From positions 31,830 through 95,829 of the IMG/VR virus record IMGVR_UViG_3300021197_001928: a DNA stretch of 64,000 nt; one strand, 5' to 3'. Positions 1 through 64,000 of this stretch are shown piece after piece. The notes under the pieces are model-generated. The model searched no databases. It was given only the letters and a program-made list of their open reading frames with translations, and was not told the DNA's origin. Both the position numbers and the translations under genes were made by a program. This stretch comes from a virus. Every line of letters starts with the position of its first letter. Position 1 is the stretch's first letter.

Positions 1-3000
1 ATTACACGCCAACGCCACATTGCCATTTCTTCTTCTGGGATAGTAACTAGCCCGACCAGAGAACTGGGTGTCCAATCTTCTGCTGGTAGATTTTGCTGCC
101 CGAACATTGGTGCTACTTGATCTAGTTTAGGATTCTGAACTGGTTTTATCTCGTCTTCGAATTTGATATCGTTTCCTGCTAGCACAACTTCGGCATCGAT
201 CTGAGCTAATTCAACTAAGGAAAAGAAGTCATACGGCCAGTTGTACGATATATCGACGTTGACACCTTCTGGTCTTAGTATACTGGCTGCTTGGAACGCT
301 TGTTGCACTGAATTATCCAACTCGCCGACAACTTTATTGTAATAATTGGTTTGCGCTCTCTGTTTGGCCTTAAATACCATCCATCTGATTTTCTCTGGTA
401 ATGGTTCTCCTTTTTCTATCTTGCCTTCTTTAATCACCTTTCCACCACCTAATAGTTCGTGGGCCAAAAGGGGATGCGACAACGACACCTCGGATTCTTC
501 AAATTCAGTTCCAATCGATGGAGGCAAGTTCTGCCAAATATCGGCTAGATCTTGTTGTGATAGCTTGTGTGTAAATTCGAAAATGTACATTGCAAACGGC
601 TCGACCTCTTTGACATTCACGAAATCGAGCGAAGGGGGTATAACAAATCTTTGCATCTTGTCTACCATATCCAAAATTGCACTACTCACTACACCCTCTG
701 CCACTGATCTGGCTTCGATGGCCATTCTAATTGAATTAGAATCTATTTTAAAAAATTTGCGCTGATTATTTTCTTCAATAAAGGGTATGGCAACAACTGC
801 CTCTCTGATTATTTTAGCTGAAGCAACGTGCCCTAAGCGCTTTGGCTCGTCTTTAAAACCACAAAGGTCTTTTAAGGAGAATTCAGTAATAGACCCGCTC
901 ACATGTTCTTGAAAACTTGATGGTATGTCTGTTACTTGCAAAAAGATCCCCTTTTCTGGTGAGTCTTCGATTCTACCATATTGGTGCCACATACCTCTTG
1001 GTACAGATCTAGCGCCTTTTGTTGGCTGGTATACAGTGTCTGATCCGGAATAGTGATTAAAGTTTAACATCGGAGTTTCAAACTTTGTTTGGATTACCCA
1101 TCTAGATTTTTCTCCGCTTGATACATCAACAGCAATGTTAACTTTCTCAGATGTTGAATCGTCTAAGAGATCAACCGACTTTAATTCTCCTTGTGTGAAA
1201 AGGTTAACAGAGGCTGACAGTTGCATCGCATCTCTATTGTAAAGCTCATTGATAATTTGTGATTCTAAATACGGAAACGAATCCGCTATGGCTGTTTTAC
1301 CACCAGAAGTTTTATCAACATATCTCCAGTACGTTACACTTGATTCTCTAATTATTTCTCCAATTGTGTATTTTTTTGTCTCGTCTGGTGTAAACTTAAT
1401 ATCAGCCCACCCTTGTCCATAGTAGTATGGCGGCGTGAATGGGTAGTTTTCACCATTACGAGAATCATTTCCATATCCGGGATGGCCGGGCCACACCGAA
1501 GAGGTAATAAAACTTGGGGGACCAAATGCTGTTGGTCTAGAATACATTGTGAAGTTTTCATGAATACCATTAGCATATTGTGGCACCATAAAAAAGTCAA
1601 CACCAGAGGACCCAGACCTTACAGGTTGGAGAGGGGTCTGGGCAGTTTTATACATCTTAACCCTCATTGAGTAAGTCGCATCCTTGACTGCGTTGCCAAC
1701 GTTTTCATGATCTGAGGGTAATGAATATATAGTAGAAAATTGTGATCCCTGTAGGAAGAAGTTTGGGACTTCCGCTAAAAAATTGTGTGCCATCATTTTG
1801 TATAAATTATCGCCAGAGCCATCCCAAAAAGCGCTGATTTTTGTATTTGATTCAGCGTGAGGCTCCTGACAGAAAAACTTTCTATTTGAAAGGAATCTTT
1901 CGGGCTCCACTAGGGCCTTAAACGGAATTCTTCTTGGAAACAGCACATCAGCATGACCAAAATGAGCAACGGCGCCCGAAGTAGGCTGCAATAGATAATT
2001 ATTAGAATTTAAGTAATTGATAAAATGGGAATCATTTGAACTCGTTACCACAGGATAATCACAAGCCACTCCAGATTTTATTGCATTAAACAGCACACCC
2101 GGAGCAAATAAAGGATTTAGGATGTTTTGTTTGGCATGTTCTACGTTACTTGCGAATGGGTTGAACGATCCACCGGCATTGTGGCCGGTAATTGATCCGC
2201 TATAAGAGGCGTAAAATTGTTCTGCTAGGTCTACAGTTCTTTGGCATGGATAAAATCCATTGTATGGTAAAAATTTCTTGATTGCTTTACATTTTAATGT
2301 AATCTTCATTGGATCCACAAATTCTTTATGGTCGTCTTTAATCAAATCGAAATGCTTCAAAAATTCACTAGTTGAGTAGATTTTATAAAAGTTGTCTTCA
2401 TCGCTGCCATTGGCGCTCGACAGACCACCAACCATCTCGAACATATTGGAAAACTTTTTTTCAACTCCTTCAGCAACTATTGTTGGGATGTGATTACTAA
2501 TTCTGAATTCGGGTATGATTGTATAACCTTTGCCTTTTTGTCTAACACCTTGGGCAAAGGCATCGTAAGAATCATAAAAAGGAGTTTTACCAGATTGCTC
2601 TGCTGCTTGCCACAAAGCCTCACCTGACGGTATGTCTTGTGTTTGGTGCAGGTTTGCCTTTGTGCCATAGGTTATGTCCTCAATTTGCATTCCGTTCGGG
2701 GATACACAAGATTCTGACGGAGTCAAAGTGTGTTTTCTTGCGTATATAGGGGCTGGCTTATAGATATCATTCAGGTCGCTTTTCGAAAAAGTACCGGGCA
2801 TATCACCACATTGATTATAATTATTTTGCAAAATTCCATGATGTTTACGATGATCATAGCCATAATGAGCAGTGAACCTGTTATCGGTGCCAGTTTCGCC
2901 TTGAGTCTTGTCGTAATCAAGTGGCCATATACTATCTTTGACCGTGTTTCCAAAGCCATTATCTGCACTGTCACGTTTCCTGTCCGGATAATTATGTCTC

Positions 3001-3884
3001 CAATTGAAAGAGAAGGTTGTTCTTTGCCTTGTGTAGCTTTTATTAGTATACACTTGGGTAGGATAAATAGTCTCCGCATACTCAACCATACTGAATGAGT
3101 TGATTGGAGAATTAGAATCCTCTAGGGCGCCTTTCAAATACATCTTTGTGATTTGTTTGTATTCTGGGTTTGCACAATTGTCAAAGTTGTAATATTTGTC
3201 CAAATCTATGTTATTAAAGTGACAAACACTGTTACCCATTGATGTTCTGATTTCTAGTTCCATCTTGCCATCTGCGGATGCCAGAACTTTTAAAGGCTTA
3301 TAGCGAGATATGACGGGTGCCTCAATAAACAGTTTGAGATCTCCGTACCTTTGATTTATTTGTGATCCTTCGATCTGGATTGATGGCCCGGGCTCTTCGA
3401 CATGTGTGAAAATGTTGTGCTTCACTTGTTTTCTTATGAGAGGACTTTGTCCTACTCTTATTTGTTTCCATGTTGGGTGGCCATAGGGACCATTACGATG
3501 TAACATAAGGGCCGGGAAAAAAGAAGCCGTGGCTCTATGTTCAAAACCAGCAGCCGGAGTAACACCGGTTCTAGGGTCGGGAAGCCAATGAGGAAAAATA
3601 ACGTTTTTATAATTCTGTAGTCCTGCGTGGAATGTTCCTATTGTTGGCTGATCGGGGCACAGTTTAGAGTTTACTATCGCAGCAATAGAACCACCGGCGC
3701 CAGTATAAGAGGTATCATTCCAGCCAATATTGTTTATTCCGGGTTCTAAAGGGTATCCAGTTCCCGCTTCCGAGTGTTTTTCAACTAAAACTCCGGTGCC
3801 ATTGTCCAGTCTACAAAATTCGTACCCAACAGGTTCATAAATAAAAGTGTTCAATCCAACAAAGTCTAAATAATAATTCGCCAT
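1..3884 (-). CDS. Giant virion structural protein, C-terminus beyond the window
   Basis: An open frame runs from an ATG at 3884 (leader GGAG nine bases upstream) through the window edge at base 1, giving at least 1294 residues with no stop in my reading. It begins MANYYLDFVGLNTFIYEPVG. It has no signal peptide or membrane segment that I noticed and is rich in aromatic, Asn and Ser residues, as expected for a tail-fibre or baseplate-periphery protein. I recognise no named domain. It starts 1 bp after the stop of the LamG protein gene, so it is probably the last or a late member of the tail/baseplate operon. Function beyond virion structure is inference. Confidence 0.8.
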   Translation of the reverse strand, partial: MANYYLDFVGLNTFIYEPVGYEFCRLDNGTGVLVEKHSEAGTGYPLEPGINNIGWNDTSYTGAGGSIAAIVNSKLCPDQPTIGTFHAGLQNYKNVIFPHWLPDPRTGVTPAAGFEHRATASFFPALMLHRNGPYGHPTWKQIRVGQSPLIRKQVKHNIFTHVEEPGPSIQIEGSQINQRYGDLKLFIEAPVISRYKPLKVLASADGKMELEIRTSMGNSVCHFNNIDLDKYYNFDNCANPEYKQITKMYLKGALEDSNSPINSFSMVEYAETIYPTQVYTNKSYTRQRTTFSFNWRHNYPDRKRDSADNGFGNTVKDSIWPLDYDKTQGETGTDNRFTAHYGYDHRKHHGILQNNYNQCGDMPGTFSKSDLNDIYKPAPIYARKHTLTPSESCVSPNGMQIEDITYGTKANLHQTQDIPSGEALWQAAEQSGKTPFYDSYDAFAQGVRQKGKGYTIIPEFRISNHIPTIVAEGVEKKFSNMFEMVGGLSSANGSDEDNFYKIYSTSEFLKHFDLIKDDHKEFVDPMKITLKCKAIKKFLPYNGFYPCQRTVDLAEQFYASYSGSITGHNAGGSFNPFASNVEHAKQNILNPLFAPGVLFNAIKSGVACDYPVVTSSNDSHFINYLNSNNYLLQPTSGAVAHFGHADVLFPRRIPFKALVEPERFLSNRKFFCQEPHAESNTKISAFWDGSGDNLYKMMAHNFLAEVPNFFLQGSQFSTIYSLPSDHENVGNAVKDATYSMRVKMYKTAQTPLQPVRSGSSGVDFFMVPQYANGIHENFTMYSRPTAFGPPSFITSSVWPGHPGYGNDSRNGENYPFTPPYYYGQGWADIKFTPDETKKYTIGEIIRESSVTYWRYVDKTSGGKTAIADSFPYLESQIINELYNRDAMQLSASVNLFTQGELKSVDLLDDSTSEKVNIAVDVSSGEKSRWVIQTKFETPMLNFNHYSGSDTVYQPTKGARSVPRGMWHQYGRIEDSPEKGIFLQVTDIPSSFQEHVSGSITEFSLKDLCGFKDEPKRLGHVASAKIIREAVVAIPFIEENNQRKFFKIDSNSIRMAIEARSVAEGVVSSAILDMVDKMQRFVIPPSLDFVNVKEVEPFAMYIFEFTHKLSQQDLADIWQNLPPSIGTEFEESEVSLSHPLLAHELLGGGKVIKEGKIEKGEPLPEKIRWMVFKAKQRAQTNYYNKVVGELDNSVQQAFQAASILRPEGVNVDISYNWPYDFFSLVELAQIDAEVVLAGNDIKFEDEIKPVQNPKLDQVAPMFGQQNLPAEDWTPSSLVGLVTIPEEEMAMWRWRV

Positions 3885-3885
3885 T

Positions 3886-6800
3886 CTATACTCCAAAAAT
3901 CTCTGATGCGGTTGGAAAGTTTATCGCTGCAACATGGCCACTTTCACCACCTATATCTACCGAAGAACTCAACATGCCATCTGCGTCTGCGTATCCATAA
4001 ATTCTTTGCTTTCCGCTCTTATATGAATAATTACTTCCCAACGAAGAAGTTACCCAAGAATATTGAAAGTCAGAGCGTGGCAACAAGGAACTCATGTGTG
4101 CGTTGTTATGATCTTCGTTGAACACAGGAGCAGGTATTGTTGATGTGTCAGTTGGTTTTCTTCCAACATTACGGTGCATCTTGTTTGTTGACGCTTCCGC
4201 TTCGTATCCGGATGATATAACCACACCAAACTGTGAGTCAACTCCAAATTTGCCACTATGTCTAGATAATAAAGTTCTTTGGCCCTCTCTTCGCCCTGCG
4301 TCGCTATTGAGACGAATTGTTGAGCTTTCTCCCGATCCAGAACTTCTGACCGTTAAGTTACGATAGTTCAGAGAGTTGTAGACCGAGTATTCTCTTGAAT
4401 ACACATCTAAATAGGCTGGGGATGTTTCAATCCCGCCGGGAGCAGAAAATCGAGAAGAAATAATTGTTCTTGTTGCTGAGGATGTCACATTGGCATTCAC
4501 GACATCGTGTGCTCTTCTTACATCGCCGGGATCATCATCAATGCCACCGCTCACATCATCACTATTCAATACAAAAGAACATTTGCTTGAAACAAAATTA
4601 ATATTATAAGCAGACCCATTTTGGCTAGCCGTTATCGCAAACTCTGCTTGGCTTGCTGTCAAGGGAATACTGCTGGTCACAAAAGTAAATCTAGAGGCAT
4701 CGTCCTCGTGAACATTTAGTGAATTTACAGCACCGTCGCCGGCTATATTGGTTATTCTATTTCCGTAGTTGGCTCCATCACCGCCGAAGTCTCCAAAAGT
4801 ATAAAAGAACCCTAGTGCACTAGGATCTAACAAGAACGAGTCATTTTTAGATGTTGGCGCAATGCCACAATTGTATATTGATTCAACTTGAGATGTTGTT
4901 GCCGCAGCATTCCACCATAGAAATTCACTGATGGCTCCTCTAAAGTATCTGTTTGACGTTAATGTTTCATTCAACACAAATGCCCCTTCTGGGTCCACTA
5001 GTGTAAAAGCCTCAGAAGTTGGAGATATCGGAAAACTACCTACGGTATTCCACGATGTCGCTACCCCATTAATAAACAAATTCACAGTACCAGCGGCTGA
5101 GGATGAGTTATATGTTAATATAATATTTGTCCATTTGTTATGATAAGTTGCCGGAAAACCATTATATTCCCACTTTCGTGCTCTAGATGTACCAGAGCCC
5201 CCTTTAAATTTCATTTCAAATATTAACCTATCTGTTCCTGATATGTAAAGCTGATGGGTGCAATCTGTTGGGCTTGATGAGATTGACTGTGATGAAGTAA
5301 GATTAAAAATAGTATATTGTTGTCCGACCGAAGCAGTAGTTGGTTTTATGCTAACATATGCCGTGAAGTCATCTGCGTTGACGCTTTGCAAGGAACCACT
5401 TAACACTCTTTGCCCAGCGGCGGGGTGATTTGCTTGAAGACCCATGCTGTATGTTGCAGATGAGGTTGCGTAAGTGATTGAATATTGCGATGGAAAAGCG
5501 GATAAGAAAGAGGCAGTAAATTCATTGAACAACCCGGTATCAGTTGATCCTGTAAAGTAGAATTTGGAAGAGGTATCTGAGGAGTTGCCAACAATTAATT
5601 CTCTGTTGGTACTACCAGTTGCTTGCAATACGTGTCCTGAAATGATGTTTTCAAAACCAATTATTTTTAAGCTACCGCTAGCACGTACTCCCGGTGCGGG
5701 CTCTTTAACTGTTAAGTTGCCATCCGGCTGTCTGTTGTTGTAGTGCGTCCCAAAAACGTTACCAGAGACAAACGGCGCCTGACCGAATAATGACATCGGG
5801 TGTGTAGTCTCCGGCAGTATAGCGGCAATTGGAGACGGAAGGTAATTTGATTGTTCAGGGTTTTTTCTAAAATGAAGGTTATTCTGCTGTTTACCGCCGG
5901 CAGTAATTACTTCGTAATTTTCTTTGAAGTTACCAAGATTTTTACTCCCTGTTGTATACTGAATATTTTTTATGTTAACGGGGCGTTTAGCTCGCTCTTC
6001 ACGATAGAAAACAGCAGCCTTACGTGCAGGATCAGGGTATGGACCACCATAATCGGGACCAACAATGCCTAGAGCGCCATCCAAAGGAGTGTATTTGTCT
6101 CCCAGTTTCAACATCCAACCTTCTGCTCTGGTGTATTTGTTATCTAAATTATTAAGAGGGGCTGTTCCTGTATCGTCATCAACCAGAGTCGTGTCATACC
6201 TGTTGATTGGGGCATGTCGATGTTGATGCCCGCCAACCCAAGTTTCAGCAAAAGGGCCCTGCATCGGTATATGGTTTGTAGGTGACGTTGTATCGGAATG
6301 TATATTTGTAATAACAGAAGCAGAATCAAATTGATTCACAACATCCGTGTTGTATCCGCTATTAAGCGATTGTGACATTATTGTAACTGGTAGGCCAAGC
6401 TCGGTCACCCTATAGGAATATGTACTATCGGTGTTTTTAGGGCCGGGTACTTCGCCTTCATCCGAATATCTTCCCGCAAACACATCTAACCTGACTCTTT
6501 TCTTGAGGTTTGGGTCTATTGTATCGGTCACTTGTTGCGAGTTAATACCATTGCCGGTTCCCGGACCAGCAACTACAACGTTCAGTGGTTGGCCGTAGTT
6601 ACCTTTTGGGCCGTGTCTCTGGACTAGGTGGTAAATGTTATCTCGGTCCTTTTTAGGCGGATAATTAATACCGCCACGCAGGGGAGGCTCAAGTTCTTGA
6701 GAAATCCTATAAGGTCTGGATAGTCGACGCAAAGCAAAGGTAGATCCCTGATACGTTGTCAAGTCTGATTTAGCAAGATCTATATGGCTACCCGTGTTTT

Positions 6801-9800
6801 CTGTTATTATGACCTTTCTTAATTCTTCTCTTTCAGTTATATCAGATCTTTCTTTCCGTAACTTTTGCCAAACTTGATTGTTATTTGCATCCCCGTCAAC
6901 AGGGGCATGTCCGAATTTCCAATTATATCGTATTTCTGAACTACCTTTAATTGGAGATTCAGTGGCTGTGAATGTTTTCAATGTTGGAAATTTATTTTTA
7001 TATTTACTTCTCTCAAAGATGTGACTCTCGACAACATCGTATATCTGACCTGAGTGTCTTGCTGAGATTGGAAATAGTTGTGATGTCATACTGGAGACGG
7101 AAGAGTCAATCCATTTGTAATATCTTGTGAATTTATCGAAATCAGGGTCTTCTTCTACTTTTTCATAAAACAATCTCCTAAGTAAGTCTAAATTTTTATA
7201 ACCTTCTCTATATCTGTATACTGCCTTACCGATTAAATCGTTAAATTCTACAATTGAAGAAATCATCTTTAACATTTCATCAGATACAATTTGTGACATA
7301 CTCTTCTCTAAGGAATAGAAATTGTCACTTATATCTTCGTCTTTAACAAAATTACGAGTCTCTTCATTTTCAATTTTGACTTTATCTGCATTGAAGCTTA
7401 TTTCTGGTTGTTGTTTCTTGTTTGAATAGATGACCTCGTTTCTTAGAACCGCAGTGCTTGAGACGGGGAAGCCAAAACCCTCTCCTCTGTTTTCAACCAT
7501 TGATACATTATCAATCCATCCATATCTAGTTGAAACAGAACCGCTTGAAATATCATCAACAATAAATTCCCCGCTAGCATCTGATGTGGTGACTGTTTCA
7601 AAATCCCAATTTATTGCCACTAGGTCTGCGGCTGGTATGGATTTATTGCCCATGTCAACATTAAACATGGTTGAGGACTTATGTATGCTGTCCATTCCAA
7701 AACTAGTTGGGTCCATGTTGTGTTTTCTAATTGTAGAGTCTGATAGGTAATCTATATAATATTTAAAACCTCCCACCTTGATATCACTTTGAGCTACGAC
7801 AGTGCCGGTAAAGTTTGTTCTATGTGCTCCAACATAAAATCTTTTTGATTTTGTCAAGAATGCAGAACCACTAGCGTTATCGAGACTAGCCGACAGAGAA
7901 AACTCACTCTGTACGGTTCCAAATGCGTGATTTACACCATAAAACTCTATTTTGTAAGTCGGGCTTACTGTTTGAACGACATTCCCTTGGAAAGGATATT
8001 TTTCTGGTTTTACTCTTACTGCAAAATTCCAAGACTGATTTGAGTACACTTCTGGGTAGTAGCTCGACGTTAGAATTGTTCTTCCATCATACGTCTCCAA
8101 AATAAATTTGGCCCTACTTGAATCTAACTTATCTCTTTCGGCTGATACTTGAAAATTAGCTACATCAGTTGCCTCCCAAGTATAATCTCCGGGGACTGCG
8201 GATGCCTCATGCATACCAAAAATAGATGACTTCTTAAATGGAATTTTAAAGCTATTTTTTTCAAATACACTAAGACTTTGTGGAAAAATTGTTGCCACTT
8301 CGGCTGTGAATGCAGAATTTATTTCTTTTTGAGATGCATCCGACCCTGTTATGAATGTCAGTGAATTATTAACAGACGCAGTTTGATATATTGTCGCATT
8401 AAACCGATTAACATCAAAAAAGTTAACATATTTTTTCATCAAAGAAGTTTGTCTGTATTTGTCAGAAAAATAATGCATTCCACCATCAGTGTATACATTC
8501 ATTTTTATTAGCTCATCATCAATACCAAAGCACCTCAAGGTGTTCCTGATTGACTTTTCATTTCCTTTAGATTTAAATATCGAAGCTAGATTATTATAAA
8601 GATTGGTATATATGAGATTTTTTACCTCTGCTATATCTTTCTCAAAATGAACTTTCTGGTTGTCTATGCCTTCGATCTTTTCCAAAAGATCTGAATTTAG
8701 CAGTATATCATTAGTAATAAACCCTTTGTTTTCTAGCAGTTTCTTTGCAAACGGAATAGCTTTTCCCTGCTTAAGTGGGTACACTGTGTCTCTCAAAGAA
8801 GTTAGAGAAGTTGTCTGGGTATATAGCGTATCAAAGTAGCTTGACATAATTTGATATATGTATCTTAAATTGCTACCTCCTTCGTCCATATCCTCATCCT
8901 TGATCCATTCCGGCACAGTTTTAAAATATAGATTTGTTGTATTTTTTGTGTCCCAACTCGAACCGCTTGTTTTTAGCTCTGCTAGCAAGGACACAACTTC
9001 TGGATGGTTACTTCTAATAATTGGATCTGCTGCTTCCACTATCGTATGTGATGAAGAATGAAAGGCGGACCCTGTGTTTCTAGATCCTGCTTGGTATCCA
9101 TACCAAGTTCCGTTTGCAATCCTTCCTGAATAGTCAAGAACAACCGAATCATATGAAGCATCTCCGATTATACCCTCGTTAAATTTAAAATAAAGGCCCA
9201 AATTAACATTAGCATCATCGGTGTTTGTACCTCCGCCCACATTACGATGCCAGTTATTATAAATTTGTTTGTCTGTTCTCCGTGTATTCCAGAATCTGAA
9301 TTCATCCAAACTAGCACTTAGCTTGCCGGCATATTGTGCAGCAGAGGATGCGGAAGGAGAAGTCTGTAATGCTCCCAGATAACCATTAAATAATCCAGTG
9401 ATTGACCCAAGGCCTTTAGAGCCCAGAATTTTTTGATTATCAAGGGCACCATCGACATATAACCTAGACGTTACACCAGATGCCCCAGAAACGAACGATA
9501 AGGCATAATGCTTCCAGTTTCCGAGCGAAGAGGTGGTAACAGTGGTCGAACCAATAGCCTCGTTAAAAAAGCCATCTGTGCCCGATTGCAGAGAAAGCCT
9601 AAATGTGTCAGCGCCAGACTGGGCAACGCCCGTTCCTGATAGTTCTATTGTAAATCGTCCGTAATTTGCTGATGAGGTAGCTTCTCCGTTCCACAAATCA
9701 AGAACTACTTCTTTTTCTGTTTTCGAGATATCGAATGCGTCCTTCTTCAGCCAGAATTCAACTGTGATTCCTTTATCGAGGTTTACTTTAAAGGTTGTTG

Positions 9801-10311
9801 TGCGATTTTTATCTGAGTCGTACACCACCGAATCTGCGAATGTTTTCCATAAAGGTTTGTTTTTCATACCAGCCGAAGCAGTGTGCATACCACCACGTGC
9901 ATATAAATACTCAACTGATGAAGGTAAACCATACCCATCGGCTGTTTTTGAACCGTTGAGGGCGCCCCAACTGCCGTATGAAAAATTTGCATAACCAGTT
10001 GATTTGGGGTATTTGTTATTGAATATCCATCGATCCAAAAATGAAGATGATAATTCAAACAACAATTTTTCATTACGAGAGCCATCATACGGATAATCAT
10101 TGTATACTCTCTTAATTGAAGTTTCGTAGTATAACTCAGCGGAACCAAATTTGGCGAAATTAGAAGCAGATGAAAAATCAATATTTGGGATATATTGATC
10201 ATCCTTCTTGACTGTTGATAATATTAAGTCTTTTGATTCTACTTTTGCACTACCAGTGGCAGCATTCTCAAAACTGCTTATTTTGTTTTTAAATAAATTT
10301 TTAATACTCAT
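3886..10311 (-). CDS. 2141-residue virion protein with two LamG/concanavalin-like domains
   Basis: Very large, Ser/Thr-rich structural protein. A first LamG-like jelly roll spans about residues 180-360 (TVEFWLKK, then WKHYALSFV and LYVDGAL). A second lies around residues 1645-1800 (WTNIILTY, VNLFINGVATSW). These domains usually bind glycans or surface proteins, so a receptor-contacting or tail-decoration role is likely. The middle part (about 480-650) is helical and charged. The start overlaps the end of the upstream DNRLRE-like gene by 11 bp, and the ribosome site is weak, suggesting translational coupling. It lies between gp6-type baseplate genes and another giant protein, so it probably sits at the baseplate periphery. 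Confidence 0.85.
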   Translation of the reverse strand: MSIKNLFKNKISSFENAATGSAKVESKDLILSTVKKDDQYIPNIDFSSASNFAKFGSAELYYETSIKRVYNDYPYDGSRNEKLLFELSSSFLDRWIFNNKYPKSTGYANFSYGSWGALNGSKTADGYGLPSSVEYLYARGGMHTASAGMKNKPLWKTFADSVVYDSDKNRTTTFKVNLDKGITVEFWLKKDAFDISKTEKEVVLDLWNGEATSSANYGRFTIELSGTGVAQSGADTFRLSLQSGTDGFFNEAIGSTTVTTSSLGNWKHYALSFVSGASGVTSRLYVDGALDNQKILGSKGLGSITGLFNGYLGALQTSPSASSAAQYAGKLSASLDEFRFWNTRRTDKQIYNNWHRNVGGGTNTDDANVNLGLYFKFNEGIIGDASYDSVVLDYSGRIANGTWYGYQAGSRNTGSAFHSSSHTIVEAADPIIRSNHPEVVSLLAELKTSGSSWDTKNTTNLYFKTVPEWIKDEDMDEGGSNLRYIYQIMSSYFDTLYTQTTSLTSLRDTVYPLKQGKAIPFAKKLLENKGFITNDILLNSDLLEKIEGIDNQKVHFEKDIAEVKNLIYTNLYNNLASIFKSKGNEKSIRNTLRCFGIDDELIKMNVYTDGGMHYFSDKYRQTSLMKKYVNFFDVNRFNATIYQTASVNNSLTFITGSDASQKEINSAFTAEVATIFPQSLSVFEKNSFKIPFKKSSIFGMHEASAVPGDYTWEATDVANFQVSAERDKLDSSRAKFILETYDGRTILTSSYYPEVYSNQSWNFAVRVKPEKYPFQGNVVQTVSPTYKIEFYGVNHAFGTVQSEFSLSASLDNASGSAFLTKSKRFYVGAHRTNFTGTVVAQSDIKVGGFKYYIDYLSDSTIRKHNMDPTSFGMDSIHKSSTMFNVDMGNKSIPAADLVAINWDFETVTTSDASGEFIVDDISSGSVSTRYGWIDNVSMVENRGEGFGFPVSSTAVLRNEVIYSNKKQQPEISFNADKVKIENEETRNFVKDEDISDNFYSLEKSMSQIVSDEMLKMISSIVEFNDLIGKAVYRYREGYKNLDLLRRLFYEKVEEDPDFDKFTRYYKWIDSSVSSMTSQLFPISARHSGQIYDVVESHIFERSKYKNKFPTLKTFTATESPIKGSSEIRYNWKFGHAPVDGDANNNQVWQKLRKERSDITEREELRKVIITENTGSHIDLAKSDLTTYQGSTFALRRLSRPYRISQELEPPLRGGINYPPKKDRDNIYHLVQRHGPKGNYGQPLNVVVAGPGTGNGINSQQVTDTIDPNLKKRVRLDVFAGRYSDEGEVPGPKNTDSTYSYRVTELGLPVTIMSQSLNSGYNTDVVNQFDSASVITNIHSDTTSPTNHIPMQGPFAETWVGGHQHRHAPINRYDTTLVDDDTGTAPLNNLDNKYTRAEGWMLKLGDKYTPLDGALGIVGPDYGGPYPDPARKAAVFYREERAKRPVNIKNIQYTTGSKNLGNFKENYEVITAGGKQQNNLHFRKNPEQSNYLPSPIAAILPETTHPMSLFGQAPFVSGNVFGTHYNNRQPDGNLTVKEPAPGVRASGSLKIIGFENIISGHVLQATGSTNRELIVGNSSDTSSKFYFTGSTDTGLFNEFTASFLSAFPSQYSITYATSSATYSMGLQANHPAAGQRVLSGSLQSVNADDFTAYVSIKPTTASVGQQYTIFNLTSSQSISSSPTDCTHQLYISGTDRLIFEMKFKGGSGTSRARKWEYNGFPATYHNKWTNIILTYNSSSAAGTVNLFINGVATSWNTVGSFPISPTSEAFTLVDPEGAFVLNETLTSNRYFRGAISEFLWWNAAATTSQVESIYNCGIAPTSKNDSFLLDPSALGFFYTFGDFGGDGANYGNRITNIAGDGAVNSLNVHEDDASRFTFVTSSIPLTASQAEFAITASQNGSAYNINFVSSKCSFVLNSDDVSGGIDDDPGDVRRAHDVVNANVTSSATRTIISSRFSAPGGIETSPAYLDVYSREYSVYNSLNYRNLTVRSSGSGESSTIRLNSDAGRREGQRTLLSRHSGKFGVDSQFGVVISSGYEAEASTNKMHRNVGRKPTDTSTIPAPVFNEDHNNAHMSSLLPRSDFQYSWVTSSLGSNYSYKSGKQRIYGYADADGMLSSSVDIGGESGHVAAINFPTASEIFGV

Positions 10312-11833
10312 TCTTGTCTACTCTGATTTTAAAGATGTATGGTTGTTCAACATAGGACCCAATTGATTCTTCATAAAAAGAATATGAAATTCCATAGGTG
10401 TATCCCTGTTCTAGCATGGACATATCCAAATCAAAATAGTTTCCCGATACATCATATGATAGGACAGTGTGATTGGTTGATGAAGTGCCATAAGAAACAA
10501 CTACTTTATCGTCTATCAATCTTTTAATTTTATACGATGCGCTCTCTATCAACAAGGCGTCAGGAGTTGTTTGCGCCTTTGTATAAATACTAGGACTCCA
10601 GTTTTTGTATCTTGCATACAGCCTAAACCTTTCTGTTCCGCTGTCTGGGTATGAGGTTTTTAGATTTGGCATTGTCACTACGTATTTAGGATTGGGGTTG
10701 AAATCCGAAAAGCTATGAGTTTTGGGAGTTATCATAGAACCTGTAAATATTTCTGCTCCAGAGTAACTCCAGACATCAAATAAATAAGGATACGTATCAA
10801 CAACTGCACTACTAGCTGTCGAAAACTGAATTTTGTATATTCCTTTTGATACTCTTGAGGCATTCAATGAGGATACAGTGCTGTTGCTGGAGTTTTCAAA
10901 ACTCCTAGAATTACCTTCTGGGACAGAACCTGATCCATAATAAAGTTTCATTGTTGGTACAGCGGAATCCGATCCCGCTATATCTTTCAAAGCTCCTTTA
11001 AAATAATTGTATAAATATAGAGTGTTTAAGTTATCAGCAGTTGTCAGAGTTGAGCTTTTAAAGTGAAAGTTGCCCCTGTTGTCTCGTATCGAGGAGTCCC
11101 AACGTGCTTCAATTTTTGGCCTCTCAAAAAAGAATTCAGAAGACCTAGCAAAGAACTTTTTGGTATAATATGATTTTGCTGCGCCTGTTAGGTTTATTGA
11201 ACTTGAAGCTTCGTAACTAGCACTAAGTTTTATGATAAATCCATGGTCGTCTTTCTTTCCGATTGTATTACCTTGCGTGTTGATCCATTGTTCAACCACA
11301 GTTGTCACATCTAATTCTAAATCCTCATCACCATTTTCGAATCTAGTTGTGTAATATGAAATGTTATCAGTATACCAATCGCCACCTTCTGCTGCCCAGC
11401 CAGTTGACCCAGCTATGTTAACCCAGTTCGATCCTATTTTATCGTAAGTTAGGTCAGTATAATTTTCCATATCCATACCGACTCCTTCTTCCCACGATGA
11501 AGAAATTGAACTAGAAACAGCAGCAACAGTCAAATAGAAATCCCTTGGCAAAGTCCTTGTATGCTCTGCATTATACATTTTTAAGTAAAATGACACACTT
11601 CCCGATGCTGGTATTGTTCCCTCTTGTCTGCTAGATGATATATCCGTGATTGGGAACTTTAATAATACTCTGGAAAGTTCTGCTGAACCAGAGTCTCTTT
11701 GGGCGTATAGGGAAAACACTTCTAAAATGTCAGCCTGACCCATGTTGGACCCGGTACCTCTTGTATTGAAGTCTTCTTTGTAAGCATTTGTTATAGTGTT
11801 GTCAGCGTTTGCTATATATCTTTTGATTGCCAT
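10301..11833 (-). CDS. DNRLRE-like virion protein next to the baseplate wedge gene
   Basis: 510 residues. The N-terminal part has the pattern seen in DNRLRE/CBM96-type beta domains: a repeated LLKFPI strand, a WEEG segment, then VVEQWI followed by a GFIIKL strand (roughly residues 35-220). The second half is further beta-rich sequence. Such domains are glycan- or surface-binding modules, so an adhesive tail role is likely. The ATG overlaps the TAA of the gp6-like gene (TAATG), with GGAG ten bases upstream. Assignment to the virion rests on gene position and composition. Confidence 0.75.
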   Translation of the reverse strand: MAIKRYIANADNTITNAYKEDFNTRGTGSNMGQADILEVFSLYAQRDSGSAELSRVLLKFPITDISSSRQEGTIPASGSVSFYLKMYNAEHTRTLPRDFYLTVAAVSSSISSSWEEGVGMDMENYTDLTYDKIGSNWVNIAGSTGWAAEGGDWYTDNISYYTTRFENGDEDLELDVTTVVEQWINTQGNTIGKKDDHGFIIKLSASYEASSSINLTGAAKSYYTKKFFARSSEFFFERPKIEARWDSSIRDNRGNFHFKSSTLTTADNLNTLYLYNYFKGALKDIAGSDSAVPTMKLYYGSGSVPEGNSRSFENSSNSTVSSLNASRVSKGIYKIQFSTASSAVVDTYPYLFDVWSYSGAEIFTGSMITPKTHSFSDFNPNPKYVVTMPNLKTSYPDSGTERFRLYARYKNWSPSIYTKAQTTPDALLIESASYKIKRLIDDKVVVSYGTSSTNHTVLSYDVSGNYFDLDMSMLEQGYTYGISYSFYEESIGSYVEQPYIFKIRVDKNEY

Positions 11834-13632
11834 TATTTTACCGCTCCTTTTATGTCTAGGTTGGGATATTTTATCTCAAGGATTATATTCTTAGGAACTT
11901 TGTAATAAGATCCATCCCGGCTGAGGCCTACTTGTACATTATAATTAATAGCGCTGTATTGGTTTCCTGTTTTATTAAAAATGTGAACCCTTTTAACGTC
12001 TTGCACACCCTCTACGTTGTTTAGCACTTCGTAAATCCTTGTTAAATATAGTGGCTCCCCAATATACATTATGTCACCAAAATAATTCTTAACAGCATCT
12101 TGGCAATCGAATAGCACACTTTGGGAATCGTAATTTTTGTCATTGACAACAGTAAATTCTATTCCGATATTGACTATAAAAACATCTTTTATTGTAACAG
12201 AGTCATTAATAGGTATATAATGGGTCAAATAGTTCTTAATATTGTTTTTTGTAATCTGATGGGTCTTTGCTAGCTTTCCATCGTTATCCACAGAAACCAC
12301 ATACATACTTATCTCTCGGTTGGTACTGGATGGGTCGTTAACAATATTAGCCCTTGATACACCGCCAAACTTAGTTGGCATTTGATAAACCAGTGATTCA
12401 TAATCTTGTTTTGTCACTGCCCTGTTCTGTGCAGCATAATATGCCTTGGCTCTCTCTTTCAACTCTTGATTCGAAACGTCTTGAGAGTTTGACACAATTG
12501 GTTCTTCGTTTATACATTCGAGAGAATTAACTACTGATCCTCTTAAATTTGATGTAAGGACCGTTTCATCTTTAAATTCAATTAAGGAGTTGGTAACAAC
12601 CTGAACAGAGTTTGATGCTGCGGCTGTTTTACCTCCCTCATTCATTCTTATAACAACTCTTAATTTTGTATTATAAGGGGAGATTCCCAATTTGTTCGTA
12701 GAAATTAATTTTGTTGGATCAAAAGATAGATCACTTATAGTATTTTTACCATGCATTTTTAGAGCAACTTTTGAAGGGTCTATAATCCCACTTGAATCAT
12801 CGTCTTGAGACCCAAACCCAAACTGTAAGTAGGTTCCGGAATCATCTTGATAGATTGTGAATTTTCTTGTTGTTACAAAGGGCTTTAGAATGGATCTGAC
12901 TCCATCTGCAACAGCGTCTTTATTTGTCGTCTCTACAAAAACAACCTCTTGAGATAGATTGTCGACCTCATAATATTTATTGCCTTCAGAATCAGTAACA
13001 GAAAAAACCTCTGTGATATTATCATCTCCCACTCTTACTCTTCTAAATCTCTCAAAGACCTCATCTTTAAGATCCATTTCAACTACTGCGTAGACACCAG
13101 ATTGTACTTGGCCATATGCCTTACAAGCAAAATATGTTGTGGCACCTGTCGTTGAATCGAATCTAGCTGCTACGAATTGAGTATTCGCATTATCAAAGAC
13201 AACGTCCTCGGTTAAAATATAATTACCACCAGAATTGCTGCTAACAGTTGTCCCCCTCTTGAGAGTTGGCAAGTAGTCCAAATCTGGTGCTGTTCCGGCT
13301 GCATTTGATGGACATAATATAAAGAATGCTATAACCCCATATGAAGACGGTATGCCTCTAAATTTATACCCCAAGGCACGGGCATGTTTTCTAATATTAT
13401 TAAACTCTACAGCAGTATCTAGGAACGATTCATTAACAGCATAGTCTAAATAATATGATAATATATCTCCAACATATGAGACACTATCCAGCACCATCGA
13501 ACCGAAAGAAGGAGTTGTAAAGTCTCTATAATTTTCCGGATAAAACCTTTTGGCGTGTTCAACCAGATCATCCTTAATCGTTTCGAATTCTCTGCTAGTG
13601 TATTTTATTGTTATGTTTTTACTTTTTGGCAT
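11833..13632 (-). CDS. Baseplate wedge protein, T4 gp6 type
   Basis: 599 residues. The N-terminus carries the hallmark of T4 gp6/phage baseplate J-like proteins: FYPENYRDFT then GSMVLDSVSYVGDILSYYLD and ARALGYKFRG. The C-terminal third has the ferredoxin-like repeats typical of the family (VTIKDVFIVNIGIEFTV). In T4, gp6 forms the inner ring joining the baseplate wedges. I place the start at ATG 13632 rather than an upstream in-frame TTG at 13653, because GGAG lies inside that extension, 12 bases before the ATG. A CTATTTA motif sits 28 nt upstream. The gp25-type gene is immediately upstream, matching the gp25/gp6 pairing of other contractile tails. Confidence 0.93.
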   Translation of the reverse strand: MPKSKNITIKYTSREFETIKDDLVEHAKRFYPENYRDFTTPSFGSMVLDSVSYVGDILSYYLDYAVNESFLDTAVEFNNIRKHARALGYKFRGIPSSYGVIAFFILCPSNAAGTAPDLDYLPTLKRGTTVSSNSGGNYILTEDVVFDNANTQFVAARFDSTTGATTYFACKAYGQVQSGVYAVVEMDLKDEVFERFRRVRVGDDNITEVFSVTDSEGNKYYEVDNLSQEVVFVETTNKDAVADGVRSILKPFVTTRKFTIYQDDSGTYLQFGFGSQDDDSSGIIDPSKVALKMHGKNTISDLSFDPTKLISTNKLGISPYNTKLRVVIRMNEGGKTAAASNSVQVVTNSLIEFKDETVLTSNLRGSVVNSLECINEEPIVSNSQDVSNQELKERAKAYYAAQNRAVTKQDYESLVYQMPTKFGGVSRANIVNDPSSTNREISMYVVSVDNDGKLAKTHQITKNNIKNYLTHYIPINDSVTIKDVFIVNIGIEFTVVNDKNYDSQSVLFDCQDAVKNYFGDIMYIGEPLYLTRIYEVLNNVEGVQDVKRVHIFNKTGNQYSAINYNVQVGLSRDGSYYKVPKNIILEIKYPNLDIKGAVK

Positions 13633-13660
13633 TTCTTTTTTAATCTCCAACAATCAAATA

Positions 13661-13667
13661 TAAATAG
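13661..13667 (-). promoter_or_regulatory. CTATTTA motif, candidate late promoter for the gp6-like gene
   Basis: CTATTTA read on the minus strand, ending 28 nt before the gp6-like ATG, in the 53-bp gap after the gp25-like gene. The same heptamer in the same orientation precedes several other virion-type genes in the window. Confidence 0.5.
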
Positions 13668-13685
13668 ATTTAGAAGAGATTTTAA

Positions 13686-14087
13686 CTATTCGCTAATAAT
13701 CAAATCGAATCTAGCATGCTTTTTAATATTAGGTATTGTATATTGTATTACGATTTTTATGGCATTTGGGCTGTCTTCTGTGGTGGTGACCAGTGTATTA
13801 TCAATAATAATATACGGAACATATTCGTTAATGCCATTTATTATATTGCTTTCTAATTGTTCAAAATCTTGTAGTTGCCCGGAATTGTATGAAAATAAGA
13901 ATGTTTTTGCTGCACAGCCAAAATCTGGGTCACTGCGTCTTTCTCCCGGGTGTGTTAAGATAGTACTTTTAATGTTAAAATTTATAACATCTACAATTTC
14001 ATCTTCCCCTAGGGTTTCAAAAGTTTCAGTTTTCGCCCCGCCCTGTTCCAAAGGAAATTTTACGGTATAGTTTACATTAGACATCAT
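13686..14087 (-). CDS. Baseplate wedge protein, T4 gp25/lysozyme-like type
   Basis: 133 residues, the usual length for gp25-like proteins. The diagnostic core ILTHPGERRSDPDFG is present (about residues 42-57), followed by a beta-hairpin tail. In contractile tails this protein nucleates the sheath on the baseplate wedge and interacts with gp6, whose homologue follows. The first ATG overlaps the upstream TAA (TAATG). A second ATG three bases on has slightly better spacing from GGAG, so the true start may be 14084. Confidence 0.93.
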   Translation of the reverse strand: MMSNVNYTVKFPLEQGGAKTETFETLGEDEIVDVINFNIKSTILTHPGERRSDPDFGCAAKTFLFSYNSGQLQDFEQLESNIINGINEYVPYIIIDNTLVTTTEDSPNAIKIVIQYTIPNIKKHARFDLIISE

Positions 14088-17000
14088 TATTCTCCTGCTA
14101 TGTTAACTAGTCCGCTGAACTGATTCCCACAGGGCTTTCCGTCTTCATCAGTTTCTTTTCTTTTGAATTTTGATTTCATCCACCATGGCACATCAGCGCC
14201 TATAAATATGTTATTAACTGTTTTTGATAAGATATCTTTTGTTAAGTTCTCGACAAAGCCTCCACTTTTCTCTTCTTCGTTGTCTGGGTCGAAGTCTTTT
14301 CTTTTGTAATTTGATACAAATAACTTTCTCAACTCATCCTTCGTATCATTAAAAAGATTTTCTAATCTTACAGGCTTGTTATCATCTTCGTCTTCTCTTT
14401 CATCGGGATCTCTACCCAGCGAAGAATAAAAATTTAAATAAGAATAGATACACGCAATGGATGGTATCCTTTTTGCACTAGTGATATGATCAAACAATAG
14501 TTTAAATTCTGGAGTTTCACACATCAAATCAACATAACACTTTAGATCTTGATTAAAATTACTATCCGAATCAATATATGAGGCCAATTTGTTATCTGGT
14601 ATGTCTCGCTCGAATGAACAAATAGGAAAAACATACTTTGATGATACTGTTGGGGGATATTTAAATACATAGCTCTTTTCTTGATTTGCTTTTTGCATAA
14701 TTTCTTGAGTAATTGATTTAAGAGGTTCAAAATTGCGAGGCATTACCATACAAAGCCTAACTCCAAATTTAACACCTATGCTTCCATCATACCCATCCTC
14801 TAATAACTTCAATTTTGCATTTCCAAAAAAATCAGAAACATTAGCATCCACTGGGATGTTAGATGCATTTGTGGATAAAAATTCTTTAAATTTAGCAATG
14901 TTTACCACACCTTTAAGATTATTATCTCGGTTGTCCAAAAAAGACCTATTTAATTGTATTCTTTGTGCTGCTATGGTCTGCGGTGATACTTTTTTGTCTT
15001 CTATTCTTAGATATTTTTCTAAAAAGAGACCCCCATTTTCGTTTAATTCATTAGCGTCAATTTCAATTCCATCTAGAGGGTGCTGACTGTTTACACTGTT
15101 TACACAATCTGGTATTGATCCGTAGTCAAAATTTGATTTTCCTCCCGTAGGTGCCTCTACTTCTACTTCACCGGCCCTTATATTGCCCTTCATCATTATG
15201 TTAGATGATCCAATTAAGAATTTTGATATGTCATATATATAAGGCCTTGGCTGAATGACTTCTGATAGCATATCTGAATAGAAATTTAGTTGTTCTTCTA
15301 CCAAATATGATAATCCTTCCATGCATTCTCCCATTACATCATGAATAGCTCCTAGCTTTGCTGCAAACCTTAACTGATTTAATGTAAATGCTGAGGATAG
15401 GGCGATTGCTGTGGCACCAATTCCCACAAAAGCTGGGGCCGCTAATAATCCACCAGCAGCTATTAATCCGCCAATTGATACCCTGTCTACAACACCATCA
15501 TTTTTAAAATCACCAAAGACATCCGCATAGGTTGGGCTAACATAAGTTTTCTGTATTTCGTTTAATGCATTCATTATGTCATCGAGTTGGCTATCAGATT
15601 CTATTTCTCCGCTGTCCATTTTTCTCTTTAATAGTTGCATGGCCTGTTCTACAAACAAATACCAATATACTCCGCCTTCATATGTCGAGGCAAATAAAGA
15701 AAACTGGTTTGACAAACTCTCTTCTAGCTTTCTAACAATTAATCTAGAGATCATTTTACTATGATTTCTTTTAAAATTCATGTCGACATTAGCATTGATT
15801 GGAAAGGTCCTTAACATATAATCAACAACGTGCATTCGGATTATCGCTGTTACAACGCCGCCTATAGTGGATAGCGTTGACGGATTAGCTATTTTGTCAA
15901 AAGGTTTTTCAATAACACAATCAGGTGCTAGTTGTAGTCTTTCGTCTGGTTTTATTGAAGACTCATCTTCGCCCATCTTATCCATGATGTCTTGAAAAAA
16001 CATAAAATTACTTTGGACATCCTTACACCCTTTAATGTTGGATACAATGACTTTTGCAAATTGGGACCATCCTTGCTTTTCCTCTGCTAATATATTATAA
16101 AACGGAGCAGAATAGGATCCCCCGTGTTGAGCAGGGTCTAAAAACATCACTCTGGGGTTGTTGGTTAAACTTCTACCTAAGACTTTTGCTGATTCTTCAT
16201 AAGTGTATTCCGTAGCTCCTGACTCAGGGTTTACATAAGTAAGATCGGCTGCTGATATCTCGACAGCGTTGTAGCCATAAAGAAAGCCTTGGGAAGGCTG
16301 TCCGCTTGAATCTGATACTAACAACTTTAGTACCTTATCAAACATTATTTTATTTATAATTGATATTGCATCTTCGGCATCATCTAGGGTCATTTTACTT
16401 TCTCCAAATAACGACCAAGACTTTTCCAACATTGCTCTCATTATCTTTGCTCTATATCTACCGCCCGCTTCAATATACGGATCCAGATCGTTGAGCATTT
16501 TCATGTGCACTTCTTCAACACTTTCCATTACTTCAATATTATAATCAGGAAATTCTGGCGTTACTATTCTGATTTTATGTGCAAAGGAGTCCTCACCCCC
16601 ATCATATACCTTTATTTTGGTTTCAAAAAGTCCATCTTCGTAATCTCCAGTAAAAGTTAAATTCATCTTTGGGGTTTTATCTTTGTCCCACTCTTCTGTC
16701 TGGGCCAGAAACTGGTTTCTCATTTCTATAGCAACAGTATTTGGCAGATCTGCACTTTCTGGGAATATGAATGCAAGAGGGCCCAGAGATGACCGAACAT
16801 TTCTATACCAATTATAATAGTTTAAGGAACCTCCTTTTTTATCTGCTAATATCTGTCCTAAAATTCCGGGACCATCAAATGGCTCCCAAAGATTCCAATC
16901 AACCATGTCATCCATAAACGCTTTCTGTACTCTCTTGAATATTCCTGCCTTTACATTCTTAAAAGATTCAGTCTCTCTTGCTTTTTTCAATACAGCACCA

Positions 17001-20000
17001 ACACTATTAATATTGTCTACACAATCCGGATCGGTGGTTGGTGATAACGCCTGATCTATAATATCACCTAAAACGGAATCGGGGCCATTCAACACCATAT
17101 CCAGAACTTGCTCTACATTATCCTCTGATCGGTCTTTCTCTTGCTGCTTATAGTCGTCTAAAACGTCCTGAGGCAAAGAAGATAATGCTTCATCTGTCGC
17201 TTCATTTAGTGCTATCATTTCTGAATTTTCCAAACATTTGCTCGTTGGTGATTCTATGTATACAACTGAATCGACTTGATTGTCCATTGCATCTAGCTGA
17301 TCGGCAGTTAATAGCCCAGATGCCATTTGAAAAAATTCCCCAACAGCATCTGCATTTGATAGTAAATCAGCAAATGCTGGCGAATTGGCGCTAACCGACT
17401 CTGCTATACTTTTCAAATATTCGCTGTCCGGGTTGCCTGTTAGGGCACGTTTCATTTGTACATCAGTTCCTGCGTTTGAAATTGTCTTGGCTAATTTGCC
17501 ATATTCCTCTTCAGGCAAGGGGGGTCGACCTTCAGGGGCCATACCGGCTGCTCTTAGAATATCTGACTCTTTGCAATCTTCCCTTCCAAGAAGGTCCATT
17601 AGACTAACGGTTGTAGGTAATTGGCCACCTAATAATTTACACAAAGATGCATCAATCAGTTGAGCTAGTTTGGCAAACAAAGCAGCCATTGCCTGCTTAA
17701 ATGTTATTTTTAAAGCTGCTATGAACGCCTTGACAAGGTTATCGAGCATATTGCTCCAGCTAAACTTTGGAAACTGTTTTAGCGCTGGTAGTGCTAGATC
17801 TGGCTTTTCCCAATTGCAAGGGTCTAAAGTTAGTGTGCTCAAGAAGCTGTCAATTGGTGGAAATATAAAATGAGTTCTTGGGCATTTAAATTTTGATACA
17901 ATACTGGTTAGAATTTTAATTCCGGGCAAGTTGTCTATGGCGCTCATTATCTCTTGAATTTCTGCTGTTTCCATTATTGCATCTTTATATGCTTTCATAA
18001 TTGCCTGTTGAGTATTACCAAGAGCCTTTCCCATTGTGCCCTGTTCGTAATTGTCTCCGGGATTCAGGCTGGCAAAATTGTTTTTGTTGGCTTCGGCCGA
18101 TATTAAGGCTTGCCTTTCCTGTTCAGATAAGTTACTCCAATTCTCAAATTGTCTAGTTTCTTCCAAATCCTTCTGTAGATTTAGTGCCTCTCCACGCATC
18201 TGTTCTATTTTAGTTAGGGAAGCAATTGCCACTTTAGATAAATCTTGCATAACGCCAATAATATCTGGAGACTCTCCGGATCTTAAATCTGAAATTTCTT
18301 GATTTACCTCTCTCATTTGATCTTCTTTCTCTTCTTGGCGAAAGCCTAGGTTGAATATCCGATCTTTGATCTCTTGTATTGCTGCGGGGTTCTCATCGAG
18401 AGCCACTTGTTCAAGTTCATTATCAGCTAATATTTCTCTTAGTTCTCTTATTTCTGCTTTTATGTCTGTTATTTCTTTTGATACTTCTAATAATTTTTTT
18501 TCTTTTTCATATATTTTAGAAAGTATTATTTCATCGATAGCTGGGCTGTCTTCTACTGGTATATAATTTTTTATATTTGTGATATACTCACCGATTTGGG
18601 CGGGTGTTTCTCTTATTATAAATTTTAAAACATCGACTTTAGCGTTAAGGTCTCCAACTCTTTCGTCTGAGTTTGAGCCTTTTGTTTCCGACCAACCTTT
18701 TTTTTCGTTTGGGCTATAATCTAATATATAACTAATAAAAGATTCGGAAGCAAATGATATTTGTATATTTGCCTTAAAGTTTGCTTTTTTCAATTCTGAA
18801 AATATTTGTTTAATTCTATCCTGTAGTTTTGATAGCCCACTCTCAGCATTCAGTCTTTTATCCTTCGCTTCTGTTGCCCTGTTGGTTCGAGGTTCTGCTA
18901 ATGAACCGGCTTTCCATCCGGGTTCCCATGGTGCCGGCATGTTTCCAAATTCTTTTTCGACAACTTTTCTAATTTGCTCCTGTTTGTCTGCCGGTAGGGA
19001 CATCACGATTACCTCTAGACCTTCTCCAGCAACATTTTTCATAACTGATTTGATAATAGATAAATAAGCAGAGCTTAAGTCCATGCCTCGAAACAAGCAT
19101 TTTAATAGTGTCAAAGCAAAATCTTTAAATGAACAGGGGTTAAACATTCTTGCTAATGTCAACAGGTGTTCTCCGACACCCTCATCCCCCTCAAAAGATA
19201 ATTTAAAATCGGACAAGGCCTTAAATATTGGGGATTTTTCTTTCATTTTTCTATTTTCTTTTCTATATTTGTCATGAACGTATGATTTCATATAATCTAT
19301 TCGACCATTAAAAGTTTCCCTCTTAAATTTATCAGTGTCAAAACCAAAATTAGGTATAGTTTTAAATACTTTTGTCTTATCTGGGTCGAAATCAGAGGGA
19401 GTCTGGTCGAAAATATAACCATTTCCATACATGGAGATGCAGTTTGCTTGATTAAACTGGTATGCAAAAGCATTAGAAAAACTCAATGCAGTTTTCAATA
19501 CCGCACCATTAATTGCATTTATATCAGACAGGCATGTATCTGGTCTTTGATCTTTAAATTTTTCAGCGCTCCCAAAATCAATGCTTAGTTGCGGAAAGGT
19601 ATATTCTACAACAAAATCTAACCAATTTGGAGTTTGTCTGGCTGTAAGCTTTGGGTGTATTTTATCAAGCACGGCAACATAGCCCATCGTTGTTTGGTCC
19701 ATATTATATTTTCTTATGAAACGTCCGATACCGCCCTTTTTCATCTTTTTCCAGCGGCAATTTTTCTTTTTAACTCTAATTCTCTTAATCTTAAATGGCT
19801 TTTCTTCATCAGATTTATCAAAAGTTATCTCTATTTGGTGTGCCCTTGGCCCAAAGGAGGGAGCATTTCCATATTTAAAGTTATTATTTTCTATAAGAGT
19901 TTCAAGTGCACTTCTAAATCTTTTCATCCTTCCTATTACAAAGGACAAATAAAATTGTTTGTTTGATTCCGCAAAGAATAAGCTGCCGTTCTCCATTTGG

Positions 20001-20773
20001 AAAAAATGTGACTGGTATTTAGAGAAAACCTCCAAGGCAGAAGTCGTTTCTTTCAACGCTGTGTCGAATTCTTCAACATTCATAACTAACTTCTTGACAC
20101 TAGTATCAACCTCTGGTATATCGGGCATGTCTGGTACCCTGTCTAAGACAAATGCTGGTACGGTTATTAATACTTGTAATATACCATTGTCACTCAAGGT
20201 AGTAAATCTAAATTCTGGGGTTCTTGCATACACCTCTAGGGCGTCCATATTTGTTGCCTTGCCACCAACAACCGGCGGACTGTCTCCTTTAGTTGTAGGC
20301 ACAGTGTGGTATGTGAGCGTAGTTGTTCCTAAATCAACAGGGCGCTCTTCTAAATTTATATAGTCATCAAAGTTTACATCAAAAGTTGTACCACATTGAC
20401 CTCCGGGATTTTCAGGTGGTAATGCACAAATTATTTCGTCAGAAATCATTTTACCATAATAAGCCAACATCATACGAATACCGGGCTTTACGTAAGTTCT
20501 CTTTAATGCTTGAAATCCGTTGCTTTCCGATGCCACTCCAATAGTACCAACAGTAAATGTATCTCCATTTTCATTTATCGTAACTGATATGGAGTATTCG
20601 CAAGTTTTCTTGTTTAAAAAGGGCTTATCCAGCGTCCACCAGTCAGGGGGCACAAAATTCTCGTCTGGTATGCATGTTGGGCAGACCTTATCGGGCTCTT
20701 TTTCTTGTTTGGGTCCTATTTCACAAATGTCTTGCTGAGAAACAAGAAATTCTGATTTGTTTTCTATTGCCAT
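14087..20773 (-). CDS. 2228-residue virion protein, unrecognised
   Basis: Very long protein whose N-terminus (MAIENKSEFLVSQQDICEIG) is followed by Cys-containing segments. A long charged coiled-coil region lies around residues 720-920. A glycine/alanine-rich hydrophobic stretch (VSIGGLIAAGGLLAAPAFVG) falls at about 1750-1790. I do not recognise a family. Position between the hub/peptidase and gp25 genes argues for a baseplate or tail-internal component. Coiled coil plus a hydrophobic patch could also fit a tape-measure role, but the usual tape-measure repeats are not evident. A GTATTTA motif 15 nt upstream of the ATG may be its late promoter. Confidence 0.8.
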   Translation of the reverse strand: MAIENKSEFLVSQQDICEIGPKQEKEPDKVCPTCIPDENFVPPDWWTLDKPFLNKKTCEYSISVTINENGDTFTVGTIGVASESNGFQALKRTYVKPGIRMMLAYYGKMISDEIICALPPENPGGQCGTTFDVNFDDYINLEERPVDLGTTTLTYHTVPTTKGDSPPVVGGKATNMDALEVYARTPEFRFTTLSDNGILQVLITVPAFVLDRVPDMPDIPEVDTSVKKLVMNVEEFDTALKETTSALEVFSKYQSHFFQMENGSLFFAESNKQFYLSFVIGRMKRFRSALETLIENNNFKYGNAPSFGPRAHQIEITFDKSDEEKPFKIKRIRVKKKNCRWKKMKKGGIGRFIRKYNMDQTTMGYVAVLDKIHPKLTARQTPNWLDFVVEYTFPQLSIDFGSAEKFKDQRPDTCLSDINAINGAVLKTALSFSNAFAYQFNQANCISMYGNGYIFDQTPSDFDPDKTKVFKTIPNFGFDTDKFKRETFNGRIDYMKSYVHDKYRKENRKMKEKSPIFKALSDFKLSFEGDEGVGEHLLTLARMFNPCSFKDFALTLLKCLFRGMDLSSAYLSIIKSVMKNVAGEGLEVIVMSLPADKQEQIRKVVEKEFGNMPAPWEPGWKAGSLAEPRTNRATEAKDKRLNAESGLSKLQDRIKQIFSELKKANFKANIQISFASESFISYILDYSPNEKKGWSETKGSNSDERVGDLNAKVDVLKFIIRETPAQIGEYITNIKNYIPVEDSPAIDEIILSKIYEKEKKLLEVSKEITDIKAEIRELREILADNELEQVALDENPAAIQEIKDRIFNLGFRQEEKEDQMREVNQEISDLRSGESPDIIGVMQDLSKVAIASLTKIEQMRGEALNLQKDLEETRQFENWSNLSEQERQALISAEANKNNFASLNPGDNYEQGTMGKALGNTQQAIMKAYKDAIMETAEIQEIMSAIDNLPGIKILTSIVSKFKCPRTHFIFPPIDSFLSTLTLDPCNWEKPDLALPALKQFPKFSWSNMLDNLVKAFIAALKITFKQAMAALFAKLAQLIDASLCKLLGGQLPTTVSLMDLLGREDCKESDILRAAGMAPEGRPPLPEEEYGKLAKTISNAGTDVQMKRALTGNPDSEYLKSIAESVSANSPAFADLLSNADAVGEFFQMASGLLTADQLDAMDNQVDSVVYIESPTSKCLENSEMIALNEATDEALSSLPQDVLDDYKQQEKDRSEDNVEQVLDMVLNGPDSVLGDIIDQALSPTTDPDCVDNINSVGAVLKKARETESFKNVKAGIFKRVQKAFMDDMVDWNLWEPFDGPGILGQILADKKGGSLNYYNWYRNVRSSLGPLAFIFPESADLPNTVAIEMRNQFLAQTEEWDKDKTPKMNLTFTGDYEDGLFETKIKVYDGGEDSFAHKIRIVTPEFPDYNIEVMESVEEVHMKMLNDLDPYIEAGGRYRAKIMRAMLEKSWSLFGESKMTLDDAEDAISIINKIMFDKVLKLLVSDSSGQPSQGFLYGYNAVEISAADLTYVNPESGATEYTYEESAKVLGRSLTNNPRVMFLDPAQHGGSYSAPFYNILAEEKQGWSQFAKVIVSNIKGCKDVQSNFMFFQDIMDKMGEDESSIKPDERLQLAPDCVIEKPFDKIANPSTLSTIGGVVTAIIRMHVVDYMLRTFPINANVDMNFKRNHSKMISRLIVRKLEESLSNQFSLFASTYEGGVYWYLFVEQAMQLLKRKMDSGEIESDSQLDDIMNALNEIQKTYVSPTYADVFGDFKNDGVVDRVSIGGLIAAGGLLAAPAFVGIGATAIALSSAFTLNQLRFAAKLGAIHDVMGECMEGLSYLVEEQLNFYSDMLSEVIQPRPYIYDISKFLIGSSNIMMKGNIRAGEVEVEAPTGGKSNFDYGSIPDCVNSVNSQHPLDGIEIDANELNENGGLFLEKYLRIEDKKVSPQTIAAQRIQLNRSFLDNRDNNLKGVVNIAKFKEFLSTNASNIPVDANVSDFFGNAKLKLLEDGYDGSIGVKFGVRLCMVMPRNFEPLKSITQEIMQKANQEKSYVFKYPPTVSSKYVFPICSFERDIPDNKLASYIDSDSNFNQDLKCYVDLMCETPEFKLLFDHITSAKRIPSIACIYSYLNFYSSLGRDPDEREDEDDNKPVRLENLFNDTKDELRKLFVSNYKRKDFDPDNEEEKSGGFVENLTKDILSKTVNNIFIGADVPWWMKSKFKRKETDEDGKPCGNQFSGLVNIAGE

Positions 20774-20780
20774 AATTACC

Positions 20781-21737
20781 TCAAGTTATAAATACTGAAT
20801 TGCTTACGATTGACTTGGCTCCCTTAAGTATCTCCAAATCATCTAAATAATTCATTTTTCTTAATTCAGAGTTTATGGAACCAAATATTTGTTCTGTCCA
20901 TTGTCCAATATTTCCAGCGAAATTGGTTGAAAATGGAGGGGATCCGAATGTTAGCACCGACATCATGCCATTAAGAGCCATTAAATTTTCTGCTATGGTT
21001 TGTACGCTTTGATTAAAGTTCTTTAGTTGCTCTTCGACGGTATCCAAGTATTCTATCAAATTATCACCTAAAACTGCGGGCTGTAATAGGTTTTCTGACC
21101 CTGCTACAAGGTCAATCCGTGGTCTAGATAGCTTTCCACCTAGCGTGTTTGTTTCTCCATCTTTCCCTAAACCCTCAACATTTGAGGCGCCGCCACAATA
21201 AATTCTAAACGTTTCCCTTCCAATAATTCTAACATTGTCTGCTTTTATTCCAACGGCAGATTTATTGCTAATTACACCAGATGGTGTCTTGGTGTTTTTC
21301 ATTCCAAAATATTGGTCTATGTTCAGGGATTTTTGTGTTATGTAGATCCTTGCGGCGTCTGTTATGAAATTTGGATTAACGGTTTCTTCTTCTCCGATTG
21401 GCTTTTTACCTTTTGCCATCTCATGAGCAGAATTCAAAGCGCATCTTCCAACTACTAAATCAATCATTCCACATGATGTGTACCCTTGGCCACCACAACC
21501 AGAAACAAGAGAATCGGGCCTATCTCTCCCTAAGACTATAAAGCAGTTATTGTTTGGTTCTCCCGGCTTGGTATACTGTGTTATCACCTTTTCGCACTGG
21601 GCTCTTCTAAAATTGGGAACAGGTTCTCTGACTGTTGTGCAAAAGAGTCCTTCTTCTACACCTAGGTCAATCATTTCCTCAATGTTGTCATCATATTTTA
21701 TCCTTTTAAAAGGAGTAAACTTTGGTATTGTTGGCAT
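20781..21737 (-). CDS. Predicted baseplate/tail protein, 318 residues
   Basis: No named family recognised. The protein has a Cys/Gly-rich middle segment (SGCGGQGYTSCGM, about residues 78-90) and a helical C-terminus with an amphipathic stretch (VQTIAENLMALNGMMSVL). The ribosome site is GAGG with a short spacer. It sits between the hub-like peptidase gene and the 2228-residue gene in the same direction with 7-12 bp gaps, so it is almost certainly a virion component. Confidence 0.7.
   Translation of the reverse strand: MPTIPKFTPFKRIKYDDNIEEMIDLGVEEGLFCTTVREPVPNFRRAQCEKVITQYTKPGEPNNNCFIVLGRDRPDSLVSGCGGQGYTSCGMIDLVVGRCALNSAHEMAKGKKPIGEEETVNPNFITDAARIYITQKSLNIDQYFGMKNTKTPSGVISNKSAVGIKADNVRIIGRETFRIYCGGASNVEGLGKDGETNTLGGKLSRPRIDLVAGSENLLQPAVLGDNLIEYLDTVEEQLKNFNQSVQTIAENLMALNGMMSVLTFGSPPFSTNFAGNIGQWTEQIFGSINSELRKMNYLDDLEILKGAKSIVSNSVFIT
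20789..20795 (-). promoter_or_regulatory. GTATTTA motif, weak late-promoter candidate
   Basis: One-base variant of the CTATTTA motif, 15 nt before the ATG of the 2228-residue gene and overlapping the end of the 318-residue gene. Because it also encodes the last residues of that protein, it is weaker evidence than the intergenic copies. Confidence 0.3.
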
Positions 21738-21749
21738 ATTTTCCTCTTA

Positions 21750-23075
21750 TTATGGGTCGGTAGATGTTGAAGATGTTGATAATGATGCTGAATTTGGATC
21801 AATTTTCCATCCATGCTTTTCTTTTATTGACCCTCTTTTGTTTGGCCACCCTAAGCTTAACATTGGATTAAGTTTAACGTATTTTCCCTTTGCAAGAATT
21901 TTTAAATTTAAATGCAGGTGACTCCCTGTACTGCCGCCTTCATTTCCTTGGGCGGCGATTGCTTGACCTTGTCTTACAGTCTCTCCAACTTTAACATATG
22001 AACCTCCAACATGTCCATATTCAGCAATAATTGTTTGAGATGAGCCATCTAGAGCCGTCACTTTACTCCTTATACGAACCCATGCACCAAATCCACCAAC
22101 CTTTGATCCATCAATTGATGTGCCTCTAGAATCTATAACGTCTCCCGCAAAAAGACTATATAATGGGCCTAGGTGAGGACCAACATCAAAATCAACTCCA
22201 CCATGTCCCGATAAAGCTGCGCCGCCAAATGGATCAGGTCGTGACCCCATTACAGAAGTTACATAAGTCTCTTTAGGGTTGCCTATAAAAGAAGAGTTAG
22301 GAAACATTGTGCTTTTATTCAAACTATTATCCCAGAGAGGTAAGATTCTGATGTCTTGGTCCGGAGGCACTGGAGGGTTTGGTGGTAGCCTATACACTGG
22401 CTTTCCTGCATCGTTAAGAATGCCGGGCACAGGTTTTGGATCTGGTCCTGAATTATAGGCTGTCCAGAGTGACATATCATAACCCGGTGTTCCAAATGCG
22501 CCGGCACCTGAAAATCCCGGCACAAGTCCGTCTTGTAACCCAAGGCCTCCTCCGGCTTCGTAACACCCCTTACCTTTTCTAGATAGTTGGTTTGACTTCA
22601 CATCTGGTAATAAAGTAAATTCGGCACCTCTTGTTTTGCCACCTTGCTTTGGTGCTCCCCCCGGAAAGCTAACTAAAACCTGTATATTGGTGAGAGTGCT
22701 TGGTACATTTATATCCATCCCTGCCTGTTGTAATTCACTGCTGAAAAAAGTAGAAATAGCAGTTGTGTGGCTAAATGCTAATATTGCATCTTGTTTTTTT
22801 GAAAACTTTCTCGCATTACCTGTGTCATCTGAACACCTGTTTGCGGGGATATGATGACCATGAAGCTCTGGTATTCTTATTGTTGCTATGATTTTGTCTC
22901 CCTTATCCGTCTTTACAGCCTGCCAAGATATTATAGATCCAAGATACGGACCCTCTTTTAAGTCTGAACTGTCTTCGATAACCAAATCATTTAACTCTTC
23001 ATTTTGCATTTGAAGTCTTGTTTTATAATCCGACAAATCATAAGCGTTTGCTGTTTTATTATATTTATAACTCAC
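21750..23075 (-). CDS. Baseplate hub protein with C-terminal M23 peptidase
   Basis: 441 residues. The N-terminal region (about 40-110: LGSIISWQ, IIATIRIPELHGHH) resembles the OB-fold seen at the start of gp5-type hub proteins. From about residue 290 there is an M23/LytM zinc peptidase: HGGVD supplies the HxxxD ligands and HLH the second site, with the typical GHVGG and GxxVxxGQxIA strands. M23 enzymes cut peptide bridges in peptidoglycan, so this is a tail-borne wall-piercing enzyme. Start codon is GTG, overlapping the upstream stop as GTGA, with GGAG eight bases before. It takes the place of the lysozyme domain of T4 gp5. Confidence 0.85.
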   Translation of the reverse strand: MSYKYNKTANAYDLSDYKTRLQMQNEELNDLVIEDSSDLKEGPYLGSIISWQAVKTDKGDKIIATIRIPELHGHHIPANRCSDDTGNARKFSKKQDAILAFSHTTAISTFFSSELQQAGMDINVPSTLTNIQVLVSFPGGAPKQGGKTRGAEFTLLPDVKSNQLSRKGKGCYEAGGGLGLQDGLVPGFSGAGAFGTPGYDMSLWTAYNSGPDPKPVPGILNDAGKPVYRLPPNPPVPPDQDIRILPLWDNSLNKSTMFPNSSFIGNPKETYVTSVMGSRPDPFGGAALSGHGGVDFDVGPHLGPLYSLFAGDVIDSRGTSIDGSKVGGFGAWVRIRSKVTALDGSSQTIIAEYGHVGGSYVKVGETVRQGQAIAAQGNEGGSTGSHLHLNLKILAKGKYVKLNPMLSLGWPNKRGSIKEKHGWKIDPNSASLSTSSTSTDP

Positions 23076-23362
23076 TCATCACTCTCCGATGAAATTGCAT
23101 TGTAAATGTCTTCCATATCTTTCTTACTAAGACCTTCGCTGTTTTTATCTTTTGAAACCATTCCAGCAATCTTAACCAATTGTTCATTGGAACGCTGTAA
23201 GGTTTCAACGTATTTAGACATAACCAAGCCAACCTCTTTGTGTCTGGATTCATCTTTGGATAGCCACTTAATTGCATCATCTAGCAATTCACGTGTTATT
23301 TTACGATCATTGCGAATGTTATCAAGAACCTCATCAATATATTTATCTAACTTTTTACTCAT
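23072..23362 (-). CDS. Small helical protein, 96 residues, unknown
   Basis: Predicted almost entirely helical and highly charged (YVETLQRSNEQLVKIAGMV). Not assigned to a family. It overlaps the hub-peptidase GTG by four bases and lies directly downstream of the sigma-factor gene. A CTATTTA motif ends only seven nt before its ATG. It may be a tail chaperone or a regulator, but nothing in the sequence decides this. Confidence 0.75.
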   Translation of the reverse strand: MSKKLDKYIDEVLDNIRNDRKITRELLDDAIKWLSKDESRHKEVGLVMSKYVETLQRSNEQLVKIAGMVSKDKNSEGLSKKDMEDIYNAISSESDE

Positions 23363-23369
23363 ATCACCC

Positions 23370-23376
23370 TAAATAG
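23370..23376 (-). promoter_or_regulatory. CTATTTA motif before the hub operon
   Basis: Minus-strand CTATTTA followed by GGG, seven nt upstream of the 96-residue gene. If it is a promoter, the transcript would have an extremely short leader for this gene and a normal one for the hub gene behind it. Confidence 0.45.
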
Positions 23377-23383
23377 AAATTAA

Positions 23384-24070
23384 TCAAATTTTACCCTTAT
23401 CCCAGTCGTCCTTAAAGAGCCTATATTTTTTTCTGAATTTGTTTAGCTGGCATACAATCTGCTTTGTATTCATTCCTGTTATTTCACGAAGGTAAAGATA
23501 TATAGCCTTTTTGTTGAAAATCTCAATCTTTTCAACAGATCCTAGGATCTCCCTGATTGCAAAATAAACTTTCTTTTCATTATCTTTCATATCATCAGTG
23601 CCCCAGCCATCCATCTCAAGCCACAATTTAAGCCAAAAGTCTTCTTTTTCCTTGTCTTCATGATAAGGATTAAAACAAACAATCTTAGAAGGATCAACTT
23701 CATTGAGAGCCTTTTCATAGTCGACTTCTCTTTGGTTTCTTTTTGTGGTCTTCTTTACTTGATGAATAAACCAGTTCTTGGTTATAACGCTAAAATAAGA
23801 AAAGGCCTTTGAACCTTTCTTTGGGTCGTATTTCTCTAGTATTGTTGTCAACCAGACTTTACACTCACACCTTAGCTCATCAACATTTGGCAGTGTAGTA
23901 AATTTATAGGTAAAGACAATTTTATCAACCATCTGGTCAAAGGCTGGTTGTATCCATCTAACATATAAATCTGTTCTTATTTTGTTGCAATCTGTTTGCG
24001 TGTAATCAATTATTGCTTGTTCGTGTTCCTGCGTAAAATACATTTTCTTGGTCGATTTTCTTCGTGGCAT
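23384..24070 (-). CDS. gp55-like late-transcription sigma factor
   Basis: 228 residues. Sigma-70 region 2 signature is visible: a YDPKKGSKAFSYFSVITKNWFI stretch at about residues 80-101, preceded by a helix with conserved Cys/Trp (CECKVWLTTILEKYD). The C-terminal part has a short helix-turn-helix-like segment (LREITGMNTKQIVCQLNKF). Size and region 2 pattern match T4 gp55-type factors, which redirect host RNA polymerase to late promoters through the sliding clamp. The gene overlaps the preceding membrane-protein gene by 65 bp. It is the natural partner for the CTATTTA motifs found upstream of virion genes in this window, though that link is inference. Confidence 0.85.
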   Translation of the reverse strand: MPRRKSTKKMYFTQEHEQAIIDYTQTDCNKIRTDLYVRWIQPAFDQMVDKIVFTYKFTTLPNVDELRCECKVWLTTILEKYDPKKGSKAFSYFSVITKNWFIHQVKKTTKRNQREVDYEKALNEVDPSKIVCFNPYHEDKEKEDFWLKLWLEMDGWGTDDMKDNEKKVYFAIREILGSVEKIEIFNKKAIYLYLREITGMNTKQIVCQLNKFRKKYRLFKDDWDKGKI

Positions 24071-24422
24071 CTTTTATATTTTCCTCTTGGTTTTCTTCTA
24101 ATTCTTCTACTTTGTCTTCCGGATTTTCATCTGGTGGTACTGCTATCTCATAAATGTCTTCGTACTCTTCTAAAACTTCATGAAGGCTAGTTGTGTGCTT
24201 CATAAGGTGCTCCAGAGTCTCGTCTCCATAAAACATTTCCATACTGTATATTGTTTTTATGTGGTTTCTATAACTTGCTATCATTTGGGCTAAATCGCTC
24301 AGATTTTCGCCTACAAAAAATAGCTTACCCAATAGTGAACGAATGTAATAAAGAGCTAATAAATTAGCACTCACGGACGTTAAAAGGGCTAATATAAGCC
24401 AGAATGTTAAATCAATCTTCAT
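24006..24422 (-). CDS. Single-span membrane protein, 138 residues
   Basis: One N-terminal hydrophobic helix (residues 6-30, LILALLTSVSANLLALYYI), then a helical segment and a very acidic tail rich in Glu (EELEENQEENI). Probably inner-membrane anchored with a cytoplasmic or periplasmic tail. GGAG lies eight bases before the ATG. It overlaps both neighbours (11 bp upstream, 65 bp downstream with the sigma factor). Function unknown. Confidence 0.7.
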   Translation of the reverse strand: MKIDLTFWLILALLTSVSANLLALYYIRSLLGKLFFVGENLSDLAQMIASYRNHIKTIYSMEMFYGDETLEHLMKHTTSLHEVLEEYEDIYEIAVPPDENPEDKVEELEENQEENIKDATKKIDQENVFYAGTRTSNN

Positions 24423-24669
24423 AAATTTGGCTCCTTGCTTCTTTTTTCATATTTTTAAGAAGCTCTTGATTTTGTTTGATATAATCGTTCGTAATATCTC
24501 CAGTTGCCTGCTTGTCAGTTGCAACTTCCTTTATGGATGGAATTTGTGGTACCCTAATTAAGTGATCTTCTATATTACAAAGATCACACTTGAGTTGGCT
24601 ATCTCTCATTCCATGCCACACTTGAAAGTGCCCCTCACAAGACAGGCAACGATATACATACCTTGGCAT
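24412..24669 (-). CDS. FmdB-like zinc-ribbon protein
   Basis: 85 residues. MPRYVYRCLSCEGHF followed by KCDLC gives two CxxC knuckles spaced as in FmdB/CxxC_CxxC_SSSS zinc ribbons. The C-terminal half is an unstructured helical tail. Such proteins are common in phage late regions and are usually thought to be regulatory or assembly helpers. The exact role is unknown. Overlaps the next gene by 11 bp and abuts the previous one. Confidence 0.75.
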   Translation of the reverse strand: MPRYVYRCLSCEGHFQVWHGMRDSQLKCDLCNIEDHLIRVPQIPSIKEVATDKQATGDITNDYIKQNQELLKNMKKEARSQIYED

Positions 24670-24884
24670 TAACTTGTAACAACTCGGCTTGTTTCAGTGG
24701 TAGTGGTTACTGGTGATCCCTCTCCTTTGACTAAAGGCGGATTCATTACAACCAACTGTCCGGCGTCGTCGATTTGTACATTGAAGCCCTGAAGAACGGG
24801 AACAATATCGGCCTGTTCCATCAGGGATTTTTGCAGAGCCATCATTACGGCTCCAATTGCTTGATTTGATAATTTATAATTCAT
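24669..24884 (-). CDS. Small conserved-type phage protein, 71 residues
   Basis: Helical N-terminus (LSNQAIGAVMMALQKSLMEQ), then a short strand-rich middle and a Thr-rich tail. GGAG precedes the ATG by six bases. I know similar short proteins from marine T4-like phages but no function. First gene after the glycan island in transcription order. Confidence 0.7.
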   Translation of the reverse strand: MNYKLSNQAIGAVMMALQKSLMEQADIVPVLQGFNVQIDDAGQLVVMNPPLVKGEGSPVTTTTETSRVVTS

Positions 24885-24893
24885 TTTTAGCTC

Positions 24894-25844
24894 CTACCAT
24901 TTAAAATTATTCTTATAATATTCAACGATTTTTATAAGTTCTTCGTCAAATTTCTTTTTTGGGCTCCAACCTAAACGTCTTAATTTATTATCATTAAGAG
25001 CGTATCTTACGTCTTGCCCTTCTCTTTTGTATTCGAGATTTAAATTGTTTATGTAATCCTTGTCTGTTCCTTTAAAACACTTTATTATTTTTCTAGCTGT
25101 TTCTATATTTTTCTGCTCGAATCCGCCTGCAACATTATAAATTTCATTAACTGTTCCGGATTCAATTATCTTGACCACTGCTGATGCTGTATCATCTGCG
25201 TGGAGCCAATTGCGTATTGGGTCTCCTTTATCGTGTAACCTTATTTTTTTCCCTCTCATTAGGTGTTTTACACAAATGGGAATAAGTTTTTCAGGATATT
25301 GCCCTATACCATAATTGTTTGTCGGTCTCAATATGACATATTTTATATTGTAAGTACGGGCCCAAGCAAAAATTAACATATCAGAAGATGCCTTTGAAGC
25401 AGAATACGGGTTAGAGGGTTTGAGAATGTCAGTCTCAACGTGCTCACCATTAGCTATATCACCATACACCTCATCTGTACTGAAGTGAAAAAAGACTGGT
25501 TGATCGTCTACGTTTTTTGGCTTTTTTCTGATTAGATCCAATATATTTTTAACTCCAACGACATTTGAATGTATGAAATCTTCTGATTCAATTATGCTGT
25601 TTCCTACGTGTGATTCTGCCGCTATATTGATTATGTAGTCACAATCAGGTATATACTTTATCTTGGCGATATCTTTTTTGACAAAGGTAAAGTTTTTATG
25701 TTTCACAAATTCATCTAAAAAATTTAGATTCGCAGCATAAGTGCATTTGTCGATGCCATAAACTTTCCAACCTTTCTCTAAGCACTGTCTGGTTACATAA
25801 GAACCAATAAGGCCCAAGCAGCCAGTTATTACAACTAATTTCAT
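24894..25844 (-). CDS. dTDP-glucose 4,6-dehydratase-like SDR enzyme
   Basis: 316 residues, the size of RmlB-type extended SDR enzymes. Rossmann motif G8xxG11xxG14, catalytic T123-D124-E125, and the Y147xxxK151 pair (YSASK) are all present. The enzyme family converts an NDP-hexose to the 4-keto-6-deoxy sugar. The substrate cannot be read from sequence, but dTDP-glucose is the best guess. An aminotransferase and an acetyltransferase in the same island could act on its product. Start overlaps the upstream stop (TAATG). Confidence 0.88.
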   Translation of the reverse strand: MKLVVITGCLGLIGSYVTRQCLEKGWKVYGIDKCTYAANLNFLDEFVKHKNFTFVKKDIAKIKYIPDCDYIINIAAESHVGNSIIESEDFIHSNVVGVKNILDLIRKKPKNVDDQPVFFHFSTDEVYGDIANGEHVETDILKPSNPYSASKASSDMLIFAWARTYNIKYVILRPTNNYGIGQYPEKLIPICVKHLMRGKKIRLHDKGDPIRNWLHADDTASAVVKIIESGTVNEIYNVAGGFEQKNIETARKIIKCFKGTDKDYINNLNLEYKREGQDVRYALNDNKLRRLGWSPKKKFDEELIKIVEYYKNNFKW

Positions 25845-26275
25845 TATAATTCTCCAACAAAGTCACTACATATTCCGGCGATATCCATATTGTAGTAATA
25901 TTCAGTCTCTTCTTTGGTATGACAAACAATAACACTATTTTTGGTAACAGGTTTTTTTGGAAAAGTCCAAATAAAACCCTCGCTAGTTATTGTAAAGTCA
26001 TCTGTTTGGTGCCAGAAACAGTGCACGTTGTTATCTAACATGTATTGTAGGGCGTCTAGGTTTTTAGCGTGGCACCAGAAATTTTCATTTTTTAAGAACT
26101 CTAAGGATACCTTATATTTTGGCTCGTCATGTCCAAGAAACAATTCATTATTTATCAGCCAAACATCAATTTCCACATGAAATCCAGAGTTTGATAAATT
26201 AGTCAATACATCTGGTTTGTTTTCTATGTATGGATCTGTCCCGGTTGTGTTTCCCCGGTGTGATATTAAAAACAT
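25844..26275 (-). CDS. Compact glycerophosphodiester phosphodiesterase-like protein
   Basis: 143 residues. It starts with the HRG motif (residues 6-8) and continues with VEIDVW and LGHD, the metal and catalytic positions of GDPD-type TIM barrels. Full GDPD domains are about 240 residues, so this is a minimal or truncated version. Possible roles are trimming a phospholipid- or glycerol-phosphate-linked glycan. GGAGG lies just before the TAATG overlap with the upstream gene. Confidence 0.65.
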   Translation of the reverse strand: MFLISHRGNTTGTDPYIENKPDVLTNLSNSGFHVEIDVWLINNELFLGHDEPKYKVSLEFLKNENFWCHAKNLDALQYMLDNNVHCFWHQTDDFTITSEGFIWTFPKKPVTKNSVIVCHTKEETEYYYNMDIAGICSDFVGEL

Positions 26276-26961
26276 TAAAATCCTCCATAATACGGATAAC
26301 CATTTGCTTTACCCCATAAGTGTTTCAGGCTGAATGGTCCTGCTTTAGTTTTACTTTGGAAGTCCCAATTATTTTCAAGAGTATACCATTCAATAGCAGA
26401 AGGGCTTATATAATGAGCATTTTTATTTAAATATTCTTTGGCACTGTTGTCTAATTGTGCTGCGTTATCAAACAAATTATACAATCCACTTTTATTGTGG
26501 TCCCAAGGTTTGCAAGACCATAGATCAAGCATCAGCTTTGTATTCCCAAACATCAGAAGGTCTCCAATCATATTTTTTTGCATACAGGTCTGTTCTGTTA
26601 GGATTAGTTTGTGGTGATTTAATAAATTATACAATAACTTCTCATTACCTATGATATCACAGTATCTTAACTTTACAGATTTATTTATATTATTCTTCAA
26701 TAATATTTCATATGACTTTATGCACATTCTTGGGTGTCCACGTCCTATTTGTTGGTTGTCAATGTCCTTTTCCCAATATAAATCATCAATCTTATCTAAA
26801 ATTCTTTTTGGCGGGGACGTGCCATGACCAGACAGTACAATAAAGAAATCTTCATAAAAATTATCAAAATGTTTAATAGCGTATTCGAGCATATTAAATT
26901 TATACATTTCATTTGATCTTGTGTGTATGTGGCTGAATATAAGCCCTGTTTTATTTTTCAT
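26275..26961 (-). CDS. Glycan-island protein, likely glycosyltransferase, 228 residues
   Basis: Not confidently assigned. Pattern (LEYAIKHFDNFYEDFFIVLSGHG, then ILTEQTCMQKNM) resembles phage and capsule-cluster glycosyltransferase-like proteins, but no metal-binding DxD is certain. I use ATG 26961, with AAAGG seven bases upstream, instead of an upstream in-frame TTG. This start overlaps the sulfotransferase gene by 11 bp. Confidence 0.65.
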   Translation of the reverse strand: MKNKTGLIFSHIHTRSNEMYKFNMLEYAIKHFDNFYEDFFIVLSGHGTSPPKRILDKIDDLYWEKDIDNQQIGRGHPRMCIKSYEILLKNNINKSVKLRYCDIIGNEKLLYNLLNHHKLILTEQTCMQKNMIGDLLMFGNTKLMLDLWSCKPWDHNKSGLYNLFDNAAQLDNSAKEYLNKNAHYISPSAIEWYTLENNWDFQSKTKAGPFSLKHLWGKANGYPYYGGF

Positions 26962-27523
26962 ATTTAAACCTTTCAAAATCCTCTTTGTAGAAGTTGATTA
27001 TTATCTGCTTCATCTCGTGATCGAAAAATCTTGGATCATCTGGTCTTCTGCTTGACCACCTCTCTTTCTTAAGAGGTTTATTTTCAATACCAATGATGCC
27101 TTCTATTTTGGCAAAATCTGCTTGTAGCGATTCAAATCTTCCAACAAAATCAACACCGATATCATCATTTATTTTAATATATTCTGACTGGGGTCGTAAA
27201 TGAATATATTGCGAGTATTCGCTGTTTTTTAAATCTAATATAAACTCTCTAAAATTTCTTTTCTTCTTCAATTCGGTGGCCCAATCGTGCCCATCGTATT
27301 TTAGATTTATATATGTACTGTATACCCGATCATATGGGTTTCTAACAAAAGCAAACTTAAAATATTCTTTAGCAACTGGATGCTTATATACAATGTCTTT
27401 TAAGAACATATGGTATTTATGAGGAGGCGGGTCTATGTGGTAACCGAACCTTCGACTGATTGAGGTCGAGGCGCACTTTGCAATACACACAAAGATAAAT
27501 TTATTATCATGATCAACAATCAT
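26951..27523 (-). CDS. Sulfotransferase (Sulfotransfer_2 type)
   Basis: 190 residues. The PAPS 5'-phosphosulfate loop is visible at residues 16-21 (KCASTS) and the 3'-phosphate motif at 58-70 (AFVRNPYDRVYST), as in carbohydrate O-sulfotransferases. It would transfer sulfate from PAPS to a sugar hydroxyl on the glycan built by its neighbours. Start chosen at ATG 27523, which overlaps the upstream TAA and follows GAGG by seven bases. An in-frame TTG ten codons earlier is unlikely. Confidence 0.85.
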   Translation of the reverse strand: MIVDHDNKFIFVCIAKCASTSISRRFGYHIDPPPHKYHMFLKDIVYKHPVAKEYFKFAFVRNPYDRVYSTYINLKYDGHDWATELKKKRNFREFILDLKNSEYSQYIHLRPQSEYIKINDDIGVDFVGRFESLQADFAKIEGIIGIENKPLKKERWSSRRPDDPRFFDHEMKQIIINFYKEDFERFKYEK

Positions 27524-28260
27524 TAGAGATCCTCTTTTCTTTTTGTGGGCCAATTAAATCTATTGTCTGATGAATATGTTCTTCCGCCATGCACCCAACG
27601 TGCTTGATAATCGCCCAATTCATTAATATCTACAATATCAAAATTATCAATAAAGGTGCTTTTTAGTTCCCAGTTGTTAGTAATTTTTTTTGCATTTAGA
27701 AAACTTTTAGCCAATATATTCTCCGCTGTCTGTCTTGGTGGAAACCCTTGTATTAGCCATGGATTTTTAAACAAGTTTGCGCCGGTTGTATAAGAATCAT
27801 ATAAAAAATCATAACCTTTACGCAAATATTCTGTCTTTGCAACAAAGAGGTGATCCCCAATATGATATGGAGAGTGGGACCATGGTTTTGCGAATATATT
27901 ACCAAAAACAAATTTCTCATCATCTTGCCGGAATACTTCTTTTAATTCGGAAAAATCGGAATAAAATTCGTCACTTCTCATTTTTATAGTATATTTTGAT
28001 TTGCTATTTTTTATCCCCATCAGGGTTGAGCAAATTGAATAATAAAATGTACTGTCTTTCATAACGCCAAAAGTTTTTTCTCTGTTTGGTGTTTCCTGAG
28101 ATACCAGAAGGGTGTTTTTTGACCTGATTCGTTTCCTTAAATCGCTATCGTCCTCATTCCAATGTGAAACAATCACATTTTCAAACTGATTTGATATTGC
28201 ATCAATAGAATTTATTGAAGCTTCATTTAAAGGGCCCTGAATTACTAAATTAAATTCCAT
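27523..28260 (-). CDS. WavE-like glycosyltransferase
   Basis: 245 residues. The N-terminal IQGPL and the conserved KMRSDEF stretch (about residue 95) match the WavE/LPS-synthesis family, where the RSD triplet plays the part of the DxD metal motif. Likely cytoplasmic and adds one sugar to the growing glycan. It lies 2 bp from the transketolase half downstream of it in coordinate order and is part of the same operon. Confidence 0.75.
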   Translation of the reverse strand: MEFNLVIQGPLNEASINSIDAISNQFENVIVSHWNEDDSDLRKRIRSKNTLLVSQETPNREKTFGVMKDSTFYYSICSTLMGIKNSKSKYTIKMRSDEFYSDFSELKEVFRQDDEKFVFGNIFAKPWSHSPYHIGDHLFVAKTEYLRKGYDFLYDSYTTGANLFKNPWLIQGFPPRQTAENILAKSFLNAKKITNNWELKSTFIDNFDIVDINELGDYQARWVHGGRTYSSDNRFNWPTKRKEDL

Positions 28261-28262
28261 AA

Positions 28263-28742
28263 CTACCTCTTTAAATTAACATAATATGGCACCTTTGTAT
28301 TTATTATGTTTTGAAACTCTACTTCGAGTTCTTGTTCATTTGGCCACATCTTTTTCATATTATGAAAGCCAGAAAGGTGCTCTCTGTCATCAGTGGCCCA
28401 GTGTGAAAACCCGGCTGCTCCATAATCCTTATCTCTACCGGCTGCTGCTAGTATTACTGGGATTTTTTCATGGTCTATAAATGTTCTTATGACCTCAAAA
28501 GGCCGATATAACAGAAACGGGGTCATTGAGTAACACACAGGAATCTTTCCTTCCATCGCCATTCCGCAGGCCATTCCTAAAAGAAGCATCTCTGCTGCTC
28601 CGGGATTAAACACACGATCGGGAAATTCTTCTCTAATTGCGTCAAAGTGGCCATAGCCTAGGTCACCTATCACAAACATAATATCTTCGTTTTTCCTCAT
28701 CTCTCCATGAAGAAGTTTTACAAATGTCTTTCTAACGCTCAT
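28263..28742 (-). CDS. Transketolase, pyrimidine-binding half only
   Basis: 159 residues covering just the central ThDP pyrimidine domain of transketolase-like enzymes. FNPGAAEMLLLGMACGMAMEG contains the conserved catalytic Glu (E of AAE), and YSMTPFLLYRPFEVIR follows. The usual C-terminal domain is absent. It overlaps the gene for the other half by 11 bp, so the two chains are co-translated and presumably form one active enzyme. Transketolases move two-carbon units between sugar phosphates and can make sedoheptulose 7-phosphate. Confidence 0.85.
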   Translation of the reverse strand: MSVRKTFVKLLHGEMRKNEDIMFVIGDLGYGHFDAIREEFPDRVFNPGAAEMLLLGMACGMAMEGKIPVCYSMTPFLLYRPFEVIRTFIDHEKIPVILAAAGRDKDYGAAGFSHWATDDREHLSGFHNMKKMWPNEQELEVEFQNIINTKVPYYVNLKR

Positions 28743-29379
28743 TGTTCAATACCTCCAATGCTTCTTTATATTGTTCATCGTTAATCTTAATATAGTGAGC
28801 ATCAAGCCCCCAAAGGAAAGAGAAAGGAAAAGTTTGAGCCTCTGTTCTGTGGAAGTGAATCCTTGGTAAAAAAGCCTTGCATCTTCTTTCTAAGTAATCA
28901 ACGTCCATTTCATCGTAACACGCATACCCATTAGCATTAACATGAACTTCAATATTCTCAACGTTCATCTCTTCTATATATCGCAAAGCTTCCCATACAG
29001 AACCCTCAGTCGACTCACCATCACTAATCATAGTGTGAACAGTGATTTTTGGATTTGCAACCGCTCTACCTACTGCCATCATAATTCCCATTCCTAAACT
29101 ACCAGCAGAGCAATAAATATGATTATGTTCGTCTCTATTGGGGTGACCACCGTGCTTATTGACTAATTCATCTGCGTCAACGTGAGTGTGGTATTTTTCT
29201 AAAACACTGTATAGGGCATATGCGGCATGGCCGTTGGATAGCACAAATATGTCGTCTTTGGCTTTACTAGCAAATATATTGTCAATTATGTCAATACAAG
29301 AAAAGCAGCTTCCAACATGTTCTTCATTGTGCTCATATAGCAGTTTCAATAATCTTTTATGTAAATTTATATCTTTCAT
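28732..29379 (-). CDS. Transketolase, ThDP diphosphate-binding half
   Basis: 215 residues. It matches the N-terminal domain of transketolases: SNGHAAYALYSVL, HPNRDEHN, GSLGMGIMMAVGRA, and the ThDP-Mg motif SDGESTEG...NANG (about residues 118-150), with the usual first Gly of GDG replaced by Ser. The domain is shorter than the roughly 280-330 residues of typical forms. Together with the adjoining pyrimidine-domain gene it forms a split, minimal transketolase. Three bp separate it from the nucleotidyltransferase-RpiB gene. Confidence 0.87.
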   Translation of the reverse strand: MKDINLHKRLLKLLYEHNEEHVGSCFSCIDIIDNIFASKAKDDIFVLSNGHAAYALYSVLEKYHTHVDADELVNKHGGHPNRDEHNHIYCSAGSLGMGIMMAVGRAVANPKITVHTMISDGESTEGSVWEALRYIEEMNVENIEVHVNANGYACYDEMDVDYLERRCKAFLPRIHFHRTEAQTFPFSFLWGLDAHYIKINDEQYKEALEVLNNER

Positions 29380-29382
29380 ACA

Positions 29383-30543
29383 TTATCCTATAGTTTTCTT
29401 CATTCTGGTCATGTGCCTGCCGCCATCGAAAGTTGATTTCTTCCAGATTTTTATCATCTGGTCTAGTTCCTCTTCAGAGACATATTTTTCTGGTATTGTG
29501 AAGAAATTTGCACAGTTATGCCTAATTGCATATTCAGCCATATATTCATCTATGACTAAAGCAGACCTGATTCCTTCTAGATGATTTGCTAAAATATTAA
29601 CTCCCTGACCAGTTCGACAAAAGCCCATTGCGAAATCACAGACCTTGTTTTTTATAGAGTCAACTGCTGCGACTACATACTCGTTATAATCACAATCTTT
29701 CTTAACATATGTACCAAAGTCTATATAAGGTATATTATTAGACTCCAATAATTTTTTTGCTGTTTCTTTCATTTGAAAGCCAGAATGATCACAACAAAGC
29801 GCTACAGGTTTCTCTCCGAATTTGGCTGTTACGTTATCAACAAAAAACTCCAACTCTGCTGGTGTCCCAAGGACGTGCATTTTTTCTACCATGTTAATAC
29901 CAACTTTTAAATTATCTCTAATCATCAAGTTATACATTGGGCAAATATAAAACTCATTCTTTGTGCGAATGTTTTTCGATATCATCTCTTCCGCATACTC
30001 TACGAACATCTTCCCAGTTTTGTAGTAATATACTCCGACGGCTGCGTTTTGACTTATAACTTCTTTTTCTGCTGTTCTTGTTGCTAACCCGGCGGCATCT
30101 AATTCAACATAACTGTGAGCGGGGCTATTTGCCTTAAATGTCAATAAGAAACCATCTAGGTCTTTTGAGACAGAAGCCGGATCAAATTGATTTTCGAAAT
30201 AAACGTCTGGTGTGTAGATAATCAGTGGCAAGTCATTGTTTATATGGTCTTTGGCTAATAAGCAAGTAGACACCGATCCATCAGTGACTCTGTCGATTAT
30301 AACAATCTCTATATCATCTCCAAACTTTTTTCTTAAAATATCATCAATAGAAAAATTGTTTATATGCTCAAGCCTAACTGCGAAGATTACTTTGCACTCA
30401 TCCATATTGATTGAATCCATGGACCAGTCAATAATGTGTTTATCTTTGGACATAATTAATGGCTTGGGCATCGTGTACCCTTCATTTATGAATCTTTGGG
30501 CTCTACCAGCTATCGGTAGAAGTAGGTTATATTTTTTACTCAT
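29383..30543 (-). CDS. Fused sugar nucleotidyltransferase and RpiB-like isomerase
   Basis: 386 residues in two domains. Residues 1-235 form a nucleotidyltransferase of the RmlA/GT-A fold: LLPIAGRAQRF is the NTP loop, MPKPLI the conserved Lys segment, and IIYTPDVYF the metal-binding Asp region. Residues 245-386 are RpiB/LacAB-like: CCDHSGFQMKE, then GFCRTGQGVNILANH, the sugar-phosphate site with its Cys-Arg-Thr-Gly. RpiB enzymes interconvert aldose and ketose phosphates. The fusion couples isomerisation with nucleotide activation. The neighbours (transketolase, PfkB kinase, HAD phosphatase) fit one pathway to an activated sugar. I know no such standard fusion. Confidence 0.85.
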   Translation of the reverse strand: MSKKYNLLLPIAGRAQRFINEGYTMPKPLIMSKDKHIIDWSMDSINMDECKVIFAVRLEHINNFSIDDILRKKFGDDIEIVIIDRVTDGSVSTCLLAKDHINNDLPLIIYTPDVYFENQFDPASVSKDLDGFLLTFKANSPAHSYVELDAAGLATRTAEKEVISQNAAVGVYYYKTGKMFVEYAEEMISKNIRTKNEFYICPMYNLMIRDNLKVGINMVEKMHVLGTPAELEFFVDNVTAKFGEKPVALCCDHSGFQMKETAKKLLESNNIPYIDFGTYVKKDCDYNEYVVAAVDSIKNKVCDFAMGFCRTGQGVNILANHLEGIRSALVIDEYMAEYAIRHNCANFFTIPEKYVSEEELDQMIKIWKKSTFDGGRHMTRMKKTIG

Positions 30544-31245
30544 TTATTCCTCCCTGTTTAATAACAAATCAGTAGTACTTTTGGCGGCATATCTTGCACA
30601 TTCCGCAAGGTCACCAGTGGGTTTACAATCTAAAAAATGTGCAGCGTATATATCGCCAGCACCATTAACGTTTAAATTTTCATATTTAATTGTTTTTTCT
30701 TTATGAATAGGCTCCCCATTCACAATAATTTCAAAACCATCAGGTTCATGTAAAATTATAGGAGTTCGGGTTGATATGTTTGAATATAAATGTTTTCTTT
30801 CACGAGAGTCAAATATAATACTTGACCTTTCCATTAAATTTATATAATCGACCCTGTTTTTATCTGTGCAGAAATCTAAACTAAAGGGTATAGCAATGTG
30901 TTCTAATTTGGAAAAACACTCTATGTCATCAACATAACTAACATGCAGCCAGTCAAAATTGTCATTTATTTTATTTATTTGGTTTTTTGTTAGGAGTGAC
31001 TCTTCATTATTTAACACGATGGAAGTTCGAGTGCTCCTGCTCTTGTCGCTAATTATAAATGCTTTCTTGGTACCTATAGTGATTGGGCTCATTATCCAAT
31101 TAACCATCTTAGTTTCAAAAAAGTTATATATACCACCACGTTTTTGTCTTATGGCTGAACAATCGTTTGTTTCGCCTTCTCTTAGTTGCTGTACAAACAT
31201 AATTGTATCGGAATATTCTTTACCAATCAAACAAAGAGACTTCAC
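30544..31245 (-). CDS. PfkB-family sugar kinase
   Basis: 233 residues, shorter than the usual 300 or so. The C-terminal NVNGAGDIYAAHF (about 192-204) is the PfkB signature with the catalytic Asp of GAGD. The N-terminal half is divergent and compact. Expected reaction is ATP-dependent phosphorylation of a sugar or sugar phosphate. In the heptose pathway the kinase (HldE-N/HddA) acts between an isomerase and a HAD phosphatase, the order of activities encoded here. Confidence 0.82.
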   Translation of the reverse strand: MKSLCLIGKEYSDTIMFVQQLREGETNDCSAIRQKRGGIYNFFETKMVNWIMSPITIGTKKAFIISDKSRSTRTSIVLNNEESLLTKNQINKINDNFDWLHVSYVDDIECFSKLEHIAIPFSLDFCTDKNRVDYINLMERSSIIFDSRERKHLYSNISTRTPIILHEPDGFEIIVNGEPIHKEKTIKYENLNVNGAGDIYAAHFLDCKPTGDLAECARYAAKSTTDLLLNREE

Positions 31246-31769
31246 TAAAAACTCTCCTTTTTATCTAGGTTTTCTATATCCTGCATTGTGCAGTCATTTA
31301 TTAATTTTCTTGCTTGTAATGTTTCTACCATCTCGCAAATAACATTATTACCACCATTGTTTGATAGGGTATTATCAATACCACACACAGATTTAATATC
31401 AGTACATGCATCGTTAGGACAAAAAGCATATCCAACAATTTCCATTATACTTTTGTCAAACAAATCGTCACCAATATAGAGCATGTTTTCTCTCTTAGTA
31501 TTATATGTTTTCTCGAACAATTCAACAAAACTAGCTTTATCTTTTCCTCTAGCGGAATAAAAATCTATGTTTCTGTTCCATGCCATAGGTTTGTTGATAC
31601 GATCGTCACCAGACAAAAAGCAAACTTTTACACCAGCACCACGCATTCTTTTGATCGCCGTGAAGTCCTTGTCGCAATAAGTTTTAGCGAAAGGTATACC
31701 GTTAAGACCATAATATTTTCTACCATCGGTCAGTACCCCATCAATATCCAATATTACTAATTCAATCAT
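31245..31769 (-). CDS. KdsC-like HAD sugar phosphatase
   Basis: 174 residues, the size of KDO-8-phosphate phosphatases. Catalytic D8xD10 in LDIDGVLTDG, then FLSGDD and YIGDDLFD with the metal Asp pair. The C1-type fold without a cap matches KdsC and the phosphatase domain of some CMP-sialate synthetases. Likely removes a phosphate from a sugar phosphate made by the neighbouring kinase or isomerase. Ends overlap neighbours by 1-4 bp. Confidence 0.87.
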   Translation of the reverse strand: MIELVILDIDGVLTDGRKYYGLNGIPFAKTYCDKDFTAIKRMRGAGVKVCFLSGDDRINKPMAWNRNIDFYSARGKDKASFVELFEKTYNTKRENMLYIGDDLFDKSIMEIVGYAFCPNDACTDIKSVCGIDNTLSNNGGNNVICEMVETLQARKLINDCTMQDIENLDKKESF

Positions 31770-32488
31770 GTTTCACCTCTTATATTTTTATTAATATTAT
31801 TCTCTTTTAAAATTCTGTTTAATTCATCTGGATACCCGGACAGATTCCACTTTCCTTTAACAATTGCTGTTGCAACATAAGGATAGGCGTTGGAGTCATA
31901 ATGAAACATTCCCTTTTTCTCTTCATTATTATAATGGAACAGTCCTTTCATATTCATATAGCGGCAAACCTGCTGTACGTTAGGTTCAAAATCCCTAATA
32001 TGGTTGATATTTGTATTATTATACATCTCCAACAATCTATCTGTTTTACATATTGAAGGTTGGACTGAAAAGATATATTGGGAATATGATGGAATAGGAA
32101 ATAATGTTCTGGTTTTTTTATATGGAAAGACGGGCTTGTCAACCGATCTCAATAGTCTGATGAAATCTATGTCTTCATTCATAACAATGGCTTCATATTC
32201 ATCAAGCAATTTATAGTTCGGTTCTGTATATAAAAACATGTCCTCATGGTGCAAAAAGCACAAGTCTGTTTCTATACTTTTCAAACACTTAGATACTCTT
32301 TCTGAATATGTTTCTGACTCGTCATACTTTATAAACTTCCACCCTTCAGGGATCTTTTCTTCACCGGAATCTGAGAACACAACTTTGTTATAATTAGACA
32401 TGTATTTGTCTGCTTGTTTAAAAAACGGAGCCCAAACATCTGAATAAGAAGAGTGACTATACATGAATAATGTTATGTTTTTTTTCAT
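31766..32488 (-). CDS. Glycosyltransferase-like protein, 240 residues
   Basis: The segment DLCFLHHEDMFLY (residues 75-87) looks like the metal-binding strand of a GT-A fold, with His-Glu-Asp in place of DxD. The overall pattern (N-terminal LFMYSHSSYSD, later FIRLLRS) resembles small glycosyltransferases of surface-glycan clusters. Overlaps both neighbours by four bases (ATGA). Confidence 0.65.
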   Translation of the reverse strand: MKKNITLFMYSHSSYSDVWAPFFKQADKYMSNYNKVVFSDSGEEKIPEGWKFIKYDESETYSERVSKCLKSIETDLCFLHHEDMFLYTEPNYKLLDEYEAIVMNEDIDFIRLLRSVDKPVFPYKKTRTLFPIPSYSQYIFSVQPSICKTDRLLEMYNNTNINHIRDFEPNVQQVCRYMNMKGLFHYNNEEKKGMFHYDSNAYPYVATAIVKGKWNLSGYPDELNRILKENNINKNIRGET

Positions 32489-33306
32489 TTTAAATCCCTT
32501 GTAATATCAATAAATTTACACTTGTTATAAAGACCGCTGTCTATGAAGTACCATTTATACAGTTTATGATTGTCGATACATGCCCACAGAGGCCACGTCT
32601 TAGGACTGTTGCATTTGTGGCTATTAAAAAATTCATTACTAAAATCATCATAAGAATTGCTGTCGGGCCAACCATTGGTAACCTTCTCTACATACTCGCT
32701 ATCGAGTTGATAATATTCAACTACCTTATCATAAAGACGGGACACTTTATCCATATTTTTTGAGTTTGAATAAAACCAGTGATCCGCAAATCCATGATTA
32801 AGCTGGTTCCAGAAAGCACTATATAGGAAATTCATATCAAGTGAAGGGTTAAAATTAAAGTTAGTAGCATAGTATTTTTGTGAATGCTCCTTTCCTCTTT
32901 GGCCCAAATCAAATCTAGCCAGTATCACACAATCATATTTAAATTTATTGTCTTTCTCATACTCTTTCTTTAGATGCATTGTTGCTTTTCTAGAGTATAG
33001 GAAACTTAGCGCTTTAAAAGTATTATTTGTTTTATACATTCCGGGCGCTTCCCCTTGTAGGCCAAAAAAATCTGATTGTTTGACAATTTTTAATTCTTCT
33101 TCGAATTGTATTTGTTTTTCAAACAACGCATGTTTTGGTTTATATAAAGATTTAACTAAATCCTCATTTTCTAAATCCCAACTATGGATGAATGTATCGA
33201 CATCATATTTTAAAAGTTTGGAAGTGATATAATCGTGCCCTCTAATAGAAGCTTCAACTCCACCAGCATTTTTAAAATAACCATGCAAACATAAAGCAAC
33301 CTTCAC
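32485..33306 (-). CDS. Glycosyltransferase-like protein, 273 residues
   Basis: Starts KVALCLHGYFKNAGG and contains CVILARFDLG (about residue 145), a pattern shared with uncharacterised glycan-cluster proteins in which a conserved Arg-x-Asp takes the place of the metal motif. No firm family name. Operon position between the aminotransferase and another glycosyltransferase supports a role in glycan synthesis. Confidence 0.6.
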   Translation of the reverse strand: MKVALCLHGYFKNAGGVEASIRGHDYITSKLLKYDVDTFIHSWDLENEDLVKSLYKPKHALFEKQIQFEEELKIVKQSDFFGLQGEAPGMYKTNNTFKALSFLYSRKATMHLKKEYEKDNKFKYDCVILARFDLGQRGKEHSQKYYATNFNFNPSLDMNFLYSAFWNQLNHGFADHWFYSNSKNMDKVSRLYDKVVEYYQLDSEYVEKVTNGWPDSNSYDDFSNEFFNSHKCNSPKTWPLWACIDNHKLYKWYFIDSGLYNKCKFIDITRDLK

Positions 33307-33917
33307 TCAACCACCTCAATGTCTTTAAATAAATCAAACTCTCTCAAATCTCTATAGAAAGGCTGTTCCGGTAGATCTTCGTTATGCTCTGGGTAATTCT
33401 GCATCAGCATCAGTCCTCTTGCAGCTTGTTCTGGAGACATATAAGCATTCCACCCATTTATCTCGATATTGTCTTGGTGGTACATAACCTCTCCACGACC
33501 TTCATAGCGGCTCTTGCGTAGCCATTTTGCAGCGTTTTCGTCATCAGTGAGTATCATACCCCCCTTGCCTATCTTAAGGTGTTTTTTGATGTGAAATGAG
33601 AGGCACATGAAAGATCCGGGAATATACATATTAGAGGTTAAGCGCTTTGCGGCATCCCAAATGGGATACGGCTCTAGCCTATATATCCCCTTCCACTTGT
33701 AGTCTCTAAATTTGACTGTGCCGCCGGCATGTATAATTGACTGTGGAACGGAAAGATATGTTCTTGATGGTATTGTCACCTCTCTTACATTGAAATATTC
33801 ACAGCACATAAGTATTGCGTCTGTGCAGTTGTCAGTTGATACGGCATATTTAGATCCGCAATAATCTGCGACAGTTTCTTCAAACATTTTGACAATTTTA
33901 TATGGGTTATGTCTCAT
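33303..33917 (-). CDS. Shortened DegT/DnrJ/EryC1 sugar aminotransferase
   Basis: 204 residues against about 370 for the family. The PLP core is kept: TIPSRTYLSVPQSIIHAGG, the PLP-holding Asp at D88 (WDAAK), and the Schiff-base Lys at K112 in SFHIKKHLKIGKGG. The usual EGG is KGG here. The C-terminal small domain is missing. It may work as a reduced enzyme or be a relic. It directly follows a GNAT gene with a 1-bp overlap, an arrangement like WecD/WecE, which make and acetylate a 4-amino-6-deoxy sugar. Confidence 0.75.
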   Translation of the reverse strand: MRHNPYKIVKMFEETVADYCGSKYAVSTDNCTDAILMCCEYFNVREVTIPSRTYLSVPQSIIHAGGTVKFRDYKWKGIYRLEPYPIWDAAKRLTSNMYIPGSFMCLSFHIKKHLKIGKGGMILTDDENAAKWLRKSRYEGRGEVMYHQDNIEINGWNAYMSPEQAARGLMLMQNYPEHNEDLPEQPFYRDLREFDLFKDIEVVE

Positions 33918-34297
33918 TATTTCTCCAGTAGATAATATTTCTTCACAAACCCGTTCTTCTCAAATAACCTCAGGCTAGCTTTATTATTTATTTTAACTTT
34001 AGCTTGTGCTTCAGGGCTTTGCTTCATAACTTCATTAAGCATAAACGAAGCCACGCCCAAACCTTGATAATTAGGGTGCGTAGCAACACGAATATCATCA
34101 TCTATAATACCAATATAACCTATTGGAGCGCTTTTGTCAAGACAAATCCAAAAAAAACTACTATTTTTTTTCATAAATTCTTCGTGTTGTGTTCTTGTTA
34201 TTATGTTCTGCTTAACAAAGCCTTCCCTTATCCCGTCCATATTACGAAGGTCCCTAACAAATTCCCAGTATATATAAGAGTTCTTTACTAACTCCAT
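33917..34297 (-). CDS. GNAT N-acetyltransferase of the glycan island
   Basis: 126 residues. Acetyl-CoA loop is seen in RVATHPNYQGLGVASFML (Q-x-x-G-x-A), followed by KVKINNKASLRLFEKNGF, the closing GNAT strands. Similar in outline to amino-sugar acetyltransferases such as WecD or PseH. Next to the DegT-like aminotransferase it would acetylate the amino sugar. The coding sequence also contains a perfect-looking sigma70-type promoter on the same strand. Confidence 0.8.
   Translation of the reverse strand: MELVKNSYIYWEFVRDLRNMDGIREGFVKQNIITRTQHEEFMKKNSSFFWICLDKSAPIGYIGIIDDDIRVATHPNYQGLGVASFMLNEVMKQSPEAQAKVKINNKASLRLFEKNGFVKKYYLLEK
34112..34140 (-). promoter_or_regulatory. Sigma70-like promoter inside the GNAT gene
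   Basis: Minus-strand TTGACA (34135-34140), 17-bp spacer ending GGT, then TATATT (34112-34117). It lies within codons for LDKSAPIGYI. Matches the intergenic promoters of this window in spacer length and in the GT before the -10 box. Would drive the aminotransferase and following genes. Confidence 0.5.
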
Positions 34298-35082
34298 TTA
34301 TCTACCTGTTTGCCGAATCGACTGCCTGAATTGAGCCAGTAACTTGTAAGGTATCCTCTGGTGTATTTCCACCCTTCCAGATTTAGAAGGGGATTTAGAC
34401 ACGAGCCAATATCTAAAAAGGTATTGTTAGAGTTCTCTTTGTAACACTCGTAAATAATGAAATTGGATAATGAAGCAGCAGAACAAAGTATTACCGCATC
34501 TTTAATATTATTTTCCTTGATGAACAATTTGACTTTTTCAGTGGTGTCGTAGTTATTTATCATACAATTTGAACCTATCTTAAACTCTTTTATAGTTTGA
34601 AATGGTAATTTGCTCGTGTCCGCCAACTCATTTACAATATATATTACGTCCCTATTGCATAACTTCGGCACTAATTGTTCGATAAATTTACTATAATTTG
34701 CATTTATTAAAAGATTTGCAAAAGTTAAATTAGTATGGTCTGTGCTGTGAAAGTTCAACATCCACTCAAAGTTTTCTTTACCTACATGGCCATCTGTTTG
34801 TGTGCAAATACCTTTAAAATATTTTTCTTGGTCGTGCCTATAACATTCTATCAATTTATTTCTATACATTTGATGCTTCGTTGGATAGAATTCTTTATGT
34901 TCTTCTTTTGTGTACCGATTGCTTCCTTTTATATTGCCGGTAATATAATGATTATCTGCCAAAACTACAGTTTTGTTCTGCATTATGAACAGTTCTCCAT
35001 CGGAGAATCTAGTAAATGCAAAATTCTCTTCTTGCTTAATCATATTTAAGATTTGATCGAATGCTTTATTAAAGTCTTTCAT
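34288..35082 (-). CDS. GT-D-like glycosyltransferase
   Basis: 264 residues. FTRFSDGEL (residues 23-31) resembles the R-x-GDGE motif of the GT-D (DUF1792) fold, in which the Asp and Glu handle the nucleotide-sugar metal. LDIGSCLNPLL near the C-terminus would be the second conserved patch. Overlaps the GNAT start by 10 bp and the next glycosyltransferase by four. Confidence 0.6.
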   Translation of the reverse strand: MKDFNKAFDQILNMIKQEENFAFTRFSDGELFIMQNKTVVLADNHYITGNIKGSNRYTKEEHKEFYPTKHQMYRNKLIECYRHDQEKYFKGICTQTDGHVGKENFEWMLNFHSTDHTNLTFANLLINANYSKFIEQLVPKLCNRDVIYIVNELADTSKLPFQTIKEFKIGSNCMINNYDTTEKVKLFIKENNIKDAVILCSAASLSNFIIYECYKENSNNTFLDIGSCLNPLLNLEGWKYTRGYLTSYWLNSGSRFGKQVDKWS

Positions 35083-36692
35083 AATTTAATATTCCTAACT
35101 GTCTTCCAACCTTTTTTGATTCCCGTTTGTACACAGAGATCCCTTTCAGAGAAAAACTGCCTATGTGAAATTGCTGAATTGGTTGAAGTTGCTTTATTAT
35201 CAATACCCAGTTCATTACCAAGTATAGAGCCATGCATACTTTTGTCTTCAGGTGGATGGGGTGGACAATATGTGGGTATATTACCGTGTATTTTTGCCAT
35301 GAATCCAAATTGTATATCTTCTCCGTTGTCCCACGTAACAGGTTTTTCTTGCCACAAATATCTTAGCCATTCTCTTTTGAAAAACCAAGAGTGGCCGACC
35401 AGATCAACCTCAGTAGTTTTTTTGTTTTGAGTGGGCCAGCCGCACCTCTCATGTTCTACATATTTATTGCCATTTAGAATAATTCCAGCAGATCCCAAAA
35501 TACCTTCATGTGTTTTCATTGTGTTTAAGCAATTCTCATGCCAGCGATTTCCGGGTATTGTATCGTCATCGTACAAAGCAACGTATTTTGTGTCTGCTAA
35601 TAGTGCGGCAGCAAATCTACCGTAAAACTTCCAATTAAAATCGTTCTTAAATACTCTATCAACTCCAAGAGTTTCTGGGTCGAAACCCTTATTATCTTCA
35701 TGATAATTGATCCATAGCCATATTTGCACCGGCTTGACAGATTGTGCACGGATTGCGTCAACTTGCATTCTCAGGTTATATGGTCTTCTATAGCAATTTA
35801 ATATTACTGTTATATCTCCTTCTTTTGAGTCATCATTAGTTTTAAATAAGTTGTCTTTGATGGTTGTCACAACAACCTCCCTTTGTGAGTTAATATAATC
35901 AATTAAACCAGAACCCTTTAACTTTCTGAACCAAGGTTCATAGGTGCACCCATTTAGGTTATTTGTCATCAGTTTGCAACCAAGCATTCTAGCCTCAACG
36001 ACAACCCGACAGAAACTTTCTAATGTCTTTGGAAAGAAAACAAATTTCTCGTAAGCACCTAGAGCTTTTAGATACTCATCATAAGGCATTTTGTCCAATA
36101 AATCAAATTCAATTTTTTTCGACTGGCATATCTGTATTGATTCCGCTGTGCCTTTTATAATATTCGGATCATTTATAATCATGGCTTTATTATTTTTATT
36201 TACAGAAACATTTTTTATCTTAGTTATTTGCTCTTCAGACCACAAAGAGCACCCAAGGTTAATAACATGTTTGATTTTAAGGTTTGAACTCAGTACCTCA
36301 GCATGTTTAACAGATTGGCAAAATACCGCAGATGCAGCAGAATAAAAGTCCCTATTGATTACCATTTGAGGCGGAGCAATAAAATCTTTAAAATCTGCTG
36401 GATTGCGGTTTGTTAGGTATTTGTGGTCATGTTCAATTATACAGTATCTTCCTGTATGTGTTTGTAATATATCTTTTATGCGCTTATCCAAATTAATAAA
36501 ATTCGAGATTAAAAAATTAAAACCAAATTTTTCATATAAATGAAAATGTTTGTTTGTAAACTCATGCGAATGAAACTTGCAAACCTTTACGCCTTTTTTC
36601 TCTAATTCTTTTATTAATAGATCGTCGTAGATCTCAGCGCCACCTCGAACATCATTAACAAAAAAGTCCGAAATGAATACTAATTTGTTCAT
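35079..36692 (-). CDS. Two-domain glycosyltransferase (GT4-like plus GT2-like)
   Basis: 537 residues. Residues 1-290 have a GT-B outline: GGAEIYDDLLIKELEKKG at the donor-loop end and FVFFPKTLESFCRVVVEARMLG as the conserved Glu region. Residues 293-537 form a GT-A domain starting TVILNCYRRPYNLRMQ, with YDDDTIPG near residue 375 as the DxD metal site. Two chained enzymes imply two consecutive sugar transfers. Overlaps its neighbours by four bases each. Confidence 0.82.
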   Translation of the reverse strand: MNKLVFISDFFVNDVRGGAEIYDDLLIKELEKKGVKVCKFHSHEFTNKHFHLYEKFGFNFLISNFINLDKRIKDILQTHTGRYCIIEHDHKYLTNRNPADFKDFIAPPQMVINRDFYSAASAVFCQSVKHAEVLSSNLKIKHVINLGCSLWSEEQITKIKNVSVNKNNKAMIINDPNIIKGTAESIQICQSKKIEFDLLDKMPYDEYLKALGAYEKFVFFPKTLESFCRVVVEARMLGCKLMTNNLNGCTYEPWFRKLKGSGLIDYINSQREVVVTTIKDNLFKTNDDSKEGDITVILNCYRRPYNLRMQVDAIRAQSVKPVQIWLWINYHEDNKGFDPETLGVDRVFKNDFNWKFYGRFAAALLADTKYVALYDDDTIPGNRWHENCLNTMKTHEGILGSAGIILNGNKYVEHERCGWPTQNKKTTEVDLVGHSWFFKREWLRYLWQEKPVTWDNGEDIQFGFMAKIHGNIPTYCPPHPPEDKSMHGSILGNELGIDNKATSTNSAISHRQFFSERDLCVQTGIKKGWKTVRNIKL

Positions 36693-37927
36693 TCAAACTC
36701 CATCACCACTTCTTCTGTTTCTTGATCGATAATAGATGAATCAAAACCCAGAACCCCGTCTACAAAGCCTTTAAATAGCTTTTCTTCATTGAATTTTTCT
36801 TTTATGATGATTGATAGTGCCTCGGCTCGTTCTTTGATTTTTGGCCAGTTTTTGAGCGTTTTACGTAAGGTCATCTTATATGATCCCTGTTCTGCATATG
36901 CCCACATTGAGCTTTTTTGAAGCACTCCATCCCACACAGCTTCTGGGTGGATTGGTTGCATAGTATATTTGACAGACTCAAAATAGTCTTTACCATCATG
37001 ATGCAGAAAATCCATTTGACCTGACCATCCGATTGTCACAACGGGCAATGCCTCTCTAGCCGCCTCAAAGAGAGGAAGGCCAAAACCCTCGCCATGTGCT
37101 ATGTTGACGAGAGCCTTAACCTTGTTATGATTATACAACCAAGTCATTTGACCGGATGTTAAATCACCATGGAGGACATATACTTTACACTTTCTATCAA
37201 CATAGGGAGTAAGCATATTCTTCATTTGCTTCTCTAAATGATCCCAATCTATTATTGAGTTGGTCTTGATATTTGTTTTAACAATAAGACCAACCTCTTG
37301 ATCGTGAAATTCTTCGACCCACCATTTGATGGCATTAGCAAAGTTCTTTCTTGGGCCCATTTGAGAGATCATCAAAAAATTATTATCATATTCTAAATTT
37401 ATTTCGTTTACTGGTTCTGGTTCTGCTCTTGGAGTAGTTTCCCAGACAATATCGATTGGGGTTTTAAGATTATACGGAATAACCTCGCCAGTCTGGTTAT
37501 TGGTTGCAGTTGTAGAAGAATTGGCATATGTGCTTTTCGCATGGCTAGAAACAACAAGAATTTTATCCATCTCATTTCCTTTTTGAAGCCAAACAGGGGA
37601 AACCTTATTTGTTTCAATACCAGCAGTATATCCAATATTCACAGGACACATTTTTTGGAATTCGTTTGGAATTGTGATTTGCAAACTGATGTCTGGTTGC
37701 AACTGTTTTTGTTGCATTAAAATTTGTGTTACTGTTATCTTAGAATCCATCCATTGTCTGAATTCAGATTCTTCCCAGACCCAACCTGTTTGTCCCCATG
37801 GGATTGGTTGGATATAAACATCAAACAAGTCTTCTCTTGCTTTTAATGCCCTTAGTGCAAAGCGAGATTGTTCACCATAACCGCTTTGGGACAGGACAGG
37901 TCCCCTTACAAAAATTTTCTTTTTCAT
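36689..37927 (-). CDS. GT-B glycosyltransferase (family 4-like)
   Basis: 412 residues. N-terminal GPVLSQSGYGEQSRFALRAL is the acceptor loop, and NIAHGEGFGLPLFEAAREALPVV is the donor-binding E-x7-E region. Preceded by a strong sigma70-type promoter at 37951-37979, so it leads a transcription unit running into the glycan island. Confidence 0.87.
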   Translation of the reverse strand: MKKKIFVRGPVLSQSGYGEQSRFALRALKAREDLFDVYIQPIPWGQTGWVWEESEFRQWMDSKITVTQILMQQKQLQPDISLQITIPNEFQKMCPVNIGYTAGIETNKVSPVWLQKGNEMDKILVVSSHAKSTYANSSTTATNNQTGEVIPYNLKTPIDIVWETTPRAEPEPVNEINLEYDNNFLMISQMGPRKNFANAIKWWVEEFHDQEVGLIVKTNIKTNSIIDWDHLEKQMKNMLTPYVDRKCKVYVLHGDLTSGQMTWLYNHNKVKALVNIAHGEGFGLPLFEAAREALPVVTIGWSGQMDFLHHDGKDYFESVKYTMQPIHPEAVWDGVLQKSSMWAYAEQGSYKMTLRKTLKNWPKIKERAEALSIIIKEKFNEEKLFKGFVDGVLGFDSSIIDQETEEVVMEFE

Positions 37928-37950
37928 TGCTTTTTTAAGCTCCTAATAAT

Positions 37951-37979
37951 ATTATAACGTATCTTCTTACGTTTGTCAA
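37951..37979 (-). promoter_or_regulatory. Sigma70-type promoter of the glycan island
   Basis: Minus strand TTGACA (37974-37979), 17-bp spacer ending CGT, TATAAT (37951-37956), about 24 nt before the ATG at 37927. The -35 box overlaps the stop of the small gene upstream. AGGAGC in the leader is the ribosome site. Full consensus in both boxes. Confidence 0.85.
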
Positions 37980-38209
37980 GTAATTTTGTGATTTTTTTTA
38001 ATTTTTATTAATGCAAATGCTAAATAACAATAAACGTCACCATTTATTAGCACATGATAATAATCCACCTTATCTGTTGGGTACTCTCTGTGTTGGCCTA
38101 TCTTTACAACAATTCCATAATCACCCAATACAGTTGAGACCAACTCACCAACATTAAAAATAAAGTTTTCGATGATTAATAAATCACTATTGATTGGGTA
38201 TGTGATCAT
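37976..38209 (-). CDS. Small SH3/KOW-like protein, 77 residues
   Basis: FNVGELVSTVLGDYGIVVKIG (about residues 18-38) has the outline of a small SH3/KOW barrel, a glycine-containing turn and 'GIV' strand. Relatives in this window lie at 49254, 55365, 59264 and 59646. Function unknown. Overlaps the upstream glycosyltransferase by four bases. Confidence 0.65.
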   Translation of the reverse strand: MITYPINSDLLIIENFIFNVGELVSTVLGDYGIVVKIGQHREYPTDKVDYYHVLINGDVYCYLAFALIKIKKNHKIT

Positions 38210-39474
38210 GCAACTTCTTTAAATCTAATGCCGGTTGTATATTTTCTTGTGTCCCATGATCCATGAGTCTCGTGTATTTGTGTCATCTTTTCAACCCAAG
38301 ATTTATTAAAATTATCAAAGTTATAATTGGCCAAAACATGTTTTCTACCATTTAAGCCCATTTCTTTTCTTCCGTCTTTACCGAGTGCCATCATTTTATC
38401 CATCGCAGAAAAGAAGTGTTCTTTTTTGATTCTGTCTTCGTAAATATAAGGAACCTCTTGGGAACCGATAACTGCTTTTGAAGAAGGATAAATACCAATA
38501 CCAAACCAATTAAAACCGTCAACAACTTGTTCTTGAAGGCCTCCCGTCATATTTACGATAATTGGCGTACCACACGAGAGAGACTCTAGTGTTGCGAGGC
38601 CAAAACCTTCTGCATCTGAAATGTTTATGGTACAATCGGCTAAATTGTATAACGCCGCTAAATGCTGGGGTGTTATTTTATTAACAGATAACAAAACCTG
38701 CCGGTGCTGGTCTAGTCCCAAGTGTTCAATGATATGTTGCAAATCTTGACCATGAGGGTCTTTTGGATCAGTGTGCATAATCAGTTGTGCCTTTTCATGA
38801 TTGTCTGTTTTATCTAGCCAATCTTTGAACCAGTGTATTAATGTACCGGACTGTTTTCGCCTTGCATTTCTGTTGTTCCAGAAAAAGATAGTTTTATCTC
38901 TATCAGACTCTGGTAGTGAATTTGTACGCAGTTGTTTAATATCTGATTCTGTTACTGGTTTAAAAACATTACTAGCAACGGCATGAGGTATATATGTGCA
39001 GGGTACGTCTGGTGATACATTTCTCACGATATCGTCTGTTACTTTTGAAATTGTGATAATTTCATCATTCGAATCATAAAACTTTTTATTAAATATTGGA
39101 TATGGATAATTGTCCCAAACATGATAATAAACCATTGGCACCAATGGTCGAATTTCGTTTTCCATCTGCCATAGCCAACCCCAGAACCGTGGATCTGTCA
39201 TTAGCCAGAGAATATCTGGTTTTTCTGTTCTTAATATAGACCGAATTATTTCTGGTGTTCCATAGCCATCGATTGGAATAACCCTCCAACTATCGCCGTA
39301 TGGTTCCACTTTTACGGGATCATAGTTGTGATGCTTGATCGCACCACCTAATGAGATGATCTCAAATTTACCAGAATCCAATAGCGCCTCGCAAACATAT
39401 TTTGTTTGTGATCCAACGCCAGAAGGCGACAGTGGATGGTCGCCTAATGTTAATACTTTAATTTTTTTTGTCAT
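38206..39474 (-). CDS. GT-B glycosyltransferase (family 4-like)
   Basis: 422 residues. LGDHPLSPSGVGSQTKYV is the N-terminal glycine loop; NISDAEGFGLATLESLSCGTPIIV is the donor-site E-x7-E motif. Like the 412-residue enzyme downstream it fits GT4 retaining transferases that use NDP-sugars. First gene of the glycan island in transcription order; it begins 11 bp after the nuclease gene ends. Confidence 0.87.
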   Translation of the reverse strand: MTKKIKVLTLGDHPLSPSGVGSQTKYVCEALLDSGKFEIISLGGAIKHHNYDPVKVEPYGDSWRVIPIDGYGTPEIIRSILRTEKPDILWLMTDPRFWGWLWQMENEIRPLVPMVYYHVWDNYPYPIFNKKFYDSNDEIITISKVTDDIVRNVSPDVPCTYIPHAVASNVFKPVTESDIKQLRTNSLPESDRDKTIFFWNNRNARRKQSGTLIHWFKDWLDKTDNHEKAQLIMHTDPKDPHGQDLQHIIEHLGLDQHRQVLLSVNKITPQHLAALYNLADCTINISDAEGFGLATLESLSCGTPIIVNMTGGLQEQVVDGFNWFGIGIYPSSKAVIGSQEVPYIYEDRIKKEHFFSAMDKMMALGKDGRKEMGLNGRKHVLANYNFDNFNKSWVEKMTQIHETHGSWDTRKYTTGIRFKEVA

Positions 39475-39484
39475 TTAATCTCCG

Positions 39485-40261
39485 TTATGGACAATTTTTC
39501 GTTTTATAAAACTCACACCCTCTACATGATAAACGGTTTTTGATATACATTTTTCTATCAATATTGATAAGGGCCTTATGTAGCAAATCTGTTGCGTTGC
39601 TTGTTTTCTTTGGTCCTGATGTAACTCTAAAAATTTCAACATTATCCTTCTTAGCCGTTCTCTTTAAAAGAGCGAAATGTGTTTCAACTAATTTTGGATC
39701 AATGTCATGCTTCTGACAAAAGAATTTTTTATAGAGAGTTAATTGATATGTAATCATTTTACTATTTCGTTTTTCTCTATCCCATCCCCAAGAACAGGTT
39801 TTCCAGTCAATAACATGATACTTTCCATCATTTGTTTTAATCACTAAGTCAATATAACCTTTAAAAGTGCTTTTGTCAAGTGATAAATCATTAATTTTTT
39901 CATAAAGTTTTTCTTCAACCGAAAAAACCTCGAACTCTCCGAAGTCTTTAGTTAATTGCGGCATTATTAAAGGGCTAATTATTTTTGCTTGTTCTCGCAT
40001 TTGTTCAACGAGGTCTGTTCGCAATTCAAATTCTGGTCCGAGTTGTTCCAACTCTCTTTCAAAATGGAGAGAAAAGAACTCGTCATAGTCTGATTCTTGC
40101 AAGAGATCTTGAACCGCATTTTCACATAAAGCGTGTAAAGAGCTACCAAAAGCAGTATATTCATTTCCTGTAAATCCTTTGAGTTTATCAATATATAATA
40201 GTTTGTGTTTTCTGGGACATTCGGACCAGATTTTTAATTCAGAATAAGATATGTGTTTCAT
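39485..40261 (-). CDS. PD-(D/E)XK nuclease, Cas4/RecB-like with Fe-S cysteines
   Basis: 258 residues. Motifs: ISYSELKIWSECPRKHKLLY at the N-terminus, FGSSLHALCE, then GYIDLVIK and VIDWKT (the D-x-K catalytic pair). Four cysteines (C15, C246, C249, C257) are placed like those of Cas4/AddB iron-sulfur nucleases. Probably processes DNA ends in replication or recombination. I use ATG 40261, which overlaps the upstream TAA and has GGAG five bases before; the longer upstream reading is unlikely. A sigma70-like promoter lies inside the gene. Confidence 0.85.
   Translation of the reverse strand: MKHISYSELKIWSECPRKHKLLYIDKLKGFTGNEYTAFGSSLHALCENAVQDLLQESDYDEFFSLHFERELEQLGPEFELRTDLVEQMREQAKIISPLIMPQLTKDFGEFEVFSVEEKLYEKINDLSLDKSTFKGYIDLVIKTNDGKYHVIDWKTCSWGWDREKRNSKMITYQLTLYKKFFCQKHDIDPKLVETHFALLKRTAKKDNVEIFRVTSGPKKTSNATDLLHKALINIDRKMYIKNRLSCRGCEFYKTKNCP
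39851..39879 (-). promoter_or_regulatory. Sigma70-like promoter inside the nuclease gene
   Basis: Minus-strand TTGACA (39874-39879), 17-bp spacer ending GGT, TATATT (39851-39856), inside codons for LDKSTFKGYI. Very like the site inside the GNAT gene, including AAAAGC after the -35 box. Could supply the 422-residue glycosyltransferase and beyond. Confidence 0.45.
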
Positions 40262-40932
40262 TATTTCTCCATGTATTCTAAGTTTTCTAATTTTGAATAT
40301 AAAACAGGGCACAGGTTTTTGATTGTGCGCTTTTCACCCATGAAATAATATTCAAATCCAATTGCAAAATATTCTCTTAGAGACGTTGTAGAATATGGAG
40401 AAGGAAAAAGTCCATTGATAATATTCCACATGGCTTCATAGCCAACTTCTTTATAAAAATACATGTCAATTTTCTCACTGTAATGATACATTGTCTTAAT
40501 CGCAGGGGAAGGATCATAATCATAGCTAGATAAAATCTCATATAGTCTTTTTCTCTTACCTACAAATTCATTTTTAAGATCGTTCTCATCATAAATATAT
40601 TGTGTGAACTTTTCTTCAACCGAATGTGCTAGTTCATGAATAATATCATCAATCATGTCTTGATTTGAGTCTTGCTCATTTGAAACGTAGATCGCCCCAT
40701 CTTGAAACACAGCATTAGCTTGTTTTTGTTTAAACACATCAAACTGACCAACGTAAACAATATCAACCCCGGTTAATAAATGAGATGGTATTAACTTACT
40801 AAAAGTAGAAAAAACCAAATCTGGGTCGATATGGCTTGGCAATTGATCCTTGATAAAAATATCTATCTCTTGCATTTTATAATGATCCTTCAATTTATTT
40901 GATCTTTTAACTGATTCTTGAATCCAGTCCAT
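40261..40932 (-). CDS. HExxH zinc metalloprotease-like protein
   Basis: 223 residues. H99-E-L-A-H103 is a gluzincin motif, and the later REYFAIGFEYYFMG supplies a likely third zinc ligand Glu. Probably a cytoplasmic or virion peptidase; substrate unknown. The start is set at ATG 40932, with GGAG six bases upstream. An in-frame ATG at 40947 lies only about seven bases past the -10 box and would be leaderless. Confidence 0.75.
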   Translation of the reverse strand: MDWIQESVKRSNKLKDHYKMQEIDIFIKDQLPSHIDPDLVFSTFSKLIPSHLLTGVDIVYVGQFDVFKQKQANAVFQDGAIYVSNEQDSNQDMIDDIIHELAHSVEEKFTQYIYDENDLKNEFVGKRKRLYEILSSYDYDPSPAIKTMYHYSEKIDMYFYKEVGYEAMWNIINGLFPSPYSTTSLREYFAIGFEYYFMGEKRTIKNLCPVLYSKLENLEYMEK

Positions 40933-40954
40933 AGTGTTCTCCGTCATTAAATAT

Positions 40955-40983
40955 AATATAACCGATTATACTACTGCTGTCAA
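40955..40983 (-). promoter_or_regulatory. Sigma70-type promoter of the metalloprotease-nuclease unit
   Basis: Minus strand TTGACA (40978-40983), 17-bp spacer ending GGT, TATATT (40955-40960). It occupies the 39-bp gap after the secreted-protein gene and dictates the start choice for the metalloprotease. Confidence 0.8.
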
Positions 40984-40986
40984 GTA

Positions 40987-41658
40987 TTATTTTTTACATG
41001 CCCTTACTCTACAGGCACTTTTCTTTATCCAATAAAAACCAAAGGTGGCCTGACTAATAGTTTTACCAGTTATTAATGGAGGGATTTCTTCCATTCTGGG
41101 TGGCCATTGTTCAAAAATTTGTTTGGTTCCTGCGCCGAAAGCGCTTTGCTCCTTTATGGTTGTAAGTTTCCATTGAGGGTGCCACCTGATTGTCCCCCAT
41201 GCTGTTTGGCTTGAAGACGCTATTACAAGTCCACGTTCATCATAAAGGTAGACAGTAAAAGTAGAAAACTTAGCACCTACAGAAACAATTGTTCTTAAAG
41301 TCCAGTGAGCATTTTTAATTCCACACTGGACTGCATTGCGATAGTCGCATTTTTTAAAGGTTGGCATATATTGAATATTATTCCAATCGTAAACATTTAT
41401 CTCTCCCTGCCAAGTTTCTGCACCTGTGTGTCTATGCATTCTGTTTTCAAGTATAGATGTGTGTTGTGCCTCTTCCGCAATCATAACATTCAAAGGCATT
41501 GATGTCCCAATTTTTCCTTGGGGATCATGAACTTCTGTTATGTCGACATAAATTTGAATAACTTGATAGTCTCCTCTATCTCCTTCAATAACAATGCTTG
41601 CCGAGGGCTCTTCCGCATAAGCGAACGAGAATAGGGCAAAAAACAATATAAATAACAT
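40987..41658 (-). CDS. Secreted protein, 223 residues, unknown
   Basis: Classical signal peptide, MLFILFFALFSFAYA, with cleavage expected after Ala15. The mature part is beta-rich (YQVIQIYVDITEV, FSTFTVYLYDERGLVIASS) with paired cysteines and a basic C-terminus. It would be exported to the periplasm. No family recognised. GGAG precedes the ATG. Confidence 0.7.
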   Translation of the reverse strand: MLFILFFALFSFAYAEEPSASIVIEGDRGDYQVIQIYVDITEVHDPQGKIGTSMPLNVMIAEEAQHTSILENRMHRHTGAETWQGEINVYDWNNIQYMPTFKKCDYRNAVQCGIKNAHWTLRTIVSVGAKFSTFTVYLYDERGLVIASSSQTAWGTIRWHPQWKLTTIKEQSAFGAGTKQIFEQWPPRMEEIPPLITGKTISQATFGFYWIKKSACRVRACKK

Positions 41659-41667
41659 GGGAATCTC

Positions 41668-42993
41668 CTACAATATCTTTGAGGCTAAAGTCGCTAATTT
41701 CGATCTTTCTCCTCGTTTAAACGTTATATGACCAGATAGATCATATGTTTTAAACCTTTCAACCGCAAAAGCTAGGCCATTGGAGGTTTCGTTTGTATAA
41801 ATGTTGTCAATCTGTTCTACGTCTCCGGTCAAAACAATTTTTGTATTGTCTCCGATCCTTGTAATGATGGTCTTAACTTCATGGGCTGTGAGATTCTGTG
41901 CTTCATCGATGATAACAAATGCATTGGAAATTGAACGTCCACGGATATAAGTCAGGGCCTCAACCTCTAATTTGCCTTTCTCCATAAACCCTTGCAACAT
42001 TGTTTTATCGTGACCAACAACCATCTGTAGATTGTCTTGGATAGGCTTTAACCATGGCAACATCTTTTCTTCCATCGTTCCGGGAAGGAATCCAATATCT
42101 TTTCCAAGTGGCTGGACTGGTCTTGAAATAATTATTTTTTTGTATACCTTTGGACCCATGCCTAAACATTGTTCCATCGCAGCAGCAATTGCCATAAGCG
42201 TTTTTCCTGACCCGGCTTTACCAATTAAGGTTACCAGAGGGATATCATTATCAAAAAGTAGGTCAAAAGCAAAGGATTGCTCTTTATTACGTGGTTTGAT
42301 TCCCCAGCTAATTTCAGGCCATTTTTGCAGGATTGGCTTTAAGGGCTTGTGAGATGCATTGAAACGACAAAGCGCAGTTTTTTTAGGGTTTGCGGACGAT
42401 TGAAGCATAAGAAACTGGTTTGGGTAGAGCCTCACTCCCTGTTCTTCGTCCAATATAATTTCTTCTCCGGCATAAAAGTGATCAATGATTTGATCATCAA
42501 CCAATATTTCCTCAAATCCATCGTATAATTTATCTGCGTCATCGACTGCCTGCAATGTTTCATAATCTTCTGATTCCATTCCTAGTGAATTTGCAATCAC
42601 TCGCATGTTGATATCACGTGAAACAACAATAGTTTTACGTTTTGGCCAATTTGATTGGACTTTTAACGCTGCTGACAGAATAATATGGTCTGGGATGGTT
42701 AAATCTAGGGAGTTTTTAGATACTCCTTCGAAGTCATGATCACATACTTTAATGACGCCTTTGCCCTGTTCTGGTCTTATTCCGTTGACAAGGGACCCCT
42801 TCTCTCGGAGTGTATCAAGATGTTTTATTATCTTTCTTGCGTGAAATCCAACGGAATCTTGACGTTTTTTGTGGTTGTCAACTTCCTCTAATACCTTTAA
42901 AGGTATGAACACATCATTATTTCCAAATGAAAATAATGCATCAGCATCCGATAGAAATACTGATGTATCAATTACATAATTTTTCTTTGCCAT
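41668..42993 (-). CDS. PIN-PhoH ATPase (PhoH2-like)
   Basis: 441 residues. N-terminal PIN nuclease domain (YVIDTSVFLSD; acidic residues at 9 and around 110-145) and C-terminal PhoH domain with Walker A GKAGSGKT at about 262 and Walker B VIIDEAQN. PhoH2 proteins are RNA helicase/RNases, and phoH genes are frequent in marine phages. Abuts the giant 1556-residue gene with a 1-bp overlap, so it can be expressed from the promoter upstream of that gene. Confidence 0.92.
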   Translation of the reverse strand: MAKKNYVIDTSVFLSDADALFSFGNNDVFIPLKVLEEVDNHKKRQDSVGFHARKIIKHLDTLREKGSLVNGIRPEQGKGVIKVCDHDFEGVSKNSLDLTIPDHIILSAALKVQSNWPKRKTIVVSRDINMRVIANSLGMESEDYETLQAVDDADKLYDGFEEILVDDQIIDHFYAGEEIILDEEQGVRLYPNQFLMLQSSANPKKTALCRFNASHKPLKPILQKWPEISWGIKPRNKEQSFAFDLLFDNDIPLVTLIGKAGSGKTLMAIAAAMEQCLGMGPKVYKKIIISRPVQPLGKDIGFLPGTMEEKMLPWLKPIQDNLQMVVGHDKTMLQGFMEKGKLEVEALTYIRGRSISNAFVIIDEAQNLTAHEVKTIITRIGDNTKIVLTGDVEQIDNIYTNETSNGLAFAVERFKTYDLSGHITFKRGERSKLATLASKIL

Positions 42994-45900
42994 TATTTAC
43001 CTCTCATTAGTTTTTGAATTAGCGGCTTAAGGGTTCTTTCAATTTGCTCTTGTTGGGCTGTCTTTTTATTCATGGCCGTTTTAACCTTTTCATAAACAGC
43101 ATCAAACAAGGATGGTTTTTCTATTGATATTTTTTTCAATAATTTTTGTAGCTTTTCGTCTGGTGTTTTGAGCATCTTCATTGCTAATTTAACATGATTT
43201 TTATCATTAATTTCTCCGCCCTTTTCCCATGTTTTTTTCAGCTTTAATTGCCAGTTCTTTAAAGGTTGGGGTTTTTTACCCTTTATTTTTCGGTTTCTAT
43301 TTCTTCGAAGTTTTCGCTCTTCTTCCATAGGATTATCAGATAATGAATCCTCCCATGCTTTGGCTAATTGTAATATTTCATCTTCGACAAACTTATTCTT
43401 TGACAATTTTTTTAATGAGTCAATTGATGCTTGACCTAAGATAGGAGAGGGTTCATCATCTTCTATTTCAAAGTCATCATCTTCAACATTAATATCCTCA
43501 AGATCTTTTATTGCGGCCGCATCACCAGACATATCAAGATCAGACAGGTCCAGATCTGCAAACTCGTCATCACCTTCTAAATTAGAATCTATTGGTGGTG
43601 ATGGAAACTCTTCTTCTGGTTTGTGTTTTTTCCAAGCTCTTTCAAAAAGTTCCATATAATCTTGCATCACTGCGAAGCCTTGGTTAACAGCCTTGGGTTT
43701 TAATTTATCTGTTTGTTTTTTCTTTATTATTTCTATAAAAGACTCAACATACTTAAGTTTGTTTTGAAATTTCTCGAAATCAACACTGGACTTATCTTCT
43801 TGCAACATGCCAGCAGCAATATCAAGCCATTCCTCAGTTTGATTGAAGCGTCCATTTGTTTTTTGGTCAACGTTTCGATATAATCTATTTATACTTTTAT
43901 AAAATTTAATATTTTTATTGTCATCGAAGAATGTCTTCCACTTACCATCGGATTCAGGCGACTTTGGTTCTTCTGTTTCTTCATCATCCTTTTTTTCTTC
44001 TGGTTCTATTATAGCTTTATCCATTTTACCCATAAAATCTGGGACCGAATTTTCTATATTCAGGGGCTGAGGAAGTTTATACATAATAGACTGTTCACTT
44101 CTTCCGCCACGGCCAATTTGAATTTCTATTGCTATGTTTGGATATTTTGATTTTAGGATCATGTCGGTTATAATATTCGCCTTTTTCTCCACAAGATTAT
44201 CTTCAATTTGAGGAAATTCGTCTGGGTTTAGGAAGTGTTTTCCGTCTGAATACTTTTGTTTATATTCTCTTTCGAACACACTCTCAAGACCTTGAAACAC
44301 TTCTTTGAAATCTTCTTTTGTGGTTTCGGGTTTCTTTTCATCATTTTTCTTTTTGTCATCACCTTTTGGGTCATCTTTAATTTCGTCGCCATAATTGTCT
44401 TGGAAATCTCTAAGGAAACTTGAAATAAGATTTATACCCTTCTTCCCTTTAAACAAATCATTTGATTTAAGGTCTCCGGCCATCTCTTCCCAATTTGACT
44501 TCAATATTGCTTCAACTATATATTTCTTTATTGCTCTGCGGAGACGAGATTCTGTGACATCAAACACGCCTCTGCTGGGTTCTTTGTCTTCACTTTCTTC
44601 GTCGTCATATTTTTCAATAGCATTTAAGACTGCTGTTTTTTGATCTTTTGACATTTGCTTCCACGAATCAAACTCTGGGAGTTTAGAATACTTTTTCCTA
44701 AACTTGCTATCTTCAAAGGGGTCTTTTTCTGTGTCAAGTGTGAGACCACCGGATGAAGCTAATAAATCTTGCACAATTGGTTCTAAAACAGAATCTGGTT
44801 GGCCTGATGACCATGAAAAGACTTCTTCGTTACCTTCATCTTGAACAACGTCAATGACCTTTGTAGCAATAGCAGTTTTTAATTCTTCGTATCCATCATA
44901 ATTATCCATATCAAATGTTGGAGCATCTTTGATTTTTTCAATTGTTTGCTTTACCACATCTGCTTCTTCTTCTGGGATTTCTAGGGTGGGGTCCTTGAAG
45001 TTTAGATTCAACAACATTGCCAACTTAAGACCTTTTGTATTGAATTTATAATTTTTCTTTTCAATGAATACCTCGATTGCATTGAAAAGTTTCACTACTT
45101 TTACTTTATTATCTTTCATCCATTTCATCGCCCATTTGAAAAGTTCCTTGTCCTTTTTCATAATTAAAGTGAGCACAGCCCTGCGTTTATCGCCAGCGAG
45201 TGGTTCGCTGACGTTCATCATGGTTGAAATAGATTCTTTTTTGAGCGCTGGTATAAATTCGGCATCTGATGCCAACAAATAAGCTAAAAGCCTTAAAAGG
45301 TTGTTTTCATCTTGAGAACCTGATTTTATTCCTATGTCTTCTATTCTGGCGGAGATGGTTGTGTTTTTTAAAAGTTTCATTGTTATGAATTTAGATACAC
45401 TTATTGCTGTGTTGAATGGCGTTTTGGTCGCTTCCATACCCTTGGCATCAACTCTCTGGAGGAAATCAACAAAAGCATCAGCCTTTTTCTTGTCACCCAA
45501 GACTTTATTAATTAAGACTGCGTAGTTTGGATTTATTTCACGAATAACAACAATGGCAGCACCAAGTTTAGTTTTGATTTTATCTGCTATATTTTCTGTT
45601 ATTAGGCCCTCTTTCATAAAAAATGATATCAAATAGTAAAACGCTGTTTTTTGCGCCTCTGTTTCCAGAGACATTATGAACTCGTCAGTTGCATACTTTC
45701 TTTTAGCAGCTTCGGCGCCTTCCTTATAAAAATCGGTAGCTTCTTCCTCTTCGGCTTCCTCGTCCTCCTTATCATCTTCTCTTTCTGCATCCGGATCGGC
45801 AGAATCTTTTTCTGTCAGTCCGGGAATACCAAAGATTCTCTCAATATCTTTTGAAAACTCAATTATTCTGTCTTGAAAACTCAATATTGCAACTTTGCCT

Positions 45901-47663
45901 TGATCTCCTTCTAGAACATCCTTGAGAGTCTGAATGTCCGAAGAGTCTAGATCTAATTTTGCGATGGCTTCTTTGTACTGATCTGTAATGTCAGTTGCTT
46001 GAAGTTTACTTCCTTCGAATGGCACAATTGATGGAAAGAATTTTTTGATTGTAGACAATAACTCTAAGGCTTTCTTAACACCTCTTTCAATTTCATTAAA
46101 GCTCATCTTAACTGGTGGGGATTTGGAAAGGTTGTCAATAATTCGGCCAAGGCCTCCCTTTTCTATGTCTGTCCCAACAATGATTTCATATACATCTTCG
46201 ATTCTATCCAAAGTCTCACGATATTTTTGCATCTTTGCTTCAATATCAGGGCTAAGTTTCTCTTGTAATGAACCTCTTTCAACCGGTCCCATAATTTTAT
46301 TGATCGAATCATTTAACATCTTAATCTTTTCTTGAGTTGCGGTTGCAAATTTGACAACTTTCGCCCTTGAGGCATCACTGACGAGCTTTCCTCCCTTGGT
46401 GTCCTTCATTGCTTGGATCACAAGTTGTTCTGATAATTTAAGTGCTCGCTGAAATGCTCGTACAGAAGTCTTAAAATTTCTAATGTCGTTTGGCTTGGCA
46501 GCAATTTTATCGGCCCCTTCAGTTTCTTTGGCGGCAGGATCTTCTACTTCGTAGAGGTCATCTCTCTTAGCTGGTGTGTCCGTTGTAGGCTCTGCTGGTG
46601 ATTTTGTTGATCGATCACGGTCCGCTCGTCTTCCATATGCTTCGGCGGACTCTTCGTCTGAGAATGCTTTTAGGGCCTTCAAGAGAGCGGTTACTAATAC
46701 GGCTTGTTCTTGTAATTTTTTTTCTTTATAAAATTGATTTTTAAATTTGCCAAAAGAAATTCTAAGGGCTTTAAGTTTTTCTGGGTCTGGGTCGACTATT
46801 TCTTCGTCGTCTCCACCTTCTGTTTCTGCTGCCGGTTCTTCTGGTTTTGCGCTATCAGGTCCCGTCAATGCTTTTTTCAAAAACTCCATCACAGTGTCCT
46901 TTTTCAAAGCAGCAAAAAAGGATTTCTTGTCTTCTGTAGCCAAAGACCTCATATATTCCTCGAAAATTTCCTTAGTAAAGACACCAGCCTTGATGTATGG
47001 TGTGGCGCTTTCTTTTAATAATTTCTTTGTTGACAAAAATACTAAAAACTTTACAATTGCGTTTTGTTCAGCGGTGTCTGGTAGAATGTTCTTTATTTGC
47101 TCGCCATACTTATCGCTGATTTTTTTCACTGCTGGGTCTGTTTTTGCGGGCTCTTTTTCACCTTTGAGTTGCGCCAACGCTTTTTTGAGGTTTGGGTCTT
47201 CTTTGTTGTAAGCCATTAGATTTTGAATTAGTAGATTTTCAGTCTTAATTAAGTCAGCAAGCTGTTTACGGAAGTTGGCTTTAGCTTTTGGTTTGGCTTT
47301 GGACATCTTTTCTTCGTTTGAGAAAAGTTCAATCAGATCCATAAAGTTCTTAAAGTCACCTTTGAGAGGTTCTACTTTTTTCATTAATGAATCGTATGCC
47401 CCTTTGGCTATTGCTTCTCCCTGTTCGGGGTTATCTTTTCTAAGTTTAGCGTAGAAACCTTCTATGCCATCGCCATTCGAAAGATTTATCTTGCCTTGTT
47501 TTATCAACTGCATGAACACGGCCGTCGCTTTTTCAACAGAAGCTTTTATATCGCCTGCGGGTTGTTGCTGTTGGTTTTTGTTTTGCAACGGTAGGGGTTG
47601 CTGGATTTGTTTGTCTTCTGTTTCGTTAACAAAGCTCTGCCAGTTTTCTAATATAAGTTTCAT
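42993..47663 (-). CDS. 1556-residue protein with capsid-targeting-like leader
   Basis: N-terminus MKLILENWQSFVNETED is nearly the same as the start of the GNAT protein at 57434 and resembles the T4 capsid-targeting peptide, with FVNE as a possible prohead-protease site. The rest is Lys/Glu/Asp-rich, mostly helical, with long acidic linkers. Around residue 1035 an inner ESRLRRAIKKYIVEA segment resembles the second leader type, suggesting fused units. I recognise no enzyme. A head-internal, injected protein is the best inference; the size would make it a major internal-body protein. Confidence 0.8.
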   Translation of the reverse strand: MKLILENWQSFVNETEDKQIQQPLPLQNKNQQQQPAGDIKASVEKATAVFMQLIKQGKINLSNGDGIEGFYAKLRKDNPEQGEAIAKGAYDSLMKKVEPLKGDFKNFMDLIELFSNEEKMSKAKPKAKANFRKQLADLIKTENLLIQNLMAYNKEDPNLKKALAQLKGEKEPAKTDPAVKKISDKYGEQIKNILPDTAEQNAIVKFLVFLSTKKLLKESATPYIKAGVFTKEIFEEYMRSLATEDKKSFFAALKKDTVMEFLKKALTGPDSAKPEEPAAETEGGDDEEIVDPDPEKLKALRISFGKFKNQFYKEKKLQEQAVLVTALLKALKAFSDEESAEAYGRRADRDRSTKSPAEPTTDTPAKRDDLYEVEDPAAKETEGADKIAAKPNDIRNFKTSVRAFQRALKLSEQLVIQAMKDTKGGKLVSDASRAKVVKFATATQEKIKMLNDSINKIMGPVERGSLQEKLSPDIEAKMQKYRETLDRIEDVYEIIVGTDIEKGGLGRIIDNLSKSPPVKMSFNEIERGVKKALELLSTIKKFFPSIVPFEGSKLQATDITDQYKEAIAKLDLDSSDIQTLKDVLEGDQGKVAILSFQDRIIEFSKDIERIFGIPGLTEKDSADPDAEREDDKEDEEAEEEEATDFYKEGAEAAKRKYATDEFIMSLETEAQKTAFYYLISFFMKEGLITENIADKIKTKLGAAIVVIREINPNYAVLINKVLGDKKKADAFVDFLQRVDAKGMEATKTPFNTAISVSKFITMKLLKNTTISARIEDIGIKSGSQDENNLLRLLAYLLASDAEFIPALKKESISTMMNVSEPLAGDKRRAVLTLIMKKDKELFKWAMKWMKDNKVKVVKLFNAIEVFIEKKNYKFNTKGLKLAMLLNLNFKDPTLEIPEEEADVVKQTIEKIKDAPTFDMDNYDGYEELKTAIATKVIDVVQDEGNEEVFSWSSGQPDSVLEPIVQDLLASSGGLTLDTEKDPFEDSKFRKKYSKLPEFDSWKQMSKDQKTAVLNAIEKYDDEESEDKEPSRGVFDVTESRLRRAIKKYIVEAILKSNWEEMAGDLKSNDLFKGKKGINLISSFLRDFQDNYGDEIKDDPKGDDKKKNDEKKPETTKEDFKEVFQGLESVFEREYKQKYSDGKHFLNPDEFPQIEDNLVEKKANIITDMILKSKYPNIAIEIQIGRGGRSEQSIMYKLPQPLNIENSVPDFMGKMDKAIIEPEEKKDDEETEEPKSPESDGKWKTFFDDNKNIKFYKSINRLYRNVDQKTNGRFNQTEEWLDIAAGMLQEDKSSVDFEKFQNKLKYVESFIEIIKKKQTDKLKPKAVNQGFAVMQDYMELFERAWKKHKPEEEFPSPPIDSNLEGDDEFADLDLSDLDMSGDAAAIKDLEDINVEDDDFEIEDDEPSPILGQASIDSLKKLSKNKFVEDEILQLAKAWEDSLSDNPMEEERKLRRNRNRKIKGKKPQPLKNWQLKLKKTWEKGGEINDKNHVKLAMKMLKTPDEKLQKLLKKISIEKPSLFDAVYEKVKTAMNKKTAQQEQIERTLKPLIQKLMRGK

Positions 47664-47693
47664 TCTTTTTCCTCAAAGATATCTTTTACTACC

Positions 47694-47700
47694 TAAATAG
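47694..47700 (-). promoter_or_regulatory. CTATTTA motif before the 1556-residue gene
   Basis: Minus-strand CTATTTAGG, 30 nt before the ATG and directly after a rho-independent terminator. GAGG gives the ribosome site. The arrangement isolates a transcription unit for the giant protein and PIN-PhoH. Confidence 0.55.
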
Positions 47701-47701
47701 C

Positions 47702-47727
47702 AAAAAAGGAGGGTTTTAGCCCTCCTT
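47702..47727 (-). terminator. Rho-independent terminator
   Basis: On the minus strand an 8-bp perfect stem AAGGAGGG/CCCTCCTT (47720-47727 with 47706-47713) with a six-base loop, followed by a T run. It lies 5 bp after the stop of the 85-residue gene and ends that unit. Confidence 0.85.
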
Positions 47728-47731
47728 CATA

Positions 47732-47989
47732 TTAATTTAGTAATTCATCCGTTACTGTAACCCTGCTCAGTAAATACTGTAGTAGTGATTCTAGTTCTGG
47801 TTGTTGCGACACAACCCATCCCAGAGTGCATACGCTGGCTACCTCTTTCATGGATAAACCCAAATGTCCCGCTTTCCTTGCGCCCATTATTAAATCATTA
47901 ATAAGTGCTTTTAATTCCATATTGTCAGGATCATTTTCTATTTTTTGCAATAATGCTTCCATTGTTGTAAAATCAAAATTCTTGTCCAT
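47732..47989 (-). CDS. Small helical protein, 85 residues, unknown
   Basis: Helical, mildly acidic; contains LSMKEVASVCTLGWVVSQ. Excellent ribosome site (AAGGAGGG, six bases before the ATG). Overlaps the nucleotidyltransferase gene by 17 bp and ends at a terminator. No family recognised. Confidence 0.7.
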   Translation of the reverse strand: MDKNFDFTTMEALLQKIENDPDNMELKALINDLIMGARKAGHLGLSMKEVASVCTLGWVVSQQPELESLLQYLLSRVTVTDELLN

Positions 47990-48416
47990 CGTATACCCTC
48001 CTTCCGTATTTTGCTTTACTTACCAAGGTTGAAGACGACTGAATCTTTCCTCCTCCAATATTCCAAAGCATTTGAATTCCTAGTTCTTTACATGTTTTCA
48101 TTTCCGGAGTATTGGTATCATAACGATCACCTCCGTTTGCGAAATAGTCTGGTTTCATTCTTTCTAGAGCAGCGCATACCGTACCATCCGAATCGTTAAC
48201 ATTCATTACTACTGATACGCCTTTGATACTTCCTGCTATAAAGGCTCTTTCTTCAAAGGTCATAAATTTATATCCCTTTTTTCTTACTAACCAGTCGTCT
48301 GAATTTAATATTACAATGACTTGGCCGTATTCTGCCGCCTCCCTGATCATTTGAACATGACCTTTATGAATCGGATCAAATCCGCCGCTTACGGCGATTG
48401 TTGGTATTCTTCTCAT
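47973..48416 (-). CDS. HldE-C/cytidylyltransferase-like nucleotidyltransferase
   Basis: 147 residues. SGGFDPIHKGH gives the HxGH site (H17, H20) of the nucleotidyltransferase superfamily. NSDDWLVRKKG, MTFEERAFIAGSI and ANGGDRYD match the adenylyltransferase half of HldE and glycerol-3-phosphate cytidylyltransferases; the C-terminal SSTLV segment is the second nucleotide motif. It could charge a sugar-1-phosphate, possibly the last step of the heptose-like route in the glycan island. Confidence 0.82.
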   Translation of the reverse strand: MRRIPTIAVSGGFDPIHKGHVQMIREAAEYGQVIVILNSDDWLVRKKGYKFMTFEERAFIAGSIKGVSVVMNVNDSDGTVCAALERMKPDYFANGGDRYDTNTPEMKTCKELGIQMLWNIGGGKIQSSSTLVSKAKYGRRVYDGQEF

Positions 48417-48418
48417 TT

Positions 48419-48919
48419 TTACTCCTTTAAAAATACTATCCAGTCTTTATGTATTGAAATGTTTCTGTTTAGATCCAAGAGGCCAACTCGTGGGGAATGA
48501 GGTCTTCGTAGTAATGGCATACGTGCTTCTTTGGGTGTTCTATTTCTCTTTTTAGAATTACATGCACCGCAAGAGGTTACAATATTTTCCCATGACTTTC
48601 CGCCACCCATTGACTTAGGTAAAACATGATCCATAGTCAGATCATCAAATTTAAACTTCTCTCCACAATATTGGCATTGGTTATCATCTCTCCAAAAAAT
48701 GTTCTTTCTGTTGCAAGATAAACGAAATGGAAATTTCCTAATATAATTATTTAAAACAATAACCGAGGGTATCAGCACCCCATCAATATTATTTGAAGAG
48801 ACCGCTTTGGCCCTACCTGAATAGCACATATTAAATGCCTTGTATCCAGTTATTATATCTAGAGGTTGCCATGCCGCATCTAGTTTTAGAGAATATGTTG
48901 TTAGCCATTCTTGTTCCAC
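48419..48919 (-). CDS. HNH endonuclease
   Basis: 166 residues. Zinc knuckles C82xxC85 and C117xxC120 flank the catalytic MDH (D97-H98) and N112, the standard HNH layout. It may be a homing-type or packaging-associated nuclease. Start codon is GTG with no clear ribosome site, so a later start is possible. No intron or interrupted gene is visible nearby. Confidence 0.85.
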   Translation of the reverse strand: MEQEWLTTYSLKLDAAWQPLDIITGYKAFNMCYSGRAKAVSSNNIDGVLIPSVIVLNNYIRKFPFRLSCNRKNIFWRDDNQCQYCGEKFKFDDLTMDHVLPKSMGGGKSWENIVTSCGACNSKKRNRTPKEARMPLLRRPHSPRVGLLDLNRNISIHKDWIVFLKE

Positions 48920-48927
48920 ATAATAAA

Positions 48928-49251
48928 TTAGTTTTTAATAATCAATTTTGCCGCTGCGCCTTCAGTTGGTAGTTTTTCTTTTGCCAATTCCGGTAATGAA
49001 AAGTTATCAATAAATGATTTCATCTCGTTACAGGCTCTTTTATAGTCTGGTTCAAATTCTACTGAGGTTTTGCCGCCATGTCCATGAATTGCATGAACTT
49101 CGCCTATATTGTCGTATATTGTGACAGATGGGTGCTCAGATAACCAAGTTACTGCTACTTTTCCATTATCAAAAACAAATCCTTGAGCCACCCTTCCGGT
49201 ACCACTAATACCGCTCTCGTCTTCTTCTCTCTTTAAATAAAATATTTTCAT
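48928..49251 (-). CDS. Small phage protein, 107 residues
   Basis: The N-terminal half (DESGISGTGRVAQGFVFDNGKVAVTW) is a beta-rich segment of a type I have seen in marine T4-like phages. No known function. GAGGG lies five bases before the ATG. Follows an SH3-like gene with a 2-bp gap. Confidence 0.65.
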   Translation of the reverse strand: MKIFYLKREEDESGISGTGRVAQGFVFDNGKVAVTWLSEHPSVTIYDNIGEVHAIHGHGGKTSVEFEPDYKRACNEMKSFIDNFSLPELAKEKLPTEGAAAKLIIKN

Positions 49252-49253
49252 TT

Positions 49254-49418
49254 TTAACCCTCATTGATCTTCTTTAAATACTTTTGTTTTTCAAAAATGA
49301 TCTTTGGTCTCTCATTCAATATCCATTTTACCACTATTGTTTCGCCCAGAACATGAACAACGGTCCCTGTTCCATATTGCGGTTTCCACTTTCTTGATAC
49401 TAAATCGCCGGGCTTCAT
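49254..49418 (-). CDS. Small SH3/KOW-like protein, 54 residues
   Basis: MKPGDLVSRKWKPQYGTGTV then a VVKWI strand: a one-domain SH3/KOW-like protein. Start set at ATG 49418, behind AAGGAG with good spacing, rather than an upstream TTG. Member of a family of such small genes in this window. Confidence 0.65.
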   Translation of the reverse strand: MKPGDLVSRKWKPQYGTGTVVHVLGETIVVKWILNERPKIIFEKQKYLKKINEG

Positions 49419-49505
49419 ATAACTCTCCTTTTTTAGAGATGGGGGAGAAATCATGAACACTAATATTAATATGGTTTAAAGTAAGCATTCACATGGCTCC
49501 CCTCA

Positions 49506-49880
49506 TCAAATCCAATCTAAATCTTTATTATCTTGTTTTTCTCTTTTTCTTCTTTCTAATTCTTTTTGCCTTTTTGCCTCTGCTTTAATATGTAGAAATT
49601 TTAAAACTTCAAAAACAGCATCTATCCAGCCTTCATCAGTTATTGGTATGCATTGGATCGTTGTTTTTTCCAATTCTACTGAAAGCAGTGGATCAAAAAA
49701 TATTGACTCTATTGTCACCTTTCTGTTGCTATAGTGTGCAGTCAATCCTGTTTCTTCGTTCACAAAAACATGTAAATCTTTAAGAAAAAGGTTGCATTCA
49801 AACATATTATAGCCATCCATATTGATACCATTTTTAATCAAACTAGCAATTGATTCGACTAATACTTTTCTACTAGTCAT
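49506..49880 (-). CDS. Unknown protein, 124 residues
   Basis: Mixed alpha/beta protein with a strongly charged C-terminal helix (KQKELERRKREKQDNKDLDW). Overlaps the phosphomannomutase stop by eight bases and is co-transcribed with it. The 87 bp between it and the next gene hold no clear promoter. Confidence 0.65.
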   Translation of the reverse strand: MTSRKVLVESIASLIKNGINMDGYNMFECNLFLKDLHVFVNEETGLTAHYSNRKVTIESIFFDPLLSVELEKTTIQCIPITDEGWIDAVFEVLKFLHIKAEAKRQKELERRKREKQDNKDLDWI

Positions 49881-50676
49881 TTTTAATCACCTTGGTAATT
49901 TCTTTAATTATCCCTGCTGTGTTTTCTGTATTTCTGGTCCAAAATGCTCTGCCTTCTTTATTTAAGAATTCATAAATCTCTTTGTCGTTCCCACCTTCTC
50001 CACATCGATCACCAACAAACCAACAGGTATAATCTTGAAAATGTTTGAGGGCGTATGTTTTATCCCATCCGTTTGGATAAATATCAAAGCTGGTTTCTCC
50101 TCCGAGAGCTACCATAACTTCTTTTGGGCATCTAAGATTAATCTTGTGTTTTATTTTATCCATTTCCCTTTGACGTAATGTCGGTGATATTGAATTATCA
50201 ATACCAACAAAAATCTTTCTTTGGTCGTTGTTTGCATTCCTACCAATAGGACACCAGTTAACAGTAGAGCCTCTATAGGATATAAAATGACCGGTTAATG
50301 GAAGTCGGTTGTCATAACACATCCCTTCTTGTTGAGCACATAAGATCATCATCAGTTGTCTGAAACAGGGAGTTCCTAAGTGCTTCTCCATATCCATTTC
50401 ATGGATCAGTTGGTATTCTTCACTGGAAGAAGAGGGAGGTAATAAATGTTTAGTACCATTGCATGGAAGCAAGTGAGTTTTATATCTTAGCTCTGAGAAT
50501 CTTATTAATAAATCCATTTGCTGGTTGACATAGTCTAAATCGCTACCAGTTAGAATTCCTATTTCAGCATAGCTAGAAAGATCTCTTAAAGGCTGTAATA
50601 GTCTTTTATCAAATTCTTCTCTAGGTTTAGTTAGTGTACCATCCATATCAAATAATACTATATGTTTCTTATTCAT
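49873..50676 (-). CDS. Eukaryotic-type phosphomannomutase (HAD family)
   Basis: 267 residues, the length of eukaryotic PMM. Catalytic D10xD12 (FDMDGTLT); ISYRGSTVNWCPIGR matches the PMM substrate loop; SFDIYPNGWDKTYAL and FVGDRCGEGGNDKEIY are the family's hallmark segments. PMM interconverts mannose 6- and 1-phosphate, feeding GDP-mannose. Bacteria normally use the unrelated ManB type. A nuclease or kinase role is excluded by the motifs. Driven by its own sigma70-type promoter. Likely an auxiliary sugar gene for the glycan island. Confidence 0.85.
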   Translation of the reverse strand: MNKKHIVLFDMDGTLTKPREEFDKRLLQPLRDLSSYAEIGILTGSDLDYVNQQMDLLIRFSELRYKTHLLPCNGTKHLLPPSSSSEEYQLIHEMDMEKHLGTPCFRQLMMILCAQQEGMCYDNRLPLTGHFISYRGSTVNWCPIGRNANNDQRKIFVGIDNSISPTLRQREMDKIKHKINLRCPKEVMVALGGETSFDIYPNGWDKTYALKHFQDYTCWFVGDRCGEGGNDKEIYEFLNKEGRAFWTRNTENTAGIIKEITKVIKND

Positions 50677-50811
50677 TATATTCCTATTAAAATAGTAATT
50701 TATATATATTATTAAAACATTATACTAATATTCATATTATAGTAGTAATTTAAATAATAATAATTAATTATATATTAATATAACATATATAGGATTATTT
50801 GTCAAGTAAAT
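50677..50811 (-). other. A+T-rich intergenic leader region
   Basis: 135 bp, almost only A and T, between the 122-residue gene and the phosphomannomutase gene. It contains one sigma70-type promoter and a roughly 95-nt untranslated leader. Several short TATAAT-like words occur but none has a matching -35 box. No terminator or hairpin stood out. Confidence 0.6.
50777..50805 (-). promoter_or_regulatory. Sigma70-type promoter of the phosphomannomutase unit
   Basis: Minus strand TTGACA (50800-50805), 17-bp spacer ending TGT, TATATT (50777-50782). The ATG is about 95 nt further on, an unusually long leader for this genome. Confidence 0.8.
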
Positions 50812-51180
50812 TTATTTAGTTTTATTTTCCAACATACCTTTTTCTCTGTAGAGTTCACCCTCCAGATAGTGTTTTACTTTAGCAATATAATCATTAGCAA
50901 GTGTAATTTTTAACTCAACCCATTCAGGAAGATTATCTTCATCAGATATCATTTGCATTAATTCTTCAGCATAATTTCTCATATGCATTAGTTGGGAACG
51001 AGACATACTTCCCTCGTTGTTATTATGGTTGTGCATCATATCAGGACAACCACATGGTTCATCATCCATAGCAATTCCAATTTCAGGAACATGTATTGTT
51101 TGAGCCATTGGATCTTCAATTGGTCCCCCGCATTCATTTAATTTGCTTTCATTTATAATTTTAACTTTAATCTTTTTCAT
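50812..51180 (-). CDS. Protein with 'LPEWV' helical domain, 122 residues
   Basis: Starts MKKIKVKIINESKLNE. A Cys/His-rich loop (CGCPDMMHNHNNN) is followed by a helical domain, SRSQLMHMRNYAEEL then NLPEWVELKITLANDYIAKVKHYLE, of a kind that recurs in marine T4-like phage proteins. The function is unknown. The start with Ile-Asn-Glu could be a cleavable leader. It precedes the promoter of the next unit. Confidence 0.65.
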   Translation of the reverse strand: MKKIKVKIINESKLNECGGPIEDPMAQTIHVPEIGIAMDDEPCGCPDMMHNHNNNEGSMSRSQLMHMRNYAEELMQMISDEDNLPEWVELKITLANDYIAKVKHYLEGELYREKGMLENKTK

Positions 51181-51192
51181 AATTTTGTTCCT

Positions 51193-51570
51193 TTATTTTA
51201 AAGAAATATGACCTCTTCCGCCAAATTGCATATTCCCGCTTGTGTCATCAGGTACTAGGTCAACTTTTTCGCCGGTATCAATTGATTTGCCCATTCTATA
51301 AATTTTGCCACCACTATGATTTACAAAAATTTCTATATCTTGGCCATCTTTATTGATAATAAACCGCATATATTCACCATCCTGTTCTTTTCTTATAGGA
51401 TGTGTTGACATACCACCGGGCTCATTAGGGTTATATAATAAAAGGTTCCTTGCATAGCTAATGAGATCTCTGCTGGTTCGGGGTCTTTTTTTGTAAGAAT
51501 TGAATCCCCTTCGCATCTCGCTAATTTCTTCCTTAATCATTTTCCGTAATAGTTCAGTTGTTATTTTCAT
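51193..51570 (-). CDS. Leader-peptide protein, 125 residues
   Basis: N-terminus MKITTELLRKMIKEEISEM belongs to the repeated 'LxxIIKEE' leader family. The rest is a basic linker and a beta-rich C-terminal domain with INKDGQDIEIFVNHSGGKIY. Predicted to be packaged in the head and cut after IKE or nearby; this is inference. CTATTTA lies 18 nt upstream and AGAGG before the ATG. Confidence 0.7.
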   Translation of the reverse strand: MKITTELLRKMIKEEISEMRRGFNSYKKRPRTSRDLISYARNLLLYNPNEPGGMSTHPIRKEQDGEYMRFIINKDGQDIEIFVNHSGGKIYRMGKSIDTGEKVDLVPDDTSGNMQFGGRGHISLK

Positions 51571-51587
51571 AATAAATCCTCTTGATA

Positions 51588-51965
51588 CTAAATAGGTTCC
51601 TCAAAGTTATCGAACTTCATTTCGGCTAAATCAATTTTAAATTTATGTATTTCTTTTCTTAATTCTCCGGGTCTAATTCCAAGAAAAGAGGCTGCATCGT
51701 CAAAAGTCCTCGTTGAAGAAAGAGCAAATTTGAGACACGCCTCTTTGACAATATATTTCATAGACCTAAAAACAGGAAAGTTATATAATTTATTATTTAT
51801 ATGAGAAGCTGCCAACTCTAATTTAAGCCCAATAATATCCTCCAGAGAAAGACTTTGGAGCATAACCTCAAAATCGTCAGTGATCTTTTTTTCACGCTTT
51901 AATTTATTTCTTAGAGAATACTTGTAGTTTTTGCCTTTATATTCTCTTAACTTTTTTTTCCACAT
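51588..51965 (-). CDS. Small protein with HTH-like C-terminus, 125 residues
   Basis: Basic N-terminus, helical middle, and a C-terminal segment TFDDAASFLGIRPGELRKEIHKF that resembles a Fis/NtrC-type helix-turn-helix. It could be a DNA-binding regulator. The ribosome site is weak (AAGAAAA). A plus-strand promoter-like site lies in the gap upstream of it. Confidence 0.65.
   Translation of the reverse strand: MWKKKLREYKGKNYKYSLRNKLKREKKITDDFEVMLQSLSLEDIIGLKLELAASHINNKLYNFPVFRSMKYIVKEACLKFALSSTRTFDDAASFLGIRPGELRKEIHKFKIDLAEMKFDNFEEPI
51589..51595 (-). promoter_or_regulatory. CTATTTA motif before the 125-residue leader gene
   Basis: Minus-strand CTATTTAG, 18 nt before the ATG at 51570, overlapping the stop of the upstream HTH-like gene. 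Confidence 0.5.
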
Positions 51966-51970
51966 TTTTC

Positions 51971-51999
51971 TTGACTATTGGTTAATAATATGTTATATT
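51971..51999 (+). promoter_or_regulatory. Plus-strand sigma70-like promoter, antisense to neighbours
   Basis: TTGACT (51971-51976), 17-bp spacer ending TGT, TATATT (51994-51999). It points into the 3' end of the 299-residue minus-strand gene; no plus-strand gene follows, so its product would be antisense RNA. One mismatch in the -35 box. Confidence 0.45.
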
Positions 52000-52002
52000 A
52001 TA

Positions 52003-52902
52003 TTATGCTGTTTGTTTTGCTTGGTCATATTCTGGTGTTGTTGGCTCATCCACAGATGTTTGAAGCTCATCTTCAAATTTATCGAAGTAAAGCTTTATAT
52101 TCGTGACAAGATAATCCAAAAAGATTTTTTTATCCTCTGGGTTAGCTAGTGAATCATATGCATCAAGGATATACTGTGAGATCTTGCGATAACAAGTATA
52201 TGCGTGGTTACGTCCTGTTTCGTCCATTCCTTCTAAGCCACCACCAAAGTCCTCTTCAGGGCTTGGCTCATCGTCATCCTCAACAGGTATTTTTTTGTCA
52301 TCGTCACCTTCGTCATCAATATCAATTTCTATATCAGCTTCTTCAAGTGCGCCCAAGTCAGCGTCTTCTTCATCATCCAAGCCTAGATCGACATCTTCTA
52401 CATCCATGTCTTTCCCTTCACCACCACCAGTTGGTTCAGAAAGTAAAGTGGAACTACCACCAGAACCGCCTTGTAAATATTGAGAATTCACAGTCTCAGG
52501 CTTAAGTGCATCTATAATAGCTTTAACAATGTGTGATCTGAACGATTTTCGTTGATTTTCGTCTGTTGTGAGTTTTTTATAATCAGTACGTAATGTTGGT
52601 ATAGATTTTTTAAGAACATCTTCCAAGGTATTAATACCGGTTGATCTATGTGGATGAGTATCAGATAAATCTCCCTCTTTGAGAAGGTCACGAATAATAA
52701 CCCTTAATTGATATTCTTGTTTAATTTGCTCACTCAATAAATTTTTTAGTTTTCTTCGAACGTGCTCTCTTAATATTTTTTCATCTTCTGTCATTTCGTC
52801 TTCCTTTTTAACGGCAACACCTTGAACTGCACCTGCACCCATCGCAGACATTTCAAGTAATTGTTCAATTGTTGTAATTTCAACGATTGTGTTTTGATCC
52901 AT
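52003..52902 (-). CDS. Acidic protein, 299 residues, possible scaffold or head-internal protein
   Basis: The N-terminal third contains QLRVIIRDLLKEGD, similar to the repeated leader motif but internal. The middle is extremely acidic, with long Asp/Glu runs and Gly-Ser linkers (about residues 150-225). The C-terminus is helical. Composition suits a scaffold, core or packaged protein. Start ATG overlaps the upstream TGA (TGATG); a GTG one codon earlier is possible. Confidence 0.7.
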   Translation of the reverse strand: MDQNTIVEITTIEQLLEMSAMGAGAVQGVAVKKEDEMTEDEKILREHVRRKLKNLLSEQIKQEYQLRVIIRDLLKEGDLSDTHPHRSTGINTLEDVLKKSIPTLRTDYKKLTTDENQRKSFRSHIVKAIIDALKPETVNSQYLQGGSGGSSTLLSEPTGGGEGKDMDVEDVDLGLDDEEDADLGALEEADIEIDIDDEGDDDKKIPVEDDDEPSPEEDFGGGLEGMDETGRNHAYTCYRKISQYILDAYDSLANPEDKKIFLDYLVTNIKLYFDKFEDELQTSVDEPTTPEYDQAKQTA

Positions 52903-53243
52903 CACTTTTTACCTTTTTTCTTGTTATCTAAATATGCCTGAAGGCCGGGATTTAATTTTCCTTTCTTTTTCTTGGGTTTGTCTTCACCTTCACCCTCTTC
53001 CTCACCAGTATTATCTTCACTATCACCTTCATTTTCTTTCATAGGTTTTTCATCTTTTTCGGTGTCGCCCTCTTCTTTATCCTTGGCAGCATCAGACATT
53101 GATTCCTCTTTGTCACCATCACCATCGATATCAGCAAAGTCAGGTTTCTTTTCTTCTTTAAGTTTTCCAAGATCCATTTTGAATCCCCACTTTCCGGTGA
53201 GAAGACCACCGATTTCTTTGTTTTTCCATTCTTTTAAAGACAT
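52902..53243 (-). CDS. Internal in-frame gene product, 113 residues, starting MSLKEW
   Basis: In-frame start at ATG 53243 within the protease-tail gene. AAAGGAG sits 11 bases before it, and CTATTTA at 53266-53272. It encodes MSLKEWKNKEIGGLLTGKWG followed by a charged tail ending PGLQAYLDNKKKGKK. Similar short MSLKEW-type proteins occur alone in other phages, as I recall. Expected to be made late, in higher amounts than the full-length form. Confidence 0.55.
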   Translation of the reverse strand: MSLKEWKNKEIGGLLTGKWGFKMDLGKLKEEKKPDFADIDGDGDKEESMSDAAKDKEEGDTEKDEKPMKENEGDSEDNTGEEEGEGEDKPKKKKGKLNPGLQAYLDNKKKGKK

Positions 53244-53696
53244 TTTTCTATTTCTCCTTTCGTTATAAATAGTATTTTCTTTCTCTTTTAGACTATCTTC
53301 CCAGTCTCTAAACAACATTGGGTCATTAGCCTCTTTTTCCATCTTTCTTAGATGTGGGTTTTTCTGTGCATATCCCTTACCAGAGTAACCTGAGTCTTCA
53401 AACTCACCATTCTCATTCTGGCTGTGATGCACCAATTCGTGCGCTATAGATCTTAGGATGTCCTTGGGGTGCCTGTTAGTTGCAAACACGTGAATTTCCA
53501 TAGTGTTGGGGTCGTAATGGCCTGTTTTGCCAAGAGTGTTACTAGCATTTCTCTTGTCATGGTTAAGAAAGATACTTGGGGGCTTTTCAAAGCCTAATCT
53601 TTGTTGAGCGAAATCACAAAGACTGTGTACTTCTTTTTCATATTCAACCGGAGATCCTGTTTTGTTGTTAATTTTAAAATTCATAATCGTCATCAT
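52902..53696 (-). CDS. HExxH protease domain joined to charged core-like tail
   Basis: 264 residues. Residues 1-150 carry a zinc protease motif, H86-E-L-V-H90, with a downstream Glu-rich helix (KMEKEANDPMLFRDWED) that may give the third ligand. From residue 152 the sequence changes to MSLKEWKNKEIGGLL and a Lys/Glu/Asp-rich tail. That Met is preceded by AAAGGAG and a CTATTTA motif, so a separate 113-residue product (52902-53243) is likely. The ATG used here is one of three close Met codons. Possible roles: prohead core plus protease; unproven. Confidence 0.75.
   Translation of the reverse strand: MMTIMNFKINNKTGSPVEYEKEVHSLCDFAQQRLGFEKPPSIFLNHDKRNASNTLGKTGHYDPNTMEIHVFATNRHPKDILRSIAHELVHHSQNENGEFEDSGYSGKGYAQKNPHLRKMEKEANDPMLFRDWEDSLKEKENTIYNERRNRKMSLKEWKNKEIGGLLTGKWGFKMDLGKLKEEKKPDFADIDGDGDKEESMSDAAKDKEEGDTEKDEKPMKENEGDSEDNTGEEEGEGEDKPKKKKGKLNPGLQAYLDNKKKGKK
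53266..53272 (-). promoter_or_regulatory. CTATTTA motif inside the protease-tail gene
   Basis: Minus-strand CTATTTATAAC, 22 nt before the internal ATG at 53243. Same orientation and spacing range as the intergenic copies. Confidence 0.5.
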
Positions 53697-54456
53697 CCTC
53701 TAAATTAATTCCGCTAAAATCCAGATCATCGTGACCGCCGAACATTTTTTCAAATTCATCCTTTTCTGGTTCCGGCGGCACCAATTCATCTTTACCGTAT
53801 CCTCTCATGTCAAGAACGGCACCAGCGACGTCGGTTGCACTTGAGGGGACACCTCTATTATGCACGATTTTTAATAGAGTTTCGTTTGTTATATTAGGGT
53901 GCTGTGCCGCAGACCCAACAAGCTGGAAATCGATTTTCTTTATTCCATGGTCAACTAAGCGGTCAAGTATTTCGGCTGTTGCACTAGGATTAGAGGCAAC
54001 ATTGCGCTTTGTCCGTTGGTGTTCCTTTTCCATTGATAAGGTATCGAGCATTTCTTTAGTCGAAGAAGAATTTAAAGCAAGGCTAGCACGTACTCTAAGT
54101 TTGTCGTTATCCAATAAATTTTGCAAAACATCCACTGGAGTTACCGGGTTTACGGCAACTTTCGCCAAGACATATGTATTTGCAGGTGGCGCCGTGGCAA
54201 AGATTCTCATTGCTTCGGGTGATTGCTTTATTGTTGGGTGTGCTATAACCATTCTTATAATTTTTGAGTTTTGACTCAAATCACTGTAGGAGACTGGCAC
54301 ACCCAGCATATCTGCTAGCTCAATTCCTTGAATCACAAAAGTTCCATCGTCTGATTTAAGCAATTGATCAAGTTTTGGCATTCCGGTACTCTCTCTGAGG
54401 GCTTTTGAGAGTTCTTCTTTTATTATTTGTTTTAATTGTTTTGTTGTTAATTTCAT
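53674..54456 (-). CDS. Leader-peptide protein with LRV-like repeats
   Basis: 260 residues. Leader MKLTTKQLKQIIKEEL, then about five units of the leucine-rich-variant type (NPVTPVDVLQNLLDND, VRASLALNSSSTKEML, NVASNPSATAEILDRL, AQHPNITNETLLKI), spaced roughly 24-30 residues. The C-terminal 45 residues are acidic. LRV/HEAT-like repeats are protein-binding scaffolds, so a packaged host-interacting protein is plausible. Overlaps the 191-residue gene by four bases. Confidence 0.75.
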   Translation of the reverse strand: MKLTTKQLKQIIKEELSKALRESTGMPKLDQLLKSDDGTFVIQGIELADMLGVPVSYSDLSQNSKIIRMVIAHPTIKQSPEAMRIFATAPPANTYVLAKVAVNPVTPVDVLQNLLDNDKLRVRASLALNSSSTKEMLDTLSMEKEHQRTKRNVASNPSATAEILDRLVDHGIKKIDFQLVGSAAQHPNITNETLLKIVHNRGVPSSATDVAGAVLDMRGYGKDELVPPEPEKDEFEKMFGGHDDLDFSGINLEDDDDYEF

Positions 54457-55028
54457 TGTTTATTTCCACTTAATATTGCGTCTTGTTCCTCTTTGGTAGT
54501 CTTTATTGCTTTGATTTTATCAAAGGTCATAACTGTCGGTTCCCCGCTGGCCCTGTATCCAAGTCTGTGGTATGTACCAACATAATTTTGTCTTATATCT
54601 TCGAAGAAATTATCCCACTGAAGGAAAGAATATTGGGGATGTTTGTGCTTTTTATGCATCCCCTCTGGGTCGTTCTGCCAGTCATATATTTTGTTTCCGG
54701 GGATATCCGCATAGAAGAGCCCACCATGACCAGAAGTAACCATTCCTTCGGTATTCTCAAGATCAACATACCAATAGGATCGCTTATATCCGCTAGCGTT
54801 AACATCCCGCATTGTATATCTTTGCTTACCAAACATTTCAGGGTCAACTACCATACTGTCTTGTTCAGAGTGCCCCCCTTTAGGAGTATAATGAAAAACT
54901 CTCAGCACACCGGGTGCATATAATCCGATGTAGTCACTTAGTTCTTTGGTACCTTCTGGTTCCTCGGATAGAACATTTTTGAGTTCTTCTTTTATTATTT
55001 GTTTTAACCGTTCTGTTGTCAATTTCAT
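54453..55028 (-). CDS. Leader-peptide protein, 191 residues
   Basis: Leader MKLTTERLKQIIKEEL, then a beta-rich domain (GVLRVFHYTPKGG, RSYWYVDLEN, YVGTYHRLGYRASGEP) of no named family. Start set at ATG 55028, which overlaps the upstream stop as ATGA; an in-frame ATG at 55049 would push the leader inside the protein. Predicted head-packaged by the leader. Confidence 0.72.
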   Translation of the reverse strand: MKLTTERLKQIIKEELKNVLSEEPEGTKELSDYIGLYAPGVLRVFHYTPKGGHSEQDSMVVDPEMFGKQRYTMRDVNASGYKRSYWYVDLENTEGMVTSGHGGLFYADIPGNKIYDWQNDPEGMHKKHKHPQYSFLQWDNFFEDIRQNYVGTYHRLGYRASGEPTVMTFDKIKAIKTTKEEQDAILSGNKQ

Positions 55029-55360
55029 ATCTTCATATCCTTTTTGCACTCTTCGTTATAATGTATAAACTCGACCACATTGCCATCCGGGTCTTTTACA
55101 TAACAACCAGTTGTACCGTCCCTATGTTGGACAACTTGCCCTAAATGTGAAGGCAAATCTCGATATTCACCAACATAAATACCTATGTGGGCATCACTAT
55201 AATGTTTTTTATCAATAAGAGCGAGTGTGACATTGCCCATAGCCATTCTTTTATACTTATAGTCTTCAAAAACTAACTCAGCACCACAGTTTTTTTCATA
55301 CCATTTCTGTGAGATTTCCAGATCTTCTACTAAAATTGCTATATGGTCTACTATTTTCAT
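55025..55360 (-). CDS. Glyoxalase/VOC-fold protein
   Basis: 111 residues. Two beta-alpha-beta-beta-beta units: MKIVDHIAILVEDLEISQKWYEKNCGAE and IGIYVGEYRD...GCYVKDPDGNVVEFIHY, the pattern of VOC metal enzymes (H7 and E105 as likely ligands). Could be a dioxygenase, isomerase or resistance-type protein; the substrate is unknown. ATG 55360 is used rather than an upstream TTG. Confidence 0.8.
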   Translation of the reverse strand: MKIVDHIAILVEDLEISQKWYEKNCGAELVFEDYKYKRMAMGNVTLALIDKKHYSDAHIGIYVGEYRDLPSHLGQVVQHRDGTTGCYVKDPDGNVVEFIHYNEECKKDMKI

Positions 55361-55364
55361 AATT

Positions 55365-55622
55365 CTAATTAGTCTCCTCAAGTCTTAATTGAAATGGACT
55401 AAGGGATATTGTGTCTCCCGTCTTCGAACAAACAACCATTATCACACTCACAGGTCTTCCACCCATAATTTTAGCTATTTTATCGATAATTGTGCCATAA
55501 TAGACCACTTCTATAATATCATTATCAACAACTGCCCACTCAGACCATGAAACTAGATCACCTAGTTCAAATCCGTAGGACATTGTTTCACCAAAAGCAA
55601 CTTTACTCTCCAATTTTGACAT
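55365..55622 (-). CDS. Small SH3/KOW-like protein, 85 residues
   Basis: FELGDLVSWSEWAVVDNDIIEVVYYGTI has the same start pattern as the other SH3-like small proteins. ATG 55622 chosen over TTG 55628. It overlaps the short upstream gene by 20 bp, so translation is probably coupled. Confidence 0.65.
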   Translation of the reverse strand: MSKLESKVAFGETMSYGFELGDLVSWSEWAVVDNDIIEVVYYGTIIDKIAKIMGGRPVSVIMVVCSKTGDTISLSPFQLRLEETN

Positions 55623-55773
55623 TTTCAACCCAACAACACAAGCCTTTACCTAAGTAGTTATACATTAATTCTATTGCAATATCATAATCATAGGGCCCTA
55701 GCGTTTGCCAAGACTCATTAATTAAAGTTTTCTTGTAAATTCTTACATAATATTTCACATAATTGAGAGTCAT
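55603..55773 (-). CDS. 56-residue protein below usual size cut-offs
   Basis: Reads MTLNYVKYYVRIYKKTLINE and ends LGKGLCCWVENVKIGE. The ATG overlaps the TAA of the 43-residue membrane-protein gene (TAATG), like many true starts in this genome. GGAG is 13 bases upstream. An alternative 20-residue reading from a nearer ATG exists. It fills an otherwise empty stretch. Confidence 0.5.
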   Translation of the reverse strand: MTLNYVKYYVRIYKKTLINESWQTLGPYDYDIAIELMYNYLGKGLCCWVENVKIGE

Positions 55774-55904
55774 TAGTCATTCTGCTCTCCAATTTTTAAA
55801 TAAATTAGACACAAAACCACTATGACAGGTATATCAAAGCCAAAAATAACATACAAAAACAAAATTGACATCATAAAGAGGATGCCAAACAAAGCTTTTT
55901 CCAT
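55773..55904 (-). CDS. 43-residue membrane protein
   Basis: MEKALFGILFMMSILFLYVI then a turn and IPVIVVLCLIYLKIG: two short hydrophobic segments with a charged tail. ATG overlaps the stop of the 105-residue gene (TGATG). Two-span small membrane proteins next to lysis or takeover genes can be holin-like, but there is no positive evidence. Confidence 0.55.
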   Translation of the reverse strand: MEKALFGILFMMSILFLYVIFGFDIPVIVVLCLIYLKIGEQND

Positions 55905-56221
55905 CAATTTAGACCAATCCATTCAATTTCTTCCTCTGGTACCATAACTAAGACACCTAATCCAAAGGTGTAGGGTGTAAATAAGCAGTATCTTCCTTGT
56001 TTATCCTTCTTAATGCTGTCAACCCAATAGAAATCAGCACTCTTTTCTATCCATACGAAGGACTTATCTGCTAAAGACCAGTAAAAAGCCTTCCCTTTTC
56101 CTTTAATTTTGACCGTATACAGGCAGTCACCCTTCTTATTTTTAATAAACCCGGCCATACGAGCGGCTAATTTGATGTAATTCGTGAAAAACTCTTGATC
56201 TTCCTCTTCAAATGACACCAT
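55904..56221 (-). CDS. Unknown protein, 105 residues
   Basis: Acidic N-terminus, then beta-rich sequence with many aromatic residues (KAFYWSLADKSFVWIEKSADFYW). No family recognised. Preceded by GGGGG and a CTATTTA motif 16 nt upstream. Confidence 0.65.
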   Translation of the reverse strand: MVSFEEEDQEFFTNYIKLAARMAGFIKNKKGDCLYTVKIKGKGKAFYWSLADKSFVWIEKSADFYWVDSIKKDKQGRYCLFTPYTFGLGVLVMVPEEEIEWIGLN

Positions 56222-56237
56222 AAGTACCCCCTACAAG

Positions 56238-56244
56238 TAAATAG
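56238..56244 (-). promoter_or_regulatory. CTATTTA motif before the 105-residue gene
   Basis: Minus-strand CTATTTAC, 16 nt before ATG 56221, in the 34-bp gap behind the HAD-NUDIX gene. Confidence 0.5.
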
Positions 56245-56255
56245 AAACCAAAAAC

Positions 56256-57434
56256 TTATTCTCCACCACCGTCGCCACCACTGTCACCACCGGAATCATG
56301 TGCATGGGAGCCTATATAAGGCCATAATGACCCCCTATTTCGGCGTTTTTTGGGTGTTTTACGGCGCTTTTTACGCCCTTTCTTGCGCTTTTCATCCATA
56401 TTTTGGACGATTTTTACCTTAATTTTGCGTTTTTTTTTATCATCTTTCTCTTCCAAAGCTCCAAAGCCGGCTGGTGCACTCTTTGAACGACTCATTTTAG
56501 GCCTTTTATGGCCTTTTCCGCCTCCAAAACTCTTATTTTTGCCTAATCCAATCAACTTTTTCTTCATTTTCTTATGTTTTCGCTTCTGAGAGCGCTGAAA
56601 ACGGCTCTCTTCACTGATTATTCCTTGATTTTTGATCATTTCTACCGCTGAACGTACAATTTGAGTGCCATTTTTGGCATATTTAAACATTTCATCCACA
56701 GAAACCCACACATATTCGTCATTTTCTTGAAAATCTTGCATATCTAGGTTGATTTCGGGCTCATTTTGCTCTAATTTGGTCTGAAAAAAAGTAATATTGT
56801 TATTTTTACCCTTCCAGTGGAATATTTGAGAGCCAATTTTCTCTAAATACGGCAATAACAAGCCTGTTTCTTCCATTATTTCCCTTTCTGTGCCCTCAAT
56901 AGGTCCATCTGGGCGATTTACTTCCAATTCTTTGAGGTGTCCGCCCGGAATATCCCATTTTCTGCCTTCATCTGTGCGCCTTAAGAGTAAAATTCGGTCA
57001 TTTTTGTCATATATGATAGCTTTTCCAACTTCTGGGCTGTCTTTTAAGAAATCAAACGGATTTTTTACCTGTATTTTGCCAAAGTTGTTGGAAATCTCCT
57101 CTAAACTATCATCATAATGGAGCGTAGAGCCTAAATTTTCGAGCTTTTCTAACTTTAATGCACCTTCGGTATAGTGAATTCTTTCGGGCGTAAAATAACT
57201 GCTTAATAAGAGCTTCTCAAGGTATGCCGGAACTGTAAATTCGGGAAAAAGATCTTCTTTATCTCTAGATCGTGCTGTAACAATATGAATATCGTCTCCT
57301 TTTTCAATATGAGATTGGATTAACTCAATAATTTTATCATTATAGCCATCAAAAACAAAAATTGGCTTATTATCTTCAATTAGCATGTGAGCCATAACGA
57401 TTGTGTCATCAAAATCGAAAGTTATTACAGCCAT
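56256..57434 (-). CDS. HAD-like, NUDIX and basic-tail fusion protein
   Basis: 392 residues in three parts. Residues 1-120: HAD-like, with D7xD9 in FDFDDTIVM and an IVTARS motif II. Residues about 135-265: NUDIX hydrolase, with the box EGTEREIMEETGLL and an insertion after GGHLKE. Residues 275-392: a Lys/Arg-rich tail with KKRRKTPKKRRNRG and a glycine/aspartate end (GSHAHDSGGDSGGDGGGE). NUDIX enzymes hydrolyse nucleotide-linked substrates. The basic tail could bind nucleic acid or target the protein into the head. The combination is unusual. Confidence 0.8.
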   Translation of the reverse strand: MAVITFDFDDTIVMAHMLIEDNKPIFVFDGYNDKIIELIQSHIEKGDDIHIVTARSRDKEDLFPEFTVPAYLEKLLLSSYFTPERIHYTEGALKLEKLENLGSTLHYDDSLEEISNNFGKIQVKNPFDFLKDSPEVGKAIIYDKNDRILLLRRTDEGRKWDIPGGHLKELEVNRPDGPIEGTEREIMEETGLLLPYLEKIGSQIFHWKGKNNNITFFQTKLEQNEPEINLDMQDFQENDEYVWVSVDEMFKYAKNGTQIVRSAVEMIKNQGIISEESRFQRSQKRKHKKMKKKLIGLGKNKSFGGGKGHKRPKMSRSKSAPAGFGALEEKDDKKKRKIKVKIVQNMDEKRKKGRKKRRKTPKKRRNRGSLWPYIGSHAHDSGGDSGGDGGGE

Positions 57435-58183
57435 TACTTCTCATCTCCGTGAATTCCGGTTTTTTCCGGCTGATATTCGTTGTTAAATAATCTATTTGCT
57501 TGTTTTGCTATTTCTCTTCGTATAAGATTCACTGATATATCGCTTTTATCTAAATAATCATTTAAATTATTAATTTGCTTTGTTACAATGGCCTGAACGG
57601 AGGAAATTCTTTCCGGAGGGATCTGTAGGCTATGATCTGAGGCCGCTTTATAGACACTTACGTCATCACAGTCGTCATTAGGGTCTGGTGTTGTCCCATT
57701 ATAATCAAAAGTATCACTTCCACCGATTATTTCTCCATCTTCATTGTATTCTTCTGTGCCCGGTGCAGTTTTTCTCTTAATGTATCCAAATTCGTTTTCA
57801 AGTTTGTTCCAAACTTTTGCTGCTGGCTTGGTAGTACTAGTCAAATGGTCCGAGGTTATGCCTCCTTTATAATTTTTTAGCACTAAGAGTGAGGCGACTT
57901 CATATAAATACGTTCCAATACCTCTTTCAAGAGCGCTTGGGTGAACCGCAACGGCACCAATTTCATGTGTGTCCGGAATGCAGGGCTTATCTGTCATTGT
58001 ACTTGTCTCAATCATTCCAATAACCATTGGTGTCTCTGGAGGTTGTGCCGATGCTAAATCAACAAGAGCCAAATTCATGCCGACTGATGTCTGAAAGGTA
58101 TATAATCCTAAGGTTTCCATTTTATATTCTTTGGTCCAAGATTCATTTACAAATTTACGCCAGCTTTCCATTAATAATTTCAT
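57434..58183 (-). CDS. Leader-peptide GNAT acetyltransferase-like protein
   Basis: 249 residues. Leader MKLLMESWRKFVNES, close to that of the 1556-residue protein and to T4 capsid-targeting peptides. A GNAT core follows: IGAVAVHPSALERGIGTYLYEVA, with the acetyl-CoA loop R87-G-I-G-T91. The C-terminal half is unassigned. If packaged, it would be injected and could acetylate host targets, in the manner T4 Alt ADP-ribosylates them (analogy only). Its upstream promoter is sigma70-type. Confidence 0.75.
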   Translation of the reverse strand: MKLLMESWRKFVNESWTKEYKMETLGLYTFQTSVGMNLALVDLASAQPPETPMVIGMIETSTMTDKPCIPDTHEIGAVAVHPSALERGIGTYLYEVASLLVLKNYKGGITSDHLTSTTKPAAKVWNKLENEFGYIKRKTAPGTEEYNEDGEIIGGSDTFDYNGTTPDPNDDCDDVSVYKAASDHSLQIPPERISSVQAIVTKQINNLNDYLDKSDISVNLIRREIAKQANRLFNNEYQPEKTGIHGDEK

Positions 58184-58196
58184 TGTTTTTTCCTAT

Positions 58197-58225
58197 ATTA
58201 TAGCACATTTTGTGCCGTTTGTCAA
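58197..58225 (-). promoter_or_regulatory. Sigma70-type promoter of the GNAT-HAD/NUDIX unit
   Basis: Minus strand TTGACA (58220-58225), 17-bp spacer, TATAAT (58197-58202), about 13 nt before the ATG at 58183. Perfect consensus. A CTATTTA word 14 bp further upstream (58239-58245) is far from any start. Confidence 0.85.
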
Positions 58226-58251
58226 ACGTTTTCGACAATAAATAGTTAAAT

Positions 58252-59217
58252 TTACTGATAATAGTAAGCAATCTCCACTAAACTTTTTTCATCAGGCATT
58301 GTATTGAAATAAACACGGTTTTCAGCATCAACATAATGCCAATCATAATTGGGCACACCATCAATAAAAACATAAATCCTATCATTATAAAGTGGAACAT
58401 GTGTTAACTCCCAATAATCATATTGAGTAATCTGTGTTCCGGCGTCTGCAACGCCCTGAGACCAGTCTTCAGAACAAATATCTATCGTTTGACCGGGTAA
58501 TCCATTAGCGGCATCAATATATCTTTTTCCTTCATTCAAGGGTGAGGCTGGTTGACACTCGGTATCTCCCTCCTTCAACTGTACTATCGAAGAAACAAAA
58601 ACATATTCTCTCTCGGTAGATATCCAACCTATAAAATCACTAGGGCTGGGAAAATGCACATAGCTTTGCTCTTCTTCATCTGATACAAAAACAATCAATA
58701 AAGCAGCATCTTCTCTCATCCATGTAGAGGCATAACCATTTCCCATATACGATCTCACCGCATCAAAACCTTTCTCGTGGTGCCCTGTTACAGTTGTGCT
58801 TAGTTGATCCTCGGCTTCTTGAGACCCGTCTCCCGGAATTAGAGGGAACTCTTGGGTTTGAGCAGACCGAGTCGGATCAGCAGATATAATCGCTAATCTC
58901 CAACCAGAAACCGGCAACACACTTAACATATCACCAATTCCAGCAACTACTCTTGGCCTATCATTAATCATAGAACCAGAAGGGTCGATCACCCATAAGA
59001 TGTCAACCCCTTCAAAATTGCCCGGCTGTGTAAAATTATCAACCCATATGTCTGCTGCGTCCTGTCCAGTATCTTGGATAATTATCGTATCCCCTTCAAT
59101 ATAAACATCTTGCTGAGACACCCACGTCTCAACCTCTTCGTAAGTTATTTTTTCAACCTCGTATGTGAGCATGTGATCCGATATACATGCGAACAAAAAT
59201 AAAAACCAGACAAACAT
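58252..59217 (-). CDS. von Willebrand A-domain lipoprotein
   Basis: 321 residues. Lipobox LFAC with Cys11, so likely a lipidated envelope protein. VDILWVIDPSGSM gives the MIDAS motif D78xS80xS82 at the start of a vWA fold; IVFVSDEEEQ and the C-terminal Cys pair follow. The type is common in Deltaproteobacteria-like bacteria, where such lipoproteins act at the surface or in adhesion. In a phage it may modify the infected cell surface or block superinfection. Strong GGGGGG ribosome site. Confidence 0.8.
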   Translation of the reverse strand: MFVWFLFLFACISDHMLTYEVEKITYEEVETWVSQQDVYIEGDTIIIQDTGQDAADIWVDNFTQPGNFEGVDILWVIDPSGSMINDRPRVVAGIGDMLSVLPVSGWRLAIISADPTRSAQTQEFPLIPGDGSQEAEDQLSTTVTGHHEKGFDAVRSYMGNGYASTWMREDAALLIVFVSDEEEQSYVHFPSPSDFIGWISTEREYVFVSSIVQLKEGDTECQPASPLNEGKRYIDAANGLPGQTIDICSEDWSQGVADAGTQITQYDYWELTHVPLYNDRIYVFIDGVPNYDWHYVDAENRVYFNTMPDEKSLVEIAYYYQ

Positions 59218-59263
59218 AACATAAATCCCCCCATACTAGTAACTATGAGGTAAAATTATTAAT

Positions 59264-59686
59264 CTATTTTTGTTTTGAAAAAAGCCGAAGACAGTTTTTT
59301 GGGATGGTATAAGTATAATCTTCCTCTGCAAAATAAACAAGGTAAGAGTCAATCACATTGCTCATTTCTCTTCCGTCAAAATCTGAGGTTTTAATTATTG
59401 TTTCTGCGATGATTGTACCAATCCCTTTGTAATTTAAAATTTCTTTAATATTTGGTTTTAACTCAACCAAATCACCAATTTTTAATTTATCTTTTTTAGT
59501 ATTCATGCTTATTTTGTCGATGTAGTCATTCATTAGAGTAATGTCTTCACTATCTGTAAATAGGCGGATCTTAGAAGAATAAAGACCAACGTATGTAATT
59601 ACACCCGGCACATGGCGAGCCCCGATTAAACCAATCAGCCATGGATTATTGCTTATTACTATGTCTCCGATTTGAAACTGCATCAT
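59264..59686 (-). CDS. Two-repeat SH3/KOW-like protein, 140 residues
   Basis: Two similar units, FQIGDIVISNNPWLIG (residues 4-19) and LKIGDLVELKPNIKE (about 68-82), each followed by strand-turn-strand sequence ending in GVITYVG or GIGTII. A tandem version of the small SH3-like family in this window. Overlaps the next gene by 41 bp. Confidence 0.7.
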   Translation of the reverse strand: MMQFQIGDIVISNNPWLIGLIGARHVPGVITYVGLYSSKIRLFTDSEDITLMNDYIDKISMNTKKDKLKIGDLVELKPNIKEILNYKGIGTIIAETIIKTSDFDGREMSNVIDSYLVYFAEEDYTYTIPKNCLRLFSKQK

Positions 59687-59864
59687 CTATTTCAGTGCAG
59701 AACACCAACCTCCTTAAATCTTCTTGTGGAAAATGTACCACGTAAGAATTTAAAATTTCGCCAAAGTTAATTGACTCCCTTTTTTCAATAACTATGCCAT
59801 ATCCATAATTAATGAACCGATGCTTAACTAGGTCTCCAATGTTAAAATTAATTTTTCTATGCAT
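59646..59864 (-). CDS. Small SH3/KOW-like protein, 72 residues
   Basis: MHRKINFNIGDLVKHRFINY then YGIVIEKRESI; same family as its neighbour. ATG 59864 is used instead of an upstream TTG at 59888, though no good ribosome site is visible for either. The promoter of this minus unit is unclear. Confidence 0.6.
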   Translation of the reverse strand: MHRKINFNIGDLVKHRFINYGYGIVIEKRESINFGEILNSYVVHFPQEDLRRLVFCTEIDDAVSNRRHSNKQ

Positions 59865-59879
59865 ATTTATAATTATAAC

Positions 59880-59908
59880 TTGACACAAAGTTTATAGTGT
59901 GTTATAAT
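59880..59908 (+). promoter_or_regulatory. Sigma70-type promoter, plus strand
   Basis: TTGACA (59880-59885), 17-bp spacer ending TGT, TATAAT (59903-59908), about 16 nt before the ATG of the 59-residue membrane protein. Full consensus; starts the plus-strand unit. Confidence 0.85.
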
Positions 59909-59924
59909 ATCAAATGGAGAAAAT

Positions 59925-60104
59925 ATGGACAAAGAAAGAAAAGAAAGAATCAAAAAAATGCTTGTGGGAGCCATCACTCACCCTCTAGAGGCATGTGTAG
60001 AGCTTAGTTTTTATATTATATCACTCGCAGTTGGTATATGGATATTAGGCTTTGCTTTATCGTTTTTGGTCAAGATAATGCAGCCAATGATTTTTCTAAC
60101 ATAA
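59925..60104 (+). CDS. 59-residue membrane protein
   Basis: MDKERKERIKKMLVGAITHP followed by a hydrophobic helix FYIISLAVGIWILGFALSFLV and a short tail ending FLT. Basic N-terminus in the cytoplasm predicts an N-in single-span protein. GGAGAAA precedes the ATG by a few bases, and a consensus promoter lies just upstream. Could be a small inhibitor, holin-like or anchor protein. Unknown family. Confidence 0.7.
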   Translation: MDKERKERIKKMLVGAITHPLEACVELSFYIISLAVGIWILGFALSFLVKIMQPMIFLT

Positions 60105-60108
60105 AAGA

Positions 60109-60115
60109 CTATTTA
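60109..60115 (+). promoter_or_regulatory. CTATTTA motif on the plus strand
   Basis: CTATTTAGG, 22 nt before the ATG of the 258-residue leader gene and on the same strand as it. It shows that the motif follows gene direction and not the genome strand. Confidence 0.55.
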
Positions 60116-60137
60116 GGATTATTGGAGAAACCAGAAT

Positions 60138-60914
60138 ATGACTACAAATATGAAACTTATTTTTGAAAATTACAGAAGAGGGATGCTTGCTGAGGAGGAA
60201 GAAGTAGAACCACAGACTGTTGGTTCGCTAGTTGATACTCTAGAGGCACACATACTTGCAAATAGTGATAAATTAAAAAGAGTGGCTAATGCGATTGTTA
60301 AAGCTTTTGAGACCTTTGCTGAAGAGTTCCCTGAAAAAGCTGAGGAGCTAGCAGAAATCACATCAAAAATAACAGAATTGTTTACCGAAATAGCAGCAAA
60401 CGGCTTACGTGCAGTGCTTAAAACCATGGGTAAATCAAAAGTTGTTGAATATTTAAAAATTATGGCAACAAACACAATAATTCAGGAGTTTTTAGCTAAA
60501 AAGGTTGGCGCAAAGGTGTTAAAATTCGTTCTCGAAGAAATGATACCAGCCGCCAAAGTGATTATTTCAACTGGTAGAACAATTATGGGACTATTTAAGG
60601 TCGCAAAGTCAGTTAGAGACGCAGTTGAATCTGGTACTGGGGATCCTAACAAAGCATTTGCCATGATTGTTAAGGATGTAATGACTGCCGAGGACAATAA
60701 AGCAACAACTGCTGGCTTTATGAAGATGCTTAACATTGATGATGAGTGGTCCAAGATGCTGGATAACAAAATTGAAATGGAATTTATCGAACAATCAATT
60801 CAATACATCAGAACAGTCGACCCAAGTACGACTCTAGATAAAATTAATCTAAACCAGAGACTTGTTGCATTCTTAAAGCAAAAATTTGATGGAAGAACAT
60901 TAGCAAAACAATAA
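60138..60914 (+). CDS. Leader-peptide protein, 258 residues, helical
   Basis: Starts MTTNMKLIFENYRRGMLAEE, a variant of the MKLxxENxxxF leader. The body is long amphipathic helices (LVDTLEAHILANSDKLKRV) with hydrophobic Ala/Val/Ile stretches around 120-160. Helical, membrane-active or packaged protein; no family recognised. The first ATG has GGAG ten bases upstream; the Met at the leader is four codons on. Confidence 0.72.
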   Translation: MTTNMKLIFENYRRGMLAEEEEVEPQTVGSLVDTLEAHILANSDKLKRVANAIVKAFETFAEEFPEKAEELAEITSKITELFTEIAANGLRAVLKTMGKSKVVEYLKIMATNTIIQEFLAKKVGAKVLKFVLEEMIPAAKVIISTGRTIMGLFKVAKSVRDAVESGTGDPNKAFAMIVKDVMTAEDNKATTAGFMKMLNIDDEWSKMLDNKIEMEFIEQSIQYIRTVDPSTTLDKINLNQRLVAFLKQKFDGRTLAKQ

Positions 60915-60921
60915 ATTTTAC

Positions 60922-60950
60922 TTGACAAAACCTCCTTAACAGGTTATATT
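60922..60950 (+). promoter_or_regulatory. Sigma70-type promoter, plus strand
   Basis: TTGACA (60922-60927), 17-bp spacer ending GGT, TATATT (60945-60950), before the lipoprotein gene at 60968. GAGAGG gives the ribosome site. Confidence 0.82.
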
Positions 60951-60967
60951 GTATAAGAGAGGTAATT

Positions 60968-61849
60968 ATGTTTTATATTTTGTTTGCGTTTTTATATGCA
61001 TGCAGTTCTGACGTGTCTGTGATCAAAAGGATAACCGAAGAAACGGGAGAAAAAGAATCCGGTATTGAGCCGGGTGTCGGACCATCTACGGAACCTGATT
61101 TGCCACCACCGCCCATTGAAGGGAATGGTGGGTATATTCACTATTATCTACGACAGATTGCATGTCCCGCCTGCGTTGGGGAGCAACAAGAACTCCTCGT
61201 GGAGTTCGGAGCCAAATTTTTTCAACCTACTAACGAAAATCACACGGATTGGATACCTCCTTTAGGAGAGTGTGTTGATCAATTGCTCATAACGAGCCCT
61301 TCAACAAACAAAATAGATGTTGGTGAGTCCCTTACAATAACAGGGCCGGTACATTCATTCATTGCTCAAAAGCAAGGAGACGAATATTATGCCCAGATCT
61401 ATGAGACACAGTATGATAGGAACTCAATCCACAATGTGTCTATACCGTCCGAGGATGCCGAAATTCAGTTCTTATCCATGGAAGGGTATGATTACATAGA
61501 ACCGCAAGAAATGCTGTATATTGACCCTTCTTATGCGTTCTCTGCCCCTATCTATAGGACGGGGATGACGTTTAGCTGGGCTCCCTATGATACCTCTCGT
61601 ACATACATGATATTATTAGCTGTATACTCCTCAGACGGATCACAATTGCTGGGTTACTCAGTTTGTACAGGTCCCGATCAGGGGTTTCTTGCATTTCCCG
61701 CATCAGCGTTACAGTCCTTTCCTTACGGGTCTCTAGTCTTGATTCATTTGTCTCGTCACCAAATTGACTTTTTTCCTTATGAACCGATGGGATCTCATAT
61801 TGAAACCCATATGGAGTGGGAAGTTATAGGAACAGGCTATATGCAGTAG
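60968..61849 (+). CDS. Predicted lipoprotein, 293 residues
   Basis: Signal peptide MFYILFAFLYAC with lipobox LYAC (Cys12). A Pro-rich linker (GPSTEPDLPPPP) leads to a beta-rich domain holding CPAC and further cysteines, with two immunoglobulin-like segments. No family recognised. Outer-membrane or surface exposed if lipidated. Own sigma70-type promoter, so probably made early. It converges on the minus-strand gene ending at 61854, four bp away. Confidence 0.75.
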   Translation: MFYILFAFLYACSSDVSVIKRITEETGEKESGIEPGVGPSTEPDLPPPPIEGNGGYIHYYLRQIACPACVGEQQELLVEFGAKFFQPTNENHTDWIPPLGECVDQLLITSPSTNKIDVGESLTITGPVHSFIAQKQGDEYYAQIYETQYDRNSIHNVSIPSEDAEIQFLSMEGYDYIEPQEMLYIDPSYAFSAPIYRTGMTFSWAPYDTSRTYMILLAVYSSDGSQLLGYSVCTGPDQGFLAFPASALQSFPYGSLVLIHLSRHQIDFFPYEPMGSHIETHMEWEVIGTGYMQ

Positions 61850-61853
61850 CTTT

Positions 61854-62498
61854 TTATTTTTCTCGCATATGCATTGGAACAGGATTATATAGAATTCCAT
61901 TTATTTCACGAATTTTTCCGTCCTCAATGTATTTTTGAATTTCCCCGACGATTAATCTATACAACTCAGGAGCATATGACATCCACTCAGCGTTGAATCT
62001 TTCTTGATCTGCCCCGCCACCCTCGGAATTTTTGTATTCTTCCCAGTTCATGGAATATAAATGGTCCATCATAAACCTTTGTTCCGTAGTGGCCAGTTGT
62101 TCCTTGGTTATGTGCATCGGTTCCCAGTATCCTTGACCTTGCATTGGGTTTTTCACGTACTGGTCCAAGTTAACACCTTGGTTTTGCCAATAGCGAATTC
62201 TGTTTCTTGTTGGAAGGTTCTGAATTCCGCTGATTGTTTCTCTAATGAACTTGGGAATCAATCTGGCACCTTGAAATTCAAGTTTATGAGCCATGCTTTC
62301 CTCGGAACCCATAGCCGAAGCTAATTCATATGAGGAAACATAATCCTCATAATCCCCGCTTGACTCTATATTGTCGAGTTTGCCCATTATTTCATCGTCA
62401 AAGCCAGCAGCCTTTCTAGCCATAAAGCGCCTAGAATTGGTTACCTCGTTTATTTCTTCGATGATAATTTTCCGTAATTGTTTTGTTGTTAACTTCAT
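61854..62498 (-). CDS. Leader-peptide protein, 214 residues
   Basis: Leader MKLTTKQLRKIIIEEINEV, then a helical, aromatic-rich body (YWQNQGVNLDQYVKN, MMDHLYSMNWEEY). No family recognised. Overlaps the next leader gene by 1 bp, so two leader proteins are translated in tandem. Confidence 0.72.
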   Translation of the reverse strand: MKLTTKQLRKIIIEEINEVTNSRRFMARKAAGFDDEIMGKLDNIESSGDYEDYVSSYELASAMGSEESMAHKLEFQGARLIPKFIRETISGIQNLPTRNRIRYWQNQGVNLDQYVKNPMQGQGYWEPMHITKEQLATTEQRFMMDHLYSMNWEEYKNSEGGGADQERFNAEWMSYAPELYRLIVGEIQKYIEDGKIREINGILYNPVPMHMREK

Positions 62499-62956
62499 TA
62501 TAAAATTCCTTTTTCTTGTAAAAACTCTTGAAACTCTTCCACGTTTTGGAATGCATTGTCGTTCATGTGCTCAACTCCCACCAAGTCAAAAAGCGCTTTC
62601 TTATTTCTACCATAATTTTTAAAAAATTCATCTAATGCTTTTTCGGCCATATCAACTTCACTATAGAAGCCGCTTTGCTGTGCCTGATGGAGTGTATTTT
62701 GCAATCGCTGTTGTTCAGGGTTTGCTCGTATACCAATACTGTTATGCCAAATGCCTTGCGCCAGTTGGCGCTTTAAATCCGGGCCTATGTTATCTAGGTC
62801 AAGCACTTCCATAAAGTCTAGTGCCATCGCCATTTCAGTTTTCATCATATCAATAACCTTCATTACTTCTTGTTCAGTCATTTGGTTATCTTCTTGTATA
62901 ACGTATGCCAATTCTTCTTTTATTATTTGTCTTAATTGTTTTTGTGTCAATTTCAT
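62498..62956 (-). CDS. Leader-peptide protein, 152 residues
   Basis: Leader MKLTQKQLRQIIKEELAYV, followed by helices with heptad-like spacing (MTEQEVMKVIDMMKTEMAMAL) and a Gln-rich middle. No family recognised. Overlaps the lipoprotein gene by four bases. Confidence 0.72.
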   Translation of the reverse strand: MKLTQKQLRQIIKEELAYVIQEDNQMTEQEVMKVIDMMKTEMAMALDFMEVLDLDNIGPDLKRQLAQGIWHNSIGIRANPEQQRLQNTLHQAQQSGFYSEVDMAEKALDEFFKNYGRNKKALFDLVGVEHMNDNAFQNVEEFQEFLQEKGIL

Positions 62957-63303
62957 TTTACTTTTTCCGGGGGATACGCTTCAATTCGAACTTGAGCGTC
63001 GATACAAATAGTATGTTTTTCAATTTCCTCAATCAGGTCGGGGTGTATTTCGAGTATTGATGATGACAGTCTAAACCACCATGTATCCCAAATATTTTTC
63101 CGGTCCCTATCAACCTTCTTGCAGCGAAGCACCATTTGGTGCATTCCTCTCTTAACTTCGAGTTGACTACAGTGTGATTTCCGCAGTTTTTTTTCTAGCC
63201 TAACTAAACAATCAACTCCGCCCATTACACCACGAGCTTTTTCAATTTGTTTATTAGTCGTCATACAACTACCAAGTGTTAATAAAAATAATAAATTGAA
63301 CAT
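62953..63303 (-). CDS. Small lipoprotein, 116 residues
   Basis: Signal peptide MFNLLFLLTLGSC with lipobox LGSC (Cys13). Mature part is basic with several Cys and a C-terminal beta strand (ICIDAQVRIEAYPPEKVK). Could be a spanin-like outer-membrane component of lysis, but no partner is evident; other roles are possible. CTATTTA lies 19 nt upstream. Confidence 0.72.
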   Translation of the reverse strand: MFNLLFLLTLGSCMTTNKQIEKARGVMGGVDCLVRLEKKLRKSHCSQLEVKRGMHQMVLRCKKVDRDRKNIWDTWWFRLSSSILEIHPDLIEEIEKHTICIDAQVRIEAYPPEKVK

Positions 63304-63322
63304 ATTATACCTTTGTTAGTAG

Positions 63323-63329
63323 TAAATAG
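63323..63329 (-). promoter_or_regulatory. CTATTTA motif before the small lipoprotein
   Basis: Minus-strand CTATTTAC, 19 nt before ATG 63303; AAAGG is the ribosome site. Heads a unit of one lipoprotein and two leader proteins. Confidence 0.5.
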
Positions 63330-63372
63330 TCTCAAAACCGTGAATTTTTTTTGAAAAATTTTTAAATTTAGT

Positions 63373-63401
63373 TTGACAACTTAAAGCGTTTATGTTATGT
63401 T
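63373..63401 (+). promoter_or_regulatory. Sigma70-type promoter, plus strand, with palindrome
   Basis: TTGACA (63373-63378), 17-bp spacer ending TGT, TATGTT (63396-63401). The -10 box lies in an inverted repeat TTATGT-N5-ACATAA (63395-63411), a possible operator for the gene at 63432. Confidence 0.65.
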
Positions 63402-63431
63402 ATATACATAACGAAACAACAGGAGAAAGTT

Positions 63432-63899
63432 ATGAAACAACAGTTTGAACACACAAAAAATCCAAGAGCGGTCTTCGACAAATTTAAACTTATGTGGCAT
63501 ATAAAAGGAAATTATAGTATACACGAAGGTAAAGTTAAAAAGTCTATTATTCAAAAGCAGGTACCCTATAAAACAATAGAGCTAATTCAGAAAGAACCTA
63601 GTTTAGATCAGTACCTGCGTCTTAGACAAGATTTAATCTATCTTGACGATAATGGTAAAACTAACATCTCAAAAACCAAAGAAAACGTTAGGGATGATTT
63701 AATTAAACTAAAAAAATACCTTGAGGAAGATATGAAGTTAGAAGGGGGCTTTCTAGATCATTGCATTGAGAATGGCTTTGAACACAAGCAACCGCCCCAA
63801 CCAAAACTTAAACGTTTAAACAAAAGAAAACAAAGGAAGTTAGATGAGTTAATGAGTCTAGGGCTCAAGAAAAAAACCCAAATCTCGGAAATTTCTTAG
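63432..63899 (+). CDS. Unknown basic protein, 155 residues
   Basis: Lys-rich, helical; starts MKQQFEHTKNPRAVFDKFKL and ends in a basic tail (KLKRLNKRKQRKLDEL). Possible nucleic-acid-binding protein. AGGAGAAAG lies before the ATG. Sigma70-type promoter and palindrome upstream suggest early, possibly regulated, expression. Confidence 0.7.
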   Translation: MKQQFEHTKNPRAVFDKFKLMWHIKGNYSIHEGKVKKSIIQKQVPYKTIELIQKEPSLDQYLRLRQDLIYLDDNGKTNISKTKENVRDDLIKLKKYLEEDMKLEGGFLDHCIENGFEHKQPPQPKLKRLNKRKQRKLDELMSLGLKKKTQISEIS

Positions 63900-64000
63900 A
63901 TATATTGAATGTACCTCCTTCGTCGCCCCGAAAAACTCCCTTTACTTGGGACTTATTTCATCGTCCATAAGGTCGGGGAGTAGGGGGATCTAGGGGGGAG
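63900..64000. other. Non-coding end of window
   Basis: 101 bp after the last plus-strand gene. G-rich towards the end, with a weak six-base inverted repeat (CCCCGA at 63926 and TCGGGG at 63973). No gene, promoter or terminator can be supported. Confidence 0.4.

What the first reader, a model, noticed from the sequence alone, without database searches (positions are those of the whole stretch)
42993..62956. Two families of repeated N-terminal leader peptides mark a battery of probably head-packaged proteins
Several otherwise unrelated proteins start with near-identical short peptides. Type A, MKLxxExWxxFVNE: the genes at 42993-47663 and 57434-58183, with a variant at 60138-60914. Type B, MKLTxxxLxxIIKEE: 51193-51570, 53674-54456, 54453-55028, 61854-62498 and 62498-62956. 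The type B start is also similar at DNA level, as if a leader cassette had been copied. T4 internal proteins carry a comparable short capsid-targeting peptide, cut by the prohead protease after an L/I-x-x-E-like site. FVNE and IIKE fit that logic. Cargo includes a GNAT-like enzyme, an LRV-repeat protein and a 1556-residue protein. This would be a system of injected effectors.
Basis: partly seen in the sequence, partly recalled or inferred. Interest (0 to 1): 0.88.

Follow-up and report, generated by a model that had tools for sequence, protein, structure and literature searches.

The report
Phage-head packing tags on many proteins
Many unrelated proteins of this uncultured T4-like phage start with one of two interchangeable short peptides that look like the known T4 "pack me into the head, then cut me off" signal, so the peptides can be used to find proteins that such phages probably carry in their heads and inject into bacteria.

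Summary
The 95.8-kb viral fragment holding the window has 15 leader genes (11 type B, 4 type A; 8 in the window) plus a T4-type prohead protease. In related phages the leaders sit on about 300 unrelated bodies. Type A matches the mapped T4 capsid-targeting sequence (CTS) at all four key positions: aromatic P7, F/Y P4, aliphatic P3, E P1. Type B is best read as two such units in tandem, ending at E14 and E22; its conservation stops after residue 22.

Homologous bodies carry type A in one phage and type B in another, including the window's own GNAT-fold gene, so the leaders are interchangeable. A 257-Gb scan of cellular genomes gave ten stretches in six metagenome bins, probably phage DNA. Large leader-bearing contigs nearly always encode the protease (17/19); shorter ones do in 8/17, size-matched random contigs in 0/16.

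Best explanation: a T4-CTS-like prohead-targeting propeptide cut by the gp21-type protease. Packaging and cutting are strongly inferred, not shown; injection and effector roles are weaker inferences. No paper found describes this tag. New variant of a known kind.

The parts
42993..47663 (-). 1556-aa acidic, helix-rich cargo with type A leader MKLILENWQSFVNE; no known family
   Evidence: no Pfam or PHROG match; one weak relative in G001
50812..51180 (-). 122-aa protein with a third leader form (MKKIKVKIINE); its closest relative L262:630-998 has a type B leader instead
   Evidence: 77% identity over 92 residues with a different N-terminus
51193..51570 (-). 125-aa cargo with type B leader MKITTELLRKMIKEE
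   Evidence: no relatives in the collected loci
52003..52905 (-). Syntenic conserved protein with leader-like helices near its start (LREHVRRKLKNLLSE, LRVIIRDLLKEGD); possible core protein, not counted as a leader gene
   Evidence: the relative in G001 starts about 37 residues later
53674..54456 (-). 260-aa LRV-repeat-like cargo with type B leader MKLTTKQLKQIIKEELSKALRE
   Evidence: LRV_2 E=8e-4, below the Pfam cut-off
54453..55028 (-). 191-aa cargo with type B leader MKLTTERLKQIIKEELKNVLSE
57434..58183 (-). 249-aa GNAT-fold acetyltransferase-like cargo with type A leader MKLLMESWRKFVNE; its homologue L133:4676-5431 has a type B leader
   Evidence: model pLDDT 82; Foldseek to NatD and RimI acetyltransferases, probability 1.00
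60138..60914 (+). 258-aa cargo with diverged type A leader MKLIFENYRRGMLAE
   Evidence: relatives start MKLIMENWRREVLNE and similar
61854..62498 (-). 214-aa cargo with type B leader MKLTTKQLRKIIIEE
62498..62956 (-). 152-aa cargo with type B leader MKLTQKQLRQIIKEELAYVIQE

Best explanation
The leaders are prohead-targeting propeptides of the T4 capsid-targeting-sequence (CTS) kind. Both types use one unit: hydrophobic P7, hydrophobic P4, aliphatic P3 and E at P1, with the cut after E. Type A is MK-L-[I/L]-x-E-[N/S]-W-x-x-F-[L/I/V]-x-E. Type B is two units eight residues apart (L8..I11-I12-x-E14, then L16..V19-L20-x-E22). Proposed mechanism: the leader, probably an amphipathic helix, docks the protein on the scaffold core of the growing prohead; the gp21-type protease cuts after the L/I-x-E site(s) at maturation and removes the tag; the freed protein stays with the DNA in the head and is probably ejected into the next host. 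Shown: the motif, its boundary at residue 22, its eight-residue phase, leader swapping, near-restriction to phages, co-occurrence with the protease, and position beside head genes. Inferred: docking, cutting, packaging, injection and effector function.
For: Type A matches the four residues mapped as important in the T4 CTS (residues 4, 7 for targeting; 8, 10 for processing; PMC9026906); the type A regex picks only IPII and IPIII among 70 T4 ORFs. Columns not fixed by the searches: type B conservation continues to residue 22 and then falls to background, with [ILVM]xE at P1 18-24 in 195/284 against about 31 in equal windows; the full unit ends at E22 in 59/284, at 21 or 23 in none, background 0.6; in type A a second [LI]xE lies at P11-P9 (I/L 56/67, E 49/67). 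Homologous bodies with A in one phage and B in another: P-loop ATPase, the window GNAT family, FKNKR family, WPSAYASG family. Only 10 matching stretches in 257 Gb of cellular genomes, against more than 120 in viral contigs. Protease present in 17/19 leader records over 80 kb; 8/17 against 0/16 random records at 20-72 kb. Leaders enriched in the two slots upstream of the protease, 27-29% against 0-2% downstream. Relatives' capsid proteins have a conserved propeptide with KELLRE followed by S/A; T4 gp24 is cut after MAKINELLRE.
Against: No virion, cleavage or injection data exist for any of these phages. Two large leader records lack PF03420; they also lack Gp23 and T4 portal matches and may be fragments without the head genes. 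The E22 site is present in only part of the type B leaders. Some members of swapped families seem to have no leader (e.g. CPPATQDL proteins in L036 and L050). The association with the protease could partly reflect shared ancestry of one phage lineage rather than function. Cyanophage proteins with the WPSAYASG domain lack the leader at their annotated start.
Confidence: 0.84

Rival explanations
1. The leaders do bring proteins into the prohead, but the proteins are core, structural or assembly factors that stay in or leave the head, not effectors that act in the host.
For: Leader genes are enriched between portal and protease, where T4 has its core genes 67 and 68; the conserved gene just after the protease starts with a related helix (NELKKILKPLIKECIKEVLFEE); the WPSAYASG body family is annotated as structural in some cyanophages.
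Against: Most bodies are lineage-specific (no relatives of the five window type B bodies) and some are enzyme-like (GNAT, P-loop ATPase, kinase-like), unlike conserved assembly factors; T-even internal proteins with a CTS are injected and act on host defence (PMC12373910).
Confidence: 0.3
2. The leader is a shared intracellular helix (membrane anchor, partner-binding or stability tag) that acts in the infected cell and has nothing to do with the head.
For: It looks like an amphipathic helix; no packaging has been shown.
Against: Match to the mapped T4 CTS residues and to L/I-x-E; co-occurrence with the protease and position beside it; abrupt end of conservation at an L/I-x-E site.
Confidence: 0.1
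3. The similarity is a copied DNA element (5' cassette, regulatory or translation start) and the peptide has no function of its own.
For: Excess codon identity among some window leaders (236 against 171 expected; three near-identical).
Against: Upstream DNA is not conserved and the other leaders differ at synonymous sites while keeping residues; the residue pattern and its phase are kept across hundreds of bodies.
Confidence: 0.03

Closest known systems
T4 capsid-targeting sequence of IPII and IPIII (MKTYQEFIAE), with IPI
   Same: Short N-terminal peptide shared by non-homologous proteins; aromatic P7, F P4, I/L P3, E P1; phage encodes a gp21-type protease; cut rule L/I-x-E (PMC9026906).
   Different: Type A has an extra upstream [LI]xE and a W at P7; type B is a longer, tandem form without the aromatic residues; far more cargo proteins per phage clade; packaging and cutting untested here.
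Propeptides of head proteins in phiKZ-like giant phages (phiKZ, 201phi2-1, SPN3US)
   Same: Many head-packaged proteins with removable propeptides, several redundant sites, cut after E by a diverged gp21 relative (PMC9026906).
   Different: The phiKZ motif is S/A-x-E; the review describes no short leader shared across unrelated cargo.
T-even injected anti-restriction internal proteins Ip1-Ip3
   Same: Signal-bearing, variable, non-homologous proteins carried in the head (PMC12373910).
   Different: Their targets are known (type IV restriction enzymes); no host target is known for any cargo here.

Membership tests
T4-type capsid-targeting sequence (CTS) | Short N-terminal peptide shared by otherwise unrelated proteins | tested here: met
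   315 body clusters carry leaders
T4-type capsid-targeting sequence (CTS) | Targeting residues equivalent to Y4 and F7 and processing residues equivalent to I8 and E10 | tested here: met
   Type A: P7 W/F/Y, P4 F/Y, P3 L/V/I, P1 E; the regex picks IPII and IPIII in T4. Type B has aliphatic instead of aromatic residues at P7 and P4, so it is met only in a relaxed form
T4-type capsid-targeting sequence (CTS) | Ends at a gp21-type L/I-x-E site | tested here: met
   from columns not fixed by the search; the E22 unit is full in 59/284 and [ILVM]xE at P1 18-24 in 195/284
T4-type capsid-targeting sequence (CTS) | Phage encodes a gp21-type prohead protease | tested here: met
   for this record; 17/19 large leader records
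T4-type capsid-targeting sequence (CTS) | Brings the protein into the prohead (cargo present in virions) | not testable with these tools
   No virion data for these phages
T4-type capsid-targeting sequence (CTS) | Leader is removed by the prohead protease | not testable with these tools
   Needs N-terminal or mass-spectrometry data
T-even injected internal proteins | Delivered into the host and acts on a host target | not testable with these tools
   Only fold-level hints of enzymes
phiKZ-like head propeptides | Cleavage motif S/A-x-E | tested here: not met
   P3 is I, L, V or M in these leaders

The most novel reading that the evidence does not exclude
T4-like phages of aquatic environments use a modular, swappable head-import tag (tandem CTS units) as a general delivery address for hundreds of lineage-specific, mostly unknown host-takeover or counter-defence proteins, so the tag marks injected effectors in uncultured phages.
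Probability: 0.58. Interest if true: 0.86.

Novelty: new variant of a known kind. Interest (0 to 1): 0.74.

Why it matters
Most proteins that phages inject with their DNA are unknown because nothing in the sequence marks them. A short, searchable tag with a defined cut site would let injected proteins be listed directly from genomes of uncultured phages. It would show that T4's three internal proteins are a small case of a broad delivery system, and it makes a clear prediction (new N-termini after E14 or E22, or after FxxE) that one virion mass-spectrometry run can test.

Tried and rejected
DNA cassette or promoter explanation: upstream DNA not conserved. Leaders common in cellular proteins: only 10 stretches in 257 Gb, in six MAGs with up to seven matches per genome. 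T4 late promoter (TATAAATA) search: scattered, no consistent link to leader genes by eye. tblastn with the bare 22-aa leader in named phages: one weak hit; the query is too short to be informative. GNAT protein against named phages: no match. Literature searches for the peptide and for head-targeting in uncultured or marine T4-like phages returned work on T4 and giant phages but nothing on these leaders; no virion proteome was found for the Flavobacterium phage. AlphaFold of the type B ATPase: low confidence (pLDDT 60), used only to note a possible helix at residues 9-27. Cyanophage proteins with the WPSAYASG domain do not carry the leader at their annotated start, and whether that family was really detected in cyanophage virions could not be checked because supplements were not readable.

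Full report
WHERE IT IS. The window is bases 31,830-95,829 of a 95,829-base viral record that encodes a T4-type prohead protease (PF03420, E=1e-36, C1:2226-2660). On the minus strand the left part of the record reads terminase-like, portal-like, several small genes, protease, then fibre-like genes; the capsid gene was not seen and is presumably off the end. The closest annotated protease relatives are in Microcystis phage Mel-JY01 and Flavobacterium phage immuto, at 43-48% identity, with many closer ones in IMG/VR viral contigs.

OBSERVATION. Seven more lie in the rest of the record: six type B (one diverged, one with a GTG start at L002:10648-11019) and one type A (L002:3511-3927), making 15 of about 108 genes. 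Relative to internal methionines the regexes hit gene starts about 79 times (type B) and 10 times (type A) as often. DNA similarity is strong only for some leaders (53674, 54453 and 62498 share 10-12 of 11-13 codons); elsewhere the residues are kept while codons differ, and the upstream DNA is not conserved.

THE GRAMMAR. In type A leaders aligned on the final E, P7 is W in 59/67, P4 is F or Y in 66/67 and P3 is L, V or I in 66/67; these columns were restricted by the regex. Columns left free show I or L at P11 (56/67) and E at P9 (49/67), so a second [LI]xE lies eight residues upstream. In type B the search fixed residues only up to 14, yet conservation continues to residue 22 and then drops to background. 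In one protein per body cluster (284), [ILVM]xE occurs with P1 between 18 and 24 in 195, against 31 on average (37 at most) in equally wide stretches further on. The full unit (hydrophobic, x, x, hydrophobic, aliphatic, x, E) ends at residue 22 in 59 proteins and at 21 or 23 in none, against a background of 0.6. Type B can therefore be read as two CTS-like units in tandem, and both leader types carry two sites eight residues apart.

COMPARISON WITH T4. In T4 a 10-residue N-terminal sequence targets proteins to the prohead core; residues 4 and 7 matter for targeting and 8 and 10 for processing; gp21 cuts after L/I-x-E; and the sequence brings foreign proteins such as GFP or a nuclease into heads (PMC9026906; PMC9958956). 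In IPII and IPIII it reads MKTYQEFIAE, and those four residues are P7, P4, P3 and P1 of type A. As a positive control the type A regex hit two of 70 ORFs in a 50-kb T4 stretch: IPII and IPIII; it misses the diverged IPI.

INTERCHANGEABILITY. Homologous bodies carry different leaders. A P-loop ATPase has type A in L034 and L031 and type B in L057 and L066 (69% and 52% identity). The GNAT family, which includes window 57434-58183, has type A in most members and type B in L133. The FKNKR family has a type A form in L195, type B in L205 and another leader ending LLE in L226, with the body starting at nearly the same distance from the E. The WPSAYASG family has type B in L003, L020 and L110 and type A in L145. 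Window 50812-51180 starts MKKIKVKIINE, while its 77%-identical relative L262:630-998 starts with type B. Interchange on one body is the best evidence that both leaders do the same job.

DISTRIBUTION. Those ten lie in six metagenome-assembled genomes with up to seven matches each; in one, PF03420 lies on the same contig, so these are probably phage contigs. Leader-bearing viral records over 80 kb contain PF03420 in 17 of 19 cases; the two exceptions also lack Gp23 and T4 portal matches, although those searches rang in no control genome either. Among records of 20-72 kb, 8 of 17 leader records against 0 of 16 random records contain it. In loci chosen only for the protease, the two genes just upstream carry leaders in 27-29% of cases, against 0-2% two to five genes downstream. 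T4 core genes 67 and 68 occupy that interval in T4.

CUT-SITE CONTEXT. The Gp23 capsid proteins of 12 relatives share an N-terminal region with a conserved stretch of the form LLENQAKELLRE followed by S or A, LLKES in one. T4 gp24 begins MAKINELLRES and loses its first ten residues (PMC9958956), so its cut follows ELLRE. This is the same kind of end as type B. The capsid cut in these relatives is inferred, not measured.

CARGO. Of 93 leader proteins few match Pfam: AAA_33, pentapeptide repeats, EF-hand, LRV and a weak kinase-like match. The window GNAT protein models well (pLDDT 82), with the leader as a low-confidence helix (residues 2-14) and a GNAT-like fold from about residue 25. The five type B bodies of the window have no relatives in the collected loci. 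Lineage-specific bodies behind a conserved leader is the pattern described for T-even internal proteins, three of which are injected anti-restriction proteins (PMC12373910).

CONCLUSION. Most likely a T4-CTS-like, prohead-targeting, protease-cut leader system, used more widely than in T4 and including a tandem form (type B) not described in the papers found. Targeting and cutting: about 0.84. That most cargo is injected and acts on the host: about 0.6. Neither packaging nor cutting has been observed in these phages.

LIMITS. Gene calls are mechanical. Leader typing uses regexes and misses variants. Loci are not independent samples of phage diversity, although clusters were reduced to one member for the boundary statistics. 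The leaders of the Flavobacterium phage were judged by eye. 'Not described' means not found in an open-access subset of the literature.

Noticed in passing
window 24894-39474, minus strand: A run of sugar-related genes (epimerase-like, HAD phosphatase-like, several glycosyltransferase-like, aminotransferase-like), suggesting that the phage remodels glycans of its host or its own surface.
   Followed up: no
window 40987-41658, 58252-59217, 60968-61849, 62953-63303: Several proteins with lipoprotein- or signal-peptide-like starts among the leader genes; the one at 58252 has a DPSGSM motif as in VWA domains.
   Followed up: no
window 37976, 49254, 55365, 59264, 59646; L002 18584, 18768, 19119: A second multi-copy family of small proteins with a GDLV...YGIV-like core, scattered through the genome; function unknown.
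   Followed up: no
L002:1714-2124: Small conserved gene directly after the protease (81 relatives in the collected loci), starting with a type-B-like helix (NELKKILKPLIKECIKEVLFEE); candidate prohead core protein.
   Followed up: partly
window 56256-57434: NUDIX gene with a HAD-like N-terminal part and a very basic C-terminal tail, syntenic in relative G001 beside the leader genes.
   Followed up: partly
L224-L233 (bacterial MAG contigs, e.g. NHDW01000006.1 and PBIO01000025.1): Contigs binned into bacterial genomes that carry several phage leaders each, one also a prohead protease; probably misbinned phage DNA.
   Followed up: partly
L263 (Flavobacterium phage immuto): Further leader-like starts near the head genes (MADNFNLRSFLTE, MENFDLKKFLVE, MENNFDIHKWQAKFLKE), possibly another leader variant in Flavobacterium phages.
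   Followed up: no
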